This document shows positions 1 through 64,000 of a DNA stretch of 64,000 bases, piece after piece (the first letter of the stretch is position 1; the number at the start of each line of letters is the position of its first letter). The stretch is from the NCBI GenBank assembly GCA_017792445.1, contig CP051232.1, forward strand, positions 1,736,001-1,800,000, given 5' to 3'. Both the position numbers and the translations under genes were made by a program. The notes beneath the pieces were generated by a model that saw only the letters and a program-made list of their open reading frames with translations, had not been told where the DNA came from and did no database searches. The stretch comes from Maritimibacter sp. (GTDB taxonomy: Bacteria; Pseudomonadota; Alphaproteobacteria; Rhodobacterales; Rhodobacteraceae).

Positions 1-854
1 ATGTTGCGCTGCTGTTCGTCGATCTGGTCGAAGCTGGGACGCAGACGCTCGGGAATGTTGCCGCGCCCGATCTCGACACAGATGTTGGGCGGATGCTGCT
101 GGGTCATCGCGACCAGCGTGTCGCGGATCACCTTGGAGAAGCTGAAGTCCAGTTCCTCGATCGACCGGGCACGTTCCGCAATGGGCTGCACGACGCAATA
201 GGCAAGGAACACGCCAAGAAAGGTGCCGACCAGCGCGCCGCCGATCATGACGCCAAGGATCTCGGGAGGCTGGTCGACCGACGACATCGTCTTGATCACG
301 CCCAGCACGGCGGCGACGATGCCGATGGCGGGCAGGCCATCGGCCATGACGGTCAGCGAATGGCCCGCGATCATCCGTTCTTCCAGCGTGGTCTCGATCC
401 GTTTCTCGATCACGTCTTCCATCTGATGCGGGTTGTCGAAGTTCAGCATGATCATGCGGAAGCTGTCGGCGATCAGGTTGACCGTCGACTTGTCCTTCAT
501 GATGCGCGGGTACTTGGCGAAGATGTCGGAATCTTCCGGGCTTTCGATGTGCTGTTCCATCTCGACTGGGGTCGAGTTGCGCTGAAGCCGTGTCAGTTCG
601 AACAGCAGCAGAAGAAGGTCGCTGTAGTCGGACGCTTTCCAGCGCGGGCCAGCCATGGCGCGTTTCAGTCCGCCCAGCGTAAGTTTCAGGCGGGACATGT
701 CGCTTGCGATGATCAGTGCGCCGATGGAAGCGCCGGCGATCATCATGCCTTCGAATGGCAGCGCGTGCAGCAAGACGTCAAACTTGCCACCCGACAGCGT
801 GAAGCCGCCGAACACGAGCCCCATTACGACAAGCAGCCCCAAGGGGATCATCAT
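1..854 (-). CDS. motA: Flagellar stator protein MotA (C-terminus cut by window edge)
   Basis: Inner-membrane stator subunit that forms the proton channel with MotB and pushes on the rotor. I translated the minus strand from an ATG at 854 (GGAG about 8 nt upstream) and got 284 residues, running off the window edge; E. coli MotA has 295. Family landmarks are present: hydrophobic N-terminal helices, a cytoplasmic loop with R92 and E100 matching the rotor-contacting R90 and E98 of E. coli, the block EDSDIFAKYPRIM, and the channel prolines in DGLPAIGIV (P175) and VVQPIAERA (P224). It is divergent from an unknown gene at 985, and two copies of the TGCGAAAAA motif lie between them. Its partner motB sits separately at about 12 kb. 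Confidence 0.95.
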   Translation of the reverse strand, partial: MMIPLGLLVVMGLVFGGFTLSGGKFDVLLHALPFEGMMIAGASIGALIIASDMSRLKLTLGGLKRAMAGPRWKASDYSDLLLLLFELTRLQRNSTPVEMEQHIESPEDSDIFAKYPRIMKDKSTVNLIADSFRMIMLNFDNPHQMEDVIEKRIETTLEERMIAGHSLTVMADGLPAIGIVAAVLGVIKTMSSVDQPPEILGVMIGGALVGTFLGVFLAYCVVQPIAERARSIEELDFSFSKVIRDTLVAMTQQHPPNICVEIGRGNIPERLRPSFDQIDEQQRN

Positions 855-903
855 GGTGAAGTCTCCGGAATCTCCATTTCCCGATCACCCTACATCAATA
901 CAT

Positions 904-957
904 TTTTTCGCAAAAGTGGGAGTTGCGATTCTCTGCGAATTTTTATACTTTTTCGCA
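904..957 (-). promoter_or_regulatory. Two TGCGAAAAA motifs upstream of motA
   Basis: On the minus strand TGCGAAAAA occurs at 957-949 and 912-904. The first continues as TGCGAAAAAGTATAAA, identical over 16 bases to the site before flgG at 8437. It is also half of an imperfect palindrome spanning 934-957. The gap is AT-rich against a GC-rich background. A promoter or regulator site for motA is an inference. Confidence 0.5.
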
Positions 958-984
958 TAACAGCGTTAAGGCTCGGAGGCCTCG

Positions 985-1992
985 ATGACACATCGCCTGA
1001 CTGGCTCGTTCGTCAGACTGTTCGGACGGTCCGAATTCATCGCGAATCCTGACTGGCCTGATGATATCGGGCTGGCTTTCGTCGTCGCCGATGGTGTGCC
1101 GCAACAGCTGCATCCGTTTCACGAGAACGAATCATCCTCCGCCGTTCTGGACCGGATCGAGGAACAGATCGGCGACCTGACGGACTATGGCATCCATTCG
1201 GTCACCGCCGAGGAGCACTATGGCCGCCATGCCTTTTCCTTCGACCGCGAGCTTCTGAAAATTCTCGAAGACCGTATCGTCGAGGACGAGCAACTGCTTG
1301 AAGAGGCCGAGACGCTGGCGATCAACATCCGGTTCGCGCAGGACATGGGGATGGACTATACCCCGGCGCCCATCGCCACGCCGGCGATGCAGCCGGCGGT
1401 CAAGGAGCCTGCCGCGCTGCCCGACGCCGCGCCGTTGTCCGAACCCGAGGCCACGCCGGACCAGCCGCCGCAGGATGCGCATCAGGCCTACGCCTTCCTT
1501 GGCTATCATTATTTCTCGCCCTCCGACCCGACCCTGCCGCTGCTGGAAACGGCCACGCTGGAAACCACGGCCTCGGGCGAGGTGCTGCTGCGGTTCGACG
1601 CCGACGGCCCGCGGATCACCTGCAATCCCGACGAACTGCTGGTCCGCTGGGACCGTACCGGATTCGCGTTGCCCGCCTTTTCCTGCGTCGTCGATAACAA
1701 GCTTGCGTCCTGCGTGGAACTTCCGGCGGGTCTGGTCCCCGCCCCGGTCGCGCAACGCCGCAGCAAGTCACGGCCCATCGTGTCGATGGTCGATGACATG
1801 CTTCAGGTGTCCTACACCGCGACCCCGGCAAAGCGGCGCAGCCCGCGCGGCCGACTGTTCGCGGCGCTTGGGGTCTCTGCCTTCGTCGCCGCCTCGCTTG
1901 CGGTGACGGCGGTCTTCGTGATGGAGCGGTTCGACACCGTGGCCCATGCGGACACCCCGGTCGAAGCGCTGCGGTCCGAGATGTTCCGCTAA
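985..1992 (+). CDS. Unrecognised single-pass membrane protein beside motA
   Basis: 335 residues; I do not recognise the family. Residues about 1-115 form an acidic, probably globular region, followed by a Pro/Ala/Glu-rich linker (about 120-165), a second globular segment, a basic stretch KRRSPRGR and a predicted transmembrane helix at about 291-312, with a short tail. A C-terminal anchor would leave most of the protein in the cytoplasm. GGAGG lies just before the ATG. It is divergent from motA and faces the leftward flgL with a terminator between them. Location suggests a motility role, but nothing in the sequence proves it. Confidence 0.75.
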   Translation: MTHRLTGSFVRLFGRSEFIANPDWPDDIGLAFVVADGVPQQLHPFHENESSSAVLDRIEEQIGDLTDYGIHSVTAEEHYGRHAFSFDRELLKILEDRIVEDEQLLEEAETLAINIRFAQDMGMDYTPAPIATPAMQPAVKEPAALPDAAPLSEPEATPDQPPQDAHQAYAFLGYHYFSPSDPTLPLLETATLETTASGEVLLRFDADGPRITCNPDELLVRWDRTGFALPAFSCVVDNKLASCVELPAGLVPAPVAQRRSKSRPIVSMVDDMLQVSYTATPAKRRSPRGRLFAALGVSAFVAASLAVTAVFVMERFDTVAHADTPVEALRSEMFR

Positions 1993-2024
1993 GACACCCG
2001 CCGCCTTTTCTCGGTTTCTGTCCC

Positions 2025-2058
2025 CCAAAAAAGAAAACGCCCCGCACATGGCGGGGCG
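2025..2058 (-). terminator. Rho-independent terminator after flgL
   Basis: On the minus strand an 8-9 bp GC stem (GCGCCCCGC / GCGGGGCG arms at 2037-2045 and 2051-2058) is followed by a T-rich run, 24 bases past the flgL stop. It probably also separates flgL from the convergent gene ending at 1992. Confidence 0.85.
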
Positions 2059-2081
2059 CTTTCCGACCCTGTCGACGCTTG

Positions 2082-2984
2082 TCAGAGGTAATCGAGCAGG
2101 GTCATGCCCGAAATGCGGGCGGTAATCTGGTAGCTGACCTCCAGCTGGTTCATCACCTGGTTCAGCCGCAGCGCGGTTTCCTCGGGCTCGGCGGTCTCGA
2201 TGCCCGAAATGGCCGCGTTGTAGATGCTGAGGCGCGAGTACTGGTCGTCGATCTTCTGTTCGAGAACCGACTGGTTGTTGCCCAGCCGCGCACCAAGCGA
2301 GGTCAGCTGGGTCAGGCCGTCGTTCATCAGCGTGGTCACCGTGTCGCGCATCGCTTCGAACCCGGCGTCGTCCAGCGCATCGAGGTTGGTGGTCAGCACG
2401 ATTTCCAGCGCGTCGAACACGTTCTGGAACGCGGCATCGTCGGCGCGGATCCCGTAGTTCATCTGCGTCGTGTCGTCGATCTTCATCGCGAGATTGCCGG
2501 TGGTGTCGCCCAGATAGTTCACCGCGTTCCCCGTGCCGTCGATCTCGACCGGAGCGGTGTCGGTCGCGAGGCCCGAGAACAGGAACTCGCCGCCGTAGGT
2601 CGTGTTCAGCATCGACACGATGCCCTGCAGCGTGATCTCGGCCTGCTGGCGATACTCGTCGCGGTTCTGCGAGGTCAGGCCGCCAGCCAGCGAAATATCC
2701 TGAAACTCGCGCGCGGTTTCGGTGATCTGGGACAGCGAGTCGTACATATTCTCAAGCTTGCCTGCGAGAAGCTCGTTCGAGGTCTTGTAGGACTCGGTCG
2801 CCGACATCCGGGTGCGGATCTGCAGCGTCTTGGTCGCCGCGCCGGGGTTGTCGGCATAGACGTCTTGCTTCACGCCGGACGCGGCTTCTTGCGCCAGCTT
2901 GGCCTGCTCGGCGTTGTTGCGGGCGATCACCAGACGCATGTCCAGAGACTGTTGCGCGGTGGAAATGGTGGAGATGGTAGGCAT
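2082..2984 (-). CDS. flgL: Flagellar hook-filament junction protein FlgL
   Basis: 300 residues, close to the usual FlgL size. The N-terminal segment STISTAQQSLDMRLVIARNN and the C-terminal helix with EETALRLNQVMNQLEVSYQ are the paired D0/D1 coiled-coil segments of the flagellin/HAP3 family. FlgL caps the FlgK ring and provides the first layer on which filament flagellin assembles outside the cell. It is last in the leftward unit flgE-flgK-flgL, 14 bases after flgK, and is followed by a strong terminator. Confidence 0.93.
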   Translation of the reverse strand: MPTISTISTAQQSLDMRLVIARNNAEQAKLAQEAASGVKQDVYADNPGAATKTLQIRTRMSATESYKTSNELLAGKLENMYDSLSQITETAREFQDISLAGGLTSQNRDEYRQQAEITLQGIVSMLNTTYGGEFLFSGLATDTAPVEIDGTGNAVNYLGDTTGNLAMKIDDTTQMNYGIRADDAAFQNVFDALEIVLTTNLDALDDAGFEAMRDTVTTLMNDGLTQLTSLGARLGNNQSVLEQKIDDQYSRLSIYNAAISGIETAEPEETALRLNQVMNQLEVSYQITARISGMTLLDYL

Positions 2985-2998
2985 CTTCGCTGTCCCTC

Positions 2999-4399
2999 TT
3001 AGCCGAACGCCGCCATGAGCGTGTCGAGCATTTCGTTGACCGACGTCATGACGCGGGCGTTGGCGGCGTAGCTTTGTTCGATGACAAGCAGCTTCTGCAT
3101 CTCGTCGTCGATGCTGACGCCCTCGTAGTTCTCGCGCGAGGCAGAGATCGTCTCGCCCGCGGTCTGGGTGGCCAGCGTGTCGGCCTCGGCGGCGGCGCGG
3201 GCGGACTGCTGATAGGTCACCATCGTCGGCGCCAGATCGATCAGCGTCAGGCCCGTGCCCAGACCGGCGGTTGCGACGGTGACGGGCTGCGTGAAGGCGT
3301 CCAGCATCGCATCGACGAAGGTCGAATCCCCGGCGGGCGTGGTGGCGATGCCGCCGCTTTGCAGGATGGCGGCGTCTCCGCCGGCAGAACTGTCGGCCTC
3401 GGCGTTCACCTGAATCCGCGCGGCAAGCCCGTCAACGGCGGCGGCGTCGAAGACCGCGCCCGCATCGGTGAACAGGCCGGTTCCGGTGGCGCCGAACGGG
3501 TTCGCCGTCTCCATGCTCGAGATCAGGTTCGCCGCCAGCGAATCCAGCTGCGCGCCAATTTCGGGCAGCCGTTCAAGCTTCAGCTCGAACAGCCCGCTCA
3601 GGCTGCCTTGCGAGATGCCGCGCGTGGCTCCGCCCGGCGTGATGTCGATCCCGCCCGCGGCCAATGTCCCGGCGACCGAGTCGTAGGTGATCGTCTTGGT
3701 CCGCGTCCCCACGACAAGCTCGGTGCCGCCGCCGGTGTACAGGTTAACCGTCCCGTCCTCGGTGCTGACGATCTGGATATCCATGTAACCGGCCACTTCG
3801 TCCAGCAGCAGGTCCATCTGGTCCATGTATTCGGCCTGTACCGCCGACCCTTCTTCCGACCGCAGGATCTTCTGGTTGAAGGTCGCGATGTTCTGCAAAG
3901 CCTCGTTCACCGAGACCACGTCGTAGCGGATGTTCCGTTCGACCTCTTGCTGGATGTCCGAAAGGTTCGCCGACAGGTCGTTCAGGTTCTCCGCCACCTG
4001 CTTGGCGACGGTCACAACCTGGATCTGGGCGGCCTCTTCACTGGGCATGCCGGCAAGCGTGACCACCGCGTCGTGCAGACCGGCGATCATCGCGGCGGGC
4101 GAGGTCTCGTCGCTTGGCTGGCCAAGGAAATCGGTAAAGGCGCTTAGCCCGTCCGAGACCGTCGAGTCCTTGGTCAGCTTCGACTCGTTCTCGCGGTCCA
4201 GCCGCTGAAGCATCGTGCTGACGCTGCGATCCACCGACGACACCGCGACGCTTCCGTATTTCGTCGTGATGAGGTCCGCCGACTTGCGTGCGAAGCCCTC
4301 GGTCGTCGAGTTGGCGATGTTGCGCGAGACCAGATCGGTCTGCAAAGCGGTGACCGAAAGGCCGGACCGCGCAACGTTCAAGGCTTGGGTTAGCGACAT
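2999..4399 (-). CDS. flgK: Flagellar hook-associated protein 1 FlgK
   Basis: 466 residues, shorter than the 547 of E. coli but normal for alphaproteobacteria. The N-terminus (ALNVARSGLSVTALQTDLVS, then RNIANSTTEGFARKSADL) is the rod/hook-type signature for axial proteins. The C-terminus (EMQKLLVIEQSYAANARVM, then MLDTLMAAFG) is the matching terminal coiled coil. It forms the first junction ring between hook and filament after export through the flagellar type III system. It lies between flgE (12-base gap) and flgL (14-base gap), so the three are almost certainly co-transcribed. Confidence 0.95.
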   Translation of the reverse strand: MSLTQALNVARSGLSVTALQTDLVSRNIANSTTEGFARKSADLITTKYGSVAVSSVDRSVSTMLQRLDRENESKLTKDSTVSDGLSAFTDFLGQPSDETSPAAMIAGLHDAVVTLAGMPSEEAAQIQVVTVAKQVAENLNDLSANLSDIQQEVERNIRYDVVSVNEALQNIATFNQKILRSEEGSAVQAEYMDQMDLLLDEVAGYMDIQIVSTEDGTVNLYTGGGTELVVGTRTKTITYDSVAGTLAAGGIDITPGGATRGISQGSLSGLFELKLERLPEIGAQLDSLAANLISSMETANPFGATGTGLFTDAGAVFDAAAVDGLAARIQVNAEADSSAGGDAAILQSGGIATTPAGDSTFVDAMLDAFTQPVTVATAGLGTGLTLIDLAPTMVTYQQSARAAAEADTLATQTAGETISASRENYEGVSIDDEMQKLLVIEQSYAANARVMTSVNEMLDTLMAAFG

Positions 4400-4411
4400 T
4401 CCGGATCAGCC

Positions 4412-5701
4412 TCAGCGTTTCAGGTTGTTGATTTCCTGCAGCATCTCGTCCGAGGTGCTGATGATCTTCGCGTTCGAGGAATAGGCGCGCTGAACCTGGA
4501 TCAGGTCGGTCATTTCCTGCGCGATATCCACGTTCGAGGCTTCGGTCGCACCGGATTCGATAGACCCGGCGCCGGACCCGGCGACGTTCATCACAGCGTT
4601 CCCCGACGCAAGCGACAGCGAATAGGCGTTGCCGGTCTCGGCCTCCAGCCCGGCGGGCGCGTCCACCGTGGCGACCGGGATCTGGTACAGCGACAGCCGG
4701 TTGCCGTTCTCGAACACGCCGACAAGGTTGCCCTGCTCGTCGATCTCGGTCTTCTCCAGCGCGGCGGTCGAGGTGCCGTCGACGGTGATGCTTTGCGGTT
4801 CGTAATCGCCGTCGAACTGGGTGATGCCGTCGTAGGTGCCAACCGCGCCCAGCGCGATGTCCAGCGTCTGCGGAACGGCGGCGTTGTCGATCGTCAGGGT
4901 GATGTTGCCGTCAGCGTCCACCGCGAAGGCGGCGGGTGCGACCAGACCGGCGTCGGGCGTGCCGACATAGGTCAGCGGCGCGCCTGCGGTGGCGCCAGAG
5001 TCGGCGAAGGTGACGTCGACCGTGCCATAGACGGTACCGTCGTCGCCGCTGACTTCCATGGTCCACAGGTTGTCCACGGCGTCCGAGGGCGTCCAGCTGA
5101 AGGTCAGCCCTTCCTGCGCGCCCAGCGCGTTGTAGTAGGTCATGCTAGAGATGAACGGATCCTGCGCGACGCCGGTGCCGGTCAGGCTTGACGGCAGGTT
5201 GCCGGCGATGGTGCTTTCCGTCGACGCCTCGGCCGTCAGCGACGCCGTCTTCGTGTTCACCGCTTCAAGCGACCCGAACCCGTTACGGTCGACCCCGGCG
5301 ACGGTGCCATCGTCGTCATAGGCGTAACCGGCAAGGTAGTAGCCGGCCGAGTTCACCAGATAACCGTCCTTGTCCACCTCGAACGAACCGGCGCGCGTCA
5401 GCAGGAAGTTCGATTCATCGGTGCTTTCGGGATCCTTCATCACGACGAAGAAACCGTCGCCATCAATCGCAAGATCGGTGGCCGAGCTGGTCCCGATGAT
5501 CGCACCGGCCAGTTCGATGTTCGACCGGTCGACACCGCGCACCGAGGCAGAATCGCCCACCACCTGCGTGACCATCTGGGTGAAGCTGCGCTTGTAGCCG
5601 ATGGTGCCGGAGTTCGCGATGTTCTCCGAGATCCGCCCAACGGCCTGGGAGTTCGTCTTCAGACCCGCGACGCCGGCCTGCATTGCATTCTGAATGGCCA
5701 T
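4412..5701 (-). CDS. flgE: Flagellar hook protein FlgE
   Basis: 429 residues. It begins MAIQNAMQAGVAGLKTNSQA and carries SENIANSGTIGYKRS, the N-terminal flagellar axial signature. The C-terminus has VDIAQEMTDLIQVQRAYSSN followed by SDEMLQEINNLK, the conserved hook/rod closing motif. It polymerises into the curved hook that joins rod to filament; its length is set by FliK, encoded at 13.3 kb. A GGGAAAG ribosome site precedes the start. It follows the MotC-like gene by 51 bases, so that gene's promoter region probably also drives flgE-flgK-flgL. Confidence 0.95.
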   Translation of the reverse strand: MAIQNAMQAGVAGLKTNSQAVGRISENIANSGTIGYKRSFTQMVTQVVGDSASVRGVDRSNIELAGAIIGTSSATDLAIDGDGFFVVMKDPESTDESNFLLTRAGSFEVDKDGYLVNSAGYYLAGYAYDDDGTVAGVDRNGFGSLEAVNTKTASLTAEASTESTIAGNLPSSLTGTGVAQDPFISSMTYYNALGAQEGLTFSWTPSDAVDNLWTMEVSGDDGTVYGTVDVTFADSGATAGAPLTYVGTPDAGLVAPAAFAVDADGNITLTIDNAAVPQTLDIALGAVGTYDGITQFDGDYEPQSITVDGTSTAALEKTEIDEQGNLVGVFENGNRLSLYQIPVATVDAPAGLEAETGNAYSLSLASGNAVMNVAGSGAGSIESGATEASNVDIAQEMTDLIQVQRAYSSNAKIISTSDEMLQEINNLKR

Positions 5702-5752
5702 TTCTGTCTTTCCCTTTCGGCTCGTATGGCGGACCGCGGTCTGCCGGTTTTC

Positions 5753-7558
5753 TTAGTGTCCCGTGTTTTCTGTCTTCATCAGCTCGGTGACCGCCGTCAG
5801 CGTTTCACCGGCCTGTTCAAGTGTCTTCTCGGCTGCCTCGACCGACAGGGGCGAGACGACGGGCGCTTTCGCGACCCGTGCCGCGGCCAGCCGCAGCAGC
5901 AGCGCGCGACGTTCCTCGGGCAGCACCCGCAGGAAGGCCGCAGTGTCCGGGTCCCCCTGTTCGGCGGCCAGCCGGGCGGCGTTGATGCCGTCGACAGCCG
6001 GCAGGATGCCCGCCCGCTCGAATTCGGTAAGGGCGCGGTCGTCCATGCCGCGTTCCAGCGCCTCGCGCGCGACTTCCAGCGAAACGCCGGGCACCGTGGC
6101 GGTGATGCGTTCAAGGCTACCGGTCACGACCATTTCGATTTTCGCAAATTCGGGATCAAGCGAGGCGTCCATCTGCACCGGACGCTGCGCGATGATCGCC
6201 ACTGCTGCGGCCGGGTTGCTGTCGCGCATCAACCGTTTGGCCTGTTCCAGCACCAGCCGGTCCAGCAGCGCGGGCGGCAGGGCGCGGCGGTCCGGCCCAA
6301 GCAGGGTGTCCCAGATCTCGGCGTATTCCGCCTGCGCCGCCAGCGTCAGCCCCGCCCTTTCCAATTGCGCCGCCAGCGCGCCGCGCACGATGGCGCGTTC
6401 GACGTGGCGGCTCATGTAGGGCTCGATGTGCCGCACGATGGGCAGCGACCGGCCCAGCGAAAGCGCGTCGCTTCCGATGGCGTCCGAAAGGTGGTTCAGG
6501 ATCACGGCGATGCGTTCCGCCGCAAGATCGGCCTCGCGGGTGCCGGGGTGATCCTCTTCGATGAAGGACATCGTGACGATCGCGGTCTCGAGGTCGCCAA
6601 TCTCTTCCGCCACCTGCGCAAGCCGGGTCAGCAGCGCCAGCGCAAGCGCGTCGCCGCGCCAGTGCCGGATGCCCTCGACCAGCAGGTCGCGCACGTGTTC
6701 ACGGATCGCCTGGCCGGGCTCTTCCAGCGCAAGCTCGGCAAGGGCAAGCCGAGCCTGCGCGGCGGAACGATCCCGGCCTTCGGCGGCCCATGCGAACAGG
6801 TCGAAAGCGGTCTGCCGTTCTCCCTCCGCGCGCGCGAGACGGCCGCGCATGAACAGCATCTGCGGCGTTCCGACAAGGTCGGTGCGCAGGCGGGCGACGT
6901 CCAGAATGTCACGCGCCAGCCGGTAATCTTCGACGCCAAGCGCCGCGTCGAACAGCATCGGCACGATCTGCGCCACAACCGGACCGCTGTGGCGTTCCAG
7001 ACCGACCAGCGCCTGCAGAATAAGGTTCGCATCTACCGGTACGCCGTTCCGGATCTCGGCCACGATCGGCCAGACAAGATCGTTCTGCCAGCTTTCCGGA
7101 AGCGCCACCGTCTCGGCCTGCGGATCAGTTTCGGACAGCAGCGACACCAGCGCGCGGTACGCCTGAATGCGGTCCCGCAGGTCGCCCTTCCCTTCCAGCG
7201 TGCGGGCGGCAAAGTCGATGTAGCCGCGCGCCTCGGGCAGCATCATCCATGAAATCAGGAACTGGGCGTGATCCAGCGCGGCGCGGCCACGTGCGCCCGG
7301 CAGGGCGTCAACGAAAGCCTGCTCGGACGCCGCGCGGTCGGCAGAGAAGTCAGACCCCGCCAGCCGGGTCAGGCCGGGCTCGGGCGGAACCATGGCGTGC
7401 GAATCGGCGCTTTCCGCATGCGCCGGGCCGCAGACAAGCGCCGCCGACAAAAGAGCCACACCGCCAACGATGCAGCGCGCACGCAAGGAAACAAGGGAAA
7501 GACCGATCTGCTTCAACGTATTCCGAGCCTTCGTATCTCGATGTTCAGTTTTTCGCAT
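5753..7558 (-). CDS. Large periplasmic helical-repeat protein, possibly MotC-like motility factor
   Basis: About 601 residues from an ATG at 7558; the frame stays open to another ATG at 7603 and the true start is unsettled because neither has a clear ribosome site. A hydrophobic segment ending GPAHAES looks like a Sec signal peptide with a long basic n-region. The rest is almost entirely alpha-helical with TPR-like pairs (for example AQARLALAELALEEPGQAIR), suggesting a periplasmic scaffold. It is first in the leftward unit with flgE-flgK-flgL. Periplasmic MotC-type proteins assist the stator in Rhizobiales, and this is my best analogy from size, export and position, not from a recognised motif. 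The motif TGCGAAAAA overlaps the 7558 start. Confidence 0.6.
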   Translation of the reverse strand: MRKTEHRDTKARNTLKQIGLSLVSLRARCIVGGVALLSAALVCGPAHAESADSHAMVPPEPGLTRLAGSDFSADRAASEQAFVDALPGARGRAALDHAQFLISWMMLPEARGYIDFAARTLEGKGDLRDRIQAYRALVSLLSETDPQAETVALPESWQNDLVWPIVAEIRNGVPVDANLILQALVGLERHSGPVVAQIVPMLFDAALGVEDYRLARDILDVARLRTDLVGTPQMLFMRGRLARAEGERQTAFDLFAWAAEGRDRSAAQARLALAELALEEPGQAIREHVRDLLVEGIRHWRGDALALALLTRLAQVAEEIGDLETAIVTMSFIEEDHPGTREADLAAERIAVILNHLSDAIGSDALSLGRSLPIVRHIEPYMSRHVERAIVRGALAAQLERAGLTLAAQAEYAEIWDTLLGPDRRALPPALLDRLVLEQAKRLMRDSNPAAAVAIIAQRPVQMDASLDPEFAKIEMVVTGSLERITATVPGVSLEVAREALERGMDDRALTEFERAGILPAVDGINAARLAAEQGDPDTAAFLRVLPEERRALLLRLAAARVAKAPVVSPLSVEAAEKTLEQAGETLTAVTELMKTENTGH

Positions 7559-7577
7559 TTCAGGGCTATGCGAAAAA
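7549..7577. promoter_or_regulatory. Palindromic TGCGAAAAA site between divergent flagellar units
   Basis: A perfect inverted repeat with 10-bp arms (TTTTTCGCAT at 7549-7558, ATGCGAAAAA at 7568-7577) and a 9-base spacer. It lies about 100 bases before flgF and at or in the start of the leftward MotC-like/flgEKL unit. The symmetry suggests a dimeric regulator controlling both directions; that is inference. Confidence 0.5.
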
Positions 7578-7675
7578 TCAAGATCATGTATAGTCCACAT
7601 CATCGGCTTTGATCAACACAAATCAACCAGCCGTTGAAAACAGGTCGGGGAACTCGGCCAAAGGAACGGGACGCA

Positions 7676-8416
7676 ATGGATAACATCGGATACCTCGCGA
7701 TCTCACGTGCGGCGATGCTGCAGCGCGCGACCGACGTGACCGCGAACAACATCGCGAACGCCAACACTTACGGCTTTCGTGCCGTCGGTCCGGTCTTTGA
7801 AAGCATGGTTCACCAGACCGACTCGAAGACCGACATGCGTGACATGGCCTATGCCATCGACCGGGGAACCTATGCCGACCTGACCGAAGGCGCGCTGGTG
7901 CAGACCTCGAATCCGCTCGACGTGGCGCTGGTCGGCGACGGATGGTTCGGCTTCATGACCACCAACGGCCAGACGGCGCTGGGCCGTGGCGGCAGCTTCA
8001 CCCTGTCTGCACAGGGCGATCTGGTCACCGTTGCAGGCGATTTCGTGCTGGACGAAGGCGGTGCGCCGATCAACATCCCGCCCGGCTCCGGCAATATCGA
8101 GATCGGCGAGGACGGCACGATCACCGACGAACGCGGCGATCGAATCGCTCGGATCGGCGTGTTCGAAGCGACCGACATCGGCAACTGGAACCAGCTTGGC
8201 GGCGCCATGCTGGCCCCGCGCGGCGGTGTCGTTGACCTGATGCCGGTGCTTGAACCCACCATGGCACAGGGTTTCGTCGAACAGTCGAACGTGAACCCGA
8301 TCCGCGAGATGACGCGGCTGATCGAATTCCAGCGCCAGTACGAAAGCGCCATGAACCTTGCCTCTGCCACTGACGAGCTTCGGAAAACGACGCTTGGCCG
8401 GCTGGCCCCCGAATGA
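7676..8416 (+). CDS. flgF: Flagellar proximal rod protein FlgF
   Basis: 246 residues from the ATG at 7676, chosen because AAGGAACGG sits just upstream and the protein then starts MDNIGYLAISRAAML as FlgF/FlgG proteins do. Signature VTANNIANANTYGFRA lies near residue 22. The C-terminus has NVNPIREMTRLIEFQRQYES followed by LRKTTLGRLAP. It builds the proximal rod that crosses the periplasm. It is first in the rightward unit flgF-flgG-flgA-flgH, with 46 bases before flgG that hold a second promoter-like motif. Confidence 0.93.
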   Translation: MDNIGYLAISRAAMLQRATDVTANNIANANTYGFRAVGPVFESMVHQTDSKTDMRDMAYAIDRGTYADLTEGALVQTSNPLDVALVGDGWFGFMTTNGQTALGRGGSFTLSAQGDLVTVAGDFVLDEGGAPINIPPGSGNIEIGEDGTITDERGDRIARIGVFEATDIGNWNQLGGAMLAPRGGVVDLMPVLEPTMAQGFVEQSNVNPIREMTRLIEFQRQYESAMNLASATDELRKTTLGRLAPE

Positions 8417-8436
8417 TGCCTTTTCGCCCATCAATT

Positions 8437-8452
8437 TGCGAAAAAGTATAAA
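8437..8452 (+). promoter_or_regulatory. TGCGAAAAAGTATAAA element before flgG
   Basis: This 16-mer is identical to the minus-strand copy upstream of motA (957-942). It ends at the AAGGAG ribosome site of flgG, about 10 bases before its ATG. It could be a -10-like or operator element giving flgG extra expression; no experimental support. Confidence 0.45.
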
Positions 8453-8462
8453 GGAGACGTAG

Positions 8463-9245
8463 ATGAAGACTCTCGGTATCGCCGCCACCGGCATGCAGGC
8501 CCAACAGGTCAACGTGGATGTCATCGCCAACAACATCGCCAACGCCAACACGACCGGCTTCAAGGTCGGCCGCGCGGTGTTTCAGGATCTGATCTATCAG
8601 ACGATGCAGCGCGAAGGCGCACCGAACGCCGACGGCACGGTACGGCCGGTTGGCGTCGACATTGGCCTTGGCGTGCAGGCGGCAGGCGTCGTTCGGCTGA
8701 ACACGCAGGGCGGCATGCTGCAGACCGACAACCAACTGGACCTTGCCATCGAGGGTGACGGCTATTTCATCGTGACCCGCGCCGACGGGACCGAGGCCTA
8801 TACCCGCGCGGGCAGCCTGATGCTGTCGCCCGAGGGCGAGATCGTCACGCTGGACGGCAACCTGATCGAGCCCGCGATGGTGGTCCCCGAGAACACCACC
8901 GATGTCGAGGTTACGCAGGACGGTCTTGTGCTGGCCTACACCCCCGACGCGATCGAGCCCGAGGAAATCGGCCAGCTGAACCTTGCCACCTTCATTAACG
9001 ACGCGGGCCTGAAGCCCATCGGGAACAACCTGCTGCTTGAGACCGTCGCGTCCGGCGAGCCTTTCGTCGGTCCTCCGGGCGAGGAAGCCGTGGGCATCGT
9101 CCGCCAGGGCTATCTCGAGAATTCGAACGTCGATCCGATCAAGCAGATGACCGATCTCATCACCGCCCAGCGCACCTATGAAATGGGCGCCAAGGCCCTG
9201 AAGGCCGCGGACGAGATGATGCAGACGGCCAACCAGATCCGCTGA
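8463..9245 (+). CDS. flgG: Flagellar distal rod protein FlgG
   Basis: 260 residues, the standard FlgG length. It starts MKTLGIAATGMQAQQVNVDV with IANNIANANTTGFKVGRA, and ends SNVDPIKQMTDLITAQRTYE plus KAADEMMQTANQIR, a textbook match. It forms the distal rod that runs through the P and L rings. AAGGAG lies 6 bases before the ATG. flgA follows after 2 bases, so translation is probably coupled. Confidence 0.97.
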   Translation: MKTLGIAATGMQAQQVNVDVIANNIANANTTGFKVGRAVFQDLIYQTMQREGAPNADGTVRPVGVDIGLGVQAAGVVRLNTQGGMLQTDNQLDLAIEGDGYFIVTRADGTEAYTRAGSLMLSPEGEIVTLDGNLIEPAMVVPENTTDVEVTQDGLVLAYTPDAIEPEEIGQLNLATFINDAGLKPIGNNLLLETVASGEPFVGPPGEEAVGIVRQGYLENSNVDPIKQMTDLITAQRTYEMGAKALKAADEMMQTANQIR

Positions 9246-9247
9246 TC

Positions 9248-9940
9248 ATGATCGCGTCGCTCCTCCGCACCGCCATCGCCGCGCTGGCGCTTTGCGCCGG
9301 CAGCACCGCGCAGGCCGTCACCGACCTTGTCGAAGGCGCGCCCGTTTCCGTGCTTGTCGAAGAGGAACTGCTGTCCTCGGACGAACGCGAGATCCCCGCT
9401 GACGGCCGGATCGACCTTCGCCTGCCCGAAGGCCTGCCGGAAACCGCGCTTCGGCTAGAGGATTTCACCTTCGATCCGCGGTCCGGTCTGTTCGCCGCCC
9501 GTGTGATCGGTGTCGACGGGTTGACCCTGACCTTCCGGGGTCAGGCCATGGTGACCGTACCGACCTACGTGCCGCGCCGACGCATTCCGGCGGGCGTCAA
9601 GCTGACGGAACAGGATTTCCGGCTGGTGCATATGAACGTGGTCGCCCTGCCCGCCGGGGCCGTTCGTCATGCCGAGGATATCCTTGGCATGGAATCGCGC
9701 CGCGTGCTTCTGCAAGACCGGCCGATCCTGGCGGGGTCGATCTCGGAGCCGCGCGTCGTCACGCGCGGCGAGAAGGTCACGATCATCCTGTCCAACGGCG
9801 GGCTGGATCTAAGCGCGCCCGGCAAGGCGCTGGAAGACGGGGCGCGCGGTGACGCCGTGCGCGTCGTGAACCTTGGCTCGCACGTCACGCTGTCGGCCAC
9901 CGTCATCGGCGAGGGAGTCGTCGAGGTGGCCGCCAAATGA
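9248..9940 (+). CDS. flgA: Flagellar P-ring assembly chaperone FlgA
   Basis: 230 residues with a Sec signal peptide (MIASLLRTAIAALALCAGST, cut near AQA). The second half holds the SAF-type domain typical of FlgA: RRRIPAGVKLTEQDFRLVHM and later SRRVLLQDRPILAGSI, then GEKVTIILSNGGLDLSAPGKAL. FlgA works in the periplasm to help FlgI assemble the P ring. flgI itself is not in this window. It starts 2 bases after flgG. Confidence 0.93.
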   Translation: MIASLLRTAIAALALCAGSTAQAVTDLVEGAPVSVLVEEELLSSDEREIPADGRIDLRLPEGLPETALRLEDFTFDPRSGLFAARVIGVDGLTLTFRGQAMVTVPTYVPRRRIPAGVKLTEQDFRLVHMNVVALPAGAVRHAEDILGMESRRVLLQDRPILAGSISEPRVVTRGEKVTIILSNGGLDLSAPGKALEDGARGDAVRVVNLGSHVTLSATVIGEGVVEVAAK

Positions 9941-9988
9941 CCCAGCACCCGACCCCTTGGCACCGCACTTCAACCGCACACGCAAGTA

Positions 9989-9998
9989 TTGCGAAAAT
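9989..9998 (+). promoter_or_regulatory. TGCGAAAA-type element before flgH
   Basis: TTGCGAAAAT lies 14 bases before the flgH ATG, a four-A variant of the recurring motif, followed by a short GAGA/TCTC dyad. Its spacing to the start resembles that at flgG. Confidence 0.35.
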
Positions 9999-10011
9999 CT
10001 GAGAGAATCTC

Positions 10012-10779
10012 ATGCGTATGAAATCCCCCAAACCCGCGATGACCCTGACGCTGGCCGCGTTCACCCTGAGCGCCTGCGCCGCCTACAAGGAACACCGCGA
10101 CCCCGAACTGACCTCGATGGTGCTGGACGAGACCACGATGCCCGAGGTGAACACCGTCTATGTTCCGCAGCCGGAACCCGAGCCCGTCCGCATGCCCGAC
10201 CGGGCCGAGGCGACATCGCTGTGGCGCACGGGGTCTACAGGTTTCTTCGGCGACCACCGCGCCTCGCGCGTGGGGGACATCCTGACGGTGACGATCGACA
10301 TCGACGACGAGGCCGAGCTAGAGAACGAATCCCGCCGGTCGCGGTCCTCGGGGAACGAGATCGACGGGTCCACCTTCCTTGGCTACGAAAGCAAGCTGGA
10401 TGCGATCCTGCCCGGCATCAACGCCGATGACCTGCCGTCGGGCTCGATCATCGACCTGTCCGGCGAAAGCTCTTCGCGCGGTCGCGGCAGCATCGCCCGG
10501 AACGAGAAGATCAAGCTGAAGGTCGCCGTGATGATCATCCGGCGTCTGGGCAACGGCAACCTCGTGATCGCGGGCCGGCAGGAAGTGAAGGTGAACAGCG
10601 AACTGCGCGAGTTGCGCGTCGCGGGCATCATCCGTCCGGTCGACGTCGACATGACCAACGCCATTCCCTACGACAAGATCGCCGAAGCGCGCATCAGCTA
10701 TGGCGGCAAGGGTCAGCTGACCCGCGTCCAGACCCCCCGCTATGGCGAGGATATGCTGGACGTGGTCCTGCCTTACTGA
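10012..10779 (+). CDS. flgH: Flagellar L-ring lipoprotein FlgH
   Basis: 255 residues with a lipoprotein signal: a hydrophobic stretch followed by the lipobox LSAC (Cys22). The body has the FlgH signatures SLWRTGSTGFFGDHRASRVG and DILTVTIDIDDEAELENES, then NGNLVIAGRQEVKVNSELRE near the end. It forms the outer-membrane L ring that acts as a bushing for the rod. An in-frame ATG two codons downstream is an alternative start. It is 71 bases after flgA and 18 bases before a FliL-like gene. Confidence 0.95.
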   Translation: MRMKSPKPAMTLTLAAFTLSACAAYKEHRDPELTSMVLDETTMPEVNTVYVPQPEPEPVRMPDRAEATSLWRTGSTGFFGDHRASRVGDILTVTIDIDDEAELENESRRSRSSGNEIDGSTFLGYESKLDAILPGINADDLPSGSIIDLSGESSSRGRGSIARNEKIKLKVAVMIIRRLGNGNLVIAGRQEVKVNSELRELRVAGIIRPVDVDMTNAIPYDKIAEARISYGGKGQLTRVQTPRYGEDMLDVVLPY

Positions 10780-10797
10780 TCCGGGACAGGTGGCAAG

Positions 10798-11247
10798 ATG
10801 AGCCGTGCCGGCAGTCTGAAGGCGTCCGTGTTCAAACGCCCGACAAAGCGGACCGCGTTCGTCGCGGTCCTGCTGTTGGGGTGCGCCGGGGGCGGTTTCG
10901 CCCTTGGCCAGAAGGCGGGCGAAACCCTGTTTCCCCCCGAAGCGCCCGACCGCGTCGTTCCCACAACCTCGATCCTGCTGGAGTCGCTGACGGTCAACAT
11001 CCCCGGACGCGGCACGATGACGTTCAACGCCCGCGTTGCGGTGCCGAACGACGGGTCGTCCGTTGACGGCAAGGCCCTGCGCGACGCTGCTCTTATGCTG
11101 GCGACCACCGCGGGCGCGATGCCCATTGTCCGGCAAAGCGACAAGGTCATTCCGGCGATGAACCGTGCGGTCAGCACCATCGCGCCGGGGCATGGGTTCG
11201 AGACCATCGAACTGGAAGACGCCGCGCTGTTCGCCACCGGGATCTGA
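10798..11247 (+). CDS. FliL-like single-pass membrane protein
   Basis: 149 residues: a basic N-terminus (KRPTKR), one transmembrane helix at about 18-38, and a periplasmic domain beginning VPTTSILLESLTVNIPG. That arrangement, the size and the vNI-type strand fit FliL, which surrounds and stabilises the MotAB stator, but similarity is not strong enough to be certain; another motor-associated protein is possible. It is the last gene of the rightward flg unit and faces convergently the leftward motB, 164 bases away. Confidence 0.5.
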   Translation: MSRAGSLKASVFKRPTKRTAFVAVLLLGCAGGGFALGQKAGETLFPPEAPDRVVPTTSILLESLTVNIPGRGTMTFNARVAVPNDGSSVDGKALRDAALMLATTAGAMPIVRQSDKVIPAMNRAVSTIAPGHGFETIELEDAALFATGI

Positions 11248-11411
11248 CCGGACTTCCCAACATCAGTCTTACGAAGACGCTGCCTGGTATCGCGCGGCGC
11301 TGCACCCGGTCTTTCTGGACCGGGACGCCCTCGTGGCATGACGGAATTGCTCGGCAGGTCGTGGGCGTGCCGGAACAATCCCTACCGCCACGCAGGACAA
11401 CGACCGCGCCG

Positions 11412-12329
11412 TCAGTTCGACGCGGGCCCTTCCTCGGTGCCGGGCAGGCGAAGCTCGATGGTGACGCGGCGGTTCCGGGCATCGTTGGGGTCGTCGGCGT
11501 ACAGAGGCTCGACAGCCGCCATGCCGGTCACGCTTTTGATCCGCGCGGCGGCGATTCCCTCGTCCAGCAGAAGCCGCCGCGTTGCGTTGGCGCGGTCGGC
11601 GGACAGTTCCCAGTTGCCATACTCGGTGCCGTCCCGGAACGGGTGAGCATCGGTGTGGCCGGTGATGGTGATGTCCATCGGCAGCCCTTTGATCGCAGGC
11701 ACGACCTCGGCCAGGATCAGGCGCAGGTCTTCGCTGGGATTCGCGCTTCCGGTCGGGAACATCGGGTGATCGCCAAGATCGACAACCTCGACGATCATGC
11801 TTTCGTCCAGCACCGTCACCTGCAGGTTCGCCGCCAGATCCGACAGTTCCATCTTCTCGGCGAAGCTTTCCTCGATCTGGTCCAGCGCCTCAGCCAGACG
11901 GTCCGTCAGCATCGTGGTCGGTTCGTCCACGCGGGGCTCTTCGGTCGATCCGTTGTCCAGCTCCAGCCACGGGTTCACCGCACCGGTCCGGGTTTCGGCG
12001 ATGTCGGCCTCTTGCTGACCCACCTCGTCCGGGCCCTTCGGCATCGATTCGGCGTCTGGGGCCGGTTCGCTTTCCGGTGCCTTTATCGCGTCGATCACGA
12101 CGCCAAGACCGCTGATCTCGACCAGCGGAACCTCGGACGGGGTGAAATACTCGGCCAGACCGCGCAACTGTTCCTCGTCGGACCCGGACAGGATCCAAAG
12201 CAGCAGGAAGAACGCCATCAACGCCGTCATGAAATCAGCATAGGCAACCTTCCAGTTGCCTCCATGGTGGCCTTTGGTCACCTTCTTCGGTCGCTTGATG
12301 ACGACGTGCGGTTCGTTCTTCAGGTACAT
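11412..12329 (-). CDS. motB: Flagellar stator protein MotB
   Basis: 305 residues from the ATG at 12329; the frame is open further upstream, but this start gives the normal N-terminus. A basic leader is followed by WKVAYADFMTALMAFFLLLW, a single membrane helix carrying the proton-binding D32 at the same number as E. coli. A Pro/Glu-rich linker (about 70-130) leads to an OmpA-like peptidoglycan-binding domain with ITGHTDAHPFRDG and LSADRANATRRLLLDEG. It anchors the stator to the cell wall and forms the channel with MotA. It is divergent from the sigma-factor gene. Confidence 0.95.
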   Translation of the reverse strand: MYLKNEPHVVIKRPKKVTKGHHGGNWKVAYADFMTALMAFFLLLWILSGSDEEQLRGLAEYFTPSEVPLVEISGLGVVIDAIKAPESEPAPDAESMPKGPDEVGQQEADIAETRTGAVNPWLELDNGSTEEPRVDEPTTMLTDRLAEALDQIEESFAEKMELSDLAANLQVTVLDESMIVEVVDLGDHPMFPTGSANPSEDLRLILAEVVPAIKGLPMDITITGHTDAHPFRDGTEYGNWELSADRANATRRLLLDEGIAAARIKSVTGMAAVEPLYADDPNDARNRRVTIELRLPGTEEGPASN

Positions 12330-12408
12330 TTTACTCAAACTTTCCGGATTCGGACCAAGGCGGCCGGACTCAACCAAGACAACTTGCCTGACCTTAGCAC
12401 GTCGAACT

Positions 12409-12417
12409 TGCGAAAAA
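12409..12417 (+). promoter_or_regulatory. TGCGAAAAA motif in the motB/sigma gap
   Basis: One exact copy lies in the 258-base divergent region, 80 bases upstream of motB and about 170 bases before the sigma-factor ATG. The rest of the gap shows no clear promoter to me. Confidence 0.35.
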
Positions 12418-12587
12418 AGCAAAACTTGGCAATGATTATCGCATGAGCCGCGGAATCAGGATCATAACGCCGTTCTTGGTGGCAAACGCCAATTCCCTGT
12501 TCAGCCCGAGTCCTGGGCGAACGGGTTTGGGCCACCCGGAACCGTGGACCATCCTGCGCCGTGGCGCCGATTGTTTCGGGGACGCCG

Positions 12588-13283
12588 ATGCTTGACAGCT
12601 CCACGATCCACACGCCGAACGGACCGGTCGCGCCGGTCTGGCCCGGTCTCGTTGATGACGAAGTGCGTCAGGTCGTCGAAGACAACCTGCCGATCGTTCA
12701 GGCGATGGCCCGCCGCCGGACCCGCGATCCGCAGGATCAGGCCGATCTTGTATCCGCCGGGGTCGAGGCGATGATCCGCTGTCTTCCCAACTATGTGCCG
12801 CAACCGGACGTGCCCTTTTTTGCCTACGCCACGCGCTACGTGCGGTCCGCCATGGCGCGCGAGGCCGCATTTATTGCCCGCTCGGTCAGCATTCCCGAGC
12901 GCAAGTCCCGCGATGCGCGGTCCGGCCGGATGGCCGAGGATGAAGCCGCGCTGGTGCGCGGGGCGATGCGGGCGACCGACATCACCGACATGCAGGACGA
13001 ACTTGCGTCACCGCAGGCCGCCGCCGACACCGGGCTGGTCCGGCAGGAAACCGACGACGCGATGCGCGCGTTGCTGGATCTTGCGCTGTCCTCGCTGACA
13101 GAGGCCGAAGCGCAGGTGATCCGTGACCGGCTGTCCGCCGACCGGAACACCAGTACAGGCGAAGCGATGCTTGACAGTTTGGCCGGCAAAATGCGAAAAA
13201 CTGAACAGCGGGCCTTGATGCGGATGCGGACCTTCCTTCTGCGTCGCGGGATCACGGCCGACTTCATGAATTCGGGGACCTGA
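12588..13283 (+). CDS. Sigma-70 family factor in the flagellar locus
   Basis: 231 residues from the ATG at 12588 with GGGGA upstream; a GTG at 12561 is the alternative. Sigma region 2 spans about 27-100: VEDNLPIVQAMARRRTRDP, then LVSAGVEAMIRCLPNYVP and FFAYATRYVRSAMAREAAFI, covering core-binding and -10-recognition helices. Region 4 is at about 165-225 (LSSLTEAEAQVIRDRLSADR, then a degenerate helix-turn-helix). Region 3 is weak. It resembles group 3 factors (FliA/RpoH-like) but I cannot assign it to either. It overlaps fliK by one base, tying it to flagellar expression. A specialised flagellar sigma is the likely role, by inference. Confidence 0.8.
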   Translation: MLDSSTIHTPNGPVAPVWPGLVDDEVRQVVEDNLPIVQAMARRRTRDPQDQADLVSAGVEAMIRCLPNYVPQPDVPFFAYATRYVRSAMAREAAFIARSVSIPERKSRDARSGRMAEDEAALVRGAMRATDITDMQDELASPQAAADTGLVRQETDDAMRALLDLALSSLTEAEAQVIRDRLSADRNTSTGEAMLDSLAGKMRKTEQRALMRMRTFLLRRGITADFMNSGT

Positions 13284-14605
13284 TGGACATTTCGCTTCCG
13301 ACCCTGCCGACCTCTGCCCCGCCTCGTGCGGCGGCTGGCGACCGCTCGGCTGATGGAACGGGCGCGGACGGCTTCAGCCGGCTGCTTGGCGAAGAGCCCG
13401 CCGCGGACAAACCCGCGGCCGGGCCTGCGAAGGCATCCGAGGAAACAGAACAGACAGGCGACGACGAGCAGATCGAAGACGAAGCCGGTACGCAGTCCCC
13501 CGCGGAAGACGGGTCAGTAGAGGACGGCGCGGCCAAAGAGGTCCGGAGCGAAGACGGACTTGAGGCGAGCAGGCCGGTCGGGACCGACATAGACATGTCC
13601 GGTGAATTCCGGTCCCGACCGGCGCAGGCGAAGGAAGAGACGCCCGAACCGGTGCCGGACATCGCGCCAGAGTTGCAGGCTGACACGGCGGAAACCCCTG
13701 CCCCGCAGCAACCGGCGCAAGCGATATCGCCAGAAACCGTCCTGCCCGAGACCACGGACGCACCGATCGCCCCCGGCCCACAGCCCGTTCCCGAAGACGC
13801 CGATGCAGAGCTTCCGGTTCTTGATGCCGAGATGCCGGAGATCGCGCCGCTGCGGGCAGCCGCCGAGAAGACCGCGACGCCGGTCAGCGCCGCCAAGGCC
13901 TCGGAGCCGGTGCAGATCGTGCAGCAGATCCCGACCTCCGCCGAGACCGCGCAGCCAAAGGCAGCGGCCCGCGCCGAACCCACCTTCGCGGATCTCGTCA
14001 CCGAAGCCACGCAAGACTCGGGCGAGGCCGCCGAGATACCGCGCCCCCGCACCGCAACGCCGGCGCCGCAGGTGCAGTCCACCACAACGCAACCGGTGGA
14101 ACAGACGCTGTCGACCGCGCAGATCCGCGCCGCCGTCGCGCAACTGACCCTGGCGCCTACGCAGGAAACCCCGCAACCCGCGCCGCAACCGAAATCGCCC
14201 ATCGTGCAGAAGGTCGTCGATCAGGTCGCGCAGCTTCCGACCGAGCCCGGAACCACCACCATCCGCCTGAAACCGCACGGCATGGGGATCGTCGAGATCT
14301 CGGTCGAGCGCACCAAGGACGGACGGCTGGACGTGGACATGCGGGTGCAGAACCCGCTGGTGCTGGACGCGATGCGCAACGAGCGCGGCGCGCTGTCCCA
14401 TCTGTTTCAAGGCAACGGCGCCAACGGATCGCTTTCGATGGACCTGTTCCAGCCCGGTGCCGGGCGGAACGGTCAGGACGCACCAGGCGACACGTCCGAT
14501 CAGACGTCCGAACCCCTTGCCGACGACGCGGGCGAAGAGCCGGTCGAAACTGCCGCCGCCGCGACCCCGAAACGGGTCTCGAGCGGCCTCGATATCCTGA
14601 CATGA
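13283..14605 (+). CDS. fliK: Flagellar hook-length control protein FliK
   Basis: 440 residues. The first about 310 are Pro/Ala/Glu-rich, low complexity and probably disordered, as in the ruler part of FliK. The conserved C-terminal hook domain follows: TTTIRLKPHGMGIVEISVER, then DVDMRVQNPLVLDAMRNERG and LSHLFQGNG. FliK is exported as a molecular ruler and switches the export gate from hook to filament substrates. Its ATG overlaps the sigma-gene stop by one base and flgD follows after 10 bases, so the three genes form one unit. Confidence 0.88.
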   Translation: MDISLPTLPTSAPPRAAAGDRSADGTGADGFSRLLGEEPAADKPAAGPAKASEETEQTGDDEQIEDEAGTQSPAEDGSVEDGAAKEVRSEDGLEASRPVGTDIDMSGEFRSRPAQAKEETPEPVPDIAPELQADTAETPAPQQPAQAISPETVLPETTDAPIAPGPQPVPEDADAELPVLDAEMPEIAPLRAAAEKTATPVSAAKASEPVQIVQQIPTSAETAQPKAAARAEPTFADLVTEATQDSGEAAEIPRPRTATPAPQVQSTTTQPVEQTLSTAQIRAAVAQLTLAPTQETPQPAPQPKSPIVQKVVDQVAQLPTEPGTTTIRLKPHGMGIVEISVERTKDGRLDVDMRVQNPLVLDAMRNERGALSHLFQGNGANGSLSMDLFQPGAGRNGQDAPGDTSDQTSEPLADDAGEEPVETAAAATPKRVSSGLDILT

Positions 14606-14615
14606 GGACCCGACA

Positions 14616-15272
14616 ATGAGCATCAGCACCGTCTCTGCCGCGACCGTAACCACCACCTCGGAATCGACGCTGTCCCAGCTTGGCGAGGACTACGAAACCT
14701 TCCTTGGCCTGCTGGTCGCGCAGGTTCAGAACCAGGATCCTCTGGAACCGATGGACGCGACCCAGTTCGTCTCGCAGATCGCGACGCTGACGCAGGTCGA
14801 GCAGTCGGTGAACATGAACGCCCAGCTCGAGCAGCTTCGGTCCAGCCTTGCGCTGACCGCATCCATGTCCGAAGCCTCGCTGATCGGCCGCACCGTTTCC
14901 GTGCCGTCCGACACCATCACGTTGCACTCGGAAGGGATGCCGCTTGCCTTCGGCTATGAACTTGAAGGAACCGCAAGCGCGGTCAGCGCGGTCATCACCG
15001 ACGCCAGCGGCAACGTCGTGCGCACCATCGGCGACCTGTCGACTGCGACCGGCGTGATCAACGATGTGGTTTGGGACGGCTACGACGCCAACGGCGACCT
15101 CGCCCCCGTCGGGACCTACCAGATTTCCCTGACCGCCACCGACGCGACCGGCGGGTACAACACCTATGTCCGCGACACGGTCAACTCGGTGTCCTACGTC
15201 GGCGGTCAGCAGATCCTGAACCTTGCCGATGGCACCATGGCCAGCAGCGGCGACATAGTGATGATCGAATAG
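14616..15272 (+). CDS. flgD: Flagellar hook-capping protein FlgD
   Basis: 218 residues. The N-terminal signature DYETFLGLLVAQVQNQDPLE (residues about 25-44), continued by PMDATQFVSQIATLTQVEQ, is diagnostic. The C-terminal half has the FlgD Ig/tudor-type fold, with VVWDGYDANGDLAPVGTYQI matching the conserved WDG.d..G...p.G.Y block. It caps the growing hook and guides FlgE polymerisation. It sits directly after fliK. Confidence 0.95.
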   Translation: MSISTVSAATVTTTSESTLSQLGEDYETFLGLLVAQVQNQDPLEPMDATQFVSQIATLTQVEQSVNMNAQLEQLRSSLALTASMSEASLIGRTVSVPSDTITLHSEGMPLAFGYELEGTASAVSAVITDASGNVVRTIGDLSTATGVINDVVWDGYDANGDLAPVGTYQISLTATDATGGYNTYVRDTVNSVSYVGGQQILNLADGTMASSGDIVMIE

Positions 15273-15297
15273 ATCGGCCACTTAACGGCGGATAGAA

Positions 15298-15306
15298 TGC
15301 GAAAAA
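15298..15306 (+). promoter_or_regulatory. TGCGAAAAA motif before the DUF882 gene
   Basis: Exact copy ending 4 bases before the ATG at 15311 and 26 bases after flgD, a position where a ribosome site would normally be. It could act at transcription or could simply be an AT-rich leader. Confidence 0.3.
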
Positions 15307-15310
15307 CGTT

Positions 15311-15913
15311 ATGAATCTCTCACGACGTAATTTCATCGGCAAGGTCGCCGCCACCGCGGCCTTCGGTCTGGCGCCGGGCATCCCCGCCTTTGCCGCCGGA
15401 CTGGACATTCCCGCACCGGTCCGCACCGACAGTCGCCTCGACAAACTTGTGCCGTTCATCGAACCGTACCTCGACCTCTACAACCCCAACACCGATGAAC
15501 GGGAACGTGTCATGTTCTTCGGCACCTCGGGGTACGACCTGAAAGGGTTGCAGACGATCAACTACCTTCTGCGCGACTGGCGGCAGAAGCAGGTGGTTCA
15601 GATGGACGTCCGGCTGTACTGGGCGCTTGCCGCGATGCGCACCGCCGCCCTGCGCGACGGTCTGACCGGCGAGATTCAGGTGAATTCCGGCTATCGCAGC
15701 AAGCGGACGAACGACCTGCTGCGGGCGGAAGGCTACGGCGCGGCGGTCAACTCGTTCCACACGCGCGCCCGCGCGATCGATTTCGTGGTGAAGGGTGGCG
15801 ACGTCGCGAACGTGGCGCGCTATGCCCAGTGGTTGCAGATCGGCGGAACCGGGCACTACCGCGGACGGTTCGTGCACATCGATTCCGGCGATCAGCGGGT
15901 CTGGTTCGGTTAA
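15311..15913 (+). CDS. Tat-exported DUF882 / peptidase M15-like protein
   Basis: 200 residues. The N-terminus SRRNFIGKVAATAAFGLAPG is a twin-arginine signal, so the protein is exported folded. The rest matches DUF882 (YcbK-like), related to zinc D,D-carboxypeptidases: the metal-site segments SFHTRARAIDF and GRFVHIDSG with the GYRSKRTN block. The likely substrate is peptidoglycan in the periplasm. Its position just after flgD suggests a role in opening the wall for rod or hook passage, which is inference; in other bacteria that job belongs to FlgJ-type enzymes, and I see no flgJ here. Confidence 0.85.
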   Translation: MNLSRRNFIGKVAATAAFGLAPGIPAFAAGLDIPAPVRTDSRLDKLVPFIEPYLDLYNPNTDERERVMFFGTSGYDLKGLQTINYLLRDWRQKQVVQMDVRLYWALAAMRTAALRDGLTGEIQVNSGYRSKRTNDLLRAEGYGAAVNSFHTRARAIDFVVKGGDVANVARYAQWLQIGGTGHYRGRFVHIDSGDQRVWFG

Positions 15914-15920
15914 GCCCGGA

Positions 15921-16544
15921 TCAGCAAGCTGTCCGGACGGATCCCAGGATCAGGATATCGGAAACTTCGCGTTTCATTCTCGCATAGCCGCGCTTCATAT
16001 CGTCCTGCGACGCGAATTCGGTGTAGCCAGGCGCCGTCCCACGCCAAATGTCCAGTAGGACGCTGGTCTTGCGCGCGGACAGCGGCGCCTCGGTCCGGTA
16101 TTCGGAAATAAGGCTGCGTTGGGCGCGGGCGACACGAACACCGTCCGGCGCGTCCGCACGGTTGAGATCAAGAATGCGGCCGTCGGCACTTTCAAGCCAG
16201 AACCCGCGCCGGTAGAGCGCGCCGGTTCCTTCCGCGACGGTGACACGCCCGGAAACGGCTTTCCAACCGGGCCCGTCGCGACGCGCCTCGGCTTCCGTCA
16301 GCGCATCGAGCGCAAGGAATGTAAGGTCGATCGCCGGCAGCGGAACCTGGCCCACGGGCAGCCCGCGGTTGAGAAAATTAGAAAGCGGCTGGCAGAATTC
16401 CCTGATGTGGTGGCCGACCTTCAACAGGCGTGCGCCCTTGAGGTCATCGGTGCCCAGGCCGGCATTGCGAGGGGAACAATCCCGGTTAATCGCAAATAGC
16501 TGGGCGGTGCGGAGTTCTTCCGTCTGTGTTTGTGTCACTGTCAT
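15921..16544 (-). CDS. Unrecognised protein
   Basis: 207 residues from an ATG at 16544; the frame stays open to an ATG at 16637, and the ribosome site is poor for both. No signal peptide or membrane segment. The middle carries WKAVSGRVTVAEGTGALYRR followed by GFWLESADGRILDLNRA, which reads as real protein, and the C-terminus is basic with MKREVSDILILGS. I do not recognise the family. It is convergent with the DUF882 gene (8-base gap). Codon use looks like its neighbours, so I believe it is expressed. Confidence 0.6.
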   Translation of the reverse strand: MTVTQTQTEELRTAQLFAINRDCSPRNAGLGTDDLKGARLLKVGHHIREFCQPLSNFLNRGLPVGQVPLPAIDLTFLALDALTEAEARRDGPGWKAVSGRVTVAEGTGALYRRGFWLESADGRILDLNRADAPDGVRVARAQRSLISEYRTEAPLSARKTSVLLDIWRGTAPGYTEFASQDDMKRGYARMKREVSDILILGSVRTAC

Positions 16545-16786
16545 CTCGGTCTTTGAGGAACCCGGCGTCTCGCTCTTTTTGGCGAGCTCCGGATTCGCTT
16601 TTAAAGTGTGTCTCCGAAATCGACTCTCGCATGACATGCTTGAAGCTCAAATCAGTATCCCTGTGCATTTCTCGGATTTTATCCACAGATCGGCGCATTA
16701 ACCACAGTTGTGTGGTCAAAGCCGCAGCAACCCCTAGATTGTGTCCGGATTGTGTTCGGTGAACGCGTTTGATCGAACGATTGATG

Positions 16787-16795
16787 TGCGAAAAA
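16787..16795 (+). promoter_or_regulatory. TGCGAAAAA motif upstream of the ParB-like gene
   Basis: Exact copy of the motif found before the flagellar genes, 420 bases ahead of the ParB-like start, with weaker variants downstream. It links this gene to the flagellar promoters. Confidence 0.35.
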
Positions 16796-16984
16796 TTTTC
16801 CGGTCCGTTTCCGAGGGGGGATGATCGGTCCGGAAACCTCTGGTTGTATCCGGAATGGCGAAAAACTGCCGATCGGAGAAATCACTCAGGTAACCTGAAT
16901 CATTTCGCGCTACCTTTGCGGGAATCCAACCGACGAAGCACCACGCGAATTCTGCGAGAATTTCAAATAAGGCAGAATTTTGGC

Positions 16985-17013
16985 TTGCGAGGACGCGAAA
17001 TGCGAAATAGTAT
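16985..17013 (+). promoter_or_regulatory. Candidate promoter of the ParB-like gene
   Basis: TTGCGA (16985-16990) and TAGTAT (17008-17013) are separated by 17 bases, a fair match to a housekeeping -35/-10 pair. It would give a leader of about 190 bases before the ATG at 17214. Confidence 0.35.
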
Positions 17014-17213
17014 TAATCATGTGCAGCACGTTGCTGTATGGTATGCGAATATCGTGGTGTGAGTTTTTCAATGGTACTGAACGCAATGATCCGGAACACG
17101 TGCAATTTCAAACGACGCCCGTCGCACATGGCCCTCGCGGTCCTGCCCGGCGCGTCTGACACGAGGCTCTGCAAGCGGCCCCACGCGGCCGACATGATCG
17201 AAAGGGCAACGGC

Positions 17214-19040
17214 ATGACGACAGTCAAAGGCACCGCAAGCGCCGAACGCCGCGCCACCGCTCCGACAACGAAGGAAGCGGCCCGCCTGACCTTCGACGTT
17301 GAAGAGATCACGCCGGAACGCGCCTCTCGTCTGCTTGAAACGGCGGTGAACCCCGTCGAGGACAAGAAGGCCATCTCGACCTACGCGCAGGCAATGACCA
17401 ACGGCGCGTGGATCCTGAACGGCCAGCCGATCATTCTGGATGAGACCGGCCGCGTCATCGACGGCATCCAGCGCCTGAACGCCTGCATCAAGGCCGGCGT
17501 CGCGTTCCAGACTATTGTCGCCCGCAACGTCCGGGCCGACACGCTTCATACCATCGACCAGCATCGCCGCCGGTCCTATCAGGGCGTGCTTGAAAGCCGC
17601 GGCGTGCGTAACGCGGGCAAGGTGGTCCGCACCATGTCCAAGCTGATCCGGATCGAGAACGGCAGCCTCGGACGCGAGAACCTTCCGATCAGCTGGTCGC
17701 GTTACGACCGCGTCCTGTCGGCCAACCCCGAGCTTGAAGAAGCCTGTGACATCGCCGAGAACACCCGCGGCAGCCGCCTGCACTCGACGGCGCGGCCCGT
17801 GCTGGCCTTCATGGCGCTGCGGGCCGGTCTGCGGGCCGAGTTGCTGACCTTCCTGCGCGAAATCGGGCCGGACCGGACGTCTGGTCTCGACACCCCGGCG
17901 GGCATGTTCTGCATGCAGGTCAATGTTCTGGAACAGAACGGCCTGCCCCTGCCCGTCGACAATGCTTTGGCGCTGTCGATCCTTGCCTTCAACGACCACG
18001 TCAGCGGCCGCAAGATCACCCAGCACTACGCCTGGAAAGAAGATTTCGGCGCCACTCCGATGGATGACGAGGGTCACCCCATCTCGCGCGCAGCGCTGCG
18101 CGAACATGCGCCCGCCAACCTTGGCCTGCCGCTGGTCGACGGGTATCCGGGCCTGCGCGAAGGCCGGTTCGACACGTCGTCGGCCACCGATGAATTCGGC
18201 GGCCGCACCGACGAGGAAATCCTGAAGGGCGCCCAAAGCGACGAAGGCCGCGAGCGCGTCCGCATGATGACCGTGACCCCGGATCTGGCGCGCGAGTGGA
18301 TGCAGTTCAACTCGGGCAACCGCAAGGTCCAGAAGAACCACATCGACGTCATCAAACGCGACATCCTCAACGGCAACTGGATGCTGAACGCGCAGCCGAT
18401 CTGCTTTACCGGCGATCCGATGGCTGCCGCCAACGACGACGCGCCGCGACTTCTGAATGGTCAGCACCGTCTGCACGCGATCATCGCGGCGGATGCGCCG
18501 ATCGAGGTTCCGATCGCGACCGGCATCCCGGAAGAGGCCTTCGCGACCTTCGACACCCACGCCAAGCGCACCGTGCGCCGCGCCGGCAACCGCGTCGATG
18601 ACCGCGTTCTGGCCGCCGCCGCCAAACTGCAGTGGAAAGAGGACAACAACCTGCCCCTGACCGGCAGCGGTAACAGCCCCTCGGCGACCGAGATCCTTGC
18701 GACGCTGGACAAGCATCCGGATATCTCCAAGGGCTTCGCCCGCTCGCGCCGTCGCGGCATGACCGAAATCGGCTCGTCCGGTGTGATGACCTACTTCATC
18801 TACCGCGTGATGCGCGAACACGCCGCGCTGGGTGAAGAGTTCCTCGACGGCATCGAATACGGCGCCAACCTCGACAAGGACAACCCGATCCTGTCGCTGC
18901 GCAACATCGCCAAGGGCCGCCGCGGCGGCCTGACCCGGGGCGAGACCCTGACCATGCTTCTGGAACACTGGGAGGCCTTCCGGGAATGGAAGGCCGAACA
19001 GGGCAGCGCGCCGAAGAAGAAACAGCTCAAGCTGGTGTAA
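17214..19040 (+). CDS. Protein with two ParB/Srx-fold domains
   Basis: 608 residues. Two related halves are visible. Half 1 (about 30-120) has NGAWILNGQPIILDETGRVI then DGIQRLNACIKAG and later DQHRRRSYQGVLESRG. Half 2 (about 360-460) has NGNWMLNAQPICFTGD, LLNGQHRLHAIIAADAPIEV and DTHAKRTVRRAGNRVDD. The DGxxRLxA/NGQHRLHA blocks are the ParB-like nucleotide-binding signature. Each is followed by a long helical region. A helix-turn-helix like that of true chromosomal ParB is not obvious. No parA-like partner is adjacent, so classic partitioning is unlikely. DNA binding or nuclease activity is an inference. A strong terminator follows and the upstream region is unusually long. Confidence 0.75.
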   Translation: MTTVKGTASAERRATAPTTKEAARLTFDVEEITPERASRLLETAVNPVEDKKAISTYAQAMTNGAWILNGQPIILDETGRVIDGIQRLNACIKAGVAFQTIVARNVRADTLHTIDQHRRRSYQGVLESRGVRNAGKVVRTMSKLIRIENGSLGRENLPISWSRYDRVLSANPELEEACDIAENTRGSRLHSTARPVLAFMALRAGLRAELLTFLREIGPDRTSGLDTPAGMFCMQVNVLEQNGLPLPVDNALALSILAFNDHVSGRKITQHYAWKEDFGATPMDDEGHPISRAALREHAPANLGLPLVDGYPGLREGRFDTSSATDEFGGRTDEEILKGAQSDEGRERVRMMTVTPDLAREWMQFNSGNRKVQKNHIDVIKRDILNGNWMLNAQPICFTGDPMAAANDDAPRLLNGQHRLHAIIAADAPIEVPIATGIPEEAFATFDTHAKRTVRRAGNRVDDRVLAAAAKLQWKEDNNLPLTGSGNSPSATEILATLDKHPDISKGFARSRRRGMTEIGSSGVMTYFIYRVMREHAALGEEFLDGIEYGANLDKDNPILSLRNIAKGRRGGLTRGETLTMLLEHWEAFREWKAEQGSAPKKKQLKLV

Positions 19041-19056
19041 ACATCGGCGACGGAAC

Positions 19057-19086
19057 AAGGGGCGGTTCATCCGCCCCTTTCCTTTT
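19057..19086 (+). terminator. Terminator after the ParB-like gene
   Basis: Perfect 9-bp stem AAGGGGCGG/CCGCCCCTT (19057-19065, 19071-19079) with a TTCAT loop, followed by TCCTTTT. Confidence 0.9.
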
Positions 19087-19113
19087 CAACGCATCGCGGA
19101 TTTCGGGGGACGC

Positions 19114-20313
19114 CTAGGCGCTTTTCATCGCCGCATAGACCGCGCTTTCAAAATCCATGTAGCCGGGGAACGAGACCCCGTCGCCGAATGGCAGGATCTG
19201 CGTCGCCCAATAACCGCCGATCCCGTTCTGCCGGTCGATCCAGTAATAGCTGTTGGCCAGCCCCGCCCAACCGATCGAGCCTGCGGGCCGGCCCGTGGGC
19301 GCCTCGGCGTCGTTGACCATGAACGTGTAGGACCAGTCCTTTTCCAGCCCGGGAAAGAACTCGGCGTCGTTCGAGAGGGACGGGATCACGCCCGGCAGCA
19401 TCGTCACCTTCTGTGGTGGCACCAACGCTCCTTTCACGGCCCAGTCCACTGTTTCCGGCTTCAGAACACGGCCCTGCGGACCATCCCCGTCGTTCAACCA
19501 CATGCGGATGAACTTCATGTACTCGGGCACCGTGCCGTAAAGGCCGTGACCGCCCATATCGACATCCGGGTTATCCGGCAGCGCGAAACCGTCCATCGGC
19601 GTCAGGCCGCCATCGTCTTCACGTGCGTGAATCGTCGCGGTGCGCTGTTTCATGGCCGGGGTGCGGGTAAAGGCGATCTCGTCCATTCCAAGGGGGTCGA
19701 ACACACGCTCGCGCATCACCTCTCCCAGTCGCTTGCCGCGAATTCCCTCGACGACCTGACCGACCCAATCGATGTTGGTCCCGTATTCCCACTTGGTCCC
19801 CGGATCGAACAGCAGGGGCGTTTCGATCGCGGCGCGGCTGGCCGTGACGACAGAGGGCTGGCCGTGTTCCTCGGCCATGCGCTTGTAGACCTCGTTGAAG
19901 AAGTCATAGCCAAAGCCCGCCGTGTGCAGCATCAACTGTCGGGTCGTGACGTCGGTCTTCGGCGCGCGCAGCCGGGGCGAGCCGTCGGCATCGAAACCCT
20001 CTATCACCTGAAGCTCTCCGATGGCGGGAGCGTAGGTCCGCGCCGGGGCGTCCAGATCCAGCAATCCCTCTTCCACGCATTGCAGGGCGGTGGTTCCGGC
20101 TATGGCCTTGGTGGTCGAGAAGATGGCAAAGACCGTATCCTCGGTCATCGGATCTCCACCCAGACGCCGCTCGCCGAAGCTGCCCGCGTAAATATCCTGA
20201 CGGCGGTCCGTCACCATGGCGACAACGCCCGGCACGCGGGACGCGCCGCGTGTCACCTCTTTCAGCACGGCGTCGCAGCGGGACTGGATATCGGATGTGA
20301 TGATGTCTTTCAT
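19114..20313 (-). CDS. Serine hydrolase of the beta-lactamase / family VIII esterase type
   Basis: 399 residues. The class C beta-lactamase fold is shown by the nucleophile motif S66-T-T-K69 in [12 protein letters not shown] and by [11 protein letters not shown], whose Tyr177 is the likely second catalytic residue. No signal peptide, so it is probably cytoplasmic and acts as an esterase rather than a resistance enzyme. The C-terminal [20 protein letters not shown] matches the WGG/GWAG region of family VIII esterases. It is 96 bases downstream of an AraC regulator on the same strand, which may control it. The natural substrate cannot be told from sequence. Confidence 0.88.
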
Positions 20314-20409
20314 GTTTTCCTCCCTTGAACAGGTGGAAGGAAAGATGCCGCTGTCTGGCGGTTCGCGCCGTCCGCAATCGGAAGGGTCTGTTCCGTTTCG
20401 GAAGCAGAG

Positions 20410-21498
20410 TCAGTGTGGCCGGGCCGTGCCGACGCTGTTGGCTCGCGTCTGCGACGGCAACTCGCCGAACCTTTCGCGATAGCGGCCCGCCAACGCGCCG
20501 AAATTGGCAAAGCCCCAATCAGCCGCGATCCCGGTCACGGTCCGGTCGGGCGGAAGCCGTTCCAGATCGGCACGGAAACCCTCCAACCGGCGCGCCGCCA
20601 GAAAGTCGCGGGGCGACAGGCCGCGGAACCGCCGGAATCCGCCCGACAACGTCCGGGCCGAGACACCGACCCGCTGCGCGATTTCTCCGATCGTGGGCGC
20701 CTCGCGGGCCTCGGCTTCCATGATCTCTTCGGCGCGGCGAACATAGCTGGGCGCGGCGCTTCGGGCGCCGTCTTCCAGCTTCAGCCCGGCCGCGCTGGCC
20801 CAGTGCCGCAGAAGTTCAACGCAGAGAATTTCCTCGATATGACGCGCCAACACGGCGTCGGCCGAAACCGCCCCTGCCCGCGTCATCGCCCGCGCCGCAT
20901 AGTCCAGCAACGACGACCACGCCGATTGCGGGCCGCCGATCTTCACCCGCGAGGTCCAAAGGCGGTCATCCGGAATGTAGCCGAACCAGCGTTCCGCGGT
21001 GTCCGCCATCACCTGATGGGGGATCGTCAGGTTCAGCTGCATGTGGTCCGGATCGCCTTCCAGCCAATACTCTGCGCGCGAGCAATCCACGACAAAGCTT
21101 TCTCCGGCCCCCGTCTCGACAGAGCCGCCGTCGGTCTGGTGGTCCAAAGCGCCGCGCAGGGTATTCAGCACAAGGATGTTGCCCGCGTCGGGATCGAACT
21201 GATCAAGGTAGATTCCGGTGCCGTAGGAAAAGCGCGTCATCGTCACCTGACCAGCCTTGGCCGAGATCATCGTGGCGTCCGGGCGCGACAGCCGGTCCAG
21301 CGGACGCACGCGATAGGGCATGTAGACGGACCGGCAAAAAGCCTGAACCTCGTCCCAGTCGGCCGAGCGTGTCTTGGACCCATGCTGGATCGGCGTCCCA
21401 AGCGCATCCAGAACAAGCGCATGTTCAAGCAAAACCCCGCTCCTCCTCGTGGTTCCCTGAACGATGGTAGCACCGATTTGACCAAGGCGAGAAATCAA
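20410..21498 (-). CDS. AraC-family transcriptional regulator
   Basis: 362 residues. The C-terminal about 110 form the double helix-turn-helix: PTIGEIAQRVGVSARTLSGG, RRFRGLSPRDFLAARRLEGF, then VTGIAADWGFANFGALAGRY, the standard AraC signature. The N-terminal about 240 resemble the AraC-binding-like sensor type found with OruR/ToxR-like regulators, with a conserved FVVDCSRAEYWLEGD region. The presumed inducer is unknown. It is the first gene of a pair with the serine hydrolase, which is its most likely target. Confidence 0.9.
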   Translation of the reverse strand: MISRLGQIGATIVQGTTRRSGVLLEHALVLDALGTPIQHGSKTRSADWDEVQAFCRSVYMPYRVRPLDRLSRPDATMISAKAGQVTMTRFSYGTGIYLDQFDPDAGNILVLNTLRGALDHQTDGGSVETGAGESFVVDCSRAEYWLEGDPDHMQLNLTIPHQVMADTAERWFGYIPDDRLWTSRVKIGGPQSAWSSLLDYAARAMTRAGAVSADAVLARHIEEILCVELLRHWASAAGLKLEDGARSAAPSYVRRAEEIMEAEAREAPTIGEIAQRVGVSARTLSGGFRRFRGLSPRDFLAARRLEGFRADLERLPPDRTVTGIAADWGFANFGALAGRYRERFGELPSQTRANSVGTARPH

Positions 21499-21560
21499 GT
21501 TGCCGCGTCAGCCACGGGATAAGGGGTGCGGGCGGCCATGGCGACGCCCGTGCATCTCGC

Positions 21561-21594
21561 AAAGCAAAACGGGCCGAGGTTTCCCCCGGCCCGT
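21561..21594 (-). terminator. Terminator after infB
   Basis: On the minus strand, ACGGGCC pairs with GGCCCGT (21588-21594 and 21569-21575), extended by partly paired bases, and is followed by TTTGCTTT. It closes the rimP-nusA-ylxR-infB unit. Confidence 0.85.
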
Positions 21595-21619
21595 CCGAAT
21601 TCCTGAAAGCTGTGGCCGA

Positions 21620-24142
21620 TCAGGCCAGCGAGCGTTCGACTTCCTCGCGCTCGAAGATCTCGATGACATCGTTGGGACGAATGTCTTCGTAGTTCTCGAA
21701 GGCCATACCGCATTCCTGGCCCGACTGGACCTCGGCCACTTCGTCCTTGAAGCGCTTCAGCGTCTTCAGTGTGCCTTCGTGGATCACCACGTCGTCGCGC
21801 AGAAGGCGGACGCCGGCAGAGCGGCGGGCCACACCTTCGGTGACAAGGCAGCCGGCGACGTTGCCGACCTTGGAGACCTTGAAGACCTCCTTGATCTGCG
21901 CGTAGCCGATGAAGTTCTCGCGGATCTCGGCGCCCAGCAGGCCCGAGGCCGCTTTCTTCACGTCGTCCACGAGGTCGTAGATCACGCTGTAATAGCGGAT
22001 CTCGACGCCCTTCTGGTTCGCGGCGTTCCGCGCCGGTGCGTTCGCACGGACGTTGAAGCCGATGACCGGAGCACCCGAGGCTTCGGCAAGACCCACGTCG
22101 GTTTCGGTGATGGCGCCTACACCATAGTGCAGCACCCGCACGCGAACCTCGTCGTTTCCGATCTTTTCCATCGCCTGAACGATGGCTTCGGCAGAGCCCT
22201 GCACGTCGGCCTTCACGAGAATCGGCAGCTCGGCCACGTTCTCGTCTTCCTTGGCCTTCGCAAGAAGCTGGTCCAGCGTGGTCGCGGCACCGGCAGCGGC
22301 ACGTTTTTCCTTCGCGGCGTCCTCGCGGTACTCGGCGATTTCCCGAGCCTGCGATTCCGTTTCGACGACGTTCAGCACATCGCCCGCTTCGGGCGTGCCG
22401 TTCAGACCGAGAACCTCGACCGGAACCGACGGACCGGCTTCCTTGACGCGGTCGCCCTTGTCGTTGATCAGCGCGCGCACCTTGCCCCACTGTTCGCCGA
22501 CGACGAAGATGTCGCCCTGCTTCAGGGTCCCGTTCTGAACCAGAACGGTGGCGACGGGGCCGCGGCCCACGTCAAGTTGCGCTTCGATCACGGCACCTTG
22601 GGCGGCGCGGCTCGGGTTGGCCTTCAGTTCCAGGATCTCGGCCTGCAGCGCGATGGCTTCAAGCAGTTCGTCCAGACCCTTGCCGGTGTGCGCCGAGACT
22701 TCGACGTCCTGCACCTCGCCCGACATCTTCTCGACGATCACTTCATGCTGAAGCAGATCGGTCCGAACCTTGTCGGGGTTGGCAGCCGGCAGATCCGTCT
22801 TGTTGATCGCGATGATCATCGGAACACCCGCCGCCTTGGCGTGGTTGATGGCCTCGATCGTCTGCGGCATCACCGCGTCGTCGGCGGCAACCACAAGAAC
22901 GACGATGTCCGTCACCTGAGCCCCGCGCGAACGCATCGAGGTAAAGGCGGCGTGGCCCGGAGTGTCGAGGAAAGTCAGCAGCGAGCCGCTGTCCGTCTTC
23001 ACCTGATAGGCGCCGATGTGCTGCGTGATGCCACCCGCTTCGCCGGCGACGACCTTTGCGTTCCGGATCGCGTCCAGAAGCGAGGTCTTGCCGTGGTCGA
23101 CGTGGCCCATGATCGTGATGACCGGCGGACGCGACTTGAGGTCCTCGGCCTTGTCCTCGACGGTGTCGATCACCTGTTCCACGTCGGCATCCGACACGCG
23201 GACGACCTTGTGGCCGAATTCCTCGACGATCAGTTCCGCCGTATCGGCGTCGATCGACTGGTTCTGGGTGACCATCATGCCGTTCTGCATAAGGGCTTTC
23301 ACCACGTCAGCGACGCGCTCGGCCATGCGGTTGGCAAGTTCCGACACCACGATGGTCTCGGGCACCTGCACGTCGCGGACGACCTTCTCGCGGCTGTCGC
23401 CGCCGCCCATCGCCTTCTGACGGGCACGCTCTTGCTTGCGCTTCATCGCGGCGAGCGATTTCTGCCGGCCACCTTCGCCACCGGACAGAGCCTGGTTCAG
23501 CGTCAGCTTGCCGGACCGGCGGTTGCCGTCGTCGCGGCCACGCTTGGCCGGGCGCTCGCGGCTTTCCGTGCGCTCGCGGTCGGGCTTGCGGGGACCGCTC
23601 GGGCCTTTCGCGGCGCGGGCTTCCTCGCCTGCGGGATCGGGTGCGGGCGCAGCGGCGGCCGGCTTGTCGGCCTTCGGCTTGGCGCGTTCGGCCGCGGCTT
23701 TCGCCTTGGCTTCCTCGGCCTCGCGCTGGCGGCGCTCGTCTTCCTCGGCCTTGCGCTTGGCAGCTTCCTCGCGCTCGCGCTCTTCGCGCTCCTTGGCCTC
23801 GATCTCGGCACGCCGGCGCTCGCGCTCTTCCGCGCGCTGCCGTTCGTCTTCTTCGCGCTGCTTAGCCTCGTCAGCCTCGCGGGCCTTCGCGGCGGCAAGC
23901 GCCTTCATGCGGCGTTCGAGTTCCGCATCCGAAATACCCGCGGGACGGCGCGAGGGATCACCCCCGTCCTTGCCGCCACCCGACGATTTGCCTGCGGCAC
24001 CGGGCTTCGGCACGACAACGCGCTTGCGTTTCGTTTCCACCACCACGTTCTTGGTCCGTCCGTGGCTGAAGCTCTGCTTCACGTTGCCAGAACGCGGGCC
24101 ACCACGCAGACCAAGAGGTTTCTTGCCGTCAGTATCGCTCAT
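21620..24142 (-). CDS. infB: Translation initiation factor IF-2
   Basis: 840 residues. The N-terminal about 330 are highly charged, with long Arg/Glu/Ala coiled-coil runs. The GTPase core begins near 345 with G1 GHVDHGKTS, then DTPGHAAF (G3) and AINKTDLP (G4). Beta-barrel domains and the fMet-tRNA-binding C-terminus follow ([20 protein letters not shown]). IF-2 places initiator tRNA on the ribosome using GTP. Its start overlaps the YlxR stop by 4 bases, and it is the last gene of the rimP-nusA-ylxR-infB unit. Confidence 0.98.
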
Positions 24143-24777
24143 CGCGTCTTCAAATCCTTTCCGGAGGCGTCGTTACCCCCGTTCGTCCTGCGCAGGCCAG
24201 AGAGCCGCGCGGCTTCCTCTACTACACGTCTCGTGAGTCCGCCAGTCGCAAGCGCGCCATGTATCACATGTTCGCGCCCGAAAGCCAAACCCAATTCATG
24301 CGCCGAAAGCACACCCACAAAGGACTCTTCGCCCTCCGGCGCCTTCAGCTTGCTCTTGCCCCGCTCGGATCCGTCGGAGGCCTGGATCAGCACCACGGCC
24401 TCTCCGGTATCGAGCCAGCTCTTGACCTTCTCGTAGCCCGCCACGGCCCGGCCCGCCTTGCGCGCCATCGCGATCAGGTCGATCACCCGCTGGGTGACCT
24501 GTCGTTCGACCTCGTCGGCCAACGTGTCCGGAACGGTAACAGCCTGTCTGGCGGCCCGGGCAAACAGCCGTTTCTTCACGGCGTGATCCAGGGCGGACCG
24601 GTCAGACTTTACCCAGATACCCCGTCCGGGCAGTTTTTCAAGGACATCGGGGACAATTTGCCCTTCCGGCCCAACAACAAAGCGGACCAGCCCTTCCTTG
24701 GGCTGACCCTCTCCCGTGGAGATGCAGCGCCGCTCGGGCCCCGCATCGCGGTCTTTCGGTTGGCCGCCTCGAGCCAT
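24139..24777 (-). CDS. YlxR (DUF448) RNA-binding protein fused to an L7Ae-like domain
   Basis: 212 residues from the ATG at 24777, preferred because GGAGG lies about 7 bases upstream; a longer frame starting at 24849 would overlap nusA. Residues about 15-80 are the YlxR domain ([20 protein letters not shown], then [20 protein letters not shown]). Residues about 90-190 resemble the L7Ae/L30e fold ([20 protein letters not shown]). The role is RNA or RNase P/ribosome-associated binding, known only in outline. It sits between nusA and infB, the usual alphaproteobacterial order. Confidence 0.9.
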
Positions 24778-24799
24778 CCGGCGCCTCCGGGGCCTGAGA

Positions 24800-26446
24800 T
24801 CAGGCCCCGGCCTCCTGAGCGGTTTCGCCATCTTCGTCGGCGTCTTCACCCAGCTCGTCCTCGAGCTCTTCCTCGTCGGCTTCCAGTTCTGCCGGATCGA
24901 CCCAGCCCAGCTGAATGCGGGCGGTCATCACCATGTCCTGCGCTTCTTCCAGCGAGACGTCGAACTTCTCGAGGATACCGTCGTCCTTCTTCCGCTCGCC
25001 GTTCTCGGTGGTCCAGCCACCGGCCAGTTCCCAGTCGGCGCAGGTCGCGAAGTCTTCCAGTGTCTTCACATCGTCCAGTGCCAGAGCCTCGACCATCTGC
25101 GGTGTCAGACCCTCGAAGTTCACAAGGCTGTCCTCGACACCCAGTTCGCGGGCGTGTTCCAGCGCCTTGCGGTTCTGTTCGTCGATGAAGTCGCGGGCGC
25201 GGGCCTGAAGCTCGTTCGCGGTGTCGTCGTCGACACCGTCGATGACGGTCAGTTCGTCCAGCTCGACATAGGCCACTTCTTCAAGATTGGTGAAGCCTTC
25301 CGACACCAGCAGCTGGGCGAAGAACTCGTCCAGGTCCAGCGTGTCGACGAACAGCTTGGTGCGTTCCTCGAACTCGGCCTGACGGCGCGCCGATTCCTCG
25401 GCCTCGGTCATGATGTCGATGTCGAGATTGGTCAGCTGCGACGCCAGACGCACGTTCTGACCGCGGCGGCCGATGGCCAGCGACAGCTGATCCTCGGGCA
25501 CGACGACCTCGATGCGCTCGGCTTCCTCGTCCAGAACGACCTTCGACACTTCGGCCGGCTGCAGCGCGTTCACAAGGAAGGTCGGCTGGTCTTCGTTCCA
25601 CGGGATGATGTCGATCTTTTCGCCCTGCAGTTCGTTCACCACGGCCTGCACGCGCGAACCGCGCATACCGACACAGGCGCCGACGGGGTCGATCGAGTTG
25701 TCATAGCTGATCACGGCGATCTTCGCGCGCGAACCCGGGTCGCGGGCCACGGCCTTGATCTCGATGATGCCGTCGTAGATTTCCGGCACTTCCATCTTGA
25801 ACAGCTCGGCCATGAATTCCGGCGCGGTGCGCGACAGGAAGATCTGCGGGCCGCGCGGTTCGCGGCGGACATCCTTGATGTAGCAGCGAATACGGTCGTT
25901 CGGGCGATAGCTTTCGCGGCCGATCTTCTCGTTCCGGCGCAGGATGGCTTCGCCACGGCCCACATCGACGATGACGTTGCCGTATTCCTCGCGCTTGACG
26001 ACACCGTTGATGATGGTGCCGGCACGGTCCTTGAATTCCTCGAACTGGCGATCCCGCTCGGCCTCGCGGACCTTCTGAAGGATCACCTGCTTGGCCGACT
26101 GCGCCGCGATCCGGCCCATGTCGACGGGGGGAACCTCGTCCACGATGGTGTCACCGACCTGCGGGTTGTCGAGGTACTGCTTCGCCTGCTCGACGGTCAG
26201 CTCGGCCTGGTAGTTCTCCAGTTCCTCGTCCTCGACCACGGTGCGGACGCGGGTGAAGGTGGCCTTGCCCGTCTTGCGGTCGATCGACACGCGGATGTCC
26301 ATCTCCGAGCCGTAGCGCGACTTGGCGGCACGGGCGAGCGACTCTTCCATCGCCTCGACCACAAGGCCGGGGTCGATCATCTTCTCGCGCGCGACGGCCT
26401 CTGCGGTCTGCAGCAGCTCAAGCTGGTTGGCGGAAGTAATGGCCAT
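24800..26446 (-). CDS. nusA: Transcription termination/antitermination factor NusA
   Basis: 548 residues. The N-terminal RNA-polymerase-binding domain is followed by an S1 domain at about 135-200 ([20 protein letters not shown]), KH domains ([40 protein letters not shown]) and two helix-hairpin-helix-type repeats, the second near [10 protein letters not shown]. The tail is strongly acidic ([20 protein letters not shown]). NusA binds the elongation complex and tunes pausing and termination. It follows rimP by 6 bases. Confidence 0.98.
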
Positions 26447-26452
26447 GTCTTC

Positions 26453-27037
26453 TTACTCCTCTTCGGACCCGCTATCGGTCTCGATCTCGTCGAATTTGCT
26501 CTCGTCCACGATGCCGGCGTCCTTGCGCTGTTTCAGCATCTCGCGGATCAGTTCGTCGGTCAGCACCAGCTTTGCGTCGCTCAGCCAGTCGAATTTCAGC
26601 CCGATGGTGACCTCTTCGCCCTGGTCTTCGAGGCTCACCAGAACCTCGTCGCCCTCGGTCCCCGCCAGCACACCCTTGAAGCGGCGGCGGCCGTCGATCA
26701 GTTCGGTCGTTTCCAGCTTGGCCTCGTAACCCTCGAAGGTGTCGAAGTCCTTCAGCCGGGTCAGCGGGCGGTCGATGCCGGGGCTCGACACCTCAAGCGT
26801 ATAGTTGTCGTCGATCGGGTCCTCGACATCGAGAACCGCGCTGATCGCATTCGAGATGTCGGCGCATTCGTCGACCTCGATCCCGCCGTCGGGACGTTCG
26901 GCCATCACCTGCACCGTCTTCGTCTTGCCGCCCAGCAGACGCACGCGCACCAGCTCGAATCCCATCCCCTCGATGATCGGGGTCAGAATTTCGGCCAGCC
27001 GGCGGTCGATGGGGGCTTTGGCGATAAGGTCAGACAT
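26453..27037 (-). CDS. rimP: Ribosome maturation factor RimP
   Basis: 194 residues. The N-terminal half has [20 protein letters not shown] and the conserved [20 protein letters not shown], then [20 protein letters not shown], a diagnostic block. RimP assists late 30S assembly. It is first in the leftward unit with nusA, ylxR and infB. Unusually, a strong intrinsic terminator sits only about 17 bases upstream of its start. Confidence 0.97.
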
Positions 27038-27053
27038 TCAGGTTCCAGATACG

Positions 27054-27076
27054 AAAAAACGGGCGCGCGGCCCGTT
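27054..27076 (-). terminator. Intrinsic terminator just upstream of rimP
   Basis: On the minus strand a 7-bp stem AACGGGC/GCCCGTT (27076-27070 and 27064-27058) with a GC loop runs into a T tract. It lies 104 bases after the phosphatase stop and 17 bases before the rimP ATG. Either it ends the upstream transcript or it attenuates rimP-nusA. Confidence 0.8.
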
Positions 27077-27179
27077 CATACTTGTCCGGTGGAGCCTCGG
27101 GGGTGGAAGCCGAAGCGCCGCTGTTGAGGGGCATATACGCCGCGGACCCCGAGTCTGCAAGGGGGAAGGCTGCCCCGGA

Positions 27180-27917
27180 CTAAACCGGGGGCAGCGGAAC
27201 CCTGCCGTCGTCGGTCAGAACCCACACGTTGCGCCCCTCGAACACGGCGGCGGTCAGCGGGCGCCCATAGCCGGCGCCCGTGTCCAGATCGACCCGGTTG
27301 CCGTGGTTCTCGGGCACATCGGCGGGGGTGTGCCCGTGGACCACCAGCTTGCCGTGATCCCGTTCGTCCCACAGAAAATCCTCGCGGATCCAGATCAGGT
27401 CTTCCTTCTTCTGCCGGTCGAACGGCACACCCGGCCGGACACCCGCATGCACGCAGAACAGATCCGGCGTCTCGTAGGTCAGCGGCAGCGTGTCGAGAAA
27501 CCGCACATGCGCCTCCGGCACCGCTGCGCGGGCCTGCGCCTGAAGTTGGAAGAAGTCATAATCCGCCGTCACTTCGACCCCGTAGGACCCCAGCGTGGTG
27601 TCGCCCCCAAGGTTGGGTTGCAGCCACCAGTCCGCCTTGCCAAAGCGCGGATCGTCCGCATCGGGCACGGACAGGAAGTCGAGAAACAGCTGGTCATGGT
27701 TGCCACGGATCGAGCGCCACGGTCGCCCTGCCCCCATCCCGGCCAGCAGGTCGTCGATCACCCCGCGCGAGTCAGGCCCGCGGTCGGTGTGGTCGCCCAG
27801 GTGGATCAGCGGCGCGTCGGCATCGCCGCAGGCGGCGCGGTCCGCCTCGATCCGGGAGTGGGCAGCGCGAAGCATCTCGCGCTGCCCGTGAATGTCGCCG
27901 ATGGCGTAAAGACGCAT
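27180..27917 (-). CDS. Calcineurin-like metallophosphoesterase
   Basis: 245 residues. All family motifs are visible in order: GDIHGQREML at the N-terminus, GDHTDRGPDSRGVIDDL, RGNHDQ and VVHGHTP, which bind the two metal ions and do the chemistry. It resembles serine/threonine phosphatases of the PrpE/bacteriophage-lambda type. Its start overlaps the serA stop by one base, so it is co-transcribed with serA. The substrate is unknown. Confidence 0.9.
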   Translation of the reverse strand: MRLYAIGDIHGQREMLRAAHSRIEADRAACGDADAPLIHLGDHTDRGPDSRGVIDDLLAGMGAGRPWRSIRGNHDQLFLDFLSVPDADDPRFGKADWWLQPNLGGDTTLGSYGVEVTADYDFFQLQAQARAAVPEAHVRFLDTLPLTYETPDLFCVHAGVRPGVPFDRQKKEDLIWIREDFLWDERDHGKLVVHGHTPADVPENHGNRVDLDTGAGYGRPLTAAVFEGRNVWVLTDDGRVPLPPV

Positions 27918-29512
27918 CAGGCCACGTCGAACTGAAGCGGACGCACCTGCAGGAACAGGCCGGTGTCTTTCAGCTTTTGCAGGACGTCTTCCGGCGGCTG
28001 CTCGTCAAGGTACAGAAGCGCGATGGCATCCTCACCCAGATGCGAGCGGCCCAGCGTGAAGTTCGCGATGTTCACACCGTTCGAGCCCAGAGTGCCGCCC
28101 AGCGTACCGATGATGCCCGGCACGTCCTTGTTGGTGGTGTACAGCATGTGCTCGCCCACCTCGGCGTCGATGTTGATGCCCTTGATCTGGATGAAGCGCG
28201 GCTTGCCGTCGCTGAACACCGTCCCGGCAATCGACCGTTCGCGGGTCGGGGTAACGACGGTCAGCTTCATGTAGCCGTCGAAGATGCCCGACTTGGTCTG
28301 CGTCGTGGTCGCGATGTCGATGCCGCGTTCCTTGGCGACGACCGGGGCCGAGACCATGTTCGCATCGGGGTTCGTGGACTTCATGATCCCCGCCAGAACG
28401 GCGGTGGTCAGCGCGGCGACGTTCAGTTCCGACGCGTTGCCGTCGAACAGGATGTTGATCGCCTCGATCGGCTCGTCGGTCAGCTGCCCGGCGAAGCCGC
28501 CAAGATGGCTGGCCAGCTTGATCCACGGACCCATGACCTTGGCTTCCTCGGCGGTCACCGACGGCATGTTCAGCGCGTTCTCGACGGCGCCGGTCAGCAG
28601 GTAGTTCGACATCTGCTCGGCCACCTGCAGCGCCACGTTCTCCTGCGCTTCGGTGGTCGACGCGCCAAGGTGCGGGGTGCAGACGACGTTGGGCAGGTTG
28701 AACAGCGGGTTCTCGGTCGCGGGTTCTTCCTTGAACACGTCAAAGGCAGCGCCAGCGACGTGGCCGGATTTCAGCAGATCGGCCAGCGCTTCCTCGTCGA
28801 CCAGACCGCCGCGGGCACAGTTGATGATCCGCACGCCTTTCTTGGTCTTCTCAAGGTTTTCCTTCGACAGGATGTTGCGGGTCTGGTCGGTCAGCGGGAC
28901 GTGCAGGGTGATGAAGTCGGACCGCTTCAGCAGCTCTTCCAGCTCGACCTTTTCGACGCCCATCTTGTCGGCCTTCTCCTGACCGAGGAAGGGATCGTAG
29001 GCGATGACCTTCATCTTCAGGCCACGGGCGCGGTCGCAGACGATGCCGCCGATGTTGCCGGCGCCGATGACACCCAGCGTCTTGCCGGTCAGCTCGACAC
29101 CCATGAACTTCGACTTCTCCCACTTGCCGGCGTGGGTCGAGGCGCTGGCCTCGGGGATCTGACGCGCGACCGCGAACATCATCGCGATGGCGTGCTCGGC
29201 CGTCGTGATCATGTTGCCGAACGGCGTGTTCATGACGATCACGCCCTTCTTCGACGCCGCTTCCTTGTCGACGTTGTCGGTGCCGATACCGGCGCGGCCG
29301 ACGACCTTCAGGTTGTCGGCGGTCTCCAGCAGCTTCGCGGTCACCTTGGTGGCCGAGCGGATGGCAAGGCCGTCATACTTGCCGATCACCTCGGCCAGCT
29401 TGTCCTTGTCCTTGCCGAGTTCGGGCATGAAGTCGACGTCGATGCCGCGATCGCGGAAGATCTGAACGGCGGTTTCCGACAGCTTGTCGGATACGAGTAC
29501 CTTGGGAGCCAT
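27917..29512 (-). CDS. serA: D-3-phosphoglycerate dehydrogenase
   Basis: 531 residues, the long form of the enzyme. The NAD-binding motif GVIGAGNIGGIVCDRARGLK lies near 145, followed by the D-2-hydroxyacid dehydrogenase signatures (INCARGGLVDEEAL and VVCTPHLGAST). An intervening domain and a C-terminal ACT domain (GEHMLYTTNKDVPGIIGTLG) complete it; the ACT domain usually senses serine. It catalyses the first step of serine synthesis from 3-phosphoglycerate. serC lies 131 bases upstream on the same strand. Confidence 0.97.
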   Translation of the reverse strand: MAPKVLVSDKLSETAVQIFRDRGIDVDFMPELGKDKDKLAEVIGKYDGLAIRSATKVTAKLLETADNLKVVGRAGIGTDNVDKEAASKKGVIVMNTPFGNMITTAEHAIAMMFAVARQIPEASASTHAGKWEKSKFMGVELTGKTLGVIGAGNIGGIVCDRARGLKMKVIAYDPFLGQEKADKMGVEKVELEELLKRSDFITLHVPLTDQTRNILSKENLEKTKKGVRIINCARGGLVDEEALADLLKSGHVAGAAFDVFKEEPATENPLFNLPNVVCTPHLGASTTEAQENVALQVAEQMSNYLLTGAVENALNMPSVTAEEAKVMGPWIKLASHLGGFAGQLTDEPIEAINILFDGNASELNVAALTTAVLAGIMKSTNPDANMVSAPVVAKERGIDIATTTQTKSGIFDGYMKLTVVTPTRERSIAGTVFSDGKPRFIQIKGINIDAEVGEHMLYTTNKDVPGIIGTLGGTLGSNGVNIANFTLGRSHLGEDAIALLYLDEQPPEDVLQKLKDTGLFLQVRPLQFDVA

Positions 29513-29616
29513 TTTCGTGGTCCTTTGATGAGTGAGGTAACATGCCCCGGACCGGATCCGGGGCCTTTGTATTCTTGGAAGTCAGCACAAGGTCCCGACG
29601 CGGGCCGGGACAGGTA

Positions 29617-29637
29617 GGATGGGGTTCGACCCCATCC
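29617..29637. repeat. Hairpin between serC and serA
   Basis: A 9-bp inverted repeat GGATGGGGT/ACCCCATCC around TCG directly after serC, with a second, independent hairpin (GCCCCGGA/TCCGGGGC at 29544-29551 and 29557-29564) closer to serA. Neither has a T tract on the minus strand, so they may stabilise or partly attenuate the serC-serA transcript rather than terminate it. Confidence 0.5.
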
Positions 29638-29643
29638 CCCCGA

Positions 29644-30789
29644 TCAGTCCTGCGCCTCGAGGCAGGCCTCGAAGGCCCATTTCAGCCACAGCGTCAGCTT
29701 CTCGACGTCGGCCGCCTCGATCGTGGCGCCACACCAGACCCGCAGACCCGCGGGCGCATCGCGATAGGCGCCGATGTCGTAGGCCGCGTTGTAGTCGTCC
29801 AGCTTCTTGGCCACCGCCTTGGCGAAGGCCGCGCCGTCCTTGATGCGGTCGTCGGTGAACTTCAGGCAAACGCTGGTGTTCGACCGCGTCGCCGGATCCT
29901 CGGCAAGGTTGGCCAGCCAGTCGTGCCGGTCGCAGAAGTCCCAAAGGATCTTCGCGTTGGTCGTCGCGCGCTTCATCAGCTCGGGCAGACCGCCGATCTT
30001 CTTCGCCCATTCCAGCGCGACGAGGTAATCCTCGACGGCCAGCATCGACGGGGTGTTGATCGTCTCGCCCACGAAGACGCCCTCGATCAGCTTGCCGCCC
30101 TTGGTCAGGCGGAAGATCTTCGGCAGCGGCCAAGCGGGGGTGTAGGACTCGAGACGCTCGACGGCGCGCGGCGACAGGATCAGCATCCCGTGCGCGGCCT
30201 CGCCGCCCATCACCTTCTGCCAAGAGAAGGTGGTCACATCCAGCTTGTCCCACGGCAGGTCCTGCGCGAAGGCGGCGCTGGTGGCGTCGCAGATGGTCAG
30301 GCCTGCGCGGTCGGCGGGGATCGCGTCGCCATTCGGCAGACGCACGCCCGAAGTCGTGCCGTTCCAGGTAAAGACGACGTCGGTGTCAAAGTCGATTTCA
30401 GCGAAGTCGACGATCTTGCCGTAGTCGGCGGTTTTCACATCGGCGTCGATCTTCAGCTGTTTGACCACATCGGTCACCCAGCCTGCGCCGAAGCTTTCCC
30501 ATGCAACCATGGTCGCCTTGCGCTCGCCCAGCAGCGACCACATCGCCATCTCGACGGCGCCGGTGTCAGAGGCGGGGACGATACCGATGCGGTAATCGTC
30601 CGGAATGCCGAGAATCTCGCGCGTGCCTTCGATCGCGGCCTTCAGCTTTTCCTTGCCGACCTTGGCGCGATGCGAACGGCCAAGCGCGGCGTCCGACAGC
30701 ATATTCAGTTCGAAGTGGGGGATCTTGGCACAGGGGCCAGAAGAGAAACGCGGGTTAGCCGGCCGCGTTGCCGGGTGATTCGTATCCAT
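29644..30789 (-). CDS. serC: Phosphoserine aminotransferase
   Basis: 381 residues from the ATG at 30789 (GGAAGGA upstream); the frame is open well beyond. It begins [20 protein letters not shown], a start typical of the alphaproteobacterial SerC form. [20 protein letters not shown] holds the PLP-binding lysine (WQK). It converts 3-phosphohydroxypyruvate to phosphoserine, step two of the serine pathway. It lies upstream of serA and has a structured leader. Confidence 0.95.
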
Positions 30790-30840
30790 CAATGGATATC
30801 CTTCCAGATATACGCCCCTCGTTGGGGAGGGGTGTCCCAC
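30790..30840 (-). promoter_or_regulatory. Structured leader before serC (candidate serC RNA motif)
   Basis: Two adjacent stem-loops are visible on the minus strand. One is CCCCTC/GAGGGG (arms at 30827-30832 and 30815-30820). The other is ATATC/GATAT (arms at 30807-30811 and 30796-30800) with the ribosome site TGGAAG in its loop, 7 bases before the start. An RNA element called the serC motif is known upstream of serC in alphaproteobacteria; I cannot confirm the match by eye, but position and shape fit. Confidence 0.4.
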
Positions 30841-30952
30841 GGCCGGATTTACAGTGACGTAACTTCGCCGACAAGCCTCCTTCTGCTTCACACCCGGGAA
30901 ATTTGCGTTAAGTGGGCCTTGGGGCGCCTTCCACGGGCGCAATGGGTTGAAC

Positions 30953-31480
30953 ATGATCGAGACGCAACACAGCGCCATCGGCCTGCGCCATGGCACCTTG
31001 GTGCATGTACCGTATCGCGAACGCTGGCCGGAGCTGTTCCAGGCCGAGCGCGAGATGCTGCGCGAGGCCATCCCGTCGCCCGAGGCGGAAATCGAGCATA
31101 TCGGCAGCACCTCTGTTCCCGGCCTCATGGCGAAACCGATCATCGACATCGCGGTCGCCGTTCCCGAGGCCGATCACGACGACACCGCCGGCTCGCTGGA
31201 AGACCTGGGCTATGTGGATCGCGGGCATCGCAGCGGGCGGCTGTTCGTCCGCCTGCGGGACGAGGACGTCCGCACCCACAACCTGCATCTTTACCACCCC
31301 GACGATCCGGCGATGCGCGATCAGATCGTGTTCCGCGACGTTCTGCGGCGCGATCCCAAGGTCGCCCACGCCTACGCCGCGCTGAAATACGGCATCGCCC
31401 AGCGCGCCAGCCGGACCGAGTATGCAGAGGAAAAGGCGCTGTTCATCCGCCGCATTCTTCTGGAAGCCTCGCTTCACTAA
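30953..31480 (+). CDS. GrpB family (UPF0157) nucleotidyltransferase-fold protein
   Basis: 175 residues from the ATG at 30953; a TTG two codons upstream is less likely. The signature [20 protein letters not shown] near residue 46 is that of GrpB/UPF0157, a nucleotidyltransferase fold with a GS motif. The C-terminus [20 protein letters not shown] also fits. Biochemical role is not established for most members. It lies between divergent serC and co-directional serB, apparently by chance. Confidence 0.88.
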
Positions 31481-31543
31481 GGGGCTTGGTTGTCGCCCCG
31501 CGCCGTGATTAATGGCGCCCGTTCCCGAACCGGAGGCGCCGAC

Positions 31544-32416
31544 ATGCAGACCGTAACCCTGATCTCCGCCCCTGGCAGGCTGGATGGCGCCGCCGTCTCG
31601 GCCCTGCGCAACGCATGGGGCGGCGGCGAGATCCGCGTTCTGTCCTCCACCGAGGCCGCCGCGTTCGACATTCCCGAAACCCCCGCGAATCGCTGGGATG
31701 TCTGGGACAGCTTCCAGCAGCAGGGTGTCGATCTTCTGGTTCAGCCCGCAGGCGACCTGCGCCGCAAGATGCTGCTGGCGGACATGGATTCGACCCTGAT
31801 CCAGCAGGAATGCATCGACGAACTGGCCGCCGAGGCCGGCGTCGGAGAGCAGGTTGCCGGGATCACCGCCCGCGCGATGAACGGCGAACTGGAATTCGAG
31901 GGCGCGCTGAAGGAACGTGTCGCGCTGCTGAAGGGTCTGCCGGTGTCGATCATCGACAAGGTCCTGTCCGAGCGGATTACCTATATGCCCGGCGGTCGCA
32001 CACTGGTTGCCACGATGAAGGCGAACGGCGCTTTCGCGATGCTGGTCTCGGGCGGCTTCACCGCCTTCGCCGCGCAGGTGGCCGAGACGCTGGGCATGGA
32101 CGCGCACCGCGCCAACACCCTGATCGTCGACAATGACACACTGGCCGGAACCGTGGCCGAGCCGATCCTCGGCCGCGACGCCAAGGTGCAGGCGCTCAAG
32201 GAACGCACGGCGCAGCTTGGTATTTCCGAAAGTGACGTACTGGCGGTGGGCGACGGGGCGAACGATCTTGGCATGCTGACGCTTGCCGGAACCGGTGTCG
32301 CCCTGCACGCCAAGCCCGCGGTGCAGGCCGAATGCGACCTGCGCATCAACCACGGCGACCTGACCGCGCTGCTGTTCCTTCAGGGATACGCCCGCGACGC
32401 CTTCGTGACGGACTGA
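31544..32416 (+). CDS. serB: Phosphoserine phosphatase
   Basis: 290 residues from the ATG at 31544 (GGAGG upstream). The HAD motif I is D80-M-D82-S-T84 in KMLLADMDSTLIQQECIDEL, with the serB-specific E residue in the cap, motif II at MLVSGGFTAFA and motif IV GDGANDLGML. The N-terminal about 70 residues form the small regulatory domain seen in long SerB proteins. It removes phosphate from phosphoserine, the last step of the pathway. serA and serC lie just upstream on the other strand. Confidence 0.95.
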   Translation: MQTVTLISAPGRLDGAAVSALRNAWGGGEIRVLSSTEAAAFDIPETPANRWDVWDSFQQQGVDLLVQPAGDLRRKMLLADMDSTLIQQECIDELAAEAGVGEQVAGITARAMNGELEFEGALKERVALLKGLPVSIIDKVLSERITYMPGGRTLVATMKANGAFAMLVSGGFTAFAAQVAETLGMDAHRANTLIVDNDTLAGTVAEPILGRDAKVQALKERTAQLGISESDVLAVGDGANDLGMLTLAGTGVALHAKPAVQAECDLRINHGDLTALLFLQGYARDAFVTD

Positions 32417-32444
32417 TCCAGCCCGTCACGCGGAATATTCGTTT

Positions 32445-33440
32445 CTAAACCAGGACAGGCGCGGGCCTGATCTCTCCGGTGGTCATGCCCCGGCGGTTCG
32501 GGATCGGCGGGTTCATCCGCTTGATCGTCGCCGGATGATTGCGGTCAAGCACACCCAGCCGGACCAGAATCGCCGCCAGCGCGCATTCGCTCGCACGGGT
32601 CGCACCGTCGGCGATCTTCAGCGCAATTCCCATGCCCAGTTCCGGCAGGATGCCCACGAAAACACCCTCTGCCCCGGTCTTCAACGCACCGCGACCGTCA
32701 AGCGCCCGCATCAGTTCGGTACAGGCGCGCCCCTGTCCGGCGACAAGGCTTGGATGCGCCATCATCGCATCCCGCAAACGGGCCGCCGCCGCATCACGCA
32801 CGCCACCGCCCTGCCCTGCCGCCGCGAACCGCGCCATCGCCCGCGCCAGACCATGCACAGAGGTTGCGAAATTCGGCGCGGCGCAGCCGTCGATGCCGTA
32901 GCATGGCGAGTCCATCCCGGTGACCTCCTCGAACGCATCGCGCGCGGCTTTCTGCACCGGGTGGTCGATCTCGACATACTCGGTCCCGCCGCCAAGATGA
33001 CGGTTCAGCGTGAGGAAGCCGGAATGCTTGCCGGAACAGTTGTTGTGCCACTGGCAAGGCTGCGCGTGCGCCCGGATCATCGCGTGGCCCGTCTCTTCGT
33101 CGCGGGGAAATTCCTCGCCGCATCGCAGGTCGGCGTCGGTCATGCCAAGGTCCGACAGCCAGCGCTCGACCCGTTCGGTGTGTTCGGGCGCGCCTTGGTG
33201 CGACGCGCAGGCCAGGGCAAGGTGTTCGGTGCCCAGACCAGCCGCATCGGCGGCGCCGCTTTCGACCAGCGGCAGGCCCTGGATCATCTTCGCCGAGGAC
33301 CGCGGATAGATGATCCGGTCCGGATCGCCCCACGCTTCGACGATCGCGCCGGTGGAATCACAGACCACCGCATGCCCCAAATGAGACGATTCCAACAACT
33401 CGCCACGCCAGACTTCGACGAGGGCTTCTGCTTCTTTCAT
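32445..33440 (-). CDS. Asparaginase family protein (PF06089 type)
   Basis: About 331 residues from the ATG at 33440 (an ATG directly before it, at 33443, is equally possible; AAGGA lies upstream). The family blocks are YPRSSAKMIQGLPLVESGAA near the start, CASHQGAPEHTERVERWLSD, QPCQWHNNCSGKHSGFLTLN and YGIDGCAAPNFATSVHGLAR. This family is related to L-asparaginase II of Rhizobium and hydrolyses asparagine. No signal peptide, so it is cytoplasmic. It is divergent from the IalB-like gene. Confidence 0.88.
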   Translation of the reverse strand: MKEAEALVEVWRGELLESSHLGHAVVCDSTGAIVEAWGDPDRIIYPRSSAKMIQGLPLVESGAADAAGLGTEHLALACASHQGAPEHTERVERWLSDLGMTDADLRCGEEFPRDEETGHAMIRAHAQPCQWHNNCSGKHSGFLTLNRHLGGGTEYVEIDHPVQKAARDAFEEVTGMDSPCYGIDGCAAPNFATSVHGLARAMARFAAAGQGGGVRDAAAARLRDAMMAHPSLVAGQGRACTELMRALDGRGALKTGAEGVFVGILPELGMGIALKIADGATRASECALAAILVRLGVLDRNHPATIKRMNPPIPNRRGMTTGEIRPAPVLV

Positions 33441-33589
33441 CATTTTTCCTTCAAGCCTGCGCGATTTTCCGCTGCCGGCCCTTTCACAGATCGGCAGTTT
33501 TCCGTTATCGTCCTGCCAGTTGATTGAATATCGCATGCCCGCCCATGAAGGTCACGCGAGACGGACTGCCGGCGGCAGCGAGAGGCAGT

Positions 33590-34144
33590 ATGAAACGGCT
33601 GGAGGCTGTGAGACGAATGCAATCAGGTCTTGGTCTCGGCGCACTGTGCGCCGCGATTCTGATGACGCCGCTGAGTGTCGATGCGCAGGAATCCCGAAAT
33701 CGTGTGGCCGCTCACACGGACTGGAGCGTGTTCGAGGCTCAGGACCCGGCGCAATGCTGGAGTGTATCCAGCCCCAAGGAAACGGTGAACACGCGTGACG
33801 GGCGTGTCGTGGCTGTGCGCCGCGGCGACATCCTGCTGTTCGTATCGTACATCCCGAACTCGAACGTGGCGGGCCAGGTGTCCTTCACCGGCGGCTATCC
33901 CTTTGCTGACGGCTCGACCGTCACGCTTCAGGTCGGCGACGAAAGCTTCGACCTGTTCACGCGGGGCGAAATGGCGTGGGCGAAAGACCCGGCGGAAGAC
34001 ACCCGCATCGTCGAGGCGATGAAGGCCGGGGCCGAAGCGGTCCTGACCGGACGCTCGTCGCGCGGGACCCAGACCGAGGACACGTTCTCGCTGTTCGGGT
34101 TCACCGCGGCAGTCGACGAGGCGGCGCAGCGCTGCAGCAACTGA
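33590..34144 (+). CDS. IalB family (invasion-associated locus B) periplasmic protein
   Basis: 184 residues from the ATG at 33590 (GAGAGG upstream), starting with a Sec signal peptide that ends near SVDAQES. The mature part has WSVFEAQDPAQCWSVSSPKE and ILLFVSYIPNSNVAGQVSFT then FTGGYPFADGSTVTLQVGDE, the IalB beta-sandwich pattern, with two cysteines (one near the C-terminus) that probably pair. Members are widespread in alphaproteobacteria outside pathogens and their role is not settled. It stands alone before the tsaE unit. Confidence 0.85.
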   Translation: MKRLEAVRRMQSGLGLGALCAAILMTPLSVDAQESRNRVAAHTDWSVFEAQDPAQCWSVSSPKETVNTRDGRVVAVRRGDILLFVSYIPNSNVAGQVSFTGGYPFADGSTVTLQVGDESFDLFTRGEMAWAKDPAEDTRIVEAMKAGAEAVLTGRSSRGTQTEDTFSLFGFTAAVDEAAQRCSN

Positions 34145-34184
34145 CGCGCTTGCGGCGGCCTTACGGCTTGGCCACAGTGGCGGC

Positions 34185-34670
34185 ATGACGGCTTTCGAGC
34201 AGACGCTGACATTCTCATCGGACACAGAGACCGCGGCATTTGCCGCGGCTCTTGCCGCGCGTCTTGGTCCCGGCGACGTGATCCTGCTGCAAGGCGGGCT
34301 TGGCGCCGGAAAGACCCATTTCGCGCGGTCGCTTATCCAGTCGCGGCTGACCGCCGTGGGTCTGTCCGAGGATGTACCATCGCCGACCTTCACGCTGGTT
34401 CAGGTCTATTCCGACGGCGCGACCGAAATCTGGCACAGCGACCTGTACCGGCTGACCAGTCCCGACGAAGTTGCCGAACTGGGGTTGGAGGATGCCTTTG
34501 CCGACGCGATCTGCCTTGTGGAATGGCCCGACCGGCTGGACGACATGACACCCTCGGGCGCCCTGACGCTTGAACTGGCGATGACCGACCGCGAGGGCGA
34601 GCGCGTCGCGCGTTTATCCAGCGAGGACGCCCGTTGGCAGGCCATCGTGCCGGACATGGCCGATGTCTGA
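34185..34670 (+). CDS. tsaE: tRNA threonylcarbamoyladenosine biosynthesis ATPase TsaE
   Basis: 161 residues. Walker A is GGLGAGKTHFARSLIQSRL near residue 35, followed by SPTFTLVQVYSDGATEIWHS with the conserved DLYRL and later CLVEWPDRL. TsaE is the ATPase of the TsaBDE complex that adds t6A to ANN-decoding tRNAs. It overlaps amgK by 8 bases, opening a tightly packed run of five genes. Confidence 0.95.
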   Translation: MTAFEQTLTFSSDTETAAFAAALAARLGPGDVILLQGGLGAGKTHFARSLIQSRLTAVGLSEDVPSPTFTLVQVYSDGATEIWHSDLYRLTSPDEVAELGLEDAFADAICLVEWPDRLDDMTPSGALTLELAMTDREGERVARLSSEDARWQAIVPDMADV

Positions 34671-35667
34671 TCGCGCGGCGCTGTGTTCGGACTTCCTGTC
34701 CCAGGCGGGATGGGGCGACGCCACCCGCGCGCCGCTGGCCGGCGATGCCTCGGCCCGCCGCTACGAACGGTTGTCGCTGGGCGACCGGACCGCCGTTCTG
34801 ATGGACGCTCCGGCAGATCAGGGACAGGACGTGCGGCCCTTCGTCCAGATCGCGGCGCTGCTTTCGGCGCAGGGTCTGTCGGCTCCGGATGTTCTGGCGC
34901 AGGACGCCGACGCCGGGTTCCTTCTGCTGGAAGACCTTGGCGACGCCCTGTTCGCGCGGCTGATCGAAAAGGACCCCGCGCGCGAGACCGACCTATACCG
35001 TGCCGCCGCCGAGACGCTTGTCGCGCTTCGGAAAATGCCGGTGCCGGAAGATTTGCCCGTTTTCACTCCCAAGCACATGGCGCAGATGATCGAACCTGCC
35101 TTCGACTGGTTCGCCAAGCCGCTAGGCCGACCCGTCGACACAGCCGATCAACAGGCGCTTTTCACCGTGTTCGAGACTGTTCTCGACCAGACCATCGGCG
35201 AAACCCTCGCGTTCTGCCTGCGTGACTGCCATGCCGAGAACTTGCTGTGGCTGCCCGACCGCACGGGGCTGGCCCGGGTCGGTCTTCTCGACTTTCAGGA
35301 CGCCGTCGCGGCACATCCGGCCTATGACATGGTCTCGTTGCTGCAGGACGCCCGGCGCGATCTCTCACCCGCGCTCGAACCCGAAATCATCGCGCATTAC
35401 GTCTCGCTTACCGGGGACGACCCGCACGCCTTCCGCCGCGCCTATTCCGCCATCGGCGCCCAGCGCCACCTTCGGATTCTCGGGGTATTCGGGCGCCTGT
35501 CGCTGCATTTCGGCAAACCGCAGTACATCGACTTCGTGCCCCGTGTCTGGCAACACCTGATGACCTGTCTGGGCACACCGGGGCTGGAGGACCTGCGCGC
35601 CGCCGTATTGCAGGTTGTGCCACAGCCCATGGCGCTGGATCGCCTGAGGTCCCATGCCGAAGCCTGA
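34663..35667 (+). CDS. amgK: N-acetylmuramate/N-acetylglucosamine kinase AmgK
   Basis: 334 residues with an aminoglycoside-phosphotransferase fold. Catalytic loop LRDCHAENLLWL and the metal-binding LLDFQDAVAAHPAYD are visible. With the sugar-nucleotide enzyme MurU it forms the salvage branch of cell-wall recycling, making UDP-MurNAc without the fosfomycin-sensitive step. It overlaps tsaE by 8 and murU by 14 bases, so the unit is co-translated. Assignment rests on fold plus the murU neighbour. Confidence 0.88.
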   Translation: MSDRAALCSDFLSQAGWGDATRAPLAGDASARRYERLSLGDRTAVLMDAPADQGQDVRPFVQIAALLSAQGLSAPDVLAQDADAGFLLLEDLGDALFARLIEKDPARETDLYRAAAETLVALRKMPVPEDLPVFTPKHMAQMIEPAFDWFAKPLGRPVDTADQQALFTVFETVLDQTIGETLAFCLRDCHAENLLWLPDRTGLARVGLLDFQDAVAAHPAYDMVSLLQDARRDLSPALEPEIIAHYVSLTGDDPHAFRRAYSAIGAQRHLRILGVFGRLSLHFGKPQYIDFVPRVWQHLMTCLGTPGLEDLRAAVLQVVPQPMALDRLRSHAEA

Positions 35668-36340
35668 CGCCGCCCTTCTGTTCGCCGCCGGTTTCGGAAC
35701 CCGGATGCGCCCGTTGACCGACGCGCTGCCGAAGCCGCTGGTCACGGTCGCTGGACGCCCGCTGTTCGACCATGCCCTGTCGCTGGTGCGCGACGCGGGG
35801 ATCGGGACGGTGGTCGCCAACACCCACTACCTTGCCCCGCAGATGGCCGCGCATCTGGAACAGGCCGGCGTGACCCAAAGCCACGAGCCCGCGATCCTCG
35901 ACACCGGCGGCGGCCTGAAGGCGGCGCTTCCGCTGATGCCCGGCGAGGCCGTGCTGACGCTGAACACCGATGCCGTCTGGACCGGCGGCAACCCGGTCAA
36001 GGCGCTGCTGAACCAGTGGGACCCGACCCGGATGGACGCTCTGATGATGCTGATCGACCGCGATCGCGCAGTGGGCCACAAGGGCAAGGGCGATTTCCTT
36101 GTCGCGGACGACGGGCGGCTGACCTACGGCCCGGGACAGATCTATTCCGGCCTACAGATCATCAAGGCAGAGCCGTTTCGCGCCATGTCAGAGACTGTTT
36201 TCAGTATGCACGCCGTCTGGAAGGCGCTGCTTGCCGACAACCGTCTGTTCGGCATGTCCCATGACGGCCGATGGTGCGATGTCGGTTACCCCGAAGCGAT
36301 CCCGATGGCCGAAACGATGCTGAGAGATGCCCATGTTTGA
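35654..36340 (+). CDS. murU: N-acetylmuramate-1-phosphate uridylyltransferase MurU
   Basis: 228 residues. The nucleotidyltransferase signature LLFAAGFGTRMRPLTDALPK is at the N-terminus, with PLVTVAGRPLFDHAL following. Further blocks AVLTLNTDAVWTGG and YSGLQIIKAEPF match the sugar-nucleotide transferase fold. It uses UTP to make UDP-MurNAc from the AmgK product. It overlaps amgK by 14 bases and addB by 14. Confidence 0.88.
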   Translation: MPKPDAALLFAAGFGTRMRPLTDALPKPLVTVAGRPLFDHALSLVRDAGIGTVVANTHYLAPQMAAHLEQAGVTQSHEPAILDTGGGLKAALPLMPGEAVLTLNTDAVWTGGNPVKALLNQWDPTRMDALMMLIDRDRAVGHKGKGDFLVADDGRLTYGPGQIYSGLQIIKAEPFRAMSETVFSMHAVWKALLADNRLFGMSHDGRWCDVGYPEAIPMAETMLRDAHV

Positions 36341-39287
36341 CCCGACCCCCGGCCCCCGCATCTTTGGCCTGCCCCCCGGCGCCGACTTCCCGCGCGCGGT
36401 GGTCGATGGCCTGCTGGCCCGCATGGCTGGCCAACCGCCCGAGGCGCTGGCGCGGGTCGAGATCTTCGTGAACACCCGCCGCATGCAGCGCCGGATGAAA
36501 GAGCTGTTCGACAACGGTCCTGCCCGCCTGCTGCCCCGCATCCGGCTGGTCACCGATCTGGCGACCGAGGCGGCCTTTGCCGACATTCCGCCCGCCGTGC
36601 CCCCCTTGCGCCGCCGGCTGGAACTGACGCAACTCGTCGCCGCGCTGCTGGAACGGCAACCCGATCTTGCCCCCCGCGCCTCGCTGTTCGATCTGGCCGA
36701 CAGCCTTGCGGGACTGATGGACGAGATGCAGGGCGAAGGCGTGTCGCCCGAAACCCTTGCCAACCTGAACGTCGAGGATCAGTCCGGCCACTGGCAGCGC
36801 AGCCTGTCCTTCGTCACCTTGGTGGAACAGTTCCTTCGCGACGATCACGACGCCCCCGACGCCGAGGCGCGGCAAAGGCGGGTGGTGGACGCGCTGGTGA
36901 AACGCTGGGCGACCCAGCCACGTGAACATCCCGTGATCGTCGCCGGCTCTACCGGCTCGCGCGGGGCCACCGCCACCTTCATGCGCGCCGTCGCCGCCTT
37001 GCCGCAGGGCGCGCTGATCCTGCCCGGTTTCGACTTCGACCTGCCCTCGCCCGTCTGGGATATGCTGGACGACGCGATGGCCTCTGAAGATCACCCGCAG
37101 TTCCGCTTTTCGAAGCTGCTGGCCGACATGGACTCGCATCATTCCGACGTGCGCGAATGGCAGCCGGACACCGCGCCGAACTCTCCGCGCAACCGCCTGT
37201 TGTCGCTGGCTCTGCGACCTGCGCCGGTCACCGACCAGTGGATGAACGAGGGGCAGGAACTGGGCGGCGCGCTGACCGACGCCACCGCCGACGTGACTCT
37301 GATCGAAGCCAACTCTTCCCGCGCCGAAGCGGGGGCGATCGCGCTGGTGCTGCGCAATGCTGCCGAACGAGGGAAAACCGCCGCGCTGATCACGCCCGAC
37401 CGGGTTCTGTCGCGGCAGGTGACCGCCGCGCTTGACCGTTGGGGCATCGAGCCGGACGACAGCGCCGGTCGACCGCTTCCGCTGACCGCACCGGGCCGGT
37501 TCCTGCGCCACGTCGCCGGGCTGGCCGGTGAAAAGCTGACCTCCGAGGCGCTGCTGACCCTGCTGAAGCACCCGCTGACGAATTCCGGATCGGACCAGCG
37601 CGGTCCGCATCTGCTGCACACCCGCGAGCTGGAGCTGAAGCTGCGCCGCTGGGGTCCGCCCTTCCCGACGCCTGCCGACCTGCTGGACTGGGCCGCGAAG
37701 GGGGACGAGACCCGCGTCGCCTGGGCGAACTGGCTGGCTGGGTGCGTCGCCGGTCTCGAGCACGTCGGCACCCGCAGTCTGACGGATCATCTCGACGCCC
37801 ATATCACGCTTGCCGAACGCCTTGCCGCCGGTCCTTCGGGCGAAGGCTCCGGCGAGCTTTGGCTGAAGGAAGCCGGCCGCGAAGCGCTGCGCTGGGTCGA
37901 GGCGTTGCGGCAAGAGGCGGCGCACGGGGGAAACCTGGGTCCGCGCGATTATCAGTCTCTGTTTCAGGCCGTTTTGCAGCGAGGCGAGGTCCGCGAGGCC
38001 GTGGGCACCCATCCCGGCATCATGATCTGGGGCACCCTGGAGGCCCGCGTGCAAGGCGCAGACGTGGTGGTGCTTGGGGGCTTGAACGAAGGGGTCTGGC
38101 CGGAAGCACCGCGACCCGATCCGTGGCTGAACCGAGCCATGCGGCACGAGGCCGGTCTGTTGCTGCCCGAACGCCGTATCGGGCTTGCCGCGCATGACTT
38201 CCAGCAAGCCGCCGCCGCGCCCGAGGTCGTCATCACCCGCGCCATTCGCGACGCCGAGGCGCAGACGGTCCCGTCGCGCTGGCTTAATCGGCTTGCCAAC
38301 CTGATGGCGGGTCTCAGCGACGAAAGCGCCCGCGCGCTGGCCACGATGCGCGCCCGTGGCGCCGCGTGGCTTTCTCTCGCCGAAGCGCTTGACGCGCCGA
38401 CACCGCAGATGATCGCGGCCAACCCGCCGGCCCGGCGCCCCGCGCCCAGCCCGCCCGTCGATGCGCGGCCCAAGGAACTGTCGATCACTGAAATCCAGAC
38501 GCTGATCCGCGATCCCTATACCGTCTACGCGCGGCGGGTGCTGGGGCTGAACCGGCTTGACCCCCTGCGCCAACAGCCGGACGCGCCCCTGCGCGGGACC
38601 GTTCTGCATGAATTGCTCGACCGTTTCATCAAGGCGGGACCGGTCGACGATATCGACGCCGCCCGCCAACACCTGTTCGCGCTGACCGACGAGGTTCTGG
38701 AGGAACACGCGCCCTGGCCCGCCGCCCAGCGCATGTGGCGCGCCCGCGTGGCGCGGTTCGCCGACTGGTTCCTGACCGGCGAGATCGAGCGCCAGTCTTC
38801 GCGCGAGGTTGCGGCGCTGGAACGCAAGGGCGGGCTGGAACTGCCGCATCTCGATCTGTTGCTGAAAGGCAAGATCGACCGGGTCGACCGTCTGCCCGAC
38901 GGACGGCTGGCGATCTACGACTACAAGACCGGCAATCCGCCCAACAAGAACGTGCAGAACCACTTCGACAAGCAGCTTGGTCTTGCTGCCGTCATGGCCG
39001 AACGCGGCGCGATCGACAATCTGGACGCCGCCGAGGTGGGAGAGCTTTCCTACATCGGCCTCGGCTCGAACCCGAAGGTCGAAAGCCGACCATGGAGCGC
39101 GGGCGAAACGGCGGAGATCTACGAAGGGTTCGTGCGATTGATCTCTGCCTACCGGTCGCGCGAGCGGGGCTATGTCTCGCGCCGCGCCGTCGACAAGCAA
39201 CGCAGCGAATTGCCCTACGACCACCTCGCCCGCTTCGGCGAGTGGGATGAAAGCGATCCGCCGCGGACGCGGGAGGTTGGAGAATGA
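36327..39287 (+). CDS. addB: Double-strand break repair nuclease subunit AddB
   Basis: 986 residues. The N-terminal region (VEIFVNTRRMQRRMKELFDN, LLPRIRLVTDLA) is the alphaproteobacterial AddB form of a degenerate helicase. The C-terminal RecB-type nuclease carries KGKIDRVDRLPDGRLAIYDY, then KTGNPPNK with the Asp-Lys catalytic pattern and the downstream Gln (DKQLGLAAVMA). With AddA it processes double-strand ends and loads RecA. It overlaps addA by 4 bases. Confidence 0.95.
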   Translation: MPMFDPTPGPRIFGLPPGADFPRAVVDGLLARMAGQPPEALARVEIFVNTRRMQRRMKELFDNGPARLLPRIRLVTDLATEAAFADIPPAVPPLRRRLELTQLVAALLERQPDLAPRASLFDLADSLAGLMDEMQGEGVSPETLANLNVEDQSGHWQRSLSFVTLVEQFLRDDHDAPDAEARQRRVVDALVKRWATQPREHPVIVAGSTGSRGATATFMRAVAALPQGALILPGFDFDLPSPVWDMLDDAMASEDHPQFRFSKLLADMDSHHSDVREWQPDTAPNSPRNRLLSLALRPAPVTDQWMNEGQELGGALTDATADVTLIEANSSRAEAGAIALVLRNAAERGKTAALITPDRVLSRQVTAALDRWGIEPDDSAGRPLPLTAPGRFLRHVAGLAGEKLTSEALLTLLKHPLTNSGSDQRGPHLLHTRELELKLRRWGPPFPTPADLLDWAAKGDETRVAWANWLAGCVAGLEHVGTRSLTDHLDAHITLAERLAAGPSGEGSGELWLKEAGREALRWVEALRQEAAHGGNLGPRDYQSLFQAVLQRGEVREAVGTHPGIMIWGTLEARVQGADVVVLGGLNEGVWPEAPRPDPWLNRAMRHEAGLLLPERRIGLAAHDFQQAAAAPEVVITRAIRDAEAQTVPSRWLNRLANLMAGLSDESARALATMRARGAAWLSLAEALDAPTPQMIAANPPARRPAPSPPVDARPKELSITEIQTLIRDPYTVYARRVLGLNRLDPLRQQPDAPLRGTVLHELLDRFIKAGPVDDIDAARQHLFALTDEVLEEHAPWPAAQRMWRARVARFADWFLTGEIERQSSREVAALERKGGLELPHLDLLLKGKIDRVDRLPDGRLAIYDYKTGNPPNKNVQNHFDKQLGLAAVMAERGAIDNLDAAEVGELSYIGLGSNPKVESRPWSAGETAEIYEGFVRLISAYRSRERGYVSRRAVDKQRSELPYDHLARFGEWDESDPPRTREVGE

Positions 39288-42200
39288 CGCTCGACGAAGC
39301 CACCCTGAGCCAGAACCGCGCCGCCGATCCGGACATGGCGACGTGGCTGTCGGCCAACGCGGGGTCCGGCAAGACCCGCGTGCTGACCGACCGCGTGGCG
39401 CGGCTGTTGCTGAACAAGGTGCCGCCGCAGAATATCCTGTGCCTGACCTACACCAAGGCCGCCGCGTCCGAGATGCAGAACCGGCTGTTCAAACGGCTGG
39501 GCGACTGGGCGCTGAAACCCGATGGCGCTTTGGCGCAGGAACTGCACCGGATGGGTGCGACCGACGTCACTTCGCCCGACCGGCTGGCCGAGGCACGCCG
39601 CCTGTTCGCCCGCGCCATCGAGACGCCGGGCGGGCTGCGCATCCAGACGATCCACTCGTTCTGCGCCTCGCTGCTGCGCCGCTTCCCGCTGGAAGCCGGG
39701 GTGTCGCCGTCCTTTGTCGAGATGGACGACCGCTCGGCCCAGCGGTTGCGGCAGGACGTGGTCGAAGCGATGGCGACCGGCCCGCAGGTCGATGCAGTGG
39801 ATGCCGTCGCCGCGCTGTACACCGGCGAAGATCTGGACGGGCTGACACAGGACATCGTCGGGCGGCAGGAAAGCTTCGCACGCCCGCTGGACCGCGCCGC
39901 GCTGATGCGGCTGTTCGACTGCCCGGCCAACCTGACGCCCGAGGGATTGCTGGACGACGTGTTCGACGGCAACGAGGCGGACCTGATGACAAGCGTGATC
40001 CAGAGCTTGCGGGAAAGCAGCAAGAAGACCGATCAGGGCGACGCCCTGAAACTGGCGGCGCTGAACTGGAACATGCCCAACATGGCCTTGTTAGAGGCTT
40101 GTTTTGATCGGTTCCTGTATGGCGAGAAAACGAAGAACCCCTTCGCTGCCAAGACCGACAGGTTCCCGACCAAAGACTGCAAAGCGGCGATGGGATCGCT
40201 GGCCGACGACCTGGACGCGCTGATGGAGCGGGTGCAGGACGCCCGCCCGCTGTTCGTCGCGTTGCAGGCGGTCGAGCGCGCGGACGCGCTGCACCGTTTC
40301 GCCGCCGCGTTCCTTCCTGCCTACGAAGCCCGCAAGCTGGCGCATGGCTGGCTGGACTTCGACGACCTGATCCTGAAAACCCGCCACCTGCTTTCCGATC
40401 CGGCGGTGGCGGACTGGGTGCTGTACCGGCTCGACGGCGGGCTGGACCACATCCTTGTGGACGAAGCGCAGGACACCAGCCCGGTTCAGTGGCAGGTGAT
40501 CGAAAAGCTGGCGCAGGAATTCACCTCGGGCAAAGGCGCGCGGGACGAGAAGCTGCGCACGATCTTCGTCGTCGGGGACAAAAAGCAGTCGATATATTCC
40601 TTCCAAGGCGCCGATCCCGAAGAATTCGACCGCATGCGCGACCATTTCCGCGAGCGGCTGGAGGGCGTCGGCCACCCGCTGCAACGGCGCGAACTGGAAT
40701 TCTCGTTCCGCTCGAGCGCCGCGATCCTGCGTCTGGTCGACACGCTGTTCACCGAGGTTCCCGGCGCGCTGATGGAGATGGACGCCCGCCACCGCGCGTT
40801 TCATGCCGACCTTCCGGGGCGGGTCGATCTGTGGCCCGCAGTGCCGGTGGCAGAGGCGGCGGAACCGGTGCATTGGTACGACCCCGTCGACGTGCTGGCC
40901 GAGAACCATCACGACGTGGTTCTGGCCCATGCCATCGCCAGGAATATCCGCGAAACCATCGCATCAGAGACGATTCCGGCCCCCAACGGCACGCGCCGAC
41001 GGGTGAAGGCGGGCGACTTCCTGATCCTCGTGCGCCGCCGGTCGACGCTGTTCACGGAACTGATCCGCGCCTGCAAGGCCGAAGGTCTTCCGGTGGCCGG
41101 GGCCGACCGCCTGAAGCTGGGCGGCGAACTGGCGGTGAAGGATCTCGCCGCAGTGCTGTCCTTCCTCGCCACGCCCGAAGACGACCTGTCGCTTGCCGCC
41201 GCGCTGCGGTCTCCGCTGTTCGGCTGGTCCGAGGATGCGCTGTTCCGCCTCGCCGCCGGACGTGGCCGCGCCTATCTGTGGAACGCGCTGCGGGACCGCG
41301 CCGCCGAGTATCCCGAGACGATGACGGTTCTGGACGACCTGCGCGGACAGACCGACTTTTTGCGGCCCTACGACCTGATCGAACGCATCCTTGCCCGGCA
41401 TGACGGACGCCGGAAGCTGTTGGCGCGGCTGGGGTCCGAGGCCGAGGACGGCATCGACTCGCTTTTGAATCAGGCGCTGGCCTACGAGCGGATGGAGGTG
41501 CCCAGCCTCACCGGGTTCCTGACGTGGCTGGAAACCGACGATGTCGAGGTCAAACGCCAGATGGACAACGCGGGCGACCAGATCCGCGTGATGACGGTGC
41601 ATGGGTCCAAGGGCCTGGAAGCGCCCATCGTGATCCTGCCCGACACCAACAAGCGCCGTTCGCCGATGCTGGACGAACTGGTGACGCTGGAGGGGGGCGA
41701 GACGGTCTGGAAGACGCCGTCCGGCATGCAGCCCGAGGTGATGAAAGACGCGCTGGACGACAAGAAAGCGGCGCAAGCGGCCGAGGCGCTGCGCCTGCTG
41801 TACGTCGCGATCACCCGCGCCGAGACGTGGCTGATCGTGGCCGCCGCCGGTGACACCGGCGAACCGGACGATTGCTGGCACGGGATGATCGAACAAGCGG
41901 TCGAGAAGATGGGCCCGGTGCCGATCGATACCCCTGTGGGCGAGGGGCTTCGTGCGACGCACGGCAACTGGGACGCGGGCGCGCTGGTCGACACGCTGCC
42001 GGACACCCGCGAGACGCCGGCGCTGCCCGCGTGGATCGACCGGCATCTTCCCCAGACCGAGGCGGTGCGCACCCTGTCGCCCAGCGATCTGGGCGGCGCG
42101 AAGGTCGTCGGCGCGGAACCGGACGAGGGCGATCTGGACACCGCGCTGCGGCGCGGGCGGATGGCGCACCTGCTGCTGGAACACCTGCCGCTGGTGCCCG

Positions 42201-42658
42201 AGGCGGACCGCGCGCGGATCGGACGGCAGCTGTTGGAGCAGGGGACGGACCTGCCCGCGCCCGGCGAGGTCGAGATGATCGTCGGCGACGTCGGCCGTAT
42301 CCTGCAAGACAGGTCGCTTGGCTTCCTGTTCGCGCCCGAGGTGCTGTCCGAGGTCGATCTGTCCGCCACGCTGGCCGAGCTGGGGGAGGCGCGCATTCAC
42401 GGCACGGTCGACAAGCTGCTGGTGACGGATGACACCGTGCTGGCCGTCGACTTCAAGACCAACCGCATCGTGCCCGACAGCGCGGAACATGTGCCGCTTG
42501 GCGTGTTGCGGCAGATGGCGGCCTATGACCTGGCGCTTCGTCAGATCTATCCACAACACCGGGTCGAAACGGCGATTCTTTGGACAACCGTTCCCGCGCT
42601 GATGCGTCTTCCCCACGACATCGTGAGGGCTTCGTTGCAAAACTGGCCAACATCTTGA
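39284..42658 (+). CDS. addA: Helicase-nuclease subunit AddA
   Basis: 1124 residues. UvrD-type helicase motifs are in order: Walker A ANAGSGKTRVLTDRVARLLL at about 24, then LTYTKAAASEMQNRL, IQTIHSFCASLLRRFPLEAG, HILVDEAQDTSPVQWQVIEK, VVGDKKQSIYSFQGADPEEF and VMTVHGSKGLEAPIVILPD. A second nuclease domain closes the protein (VLAVDFKTNRIVPDSAEHVP). It forms the motor of AddAB. The last coding bases overlap the candidate trxA -35. Confidence 0.97.
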   Translation: MTLDEATLSQNRAADPDMATWLSANAGSGKTRVLTDRVARLLLNKVPPQNILCLTYTKAAASEMQNRLFKRLGDWALKPDGALAQELHRMGATDVTSPDRLAEARRLFARAIETPGGLRIQTIHSFCASLLRRFPLEAGVSPSFVEMDDRSAQRLRQDVVEAMATGPQVDAVDAVAALYTGEDLDGLTQDIVGRQESFARPLDRAALMRLFDCPANLTPEGLLDDVFDGNEADLMTSVIQSLRESSKKTDQGDALKLAALNWNMPNMALLEACFDRFLYGEKTKNPFAAKTDRFPTKDCKAAMGSLADDLDALMERVQDARPLFVALQAVERADALHRFAAAFLPAYEARKLAHGWLDFDDLILKTRHLLSDPAVADWVLYRLDGGLDHILVDEAQDTSPVQWQVIEKLAQEFTSGKGARDEKLRTIFVVGDKKQSIYSFQGADPEEFDRMRDHFRERLEGVGHPLQRRELEFSFRSSAAILRLVDTLFTEVPGALMEMDARHRAFHADLPGRVDLWPAVPVAEAAEPVHWYDPVDVLAENHHDVVLAHAIARNIRETIASETIPAPNGTRRRVKAGDFLILVRRRSTLFTELIRACKAEGLPVAGADRLKLGGELAVKDLAAVLSFLATPEDDLSLAAALRSPLFGWSEDALFRLAAGRGRAYLWNALRDRAAEYPETMTVLDDLRGQTDFLRPYDLIERILARHDGRRKLLARLGSEAEDGIDSLLNQALAYERMEVPSLTGFLTWLETDDVEVKRQMDNAGDQIRVMTVHGSKGLEAPIVILPDTNKRRSPMLDELVTLEGGETVWKTPSGMQPEVMKDALDDKKAAQAAEALRLLYVAITRAETWLIVAAAGDTGEPDDCWHGMIEQAVEKMGPVPIDTPVGEGLRATHGNWDAGALVDTLPDTRETPALPAWIDRHLPQTEAVRTLSPSDLGGAKVVGAEPDEGDLDTALRRGRMAHLLLEHLPLVPEADRARIGRQLLEQGTDLPAPGEVEMIVGDVGRILQDRSLGFLFAPEVLSEVDLSATLAELGEARIHGTVDKLLVTDDTVLAVDFKTNRIVPDSAEHVPLGVLRQMAAYDLALRQIYPQHRVETAILWTTVPALMRLPHDIVRASLQNWPTS

Positions 42659-42683
42659 CCATGCGGGGGGCGCTACTTACGTT
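42655..42683 (+). promoter_or_regulatory. Candidate trxA promoter
   Basis: TTGACC (42655-42660) and TACGTT (42678-42683) with a 17-base spacer. The -35 overlaps the addA stop codon, so trxA may have its own start inside the end of addA. The -10 is weak. Confidence 0.35.
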
Positions 42684-42718
42684 CGCCCTCGACCGAATTG
42701 ATGCCAAGGAGATGTACC

Positions 42719-43039
42719 ATGGCCACCGTAGCAGTCACCGACGACACCTTCGAAACCGAAGTCGTCAACTCTGATGTCCCCGTCGTGGTGGACTTCTGGG
42801 CCGAATGGTGCGGCCCCTGCAAGCAAATCGGCCCGGCGCTTGAAGAGCTGTCGGACGAGTACGCTGGCAAGATCAAGATCGCCAAGGTGAACGTCGACGA
42901 GAACCCGTCGATGCCGGCCCAGCTGGGTGTTCGCGGCATTCCGGCCCTGTTCCTGTTCAAGGACGGCCAGGTCGTGTCGAACAAGACCGGCGCCGCGCCG
43001 AAAGCCGCGCTGAAGGGCTGGATCGACGACGCCGTCTGA
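42719..43039 (+). CDS. trxA: Thioredoxin
   Basis: 106 residues from the ATG at 42719 (AAGGAG upstream), the usual thioredoxin size. Active site W-C31-G-P-C34 in [20 protein letters not shown], the cis-proline block [20 protein letters not shown] near 72, and a closing helix. It reduces cytoplasmic disulfides. It follows addA by 60 bases and is closed by a strong terminator. Confidence 0.98.
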
Positions 43040-43062
43040 CCCGCGCGACCACACGAATAGCC

Positions 43063-43090
43063 AGGGCGCCTTCGGGCGCCCTTTGCTTTG
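43063..43090 (+). terminator. Terminator after trxA
   Basis: 8-bp stem AGGGCGCC/GGCGCCCT (43063-43070, 43075-43082) with TTCG loop and a TTTGCTTT tail. Confidence 0.9.
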
Positions 43091-43150
43091 GCGGGGTTGC
43101 CCACGCGCCGCCCCGGTTCCATATCAGGCCGAACGAAGAAGGAGGCCTTC

Positions 43151-43708
43151 ATGGCGGAGAACGAGTTTCCGGGCTGGCACGGCACGACCATCATCGGCGT
43201 CAAGAAAGGCGGCGAGGTGGTGATCGCGGGCGACGGGCAGGTGAGCCTTGGCAATACCGTGATCAAGGGCACCGCCCGCAAGGTGCGGCGGCTGTCGCCG
43301 GGCGGGTACGACATCGTCGCCGGGTTCGCCGGCTCGACCGCGGACGCCTTCGCGCTGCTGGAACGGCTGGAAGCGAAGCTTGAGGCGACGCCCGGCCAGC
43401 TTCAGCGCGCTGCGGTGGAACTGGCGAAGGACTGGCGCACCGACAAGTACCTGCAAAAGCTGGAAGCGATGCTGATCGTGTCCGACGGCGCTGAGCTGTA
43501 CGTGATCACCGGCGCGGGCGACGTGCTGGAGCCGGAACATGACGTCACCGCGATCGGGTCGGGCGGCAACTATGCGCTCGCCGCCGGCCGTGCGCTGATG
43601 GACACCGAGCTGTCGGCGGAAGACGTGGCGCGAAAATCGATGGCGATCGCCTCGGACATCTGCGTGTTCACCAACGGCAACCTGACGGTCGAGACGATCC
43701 GGAAGTAG
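43151..43708 (+). CDS. hslV: ATP-dependent protease peptidase subunit HslV
   Basis: 185 residues from the ATG at 43151 (GGAGG upstream). A short leader [11 protein letters not shown] precedes the catalytic Thr12 of [20 protein letters not shown]; the leader is presumably removed to expose the threonine. Conserved [15 protein letters not shown] and [20 protein letters not shown] follow. HslV is the two-ring peptidase paired with the HslU ATPase. In this genome hslU lies nearly 3 kb away, beyond an inverted unrelated gene. Confidence 0.97.
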
Positions 43709-43764
43709 GGGGCGCTGCCCCCGTCTCCTTCGGAGACTCCCCCGAGGTATTTCAGAAGAGAAGA

Positions 43765-43798
43765 AGACAGGGCGGTTCCATTGCGGGCCGCCCTGTCT
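43765..43798. terminator. Bidirectional terminator between hslV and the SDR/VKOR gene
   Basis: Perfect 11-bp inverted repeat (AGACAGGGCGG at 43765-43775, CCGCCCTGTCT at 43788-43798). Minus-strand reading gives a T/C-rich tail (TCTTCTCTTCT); plus-strand reading gives CGTTCTTC. It serves two convergent genes. Confidence 0.75.
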
Positions 43799-43809
43799 CG
43801 TTCTTCGGC

Positions 43810-46287
43810 TCAGACGATAAGGCGGTTCCAGTCGTCGTAGTTCTGATCGACGTCGCCCTTCGGGATCGACAGCGCGATAAGCGCCGCGCCGGCGACGAAG
43901 CTGAAGCCCATCAGCCACAGGCTGGCGCCGGTCATGAACGGCGCGAACATCAGCACCACGCCCAAAAGCGCATTCATGAACCGGACCGGGCGCGCCGCGA
44001 TGGCCAGCGCCGTGACCGAGAAGGTCAGGACCAGCGCGCCGACCACGTGGTTCACCCCGGCCATTCCGTTGTCCCACGTGATCAGGATCGGCGACAGCAT
44101 CAGCACCGCGCCCACCGCCATCGAGGCCCAAAGGCTCCAGGGATAGGTCATGCCGCCGTCGACCATCTCGTGCACGATGGCTTTCGGGCTGCGCTCGAAG
44201 TCGTCGACGATCTTCTCGTCCGGGCCTTCATCGGTGTCGCCGGTGAAGAACACCAGAAGCCACGGCTGGCCCGCCTTGTGGCGGCGTTTCAGGAACTGGT
44301 AGGTCGCGATGATCTCGTCGATGGAATAGGGGATCTGGAACAGCATCGCCGCCGCTGCGATCAGGCAGATCGTGCAGTATGTGCCAATCAGGATCGGCTG
44401 GATGATGATGAAGAAGATCGACACCGCACCCAGCGGGATGATCATGATCCCGAACAGCACCACCAGCCACGGCATCGTCCGCCAGCGGCGCGACGACCCG
44501 ATCAGGCCCACCACGATTTCCAGCGCGTAGGTCAGGGCGCCCAGTCCGGCATCGGGGATCGGCCAGGCTTCGGACACGGAGGAGGTGATGATGTCCTCGG
44601 TGCCGTTCTTGCCCGGCACGGTGCCGCTGAAGAACGGGTCCCAGACGGCGTCGATGGCGCCAAGCTGGTAGGCGGTCATGTAGCGCGAGGCGATCAGGCC
44701 GACGACTGCCAGCAGGATCACCGGCAAACGCTGGAACCAGTCGGAAGGCGAATAGTCCCAGCCTTTTGGCACCGTCGGCCCGGTCTGCGCCGCCATCGGG
44801 GACACGCCGGGGGGTGGCCCGACCGCAAGCGCGAAACCCGTCACCAGCATCCCCACGAGTGTCGAGTTCAAATAGGCCGCGCCGCTTTCGGTCCAGAACA
44901 CCAGAGGCGCGAACAGGATCCAGATGCCGATGACGGCGCAGGCCCAGCGCGCCATGTTCATCCGCCACGACAGCGACAGGAAGGCCGCAACCAGCAAAGC
45001 CACGCCGGACAGGACATCGCTGATCGTCATGCCCAGCGAGTGGTAACCAAGCAGCGGCGGCGAGAACAGCATCCAGACGCCAAGACCCATGTTCGCCCAA
45101 GGCGCCCACAACGCGGCGCGGTGGCGTTTGCGATAGTCGGACTCGTGCGTCTGGCGGATCTTTTCCGGGTCGCGGCCGCGCGCCTCGGCGGACCGGATCC
45201 ACGCGGGCGGGGTAATGCCGTTGGCATGGTACCACGCCAAGGGGTCGTCCTTCAGCGTGGCGACAAGGCTTTCAAGCCTGTCCTCGATCCGGTGTTTCGG
45301 CGTCCAGCCCAGAAGCTTCTGCGCCTTGGCGATGTCCAGCGCATAGTGATCGCTGGACAGGTCGATCATGAAGGGTCTGATAAAGGGCTTTTCGCCTTCA
45401 TCCAGCGCATCGGGCACCAGCGGTTCGCTTTCGGTTTCGACCCATGCGGCGGTTTTGGCGAAGGGTTTCGGCAGGTTCAGCGTGAACCACTTTCGCTCGC
45501 CGTGGATCAGGTTGCCCAGCCGGTGCTGCAGCGCGTTGTAGGACATCGCGTGAGGTTCGCCGACAAGGATCGTCTCGTCGGTCGCAAGATCCGCGCGCCG
45601 GTCGACCGCGCGCTTGATGGCGTCGGTCATGTCCTCGATATGGATGAACGCCTGCCCGGCATTCGGATCGCCTGCGTAGAACCGCGATTTCAGACCCCGT
45701 TCGTAGATCCGCGCCAGTTGATGCGACAGGGTGGGGACGGCGGTGTCTTCGTCGTAGAGACCGGCCAGATGCAGGAAGGTCAGCTTGGTCTCGTCGCCCG
45801 CCGCGTTGCGGATCGCCTTTTCGGCGCGAGCCTTCGATTGCGGATAGGCCCAGCCGGGGTCAATCGGCGTATCTTCGTCGATGGTCTCGCCGGGGGTGCC
45901 GGGGCGATGGACCAGCATGGTGCCGGAATAGACCAGCTGTTCGACATGGAAATCCTGCAGATGCTCCAACAGCCGGCGCGACCCCTGCACGTTGACGTCT
46001 TCGTACATCGGGCGGTCCTTGCCCGAGAAATCGAAGTAGGCGGCAAGGTGGATGACCGAGGCGATCCGGTCGCCGTGCTGCTCGCGCAGTTTCTGCACGG
46101 CAAGAGTCATCGAATTGTCGTCGGTCAGGTCGGCTTCGATGATGTCGCAGACCTCGTCGCCATCGAACTTCCGGTCGAAGCCCACGATTCGATAGTCGTT
46201 TTCCAGCGCGCGGCACAGCCGCTTGCCGATGTTGCCCCCGGCCCCGGTCATCAGCACCAGGGGTTTCATCGTCGGCTCGCCCATCAT
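43810..46287 (-). CDS. Fusion of NAD-dependent epimerase, SPW-repeat and VKOR-like membrane domains
   Basis: 825 residues. Residues about 8-360 are an extended SDR epimerase/dehydratase: TGAGGNIGKRLCRAL at the N-terminus, the catalytic YPQSK segment and a sugar-nucleotide-type fold. Then come about nine membrane helices: SPW-type repeats (WAPWANMGLGVWMLFSPPLL near 395 and YPWSLWASMAVGAVLMLSPI near 720) flanking a VKOR-like four-helix core with the redox pair C-T-I-C in GTYCTICLIAAAAM. The loop cysteines of canonical VKOR are absent in DPFFSGTVPGKNGTEDIITS. Start at 46287, with GGGAG close upstream; an adjacent ATG is possible. Substrate unknown. Confidence 0.8.
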   Translation of the reverse strand: MMGEPTMKPLVLMTGAGGNIGKRLCRALENDYRIVGFDRKFDGDEVCDIIEADLTDDNSMTLAVQKLREQHGDRIASVIHLAAYFDFSGKDRPMYEDVNVQGSRRLLEHLQDFHVEQLVYSGTMLVHRPGTPGETIDEDTPIDPGWAYPQSKARAEKAIRNAAGDETKLTFLHLAGLYDEDTAVPTLSHQLARIYERGLKSRFYAGDPNAGQAFIHIEDMTDAIKRAVDRRADLATDETILVGEPHAMSYNALQHRLGNLIHGERKWFTLNLPKPFAKTAAWVETESEPLVPDALDEGEKPFIRPFMIDLSSDHYALDIAKAQKLLGWTPKHRIEDRLESLVATLKDDPLAWYHANGITPPAWIRSAEARGRDPEKIRQTHESDYRKRHRAALWAPWANMGLGVWMLFSPPLLGYHSLGMTISDVLSGVALLVAAFLSLSWRMNMARWACAVIGIWILFAPLVFWTESGAAYLNSTLVGMLVTGFALAVGPPPGVSPMAAQTGPTVPKGWDYSPSDWFQRLPVILLAVVGLIASRYMTAYQLGAIDAVWDPFFSGTVPGKNGTEDIITSSVSEAWPIPDAGLGALTYALEIVVGLIGSSRRWRTMPWLVVLFGIMIIPLGAVSIFFIIIQPILIGTYCTICLIAAAAMLFQIPYSIDEIIATYQFLKRRHKAGQPWLLVFFTGDTDEGPDEKIVDDFERSPKAIVHEMVDGGMTYPWSLWASMAVGAVLMLSPILITWDNGMAGVNHVVGALVLTFSVTALAIAARPVRFMNALLGVVLMFAPFMTGASLWLMGFSFVAGAALIALSIPKGDVDQNYDDWNRLIV

Positions 46288-46428
46288 CTTCTCCCAAGGA
46301 TCCCGTCGCTTGGAAGGTCAAGCGGTCAGGGCGCGGATGGTTCCATGCCAACAGGCAAGTGATCAGTCTTTTCGGGTATTTGACCGGGATGCGACGCAGG
46401 GTGGGTCGACCCGGCGACACCGCCGCCC

Positions 46429-46458
46429 CTTGGATTGCCGCGCCGCATGACCTAGATG
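46429..46458 (+). promoter_or_regulatory. Candidate heat-shock (sigma-32) promoter of hslU
   Basis: CTTG (46429-46432), 18-base spacer, then CCTAGATG (46451-46458), close to the alphaproteobacterial RpoH consensus CTTG-N17/18-CYTATNT. It ends 25 bases before the hslU ATG, fitting a heat-shock gene. Confidence 0.5.
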
Positions 46459-46483
46459 CCCCGAGACGGAAAAAGGACGCACC

Positions 46484-47791
46484 ATGACTGACCTGACCCC
46501 TCGCGAGATCGTCAGCGAGCTCGATCGCTTCATCATCGGCCAGAAGGACGCGAAGCGCGCCGTGGCCGTTGCGCTGCGGAACCGCTGGCGGCGCAAGCAG
46601 CTTTCGGACGAGCTGCGGGACGAGGTCTATCCGAAGAACATCCTGATGATCGGCCCCACCGGTGTCGGCAAGACCGAGATCAGCCGCCGTCTGGCCAAGC
46701 TGGCCCGCGCGCCGTTCATCAAGGTCGAGGCGACGAAATTCACCGAGGTCGGCTATGTCGGGCGGGACGTGGAACAGATCATCCGCGACCTGATGGACAC
46801 CGCGATGGTGCAGGTGCGCGAGTTCATGCGGGACGAGGTGAAGGCCTCGGCCCACCAGAAGGCCGAAGATCGGGTGATCGAGGCGATTGCAGGCGAGAAC
46901 GCCCGCGAGCAGACGCGCGAGATGTTCCGCAGCAAGCTCAAGCGCGGCGAGCTGGACGACACGATGATCGAGCTGGATATCGCCGACACCGCGAACCCGA
47001 TGAGCCAGTTCGAGATCCCCGGCCAGCCCGGCATGAACATGGGCGCGATGAACCTTGGCGATATCTTCGGCAAGGCCTTCGGCGGGCGTACCGTCCGCAA
47101 GAAGATGACCGTCGCCGAAAGCTACGAGATCCTGATCGGCGAGGAAGCCGACAAGCTGCTGGACGACGAGGTCGTGAAACAGGCCGCGCTGCAGGCGGTG
47201 GAACAGAACGGTATCGTTTTCCTCGACGAGATCGACAAGGTTTGCGCCCGTCAGGAAGCCCGCGGTGGCGACGTGTCCCGCGAGGGCGTGCAGCGCGACC
47301 TGCTGCCGCTGATCGAGGGCACGACAGTTTCGACCAAGCACGGGCCGGTGAAGACGGACCATATCCTGTTCATCGCTTCGGGCGCGTTCCACATCGCCAA
47401 GCCGTCGGACCTGCTGCCGGAACTTCAGGGCCGTCTGCCGATCCGCGTCGAACTGCGGGCGCTGACCGAGGAAGACTTCGTGCGCATCCTGACCGAGACG
47501 GACAACGCGCTGACCCGGCAGTACACCGCGCTGATGGGCACCGAGGAAGTGACCGTCGACTTCACCGACGACGGCATCGCGGCGCTGGCAAAGATCGCCG
47601 CCGACGTGAACCAGTCGGTCGAGAACATCGGCGCGCGGCGTCTCTATACCGTGATGGAACGGGTGTTCGAGGAACTGTCCTTCACCGCGCCCGACCGCGC
47701 CGGGGATACGGTGACCGTGGACGCCGCGTTCGTCGACAAGAACCTTGGCGAGTTGACGCAATCGGTCGACATGAGCCGCTACGTTCTGTGA
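46484..47791 (+). CDS. hslU: ATP-dependent protease ATPase subunit HslU
   Basis: 435 residues. Begins [20 protein letters not shown], the standard ClpX/HslU opening; Walker [10 protein letters not shown] at about 57-65, then [20 protein letters not shown] (Walker B) and [20 protein letters not shown] with the AAA+ sensor region. It ends ...DMSRYVL, the C-terminal tail that docks into HslV. It unfolds substrates for HslV. It has its own candidate RpoH promoter and is divergent from the SDR/VKOR gene. Confidence 0.98.
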
Positions 47792-47880
47792 TCGGCAAAG
47801 GGCCGCGGCGTTAGACAGCCGTGGTCTGTCCAAGCTGATTGTCGCAAGGTAAGAGGGACACATCCTTTGGAGGCCCGGCC

Positions 47881-48975
47881 ATGCGGCGGATCGCGGTCCT
47901 GATCATCGTTCTTTTCGTTGTTGGCTGCGCGCCACGGGCGCAGATCGTGTTCACGGACGTACCCGAAGTGGCCGATCTGCCGTCGCGTTCGCTGTTCGTG
48001 GCCACGACCCGCGCGGTCGAGGCCGGGCGGTTCAAGGGCAAGCGGTCCGAAGATCCGTACTATCTGCGTTTCGACGTCACGGTGCCTCCGAAACGGCGGC
48101 TGGGCGATGTGCCGTTCGCGACTGACGAGATCGACGCCGAGACGCAGTACCTTGCCAAGGGACGCCGCGTCTATGACAGCGCGGCCGCGTTCCGGTCGGA
48201 TCTCAGCGCCGCGTTGGCGGGTGTGCCCGGCGGCTCGCGCGAGGCGATCATCTATGTCCACGGGTTCAACAACACCTTCGACGAAGGCGTGCTGCGGCTG
48301 GCGCAACTGGCGGCCGATTTCAACATCCATGCCGTGCCGGTCCATTATTCCTGGCCCAGCGCGGGCAAGCTGTTCGGCTATGCCTACGACCGCGACAGCG
48401 CGCTTTTCGCCCGCGACGGGCTGGACCGCCTGATCACCGAGGTGCAGCTGTCCGGCGCGCGGACCATTGTGATCGTCGCGCACTCGATGGGCTCGCAACT
48501 GGTGATGGAAACGCTTCGCCAGCGTGACATCGCCCGGCCCGGATCGGTCGGGCGCGACGTTGCCGGCGTAGTGCTCATGTCGCCCGACATTGACGTGGAC
48601 GTGTTCCGCTCGCAGGCCCGCAGGCTTCAGCGGCTGCCGCATCCCTTCGGTATCTTCGTGTCCAAACGCGACCGGGCGCTGAACCTGTCGGCGCGTCTGA
48701 CAGGACAGGAGAACCGGCTTGGCACCGCCGACGCGAACGCGGTGTCGGACCTAGAGGTCACGTTGATCGACGTCACCAGTTTCTCGGAGGGCAGCGGCCA
48801 TTTCACCGCTGCAACATCGCCGCTGCTGATCAGCCTGTTCTCGCGCGTTGCCGATTTCGAGCAGGCGTTCTCGGGCGACAGTTCCGGCCGCACCGGCCTG
48901 CTTCCGGGCACGATCCTGACCGTGCGCAACGCGACAGAGATCATCCTGTCCCCGGTCACCGAACTGGTCGAGTAG
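47881..48975 (+). CDS. Lipoprotein alpha/beta hydrolase (DUF900 type)
   Basis: 364 residues from the ATG at 47881 (TTTGGAGG upstream), beginning with a lipoprotein signal MRRIAVLIIVLFVVGC. The hydrolase core has IIYVHGFNNTFDEGVLRLAQ, the nucleophile elbow AHSMGSQLVMETL and a later VLMSPDIDVDVFRSQARR. This is the DUF900 family, whose substrate is unknown. It is likely anchored to a membrane facing the periplasm. It follows hslU by 89 bases. Confidence 0.9.
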   Translation: MRRIAVLIIVLFVVGCAPRAQIVFTDVPEVADLPSRSLFVATTRAVEAGRFKGKRSEDPYYLRFDVTVPPKRRLGDVPFATDEIDAETQYLAKGRRVYDSAAAFRSDLSAALAGVPGGSREAIIYVHGFNNTFDEGVLRLAQLAADFNIHAVPVHYSWPSAGKLFGYAYDRDSALFARDGLDRLITEVQLSGARTIVIVAHSMGSQLVMETLRQRDIARPGSVGRDVAGVVLMSPDIDVDVFRSQARRLQRLPHPFGIFVSKRDRALNLSARLTGQENRLGTADANAVSDLEVTLIDVTSFSEGSGHFTAATSPLLISLFSRVADFEQAFSGDSSGRTGLLPGTILTVRNATEIILSPVTELVE

Positions 48976-49018
48976 TTTAACGCTTTCCTTTTGCCGCGGC
49001 GGCTGAAAGCAATGCGGC

Positions 49019-50242
49019 ATGGGTTTGATTGCATTTCTGCGTCAGAACGCGCCCTTCCTGTCCGCAGGCGCGATCCTGACGTTCTGCTCCAGTTTCGGCC
49101 AGACGTTCTTTATCTCGATCTTCGCGGGAGAAATCCGCGCGGACTATGGCCTGAGCCACGGGGCGTGGGGCGCGATCTATGCCGTGTCCACCATGGCAAG
49201 CGCCGGGGTGATGCTGTGGGCCGGAACGCTGACCGACCGGTTCCGGGTACGTGCGCTGGGGCCGTGGATGCTGGGCCTTCTGGTGCTGGCCTGTCTGGCG
49301 ATGGCGCTCTCTCCGGTGGCGGTGACACTGGCGCTGACGATCTTCCTTTTGCGGTTTCTCGGTCAGGGGATGATGTCGCACATCGCCTATGTCGCGATGG
49401 CGCGCTGGTTCGTCGCCACGCGGGGCAGGGCGGTGGCGCTGGCGGCGCTGGGCTTTTCGGTGGGCGAGGCGATCCTGCCGGTAAGTTTCGTGGCGCTGAT
49501 GGGCGTGGTCGACTGGCGCTGGCTTTGGGTCGTCGCGGCGCTTTTGCCGCTGGCCGCGATCCCGCTGATCCGCCACCTTCTAAAGCTGGAACGCACACCG
49601 CAATCCATCGCCGCCGAGGACCCGTCACCCGGAATGGCGGGCCGCTACTGGACCCGCGCCGAAGCATTGCGGCATCCGTTGTTCTGGCTGCTGGTCCCCG
49701 CGTTGCTGGGCCCGCCCGCCTTCGGCACCGCGTTCTTCTTCCAACAGGTCCATCTGGCCGAAGTAAAAGGCTGGAGCCACGTCGAGCTTGTCGCGATGTT
49801 CCCGTTCTATACCGTCACCGCGATCTGTTCGCTGTTCGCTACGGGCTGGCTGATGGACCGGATCGGGGCAGGGCGGCTGTTGCCGTTCTACCAACTGCCA
49901 CTGGCGGCAAGCTTTCTGCTGATCCCGCTGGTGTCCGAACCGATTTGGATGATCGTGCCGCTGATCCTGTTCGGTATCATGCAGGGCTCGCAGAACCCCA
50001 TCGTCACCGGCTTCAGCGCCGAATTCTACGGCTCGCGCCACATCGGCGCGATCAAGTCGGCGGTAACGGCGATCATGGTTCTGGGCTCTGCCATCGGGCC
50101 GGGACTAAGTGGGTGGCTGATCGACCGCGGCATCCCGTTCCCCTCGCAGATGTGGGGAATTGCGGGCTATCTCATCGTGACGTCGGTCGTGGTCTGGTTC
50201 GCAGTAGAACAGGCGCGGCGCAGTCTACCGGCGGCGGCGTAA
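49019..50242 (+). CDS. Major facilitator superfamily transporter
   Basis: 407 residues, about 12 hydrophobic segments. The MFS signature between helices 2 and 3 is present as AGTLTDRFRVRALGPWML, with a matching repeat GWLMDRIGAGRLLPFYQ in the second half. It is closest in feel to oxalate/monocarboxylate-type permeases, but I cannot name the substrate. Its end overlaps the convergent smr gene by 18 bases. Confidence 0.9.
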   Translation: MGLIAFLRQNAPFLSAGAILTFCSSFGQTFFISIFAGEIRADYGLSHGAWGAIYAVSTMASAGVMLWAGTLTDRFRVRALGPWMLGLLVLACLAMALSPVAVTLALTIFLLRFLGQGMMSHIAYVAMARWFVATRGRAVALAALGFSVGEAILPVSFVALMGVVDWRWLWVVAALLPLAAIPLIRHLLKLERTPQSIAAEDPSPGMAGRYWTRAEALRHPLFWLLVPALLGPPAFGTAFFFQQVHLAEVKGWSHVELVAMFPFYTVTAICSLFATGWLMDRIGAGRLLPFYQLPLAASFLLIPLVSEPIWMIVPLILFGIMQGSQNPIVTGFSAEFYGSRHIGAIKSAVTAIMVLGSAIGPGLSGWLIDRGIPFPSQMWGIAGYLIVTSVVVWFAVEQARRSLPAAA

Positions 50243-50827
50243 ATAGACGTAATAGGCACCGGTTCCACCGTGTTTGAGATGCGCCTCTGAGACCTGTAGC
50301 ACCACCGAGTTCAATGGCGCGGTGTTCAGCCAGTGCGGCACCTGATGCTTCAGGATGCCGCGCCGCTGGGGGATCGGGCCGTCGTCGTCACGGTCGCGCC
50401 CCTTGCCGGTAATCACCAGAACCAGCCGCCGGTCACGGGCGTGGCTGTCGAACAGGAACCGCGTCAGCGCCGGATGCGCCTGCGCCAACGTCATGCCGTG
50501 CAGGTCGATCTTGCCCTCGGGCTTCAGTTTGCCACGCGTCATCCGCGCGTGCTTCTTCCGATCCATGTTGATCGGCGCGCCCGCAAGGCTTTCGCCGATG
50601 GACGGCGCGAAATCATGGCGCGGCGCGGTATCCGTCCGTTTCTCGCCCAGCCGGAACGGTGGGACCGGGGTGCCGTTCTTCGACGGCTCGGGCTGCGGCT
50701 TGGGCGTTGTCGGTGTCTTGGCGGGAGCAGTCTTGCGCTTGGGGTGCAGGGGGTCGGTCTGCTTCGCGATCCGCTCCCAAAGGGCTTCTTCGTCCGCGGA
50801 AAGCGAGCGCGGGCGTCGTTTCGTCAT
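50225..50827 (-). CDS. Smr-domain protein
   Basis: 200 residues from the ATG at 50827. The N-terminal half is basic and low complexity; the C-terminal about 90 form the Smr domain: KIDLHGMTLAQAHPALTRFL, then LVLVITGKGRDRDDDGPIPQ and HLKHGGTGAYYVYLRR. Smr domains nick or bind branched DNA or RNA. The start overlaps the mltA stop by 4 bases, and the 3' end overlaps the convergent MFS gene. Confidence 0.9.
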   Translation of the reverse strand: MTKRRPRSLSADEEALWERIAKQTDPLHPKRKTAPAKTPTTPKPQPEPSKNGTPVPPFRLGEKRTDTAPRHDFAPSIGESLAGAPINMDRKKHARMTRGKLKPEGKIDLHGMTLAQAHPALTRFLFDSHARDRRLVLVITGKGRDRDDDGPIPQRRGILKHQVPHWLNTAPLNSVVLQVSEAHLKHGGTGAYYVYLRRRR

Positions 50828-51864
50828 CCGCGGCCCTCGGGGATCAGGGCATAGGCACGCTGGATCGGCATCAGCACCACCATCCGGCCCGGATCGCGCG
50901 CCTTGCCGGCGGTGACGCCAGCGCGGGTGCCGGTACCAAAGAAGATGTCGGCGCGTTGGGCGCCCTTGATGGCAGAGCCGGTATCCTGCGCGATCATCAA
51001 TCGCCGCATCGGCGTCGCCCCCGCCTTCTCGATCCACACCGGCGAGCCGAGTTTCACGATGGACGGGTCGACCGCGATCGACCGCATCGCGGTAATCGAC
51101 CGGTTCATGGCACCCAGCGGGCCACGTTCCGGCGGAACCTGCGTCACCTCGCGGAAGAACACGAAAGACGGGTTGTGCCACAGCAGTTCCTGCCCATCCT
51201 CGGGATTGCGTTTGACCCAGTTAGAGATCACCTGCGCCGAAACCTGATGCACGTTGTAAATGCCGCGCCGGACCAATTCCTGCCCGATGGATTTGTAGTC
51301 GTGCCCATTCTTGTCGGCATAGCCCACCCGAAGATAGCTGCCGTCCTCGAACTTCACGCGGCCCGATCCCTGAACGTGCAGGAAGAACAGCGCGACCGGG
51401 TCGTCGACCCACGCGATTTCCAGCCCCTTGCCCGCCAGCACGCCATCTTCCTCGATCTGGCGACGGGTATAGTAAAGCTGGCCGTTCAGGTCAGCCGGCT
51501 TGCTGTAGATCGGATAGCGGTATTTGTCGGTCTTCTCCCGCGATCCGTGCAGTTCCGGCTCGAAATAGCCAGTGAACAGCGCAGGTTCGCCGTCTTCGAT
51601 CAGGACGGGGCGGAAGAAGAGCTCGAAAAAGGTGCGTGCATTCTTCTGATTGGTCGCCAGCGCGCACAGCGACAGCCAATCCGGGTCGCGCATGTCGGTG
51701 CAGGTTTCCTTGAACACCTCAAGCGCGGCGGAATGGTCGTCGAACTCCCAGCCCTTCAACTCGTCGAAGGACAGCACGGTGTAGGTGGTATTCTCCTGCG
51801 CCCCGGCGGGACCCGACACGGTCAGAACCGCGCCGAGTGCGAATGCCAGGGCACGCCGGATCAT
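50824..51864 (-). CDS. mltA: Membrane-bound lytic murein transglycosylase A
   Basis: 346 residues with a Sec signal peptide ending SGPAGAQE. The MltA domain (ALFTGYFEPELHGSREKTDK, then YYTRRQIEEDGVLAGKGLEI) is followed by the 3D domain whose catalytic Asp lies in LMIAQDTGSAIKGAQRADIF, with FGTGTRAGVTAGKARDPG. It cleaves glycan strands of peptidoglycan. There is no lipobox, so it is probably soluble in the periplasm. It overlaps both neighbours by 4 bases. Confidence 0.95.
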   Translation of the reverse strand: MIRRALAFALGAVLTVSGPAGAQENTTYTVLSFDELKGWEFDDHSAALEVFKETCTDMRDPDWLSLCALATNQKNARTFFELFFRPVLIEDGEPALFTGYFEPELHGSREKTDKYRYPIYSKPADLNGQLYYTRRQIEEDGVLAGKGLEIAWVDDPVALFFLHVQGSGRVKFEDGSYLRVGYADKNGHDYKSIGQELVRRGIYNVHQVSAQVISNWVKRNPEDGQELLWHNPSFVFFREVTQVPPERGPLGAMNRSITAMRSIAVDPSIVKLGSPVWIEKAGATPMRRLMIAQDTGSAIKGAQRADIFFGTGTRAGVTAGKARDPGRMVVLMPIQRAYALIPEGRG

Positions 51865-52520
51865 TCCCCGGTCGCGACCAGTTTCCAGTTCGGGTCGTTG
51901 GACCCCATCACGCGCGCGAAGGTCCAGATGTCCTTCTGGCGCTTGATCTGGTTCGGGTCGCCCTCGATGATCTCGCCCGCCTTGTTGCGGACGGCAGAGG
52001 TCAGTTCGCCCACGAAGCGGACGGTGATCTCGGCTTCCTGCGTGTCGCGGTCGAACTCGGCATTGGTCAGCGTCGTCTCACGCACACCGATGAAATTCGC
52101 CTCGATCGTCAGGCCCTGATCCTCGCGCGTGCCGATCACGTCGACGAAGGTCTGGTGAACGTCGTCGCCGAGGAAACCGGCAATGTCGTCGATGTCGCCC
52201 TTCTCGAACGCCATCAGGATCATCTCGTACGCGCCGCGCGCGCCTTGCAGGAACTCGGTCACCGAGAATCCGGGCTCGATCAGCTTCATCGCGGCCAGCG
52301 CATGCGCGTCGTCGGACCCGTCGTCAACGTGGTCGGTGATGTCGCGGTCGGGACCGCCTTCGATCACCTCGAACTCCGGTGCTTCGCGGCGCTGCTGTTC
52401 CGGGGCCTGAACGCGCGGTTTCTCGAACCCTTCGCGGGTTCCAAGTACGCTGCGCAGGCGCAGGATGAGAAAGACCGCAATACCGGCCAGAACCAACAAC
52501 TGAATGATCGCGGAGCTCAT
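51861..52520 (-). CDS. Tim44/TimA-like membrane-anchored protein
   Basis: 219 residues from the ATG at 52520 (GAGG upstream). One N-terminal membrane helix (SSAIIQLLVLAGIAVFLILR) and a soluble Tim44-like domain at about 80-215 (GFSVTEFLQGARGAYEMILM, then FLGDDVHQTFVDVIGTREDQ). The bacterial Tim44 relatives work in membrane protein biogenesis or trafficking. It starts the leftward unit with mltA and smr and overlaps mltA by 4 bases. Confidence 0.9.
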   Translation of the reverse strand: MSSAIIQLLVLAGIAVFLILRLRSVLGTREGFEKPRVQAPEQQRREAPEFEVIEGGPDRDITDHVDDGSDDAHALAAMKLIEPGFSVTEFLQGARGAYEMILMAFEKGDIDDIAGFLGDDVHQTFVDVIGTREDQGLTIEANFIGVRETTLTNAEFDRDTQEAEITVRFVGELTSAVRNKAGEIIEGDPNQIKRQKDIWTFARVMGSNDPNWKLVATGE

Positions 52521-52654
52521 CGGACCTCTTTCTGACGGCGCCATCCAGACGCGCTTTCGGGGTGCTCTTGGTGGCATTTGCCACCTGCCGCACATATGTA
52601 AGCACTGGTGGTCGGCAAGTCCACCGCAGGAGGAAGTCGTTACACGAGGATATC

Positions 52655-53149
52655 ATGTGGCTTTTCGCGCTTTTCGTCGCGGTTCCCTTGATCGAGATCG
52701 CGCTGTTCATTCAGGTCGGCGGTCTGATCGGTCTTTGGCCGACCCTGGCCATCGTTCTGGTGACCGCGATCCTTGGCACCTGGCTGGTCCGCCAGCAGGG
52801 CGCGCTGGCTTTGTCCAACGTCAAGCGATCGTTCAATGAACTCAATGATCCGTCCGAGCCGCTGGCCCATGGCGCGATGATCCTGTTCTCGGGCGCGCTG
52901 CTTCTGACGCCGGGTTTCTTCACCGATGCCGTGGGCTTCCTTCTGCTGGTGCCCGCCGTGCGTTCGGTGGTCTTCGACTACATCCGCAAGCGGGTGAAGG
53001 TTCAGCATTTCGAGACGCGGACGACCCACACCACCTATCGTTCCGGCCCGTCCGGCCCGCGCGGCAATGTCATCGACGGCGATTATACCGATGTGACTCC
53101 GCCTCAGGGCAGCGGCAAACCGGGCGACTCGGGCTGGACTCGGCATTGA
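52655..53149 (+). CDS. fxsA: FxsA family membrane protein
   Basis: 164 residues from the ATG at 52655 (GAGGA upstream). Two or three membrane helices: MWLFALFVAVPLIEIALFIQ with VGGLIGLWPTLAIVLVTAIL, the FxsA opening, and GFFTDAVGFLLLVPAVR. The C-terminal about 60 residues are polar. FxsA is known for sparing cells from phage exclusion in E. coli when overproduced; the normal role is unclear. It precedes secB as in other alphaproteobacteria. Confidence 0.9.
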   Translation: MWLFALFVAVPLIEIALFIQVGGLIGLWPTLAIVLVTAILGTWLVRQQGALALSNVKRSFNELNDPSEPLAHGAMILFSGALLLTPGFFTDAVGFLLLVPAVRSVVFDYIRKRVKVQHFETRTTHTTYRSGPSGPRGNVIDGDYTDVTPPQGSGKPGDSGWTRH

Positions 53150-53211
53150 GGCCCTGACGGCTTGCTGGTAAATGGCATGCCAACAGATTTTTGATCCGAG
53201 GGGAGACAGTC

Positions 53212-53748
53212 ATGGCCGAGAACGGCGAAACACAGACGCCGGCCGCCAATGGCGAAGCCGCACAAGCACAGCCCAAGGCGCCGCAAATGCGGATCCTTGC
53301 CCAGTTCATCCGCGACCTGTCGTTCGAGAACATCCTCTCGCAGAAGGGTCTGTCGGGCGAGGTGAAGCCGCAGATCTCGGTGCAGGTCGGACTGGACGCC
53401 AAGCGCCGCCCGGCGGACGGCCAATACGAGGTGACCACCAAGTACACCGTGACCTCGAAGAACGAGGGCACCGATGACACGCTGTTCGTGATGGAACTGG
53501 ACTATGCCGGTCTGTTCCACATCGAGAACGTGCCGGACGAACAGATGCACCCGTTCCTGATGATCGAGTGCCCGCGCATGCTGTTCCCGTTCGCGCGCCG
53601 CATCGTGTCCGACATGACCCGCGACGGTGGCTTCCCGCCGGTGAACCTCGACAATGTCGACTTCGTCGCGATCTACCGCCAGCAAATCGCCCAGCGGATG
53701 CAGCAGCAAGCCGCCGCAGGCGCCGCCGCGGAACAGAAACCCTCCTGA
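53212..53748 (+). CDS. secB: Protein-export chaperone SecB
   Basis: 178 residues from the ATG at 53212 (GGGGAG upstream). After a polar N-terminal tail comes MRILAQFIRDLSFENILSQK, the SecB opening, then ISVQVGLDAKRRPADGQYEV, FHIENVPDEQMHPFLMIECP and LFPFARRIVSDMTRDGGFPP with NLDNVDFVAIYR. The tetramer keeps exported proteins unfolded for SecA. It is followed by a strong terminator. Confidence 0.97.
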   Translation: MAENGETQTPAANGEAAQAQPKAPQMRILAQFIRDLSFENILSQKGLSGEVKPQISVQVGLDAKRRPADGQYEVTTKYTVTSKNEGTDDTLFVMELDYAGLFHIENVPDEQMHPFLMIECPRMLFPFARRIVSDMTRDGGFPPVNLDNVDFVAIYRQQIAQRMQQQAAAGAAAEQKPS

Positions 53749-53773
53749 TCACAGGATGACCCGAACACCGTAG

Positions 53774-53799
53774 GGCGCGCCTTCAGGCGCGCCTTTTTT
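53774..53799 (+). terminator. Terminator after secB
   Basis: Perfect 8-bp stem GGCGCGCC/GGCGCGCC (self-complementary; 53774-53781, 53786-53793) with TTCA loop and a run of six T. Confidence 0.93.
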
Positions 53800-53814
53800 G
53801 TTCGACATCCCCCA

Positions 53815-54126
53815 CTAATCACCCAGAAGCGCTTCCCAGTTTCGCCGGTTGTGCACCACGCGAAGCACTGACAGCCAATCGCCTTCGACCCGGTAGATAA
53901 TCAGGTGGGACCGGTAGGGGCAAAGCCGCACCGGCGGGGAAACTTCGGTCCGTTCGCGGGCGACTTCCGGATTGCGGCACAGGTCATGCAAGCGCTTGTC
54001 GAGGTCGCGAAGATAGGTATCGGCCTGATCAACCGACCAGGTTTCGGCAGAATATCTCCAGATCCCGGCAAGGTCATTCTCTGCCGCCGGCGACAGACGA
54101 TACCGATCAGCCGTCTTCCGAGCCAT
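53815..54126 (-). CDS. parE: ParE/RelE-type toxin
   Basis: 103 residues. The RelE/ParE fold pattern is clear: YRLSPAAENDLAGIWRYSAE, then YLRDLDKRLHDLCRNPEVAR, RLCPYRSHLIIYRVEGDWLS and VLRVVHNRRNWEALL. ParE toxins poison DNA gyrase. It overlaps the upstream antitoxin by 20 bases, a normal order (antitoxin first). This pair sits in an otherwise conserved origin-proximal block and is probably a later arrival. Confidence 0.9.
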   Translation of the reverse strand: MARKTADRYRLSPAAENDLAGIWRYSAETWSVDQADTYLRDLDKRLHDLCRNPEVARERTEVSPPVRLCPYRSHLIIYRVEGDWLSVLRVVHNRRNWEALLGD

Positions 54127-54358
54127 GCTTTTTGCGCATACGCGTCAGGAAGGTATCCATGCTGAACTCTGTCGCCGGCCCGCTTGCAAAACCGTCATCG
54201 ACAAGTTTCTGCAATTCCGCGACCGCCATCTGCCGATCCTGATCACGGCGGATCAGATCGCGTACGTAATCACTGGCATTACTGTATCGGCCACTTCGAG
54301 CCTGACCTTCGACCCAGTCTTTCATAGAGCCGGGCAAAGAGACGTTCATGGTTGCCAT
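54107..54358 (-). CDS. parD: ParD-type ribbon-helix-helix antitoxin
   Basis: 83 residues from the ATG at 54358 (GGAGGTG directly upstream). The N-terminal ribbon-helix-helix reads MNVSLPGSMKDWVEGQARSG and YSNASDYVRDLIRRDQDRQ, the classic ParD pattern. The C-terminal half wraps the toxin. It binds the parDE promoter to repress it and neutralises ParE by direct contact. Located between dnaQ and the toxin gene. Confidence 0.92.
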   Translation of the reverse strand: MATMNVSLPGSMKDWVEGQARSGRYSNASDYVRDLIRRDQDRQMAVAELQKLVDDGFASGPATEFSMDTFLTRMRKKHGSEDG

Positions 54359-54426
54359 GGGCACCTCCATCGCCACCGATGTTGGCAAAGATTGGCAAAG
54401 ATTGTCAAGGTAGCGGCGGTGCGAGC

Positions 54427-55122
54427 CTACTTCGCCGCGTACTTCGCCCACACGCTTTCCGGCCCCAGCGCTTCCACGAATTTCGCGTGGGCCTCGGCTT
54501 CGTCCGCATGGATCCGTGCGGGCAGGGGCTCTGGCCTCGGGCGGGGCCGCCAGTCGCTGCCGCCGCCAGAGCTGCCGGACGTCGCGGATGTGTCCAGGAC
54601 CAGCCCGGGCTGGCGGCCCCCGATCAGTTCAAGATAGACGTCGGCGAGGATTTCGGAGTCGAGAAGCGCGCCGTGCAGGGTACGGGCAGAGTTGTCGATG
54701 CCGAACCTGCGGCACAGGGCGTCCAGCGAGGCAGGCGAGCCGGGGAATTTCTTCCGCGCGATGGCCAGAGTGTCCAGTGCCTGACTGTCGGGCAAGGTCC
54801 GGCGACCCATCCACCGCAGTTCGGCGTTGAGGAACTTCATGTCGAAGGTCGCATTGTGGATCACCAGCGTCGCGTCGCCGACGAAATCGAGGAACGCATC
54901 GCCGATCTCGGCGAACTTCGGTTTGTCGGACAGAAATTCCTCCGACAGCCCGTGAACCTGAAACGCCTCTTCCGGCATGTCGCGTTCCGGGTTGATATAC
55001 TGGTGATAAGTGCGGCCGGTCGGCATGTGGTTCCACAGCTCGACGCCGCCGATTTCGACGATGCGGTCGCCGGATTCAGGCTCGAACCCGGTGGTTTCCG
55101 TATCCATCACGATTTCACGCAT
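54427..55122 (-). CDS. dnaQ: DNA polymerase III epsilon subunit (proofreading exonuclease)
   Basis: 231 residues from the ATG at 55122. ExoI motif D7-T-E9 in [20 protein letters not shown], followed by [13 protein letters not shown] (ExoII) and [18 protein letters not shown] (ExoIII). The C-terminus ([20 protein letters not shown]) is the tail that contacts the alpha subunit. It gives the replicase its 3'-5' proofreading. It overlaps coaE by 8 bases in the leftward unit dnaQ-coaE-aroE-maf, transcribed away from oriC. Confidence 0.95.
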
Positions 55123-55708
55123 CGGCCCGCCTTCTGATATCTTCAAGGCAGGTTTGCACCTGAGCCCGCGCCTCTTCAAGGGTCAGCGTCTCGATCACAT
55201 AATCCGCACGGGCCCGCTTGTCGGCGTCGGGCATCTGCTTGGCGCGGATCGCCTCGAATTGTGCCTCGGTCATCGTGCCGCGCGCCAGAACCCGTTCGCG
55301 CTGTATTTCCGCAGGAACAGAGACAACGACCGTCGTGTCGACACCCGCCGCGCCGTTCTCGAATAGCAGAGGGATATCCAGCAAGACGACAGGCGCATCG
55401 GTTTCGCGCAGGAATCGTTCACGATCCTCGGCGACCAGTGGATGCACGACAGCTTCGATCCGTTTCAGAGCGCCGGGATCTTCGCCGATCCAGTCCTTCA
55501 GCGCACCGCGATCCACCGCGCCGTCGGCAATTGCCTGCGGGCGCAGGGCGCGGATCGGCTCTACCGCCGCGCCGCCCGCCGCATACAGACGATGAACCGC
55601 AGCGTCGGCATCCCAGACCGGAACGCCTTCGTCGGCGAACATCTTCGCCGTGGTGGATTTCCCCATCCCGATCGAGCCGGTGAGGCCGATGATGAAGGGG
55701 CGGGTCAC
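55115..55708 (-). CDS. coaE: Dephospho-CoA kinase
   Basis: 197 residues. Walker [13 protein letters not shown] at about 8-19, then [40 protein letters not shown] and [13 protein letters not shown] with [20 protein letters not shown] later. It phosphorylates dephospho-CoA, the last step of CoA synthesis. It overlaps aroE by 4 bases and dnaQ by 8. Confidence 0.96.
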
Positions 55709-56541
55709 CCCAGAACGGCCTGCCGCAGTTCCTCGTCAACGACCGGACGCACACCGAAGAACCGCTCGAACGCGGGCGCGGCCTGATGCAAGAGCATCCC
55801 CAACCCGTCGACCGTGGTGCAGCCCATCGCGGCGGCCTGTCTCAGAAAGCCGGTTTCCAGCGGCGTGTAGACAAGATCGTTGACCACGGCATTCGGCGAC
55901 AGGCCATCCAGCGGCACCCGGAATTCGGGCTTGCCGACCATGCCAAGCGAGGTGGTGTTCACCACCGTCACGGCATCCTCAAGGATATTCCCGGCCTGCA
56001 CCCATTCATACACGGTGATCTTGTTGCCCAGATCGCTGCGCAACGCATCCGCGCGCGAGCGAGAGCGGTTGGTCAGCCGGATCTCGGGCACGCCAGCCTC
56101 GATCAGCGAAGCAACGACCGCGCGCGCCGCGCCGCCGGCCCCGATCACGGCAGCCGGGCCGCTGGACGGAACCCAATGCGGCGCGTTCTGGCGCAGGTTC
56201 TCGATGAAACCATAGCCGTCGGTGTTGTCGGCGTGAATCTTGCCGTCCTGCCGGAAGATCAGCGTATTCGCAGCACCGATCAGCGCGGCGCGGTCGGTCA
56301 CCAGATCGGCAAGCGACAGCATCAGCTCTTTATGCGGGATCGTCACGTTCACGCCAACGAAACCAAGCCGCGGCAACAGGCGGATCGCCTCGGCCAGATC
56401 GGCATGGGCGATATCCATCGGCACATAGTGCCCCGCCAGCCCGTAACGGCGCAGCCAGTGTTCGTGCAACATCGGCGAGCGGCTGTGAGCGACGGGCGAG
56501 CCAATAACACCGGCCAGCGGAATTCTAGGAAGTTCGGTCAT
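55705..56541 (-). CDS. aroE: Shikimate dehydrogenase
   Basis: 278 residues. The shikimate site [17 protein letters not shown] at the N-terminus, catalytic K71 in [11 protein letters not shown], and the NADP-binding [15 protein letters not shown] with [11 protein letters not shown]. It reduces 3-dehydroshikimate in aromatic amino-acid synthesis. It overlaps maf by 4 bases and coaE by 4. Confidence 0.96.
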
Positions 56542-57137
56542 CCAGGCAGGGCCTCCCTGAGCGTCAGATACCCCAGCAGTTCCAGAAGGGGCAGTCCCAG
56601 AACGTTGAAATAATCGCCTTCGACGCGATTGAACAGCCGCGCGCCCTCTTCCTCGAGTTTGTATCCCCCCACGGAATGCCGGATGCTGTGCCAGTTTCGC
56701 GACACATAGTCATCAAGCCACGCGTCCGAACACTGTCGCATCTGCATGCGCACCGTCCCGATGTTGCGCCACTGGGGTTGTCCATCAAGGTAAATCACCG
56801 CGGCCAACAAAAGCGCGTGGCGCTTGCCGTTCAGCTCGGCAAGCTGGGCGCGCACCTCGTCCTCGGACGCGGGCTTGGAAATCACGGTACCCTCGAAATC
56901 CAGCACCTGATCGCATCCGATCACCAGCGCGCCGGGGTGACGCGCGCTGCCGCGACGGGCCTTGGCTTCGGCCAGCGCATCCGCGATCTCGCGCGGGGTC
57001 GCTCCTTCGGCCAACATGCCTTCGCGGATCATCTCCTCGTCTACGCGGACGGGGTCGATGGTGAAGGGAACACCGGCGTTGCGAAGCAGTTCGGCGCGGA
57101 TCTCGGAGCCCGACGCAAGGACGATGGGATGGGTCAT
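56538..57137 (-). CDS. maf: Maf family nucleotide pyrophosphatase
   Basis: 199 residues from the ATG at 57137; the frame continues to 57200 but those residues do not belong to the family. It starts THPIVLASGSEIRAELLRNA, a slight variant of the LASxSPRR Maf block, then ADALAEAKARRGSARHPGAL and VIGCDQVLDFEG. Maf proteins hydrolyse non-canonical nucleotides. It is the gene immediately left of the origin, as in Caulobacter and relatives. Confidence 0.93.
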   Translation of the reverse strand: MTHPIVLASGSEIRAELLRNAGVPFTIDPVRVDEEMIREGMLAEGATPREIADALAEAKARRGSARHPGALVIGCDQVLDFEGTVISKPASEDEVRAQLAELNGKRHALLLAAVIYLDGQPQWRNIGTVRMQMRQCSDAWLDDYVSRNWHSIRHSVGGYKLEEEGARLFNRVEGDYFNVLGLPLLELLGYLTLREALPG

Positions 57138-57546
57138 GAGGGCAAGTCTGTGGATGAAGCCTGTGTGGCTCAGGGGATGGCATCTGGGTAACAGGGCCAT
57201 GACAGCCTGTCACGGGATGGATCGCGAGTCTTCCGACTTTCCTCAAGCAATTATCCCGGCTGGAAAATTAACGATCCCGTGCTGTGAAAACCGTTGATCT
57301 GCGACATTTATACGCGCGGTTGTCCACAGAATTCCGTCGCGGAAGAATTCTTGCAAACATCTGATACCAAATGATTTTTCTGATGATCCACAGTCGTTGA
57401 AAAGTGAACGACCGAAAGTTCTCCGCAGGGGATAAGACACCGGACAAATCGTTAATCCACATTGTCCACTGCCCCTACAAAACCATCAACTTTTCTTTCT
57501 TATATATTTATTTAAGAGAGAAGGGATCGCGGAGAGGGATGCACCC
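57138..57546. other. Predicted chromosome replication origin oriC
   Basis: 409 non-coding bases between maf and hemJ. DnaA-type boxes are visible at 57149-57157 (TCATCCACA, minus), 57320-57328 (TTGTCCACA), 57384-57392 (TGATCCACA), 57453-57461 (TAATCCACA) and 57462-57470 (TTGTCCACT). They lead up to an AT-rich tract at 57485-57516 (TTCTTATATATTTATTTAAG), a good candidate for the unwinding element. The gene order on both sides (secB-dnaQ-coaE-aroE-maf; hemJ-rho-mnmE-mnmG-rsmG-parA) matches the alphaproteobacterial origin neighbourhood, and both arms are transcribed away from the gap. Confidence 0.85.
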
Positions 57547-57999
57547 ATGATCCAGGATTTCCTGTCGTCGTTCTATCCATGGACCAAAAGCCTGCATGTG
57601 ATCTCGGTGATCGCATGGATGGCAGGGCTGTTCTATCTGCCAAGGCTGTACGTCTACCACGTCGAACAGGTCGAGCAGGGAAGCCAAACCGATGAGATGT
57701 TCCAGGTCATGGAGCGTCGCTTGCTCAGAGCGATCATGAACCCGGCGATGATCGCAACGTGGGTCTTTGGCCTCATGCTCGTGTTCACTCCGGGTGTCGT
57801 CTACTGGGGCGATGTCTGGCCCTGGACAAAGGCGGCCTCGGTTCTTGCGATGACCTGGTTCCATCACTGGCTTGGATACAGGCGCAAGGATTTCATGAAC
57901 GGGACGAACACCCGCGCCGGCCGGACATACCGGATGATGAACGAGGTCCCGACGCTTCTGATGATTGTCATCGTGTTCTCGGTCATCGTGCGCTTCTGA
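57547..57999 (+). CDS. hemJ: Protoporphyrinogen oxidase HemJ
   Basis: 150 residues, four membrane helices. MIQDFLSSFYPWTKSLHVIS, then VIAWMAGLFYLPRLYVYHVE carries the conserved histidines H17 and H38; YRMMNEVPTLLMIVIV closes it. HemJ oxidises protoporphyrinogen IX in haem synthesis. It is the first gene to the right of oriC. In related genomes hemE commonly stands between the origin and hemJ; it is not present here. Confidence 0.93.
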   Translation: MIQDFLSSFYPWTKSLHVISVIAWMAGLFYLPRLYVYHVEQVEQGSQTDEMFQVMERRLLRAIMNPAMIATWVFGLMLVFTPGVVYWGDVWPWTKAASVLAMTWFHHWLGYRRKDFMNGTNTRAGRTYRMMNEVPTLLMIVIVFSVIVRF

Positions 58000-58031
58000 C
58001 CGCGCACGAAAGGGCTTCAATCCAAGACAGA

Positions 58032-58060
58032 TTGACTCGTGGCACGCGGACCCTTATCTG
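58032..58060 (+). promoter_or_regulatory. Candidate rho promoter
   Basis: TTGACT (58032-58037) and TATCTG (58055-58060) with a 17-base spacer in the 150-base gap before rho. A reasonable housekeeping promoter; the leader would be about 80 bases. Confidence 0.4.
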
Positions 58061-58149
58061 TCCGCCATCGCAGCCGTCCGGCTGTTCCGAGTTTCCCGAC
58101 CCGAATATGACCGCGTGCCGCATCCGGCCGGTCCTATGGATGTATCCCG

Positions 58150-59421
58150 ATGAATGTTGAACGACTGAACCTGTCCGATCTCAAGGCGAAAAGCCCCAAG
58201 GACCTGCTGTCCATGGCGGAAGAGCTGGAGATCGAGAACGCCTCGACCATGCGCAAGGGCGACATGATGTTCCAGATCCTCCGCGAACAGGCGGAAGAGG
58301 GCTGGGAGATCGGTGGCGACGGCGTGCTGGAGGTTCTGCAGGATGGCTTCGGTTTCCTGCGTTCGCCCGAAGCGAACTATCTTCCGGGTCCCGATGACAT
58401 CTACGTCTCGCCCGACATGATCCGCCAGTACTCGCTGCGCACCGGTGACACGGTCAGCGGCGTGATCCGCGGCCCGTCCGAGAACGAGCGCTACTTCGCT
58501 CTGACCAACTGCGAGACGATCAACTTCGAAGACCCCGAGAAGGCGCGCCACAAGGTCGCCTTCGACAACCTCACCCCGCTGTATCCCGACGAGCGCCTGA
58601 AGATGGAGATCGAGGATCCCACCATCAAGGACCGCTCCGCGCGTATCATCGATCTGGTCGCGCCGATCGGGAAAGGCCAGCGTTCGCTGATCGTGGCGCC
58701 GCCGCGGACCGGTAAGACCGTTCTGCTGCAGAACATCGCCCACTCGATCGAGGCGAACCACCCCGAGTGCTACCTGATCGTCCTGCTGATCGACGAACGT
58801 CCCGAGGAAGTCACCGACATGCAGCGGTCCGTAAAGGGCGAGGTCATTTCCTCGACCTTCGACGAACCCGCGACCCGTCACGTCGCCGTGTCGGACATGG
58901 TGATCGAAAAGGCCAAGCGTCTGGTCGAGCACAAGCGCGACGTCGTCATCCTGCTGGACTCGATCACCCGTCTGGGCCGCGCGTTCAACACCGTCGTCCC
59001 GTCCTCGGGCAAGGTGCTGACCGGTGGTGTCGACGCGAACGCCCTGCAGCGCCCCAAGCGCTTCTTCGGCGCCGCGCGGAACATCGAAGAAGGCGGTTCG
59101 CTGACCATCATCGCCACCGCGCTGATCGACACCGGCTCGCGGATGGACGAGGTCATCTTCGAAGAATTCAAGGGTACGGGTAACTCTGAGATCGTGCTGG
59201 ACCGCAAGGTCGCCGACAAGCGCGTTTACCCGGCGATGGACATCCTCAAGTCCGGCACCCGGAAAGAGGATCTGCTGGTCGACAGCAAGGATCTGCAAAA
59301 GACCTATGTTCTGCGCCGTATCCTGAACCCGATGGGCACGACCGACGCCATCGAGTTCCTGCTGTCGAAGCTGAAGCAGACCAAGACCAACGGTGAGTTC
59401 TTCGACTCGATGAACACCTGA
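58150..59421 (+). CDS. rho: Transcription termination factor Rho
   Basis: 423 residues. It starts with the Rho N-terminal helical domain ([20 protein letters not shown]) and the cold-shock-like RNA-binding part ([20 protein letters not shown]). Walker A is [12 protein letters not shown] near 181-189; [16 protein letters not shown] is Walker B; the Q-loop and R-loop region [20 protein letters not shown] follows. The hexamer unwinds RNA from the polymerase. It is separated from mnmE by 31 bases. Confidence 0.98.
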
Positions 59422-59452
59422 CTTGTTGTTCTAAAACAATGAGTTGATCCGA

Positions 59453-60730
59453 ATGGACACGATCTATGCCCTTGCCAGCGCCCGCGGAAAAGCGGGCGTT
59501 GCCGTTATACGGGTCTCGGGTCCGCGTGCGCATGACGCGGTCCGGGATTTGTGCGGCGGCGTGCCTGAGGCGCGGGTGTCTTCGGTGCGCCCCGTGCGCG
59601 ACGGCGACGGCGCGCTGATCGACCAGGCGCTGGTGCTTGTGTTCGACGAAGGGCGCAGCTTTACGGGCGAGGCGGTCGCCGAGTTTCATTTGCATGGAAG
59701 CCCCGCCATCGTGGCCGCGGTTCAGCGGCGTCTGTCCGATATCGGACTGCGTCTGGCCGACCCCGGAGAGTTCACCCGCCGCGCGCTGGAGAACGAGCGA
59801 CTGGACCTTGCCGAGGTCGAAGGACTTGGTGATCTGATCGAAGCCGAGACAGAAGCGCAGCGCGTTCAGGCAATGCGCGTATTCTCGGGCGCGCTGGGCG
59901 AGAAGGTTGAAAGCTGGCGCATCCGCCTGATCCGCGCCGCCGCGCTTTTGGAAGCCACTATCGACTTCGCAGACGAAGAGGTGCCCGAGGATGTGACGCC
60001 CGAAGTCGCCGGGCTTCTGTCCGGTGTTCGGGCCGAGTTGGCCGCCGAGGCTGCCGGCGCCGAGGTCGCAGAACGCGTGCGCGACGGGTTCGAGGTTGCC
60101 ATCGTCGGTCCCGCGAACGCGGGCAAGTCCACGCTTCTGAACCGTCTTGCCGGGCGCGAAGCCGCGATCACCTCGGAGATCGCTGGAACCACGCGCGACG
60201 TGATCGAGGTTCGCATGGACCTGCGGGGGCTTCCGGTCACGGTCTTGGATACCGCCGGTTTGCGCGACAGCGATGATGTGGTCGAGACCTTGGGCATCGA
60301 ACTGGCCCGCAAGCGCGCGGCCCATGCGGACCTGCGGGTCTTTCTTCTGGCATCGCGCGACGAGGCGCCGCTTCTTGAGGTCGGAGCCGAAGACATCGTC
60401 CTGACCGGCAAGGCCGACCTTGGCGATGGCGACGTTTCCGGGAGGACCGGGCAGGGGGTCGATGCGCTGGTTGACCGAATCGCCGGGATACTGGAAAAGC
60501 GGGCCTCTGGCGTCGGGGTCGCGATCCGCGAACGGCACCGGGTTGCGTTGAAGGAAGCCATCGGGTTCATCGATCTTGCAGGCCAAGAGCTGCGCTATGG
60601 GATCGAGCGGTCCGAACTGGCGGCAGAGGCGTTGCGGCGCGGTATCGCGGCGTTGGATGCCCTTGTCGGACGTGTTGATGTTGAACATATACTCGACGAG
60701 ATCTTCGCGAGTTTCTGTCTGGGAAAGTGA
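59453..60730 (+). CDS. mnmE: tRNA modification GTPase MnmE
   Basis: 425 residues from the ATG at 59453 (a TTG at 59444 is possible), slightly shorter than E. coli MnmE. N-terminal [20 protein letters not shown], folate-binding domain, G domain from about 218 ([20 protein letters not shown], then [10 protein letters not shown] and [10 protein letters not shown]) and the C-terminal FCLGK with the key cysteine. With MnmG it makes the cmnm5 modification at the tRNA wobble uridine. mnmG begins 3 bases after its stop. Confidence 0.97.
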
Positions 60731-60733
60731 GGA

Positions 60734-62611
60734 GTGTTTCACGTGAAACATTCTGAGTTCGATGTGGCCGTGATCGGCGGCGGACATGCGGGTGTCGAGG
60801 CGGCTTTGGCCTCGGCCCGGATGGGTGCGCGTACGGTCCTGATCTCGCTGACCCGCGACGGGATCGGCGTGATGTCCTGTAATCCGGCCATCGGCGGTCT
60901 CGGCAAGGGTCACCTTGTCCGAGAGATCGACGCGATGGACGGTGTAATGGGATGGGCCGCGGATCAGGCGGGCATCCAGTTCCGCTTGCTGAACCGCCGC
61001 AAAGGTCCTGCGGTGCAGGGCCCGCGTGCGCAGGCAGACCGCAAGCTGTACCGCGCCGCGATCCATACCGCAGTCGATGCAGCCCCGAACCTTGACCTTA
61101 TGTACGGCGAAGCGACAGATCTGTTGATGAACGGCGGTCGCGTTTGCGGTGTTGTACTTGCCGATGGGTCCGAACTTCGGACCGGTGCGGTTATCCTGAC
61201 AACGGGCACATTCCTGCGCGGCGTCATCCACATCGGCGACGTCTCGCGTCCGGGTGGCCGGATGGGCGACAAGCCCTCGGTCAAGCTGGCGGAGCGTATC
61301 GATTCCTTCGGCCTGCCGCTGGGGCGGTTGAAAACGGGCACGCCGCCGCGCCTCGACGGCCGGACGATCAACTGGGACGGGCTTGAATCGCAGCCGGGCG
61401 ACGACGATCCGGTGATGTTCTCTTTCCTGTCGAAAGAGCTTGTCGCGCCGCAGGTATCCTGTGGCATCACCCACACCAACGCACGCACGCACGACGTCAT
61501 CCGCGCAAATCTCGACCGGTCCGCCATGTACGGTGGCCATATCGAGGGCGTGGGACCGCGCTATTGCCCGTCTATCGAAGACAAGGTCGTGCGCTTCGCG
61601 GACAAGGATTCGCACCAGATCTTCCTTGAACCCGAAGGCGTGGACGATCCTACGGTTTATCCGAATGGCATCTCGACCTCGCTTCCGGTCGATGTACAGG
61701 AAGACTACGTTCATTCGATCACCGGGCTCGAGCAGGCCAAGATCCTGCAGCCGGGCTATGCCATCGAATACGACTACGTCGATCCCCGCGCGCTTCGGTC
61801 CTCGCTGGAATTGATGGACGTGCCGGGGCTGTTCCTAGCCGGGCAGATCAACGGGACGACGGGCTATGAAGAGGCTGCCGCACAAGGGCTTGTTGCCGGT
61901 CTGAACGCGGCGCGGTCTGTGCGCCGCGAAGACCCGGTGATTTTCACGCGGGATCGCTCGTATATTGGCGTGATGATCGACGATCTGGTGACGCGTGGCG
62001 TGTCAGAGCCGTACCGCATGTTCACGTCGCGGGCCGAGTTCCGTCTTTCTCTGCGGGCGGACAACGCGGATCAGCGCCTGACACCTTTGGGCGTAGAGGT
62101 CGGTTGTGTTGGCGAAACCCGCCGTGTGGCGTTCGAGGAAAAGCGCGACGCGTTGGAAGCGGGCAGGGCGGCGCTGGAAGCTCTTTCGCTTTCACCGCGC
62201 GAGGCGGCAGAGCATGGGATGCCGGTCGGTCAGGATGGCCGTCGCCGCAATGGGTTCGAACTGCTGGCCTTCCCCGATATCACCTTCGATCAGCTTGATG
62301 GGCTAAGCGAGGGGGTGGATACGATTACTCCTGACATCCGCGAACAGATCGCTCGCGATGCGCTTTACGCCAATTACGTCGCTCGACAGGCGCAGGATGT
62401 TCAGGCAATGCGCCGGGACGAGGAAACGCGGATTCCAGATGATTTCCGCTATGAAGGGCTGCAAGGCCTGTCCAACGAGCTTTCGGCAAAGCTTCAGCGG
62501 GTTCGACCGGAGACAATCGCGCAAGCTGGCCGTGTAGAGGGAATGACCCCGGCCGCCTTGACCTTGCTTCTTGCCAAGCTGCGGCAGGCAGATCGTAAGA
62601 AATCGGCATGA
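60734..62611 (+). CDS. mnmG: tRNA uridine-5-carboxymethylaminomethyl synthase MnmG
   Basis: 625 residues from a GTG at 60734; a second GTG at 60743 is possible. The opening [20 protein letters not shown] holds the FAD dinucleotide fold, and its first codons are themselves the perfect parS site. Further blocks: [36 protein letters not shown] and [20 protein letters not shown]. It is the FAD partner of MnmE. It overlaps rsmG by 4 bases. Confidence 0.97.
60735..60750. other. parS: parS site 1 (inside the mnmG start)
   Basis: TGTTTCACGTGAAACA, the perfect 16-bp palindrome bound by chromosomal ParB. It lies in the first codons of mnmG and encodes FHVKH. It is about 3.3 kb from oriC and 2.5 kb from parA. 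Confidence 0.95.
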
Positions 62612-63234
62612 GCAGCGAGGAAGCGGCGCTTCTGGCGCATGTGGATGTTTCACGTGAAACATTGGATCGGCTGGGCGCATATGCCGAGCTGATCCGCAAA
62701 TGGAACCCGACGATCAATCTGGTGGCAAAATCCACACTGGATGACGTGTGGGACCGCCATTTCCTTGATTCAGCCGCTGCGTTCACCGCTGCCAACCCCA
62801 AATCCGGACGCTGGGTGGACATGGGCAGCGGCGGAGGCTTTCCCGGAGCCGTGGTCGCGATCCTTGCCGCTGAACTTGCGCCTGACCTTCAGGTTACCTG
62901 CATCGAGTCCGACGTCCGCAAGGCATCGTTTCTGCGCACGCTGGCAACGCAGTTGCAGATCCCGCTTGGCGTTCTGTCCCGCCGGATCGAGGACACGCCA
63001 CCGCAGAACGCGGACTTTCTTTCGGCCCGCGCGTTGTCGCCGCTGAAGCTTCTTCTGACCCATTGCGAACGCCACCTGTCGCCCGAAGGACGCGGGGTAT
63101 TCCTGAAAGGGGAAAGCTGGCGGCAAGAGGTCGACGAAGCGCTTGAAACCTTCCGGTTCTCGGTCGACAACAGGCCGAGCCCCACCCATCCCGGATCTGC
63201 GATTCTCGTTGTCGGAGACATCTCGCGTGCTTGA
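62608..63234 (+). CDS. rsmG: 16S rRNA (guanine-N7) methyltransferase RsmG
   Basis: 208 residues. The SAM-binding motif is [20 protein letters not shown], with [20 protein letters not shown] and [12 protein letters not shown] before it and [20 protein letters not shown] later. It methylates G527 of 16S rRNA. The second parS site lies in its first codons. It overlaps mnmG by 4 bases and parA by 8. Confidence 0.96.
62646..62661. other. parS: parS site 2 (inside rsmG)
   Basis: Second perfect TGTTTCACGTGAAACA, in rsmG near its start, read there in a different frame as part of DVSRET. It is about 1.9 kb from the first site. Confidence 0.95.
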
Positions 63235-64000
63235 CGCCATTCGCCCGAAGACCCCCAAAATTATCGCCATCGCCAACCAAAAAGGCGGCGTTGGCAAGAC
63301 CACCACAGCCATCAACCTTGGCGCCGCGCTGGTCGATGACGGATACAACGTCCTGCTGGTCGACCTTGACCCGCAAGGCAACGCCTCGACCGGACTGGGG
63401 ATCGAACCCGACGAGCGGACCCATACGACCTACGATCTGCTGCTGGAAGATTCCGATCTTGAGGATGTGATCCTGAAGACCGACATCGACGGGCTATGGA
63501 TTGCGCCGGCGACCACCGATCTAAGTTCGGCGGATATCGAGATGGTCGCGAATGAAAAGCGGTCCTTCTTGCTGCACGATGCGCTGAGACAGCCCGCGAT
63601 TGACCGCTATAACCTGGATTACATCCTGATTGACTGCCCGCCGTCGCTAAGCCTGCTGACCGTCAACGCGATGGTCGCGGCGCATTCGGTGCTTGTGCCG
63701 CTTCAGTCAGAGTTCTTCGCGTTGGAAGGCCTGTCTCAATTGATGCTGACGATCCGCGAAGTCCGAGGCTCGGCAAACCCGAACCTGCGGATCGAGGGCG
63801 TTGTGCTGACCATGTACGACGGGCGGAACAACCTGTCGCAGCAGGTCGAGAACGACGCGCGGTCGAACCTGGGCGAGTTGGTGTTCGACACCGTGGTGCC
63901 CCGGAACGTCCGCGTCAGCGAGGCGCCGTCCTTCGCAATTCCGGTTCTGGAGTACGATCCAAGCTCGAAAGGCAGCCAAGCCTATCGCGCGCTGGCACAA
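63227..64000 (+). CDS. parA: Chromosome partitioning ATPase ParA (cut by window edge)
   Basis: 258 residues visible from a GTG at 63227, reaching the window edge in frame; the family is about 265 long, so only the tail is missing. Deviant Walker A ANQKGGVGKTTTAINLGAAL near 16-35, then VDLDPQGNASTGLGIE and YILIDCPPSLSLLTVNAMVA. It moves ParB-bound origins after replication. The start overlaps rsmG by 8 bases. parB would follow just outside the window, giving the parABS set with the two parS sites here. Confidence 0.97.
   Translation, partial: MLDAIRPKTPKIIAIANQKGGVGKTTTAINLGAALVDDGYNVLLVDLDPQGNASTGLGIEPDERTHTTYDLLLEDSDLEDVILKTDIDGLWIAPATTDLSSADIEMVANEKRSFLLHDALRQPAIDRYNLDYILIDCPPSLSLLTVNAMVAAHSVLVPLQSEFFALEGLSQLMLTIREVRGSANPNLRIEGVVLTMYDGRNNLSQQVENDARSNLGELVFDTVVPRNVRVSEAPSFAIPVLEYDPSSKGSQAYRALAQ

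What the first reader, a model, noticed from the sequence alone, without database searches (positions are those of the whole stretch)
904..16795. TGCGAAAAA: a motif confined to the flagellar region and placed before its genes
I find nine exact copies on either strand: 904-912(-), 949-957(-), 7549-7557(-), 7569-7577(+), 8437-8445(+), 12409-12417(+), 13192-13200(+), 15298-15306(+) and 16787-16795(+). Eight are intergenic or at a gene start; only 13192 is clearly inside a gene. I saw none from 17 to 64 kb. In DNA this GC-rich, a 9-mer with six A/T should occur less than once in 64 kb (rough composition estimate). It precedes motA, the MotC-like/flgEKL unit, flgF, flgG, motB or sigma, the DUF882 gene and the ParB-like gene; flgH has a close variant. 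I do not recognise it as a CtrA, LexA, FlbD or sigma-28 element.
Basis: partly seen in the sequence, partly recalled or inferred. Interest (0 to 1): 0.72.

Follow-up and report, generated by a model that had tools for sequence, protein, structure and literature searches.

The report
Flagellum gene cluster's private control switch
A short DNA word repeated through one bacterium's flagellum genes is probably the landing site of a regulator made by the same gene cluster, and related bacteria seem to use a different word, as if the switch and its regulator had changed together.

Summary
Confirmed and extended. All nine TGCGAAAAA copies are in the window (0.27 expected). The genome (4.675 Mb) has 24; 16 lie in one ~42 kb flagellar cluster that runs from left of the window to about 17 kb. 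The core is eight bases, W-TGCGAAAA-W-NNN-W; this extended form occurs 23 times, 19 in the cluster. A same-genus genome keeps 22 of 24 core sites. Gene content matches the fla2 reference cluster of Marinovum algicola (34 of 45 proteins). Fla2-like clusters of 14 other genera almost lack the word (0-1 each) but carry CAAGRATA in their gaps (14 of 14; none in the window's cluster or its close relative's). All encode an OmpR/CtrA-like regulator beside flgI; a recognition-helix segment is FDKVI in 17 of 18 relatives and YMKAL in the TGCGAAAA pair. Best reading: TGCGAAAA is the operator of this cluster-borne regulator, and site and protein changed together; which form is older is open. Not explained: 10 of 24 sites lie in coding sequence, 9 of them sense (1.2 expected), and eight exact copies lie elsewhere. 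No binding was measured.

The parts
904..912 (-). TGCGAAAAA, 51 bp upstream of motA (minus strand)
   Evidence: conserved in G001
949..957 (-). TGCGAAAAA, 96 bp upstream of motA
   Evidence: conserved
6138..6146 (-). TGCGAAAAT inside the MotC-like gene, sense
   Evidence: conserved core
7549..7557 (-). TGCGAAAAA at the assumed first codons of the MotC-like gene (5753-7558 minus)
   Evidence: conserved
7569..7577 (+). TGCGAAAAA, 107 bp upstream of flgF
   Evidence: conserved with flanks
8437..8445 (+). TGCGAAAAA, 26 bp upstream of flgG, in the flgF-flgG gap
   Evidence: core conserved while the upstream flank diverges
9990..9998 (+). TGCGAAAAT, 22 bp upstream of flgH
   Evidence: TGCGAAAAA in G001
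12409..12417 (+). TGCGAAAAA in the motB/sigma divergent gap, 152 bp upstream of the sigma gene start used here
   Evidence: conserved
13192..13200 (+). TGCGAAAAA inside the sigma-70-family gene, sense, 91 bp upstream of the fliK-like gene
   Evidence: conserved
15298..15306 (+). TGCGAAAAA, 13 bp upstream of the DUF882/M15 peptidase gene
   Evidence: core kept in G001 with a 5-bp shorter distance to the ATG
16787..16795 (+). TGCGAAAAA, 427 bp upstream of the ParB-like gene
   Evidence: not conserved in G001
12561..13283 (+). sigma-70-family factor of the cluster (rival trans-factor)
   Evidence: Sigma70_r2 and TIGR02937
5753..7558 (-).

Best explanation
TGCGAAAA (extended: W-TGCGAAAA-W-NNN-W) is most likely the DNA operator of the OmpR/CtrA-like response regulator encoded at the left end of this fla2-type flagellar cluster (G000:C1:1711913-1712614, minus; left of the window). 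Inferred mechanism: a winged helix reads TGCGAAAA in the major groove and its wing touches A/T base pairs beyond it; bound in the promoter gaps of flgI/regulator, fliF/fliL, flgB/fliI, motA, MotC-like/flgF and motB/sigma, with extra sites inside operons, it switches the whole cluster and its own gene together. Shown: the motif, its concentration, its conservation, the regulator's place and domain, and a different box in the gaps of relatives. Inferred: that this protein binds it, and that it activates.
For: Concentration: 16 of 24 exact copies and 19 of 23 extended sites genome-wide are in 42 kb. Conservation: 22 of 24 core sites kept in G001, several with diverged flanks. A/T of either kind at -1 (21 of 24), +8 (21 of 24) and +12 (24 of 24; p 1e-7 before correction for 80 flank positions) suggests readout of double-stranded DNA. 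Regulator: only a Trans_reg_C match in Pfam, no receiver match; a site 19 bp from its start. Relatives of it (37-45% identity) in 16 other genera of 393; in all 14 clusters fetched it sits beside flgI, as in named plasmids. Those 14 have 0-1 TGCGAAAA each; their gaps carry CAAGRATA, 1-6 per genome in 14 of 14 (shuffles 0.05-0.25), against 0 in G000 and G001; pooled, CAAGAATA 26 vs 0.8 expected, CAAGTATA 10 vs 0.3, CAAGGATA 11 vs 0.7. Recognition segment FDKVI in 17 of 18 relatives, YMKAL in G000/G001.
Against: No binding or expression data. The change is a single event seen in two close genomes (one a MAG with 10% estimated contamination). By sequence alone the regulator is hardly closer to its fla2 counterparts (132-158 bits) than to CtrA-like proteins of other families (118-121 bits), and in the tree the pair joins the CtrA side, so orthology rests largely on gene neighbourhood, and the direction of change is open. 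Its whole DNA-binding domain is diverged (43% vs 71% among the others), so the helix changes are not singled out; Roseivivax shares the His next to this segment yet has CAAGAATA. In any single promoter the relatives' box is patchy: strict CAAGRATA in 6 of 14 flgI/regulator, 6 of 6 fliF/fliL, 4 of 8 flgB/fliI and 3 of 12 U616/flgF gaps. In coding sequence 9 sites are sense vs 1.2 expected, 1 antisense; an ordinary operator predicts no such strand bias. Sites 13-30 bp from start codons do not suit an activator of that same gene.
Confidence: 0.6

Rival explanations
1. The element works in RNA: UGCGAAAA in flagellar mRNAs is bound by an RNA-binding protein or by a small RNA carrying UUUUCGCA.
For: 13 of 13 conserved sites whose direction can be judged (9 in coding sequence, 4 in one-directional gaps) are sense; coding sites exceed a synonymous-codon shuffle 9 to 1.2; several lie at -30 to +10 of start codons; three TTTTTCGCA lie together on the plus strand at 3336.8 kb.
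Against: A and T are interchangeable at -1, +8 and +12, which base pairing would not tolerate; some sites lie upstream of probable -10 boxes and would then not be transcribed (inference from sequence); of the 3336.8 kb triple only one is kept in G001, as TGCGAAAAT; its fold is unremarkable (z -0.96) and it has no Rfam match.
Confidence: 0.15
2. TGCGAAAA is a promoter element read by the sigma-70-family factor encoded in the cluster (window 12561-13283).
For: The direction bias suits a promoter element; the factor is in the cluster and has a site upstream and one inside.
Against: No second element at a fixed distance: beyond +12 only one position exceeds 0.35 bits (+39, 0.53 bits). Homologues or same-place sigma genes exist in clusters without the word or nearly so.
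Confidence: 0.1
3. Another protein of this lineage's cluster (for example the ParB-like, U238 or U335 product) binds the sites.
For: These three are in G000 and G001 and had no tblastn match in the M. algicola or S. pontiacus stretches.
Against: No Pfam or NCBIfam match for these proteins; U335 has a match in G387, which lacks the word; the site near the ParB-like gene is not conserved.
Confidence: 0.1
4. Composition or codon-usage accident.
For: The six promoter gaps listed have 45-55% A+T in a GC-rich genome.
Against: Shuffles and reversed controls, codon-preserving shuffles and conservation speak against it.
Confidence: 0.01

Closest known systems
FtcR of Brucella melitensis (flagellar OmpR-type master regulator; PMC9456535, passages read)
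   Same: Flagellar OmpR-type regulator whose top ChIP-seq motif is an asymmetric 8-mer (TGTGGGCA, 118 of 363 sites) and which binds its own promoter.
   Different: Different 8-mer; different order of bacteria; orthology to the regulator here was not tested.
CtrA of Rhodobacterales
   Same: Best NCBIfam match of the regulator (RespRegCtrARhodob, 115.9 bits); CtrA controls flagellar genes in Rhodobacterales (PMC12363192, abstract).
   Different: Far below the model cut-off of 350; no TTAA-N7-TTAA in the G000 or G001 gaps.
fla2-type flagellar gene cluster (Marinovum algicola pMaD5; PMC12363192, abstract and passages)
   Same: 34 of 45 cluster proteins match by tblastn, and a response regulator sits beside flgI.
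   Different: M. algicola carries CAAGRATA boxes and 2 TGCGAAAA; in the window's genome flgL-flgK-flgE lies elsewhere in the cluster rather than beside the regulator.
Pho box / OmpR-family half-sites (recalled)
   Same: A short recognition-helix word followed by an A/T stretch for the wing.
   Different: No clear tandem second half-site here.

Membership tests
fla2-type flagellar gene cluster | Gene content of the M. algicola reference cluster | tested here: met
   34 of 45 proteins match
fla2-type flagellar gene cluster | Groups with fla2, apart from fla1 and fla3, in a FlhA/FliF/FlgH/FlgI tree | not tested
   No fla1 or fla3 reference was fetched
fla2 cluster-borne response regulator family | OmpR-type winged helix, gene beside flgI in a flagellar cluster | tested here: met
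fla2 cluster-borne response regulator family | Groups with the fla2 regulators apart from CtrA | tested here: inconclusive
   The tree puts G000/G001 on the CtrA side with support 0.756 and long branches; but G000 lacks the two one-residue gaps of the CtrA-like rows
fla2 cluster-borne response regulator family | CAAGRATA box in its gaps (a feature found here) | tested here: not met
   0 in G000 and G001 gaps, 1-6 in 14 of 14 others
CtrA | Equivalog cut-off of NF045991 | tested here: not met
   115.9 bits, cut-off 350
CtrA binding site | TTAA-N7-TTAA | tested here: not met
   0 in the G000 and G001 gaps
FtcR | Orthology to Brucella FtcR | not tested
   No FtcR sequence was fetched or aligned
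Sigma-factor promoter | Two elements at a fixed spacing | tested here: not met
Operator of this regulator | Binding in vitro or in vivo | not testable with these tools
   needs a bench test

The most novel reading that the evidence does not exclude
Two lineages of the same flagellar cluster type use different operators throughout: CAAGRATA (with CtrA-type TTAACC sites) in 14 genera, TGCGAAAA in the Maritimibacter pair, together with a different recognition helix and wing in the cluster's own regulator. This would be a natural case of a whole regulon and its regulator changing together, direction unknown. The sense-only sites inside genes may be a further, unknown, direction-dependent function.
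Probability: 0.5. Interest if true: 0.72.

Novelty: new variant of a known kind. Interest (0 to 1): 0.56.

Why it matters
Fla2-type clusters are reported to spread by horizontal transfer, almost half of them on plasmids (PMC12363192, abstract and passages). A private regulator with a private operator would explain how a 40-kb cluster stays coordinately controlled in new hosts. Neither TGCGAAAA nor CAAGRATA turned up as a flagellar motif in the listings of two literature searches. The pair of boxes offers a testable case of a whole regulon differing in its operator, and the strand-biased sites inside genes are an unexplained observation.

Tried and rejected
Small RNA from the 3336.8 kb triple: only one of three copies survives in G001, as TGCGAAAAT; its fold is not special. 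The 189-aa gene next to it occurs in 19 of 394 family genomes, of which only G000 and G387 also have the flagellar regulator, so it does not track with it.

GGCGAATT, GTATTGGCG and TTGGCGATA, enriched in G275, G314 and G141, lie in coding sequence in 19 of 20 places, some of them in rod and hook genes; discarded.

A first EM search collapsed to an A/T-rich profile; repeated with a fixed site number and a mixed background. A pattern search for inverted pairs TTTTTCGCA-N0-30-TGCGAAAAA gave 4 of 394 genomes; the three besides G000 were not followed. The single-protein genome-contig scan gave one locus. The four class-wide hits of the regulator outside the family look CtrA-like (the two CtrA rows used for comparison were named by sight). 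In one search I entered 17 of 24 for the clustering test; the right count, 16 of 24, is. Of 16 other genera with the regulator, clusters of 14 were fetched (G143 and G384 not), some only in part. In the single clusters the box is among the five top 8-mers in 3 of 14 (G092, G316, G358), first in S. pontiacus, second in R. marinus, not in the top eight in S. mediterraneus or M. algicola. The looser CAWGDATA does not separate the groups: whole clusters 6 (G000) and 2 (G001) against 5-21, gaps 2 and 1 against 1-10. Rows left out of the FDKVI count: Malg_RR2, L129-L132 and the two CtrA rows. Genes left out: U509 and U325.
Full report
OBSERVATION. All nine copies are real; one-mismatch sites are not enriched (15 with the nine, 11.8 expected). 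The window is G000:C1:1736001-1800000 of a 4.675 Mb genome, which holds 24 copies: 16 between 1712.6 and 1752.8 kb, one at 1693 kb, three at 3336.8-3336.9 kb and four more single ones. The reversed pattern gives 9. A same-genus relative, G001, has 27 copies, 16 of them in the syntenic cluster; three further same-genus genomes have 8, 29 and 20 copies without such a cluster in the listed places, and their best regulator matches are only 33-34% identical.

THE ELEMENT. In the cluster the eight-base core TGCGAAAA occurs 24 times (1.5 expected from trinucleotides): 14 sites in gaps and 10 in coding sequence. The sites have A/T at -1 (21 of 24), +8 (21 of 24) and +12 (24 of 24) (23 sites, where +10 is T or G in 21 of 23). 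The extended pattern WTGCGAAAAWNNNW hits 23 places in the genome, 19 of them in the cluster, with 1 in the reversed control; in G001 24 places, control 2. The pattern was derived from the cluster sites, so its cluster count is partly circular; the scarcity elsewhere is not.

CONSERVATION. In an alignment of the cluster with G001 (85% identity of aligned bases), 22 of 24 core sites are kept, and G001 has no further one there. The lost ones are the only antisense coding site (in fliF) and the site before the ParB-like gene. At flgG and in fliL the core is kept while flanks diverge; at the DUF882 gene it is kept although the distance to the ATG changes by 5 bp.

DIRECTION. The nine conserved coding sites and the four in one-directional gaps are all sense; the other nine lie in divergent gaps, where one direction always fits. 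Synonymous-codon shuffles of 43 genes give 1.2 sense and 0.3 antisense coding sites against 9 and 1 observed, maximum 4 sense in 1000 shuffles. Two of the nine (U193, U616) count as coding only because I took the ATG inside the motif as the start; without them seven remain. This bias is the main unexplained result.

SURROUNDINGS. The cluster runs from the response regulator and flgI at the left to the DUF882 gene at about 16 kb and perhaps the ParB-like gene at 17-19 kb in the window. Gene names were given by sight and agree in the main with the annotated M. algicola genes where they match (34 of 45 proteins; S. pontiacus 31 of 45). A similar layout occurs on plasmids of Sulfitobacter pontiacus and Roseivivax marinus. 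The fla1, fla2 and fla3 types are from PMC12363192 (abstract and passages read).

TRANS-FACTOR. The regulator has a C-terminal OmpR winged helix and no receiver match in Pfam at E 0.001; it scores far below the CtrA cut-off. A partner kinase was not looked for. Relatives at 37-45% identity and E below 1e-31 occur in 16 other genera of 393 in the family, beside flgI in all 14 clusters fetched.

RELATIVES. In those 14 clusters TGCGAAAA occurs 0-1 times each, and in 0 of the 40 divergent gaps compared. Their gaps instead carry CAAGAATA, CAAGTATA and CAAGGATA. Strict CAAGRATA is in the gaps of 14 of 14 (1-6 each, shuffle means 0.05-0.25) and in none of the G000 or G001 gaps. By promoter it is in 6 of 14 flgI/regulator, 6 of 6 fliF/fliL, 4 of 8 flgB/fliI and 3 of 12 U616/flgF gaps; the looser CAWGDATA in 10, 6, 7 and 8. 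The looser form also has 2 matches in the G000 gaps and 1 in the G001 gaps. In annotated records: S. pontiacus, CAAGGATA 17 vs 0.78 expected, 8 of the 17 in gaps, in mixed orientation inside genes; M. algicola, 9 CAWGDATA in the 39 kb cluster, 7 of them in gaps, and 2 in 58 kb of control plasmid, though the box is not among its top 8-mers; R. marinus, CAAGAATA 6 vs 0.07; S. mediterraneus (a 14.6 kb part), 8 CAWGDATA and 1 TGCGAAAA. The G000 gaps hold 1 TTAACC and no TTAA-N7-TTAA, G001 0 and 0, while each of the 14 relatives has at least 2 TTAACC and 11 of 14 at least one TTAA-N7-TTAA. Counts run over both strands, so palindromes count twice.

PROTEIN CHANGE. The five residues before the Asp of the recognition helix (position by analogy with PhoB, recalled) are FDKVI in 17 of 18 relatives (FDKVL in G316) and YMKAL in G000 and G001; the wing differs too. 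The whole domain is diverged (43% against 71% among the others), so this is suggestive, not proof. In the tree the pair is a long branch on the side of the CtrA-like rows (support 0.756), so it may be an early branch or a fast one, and TGCGAAAA may be the older or the younger operator.

LITERATURE. FtcR of Brucella has an asymmetric 8-mer as top ChIP motif and binds its own promoter (PMC9456535, passages), a precedent for the form of the motif. Searches for TGCGAAAA with 'flagellar' and for CAAGAATA/CAAGGATA with flagell/Rhodobacter returned no paper on such a flagellar motif in their listings (none of these papers was opened).

VERDICT. A real, conserved, cluster-specific element, best read as the operator of the cluster's own regulator and as the counterpart of the CAAGRATA box of related clusters. 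The link to the protein rests on place, domain and co-variation in one event.

Noticed in passing
G000:C1:3336786-3336929 (L012 10786-10929): Three TGCGAAAAA on the minus strand within 144 bp, upstream of and opposite to a 189-aa gene without family match; one copy kept in G001 as TGCGAAAAT.
   Followed up: partly
fla2-like clusters of 14 genera, L105, L128: CAAGRATA boxes, at times as inverted pairs (for example before the sigma gene of M. algicola), a flagellar motif for which the searches found no paper.
   Followed up: yes
window 30791-30842 (-): serC leader RNA (RF00517), 73 bits, above the gathering score.
   Followed up: no
window 985-1992, 15921-16637, 17214-19040: Proteins without Pfam or NCBIfam match in and at the edge of the flagellar cluster.
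   Followed up: no
L128 28837-29499: A second, very diverged response regulator in the M. algicola fla2 cluster.
   Followed up: no
G046, G056, G259 (L065, L068, L066): Inverted TTTTTCGCA/TGCGAAAAA pairs in three other genera of the family.
   Followed up: no
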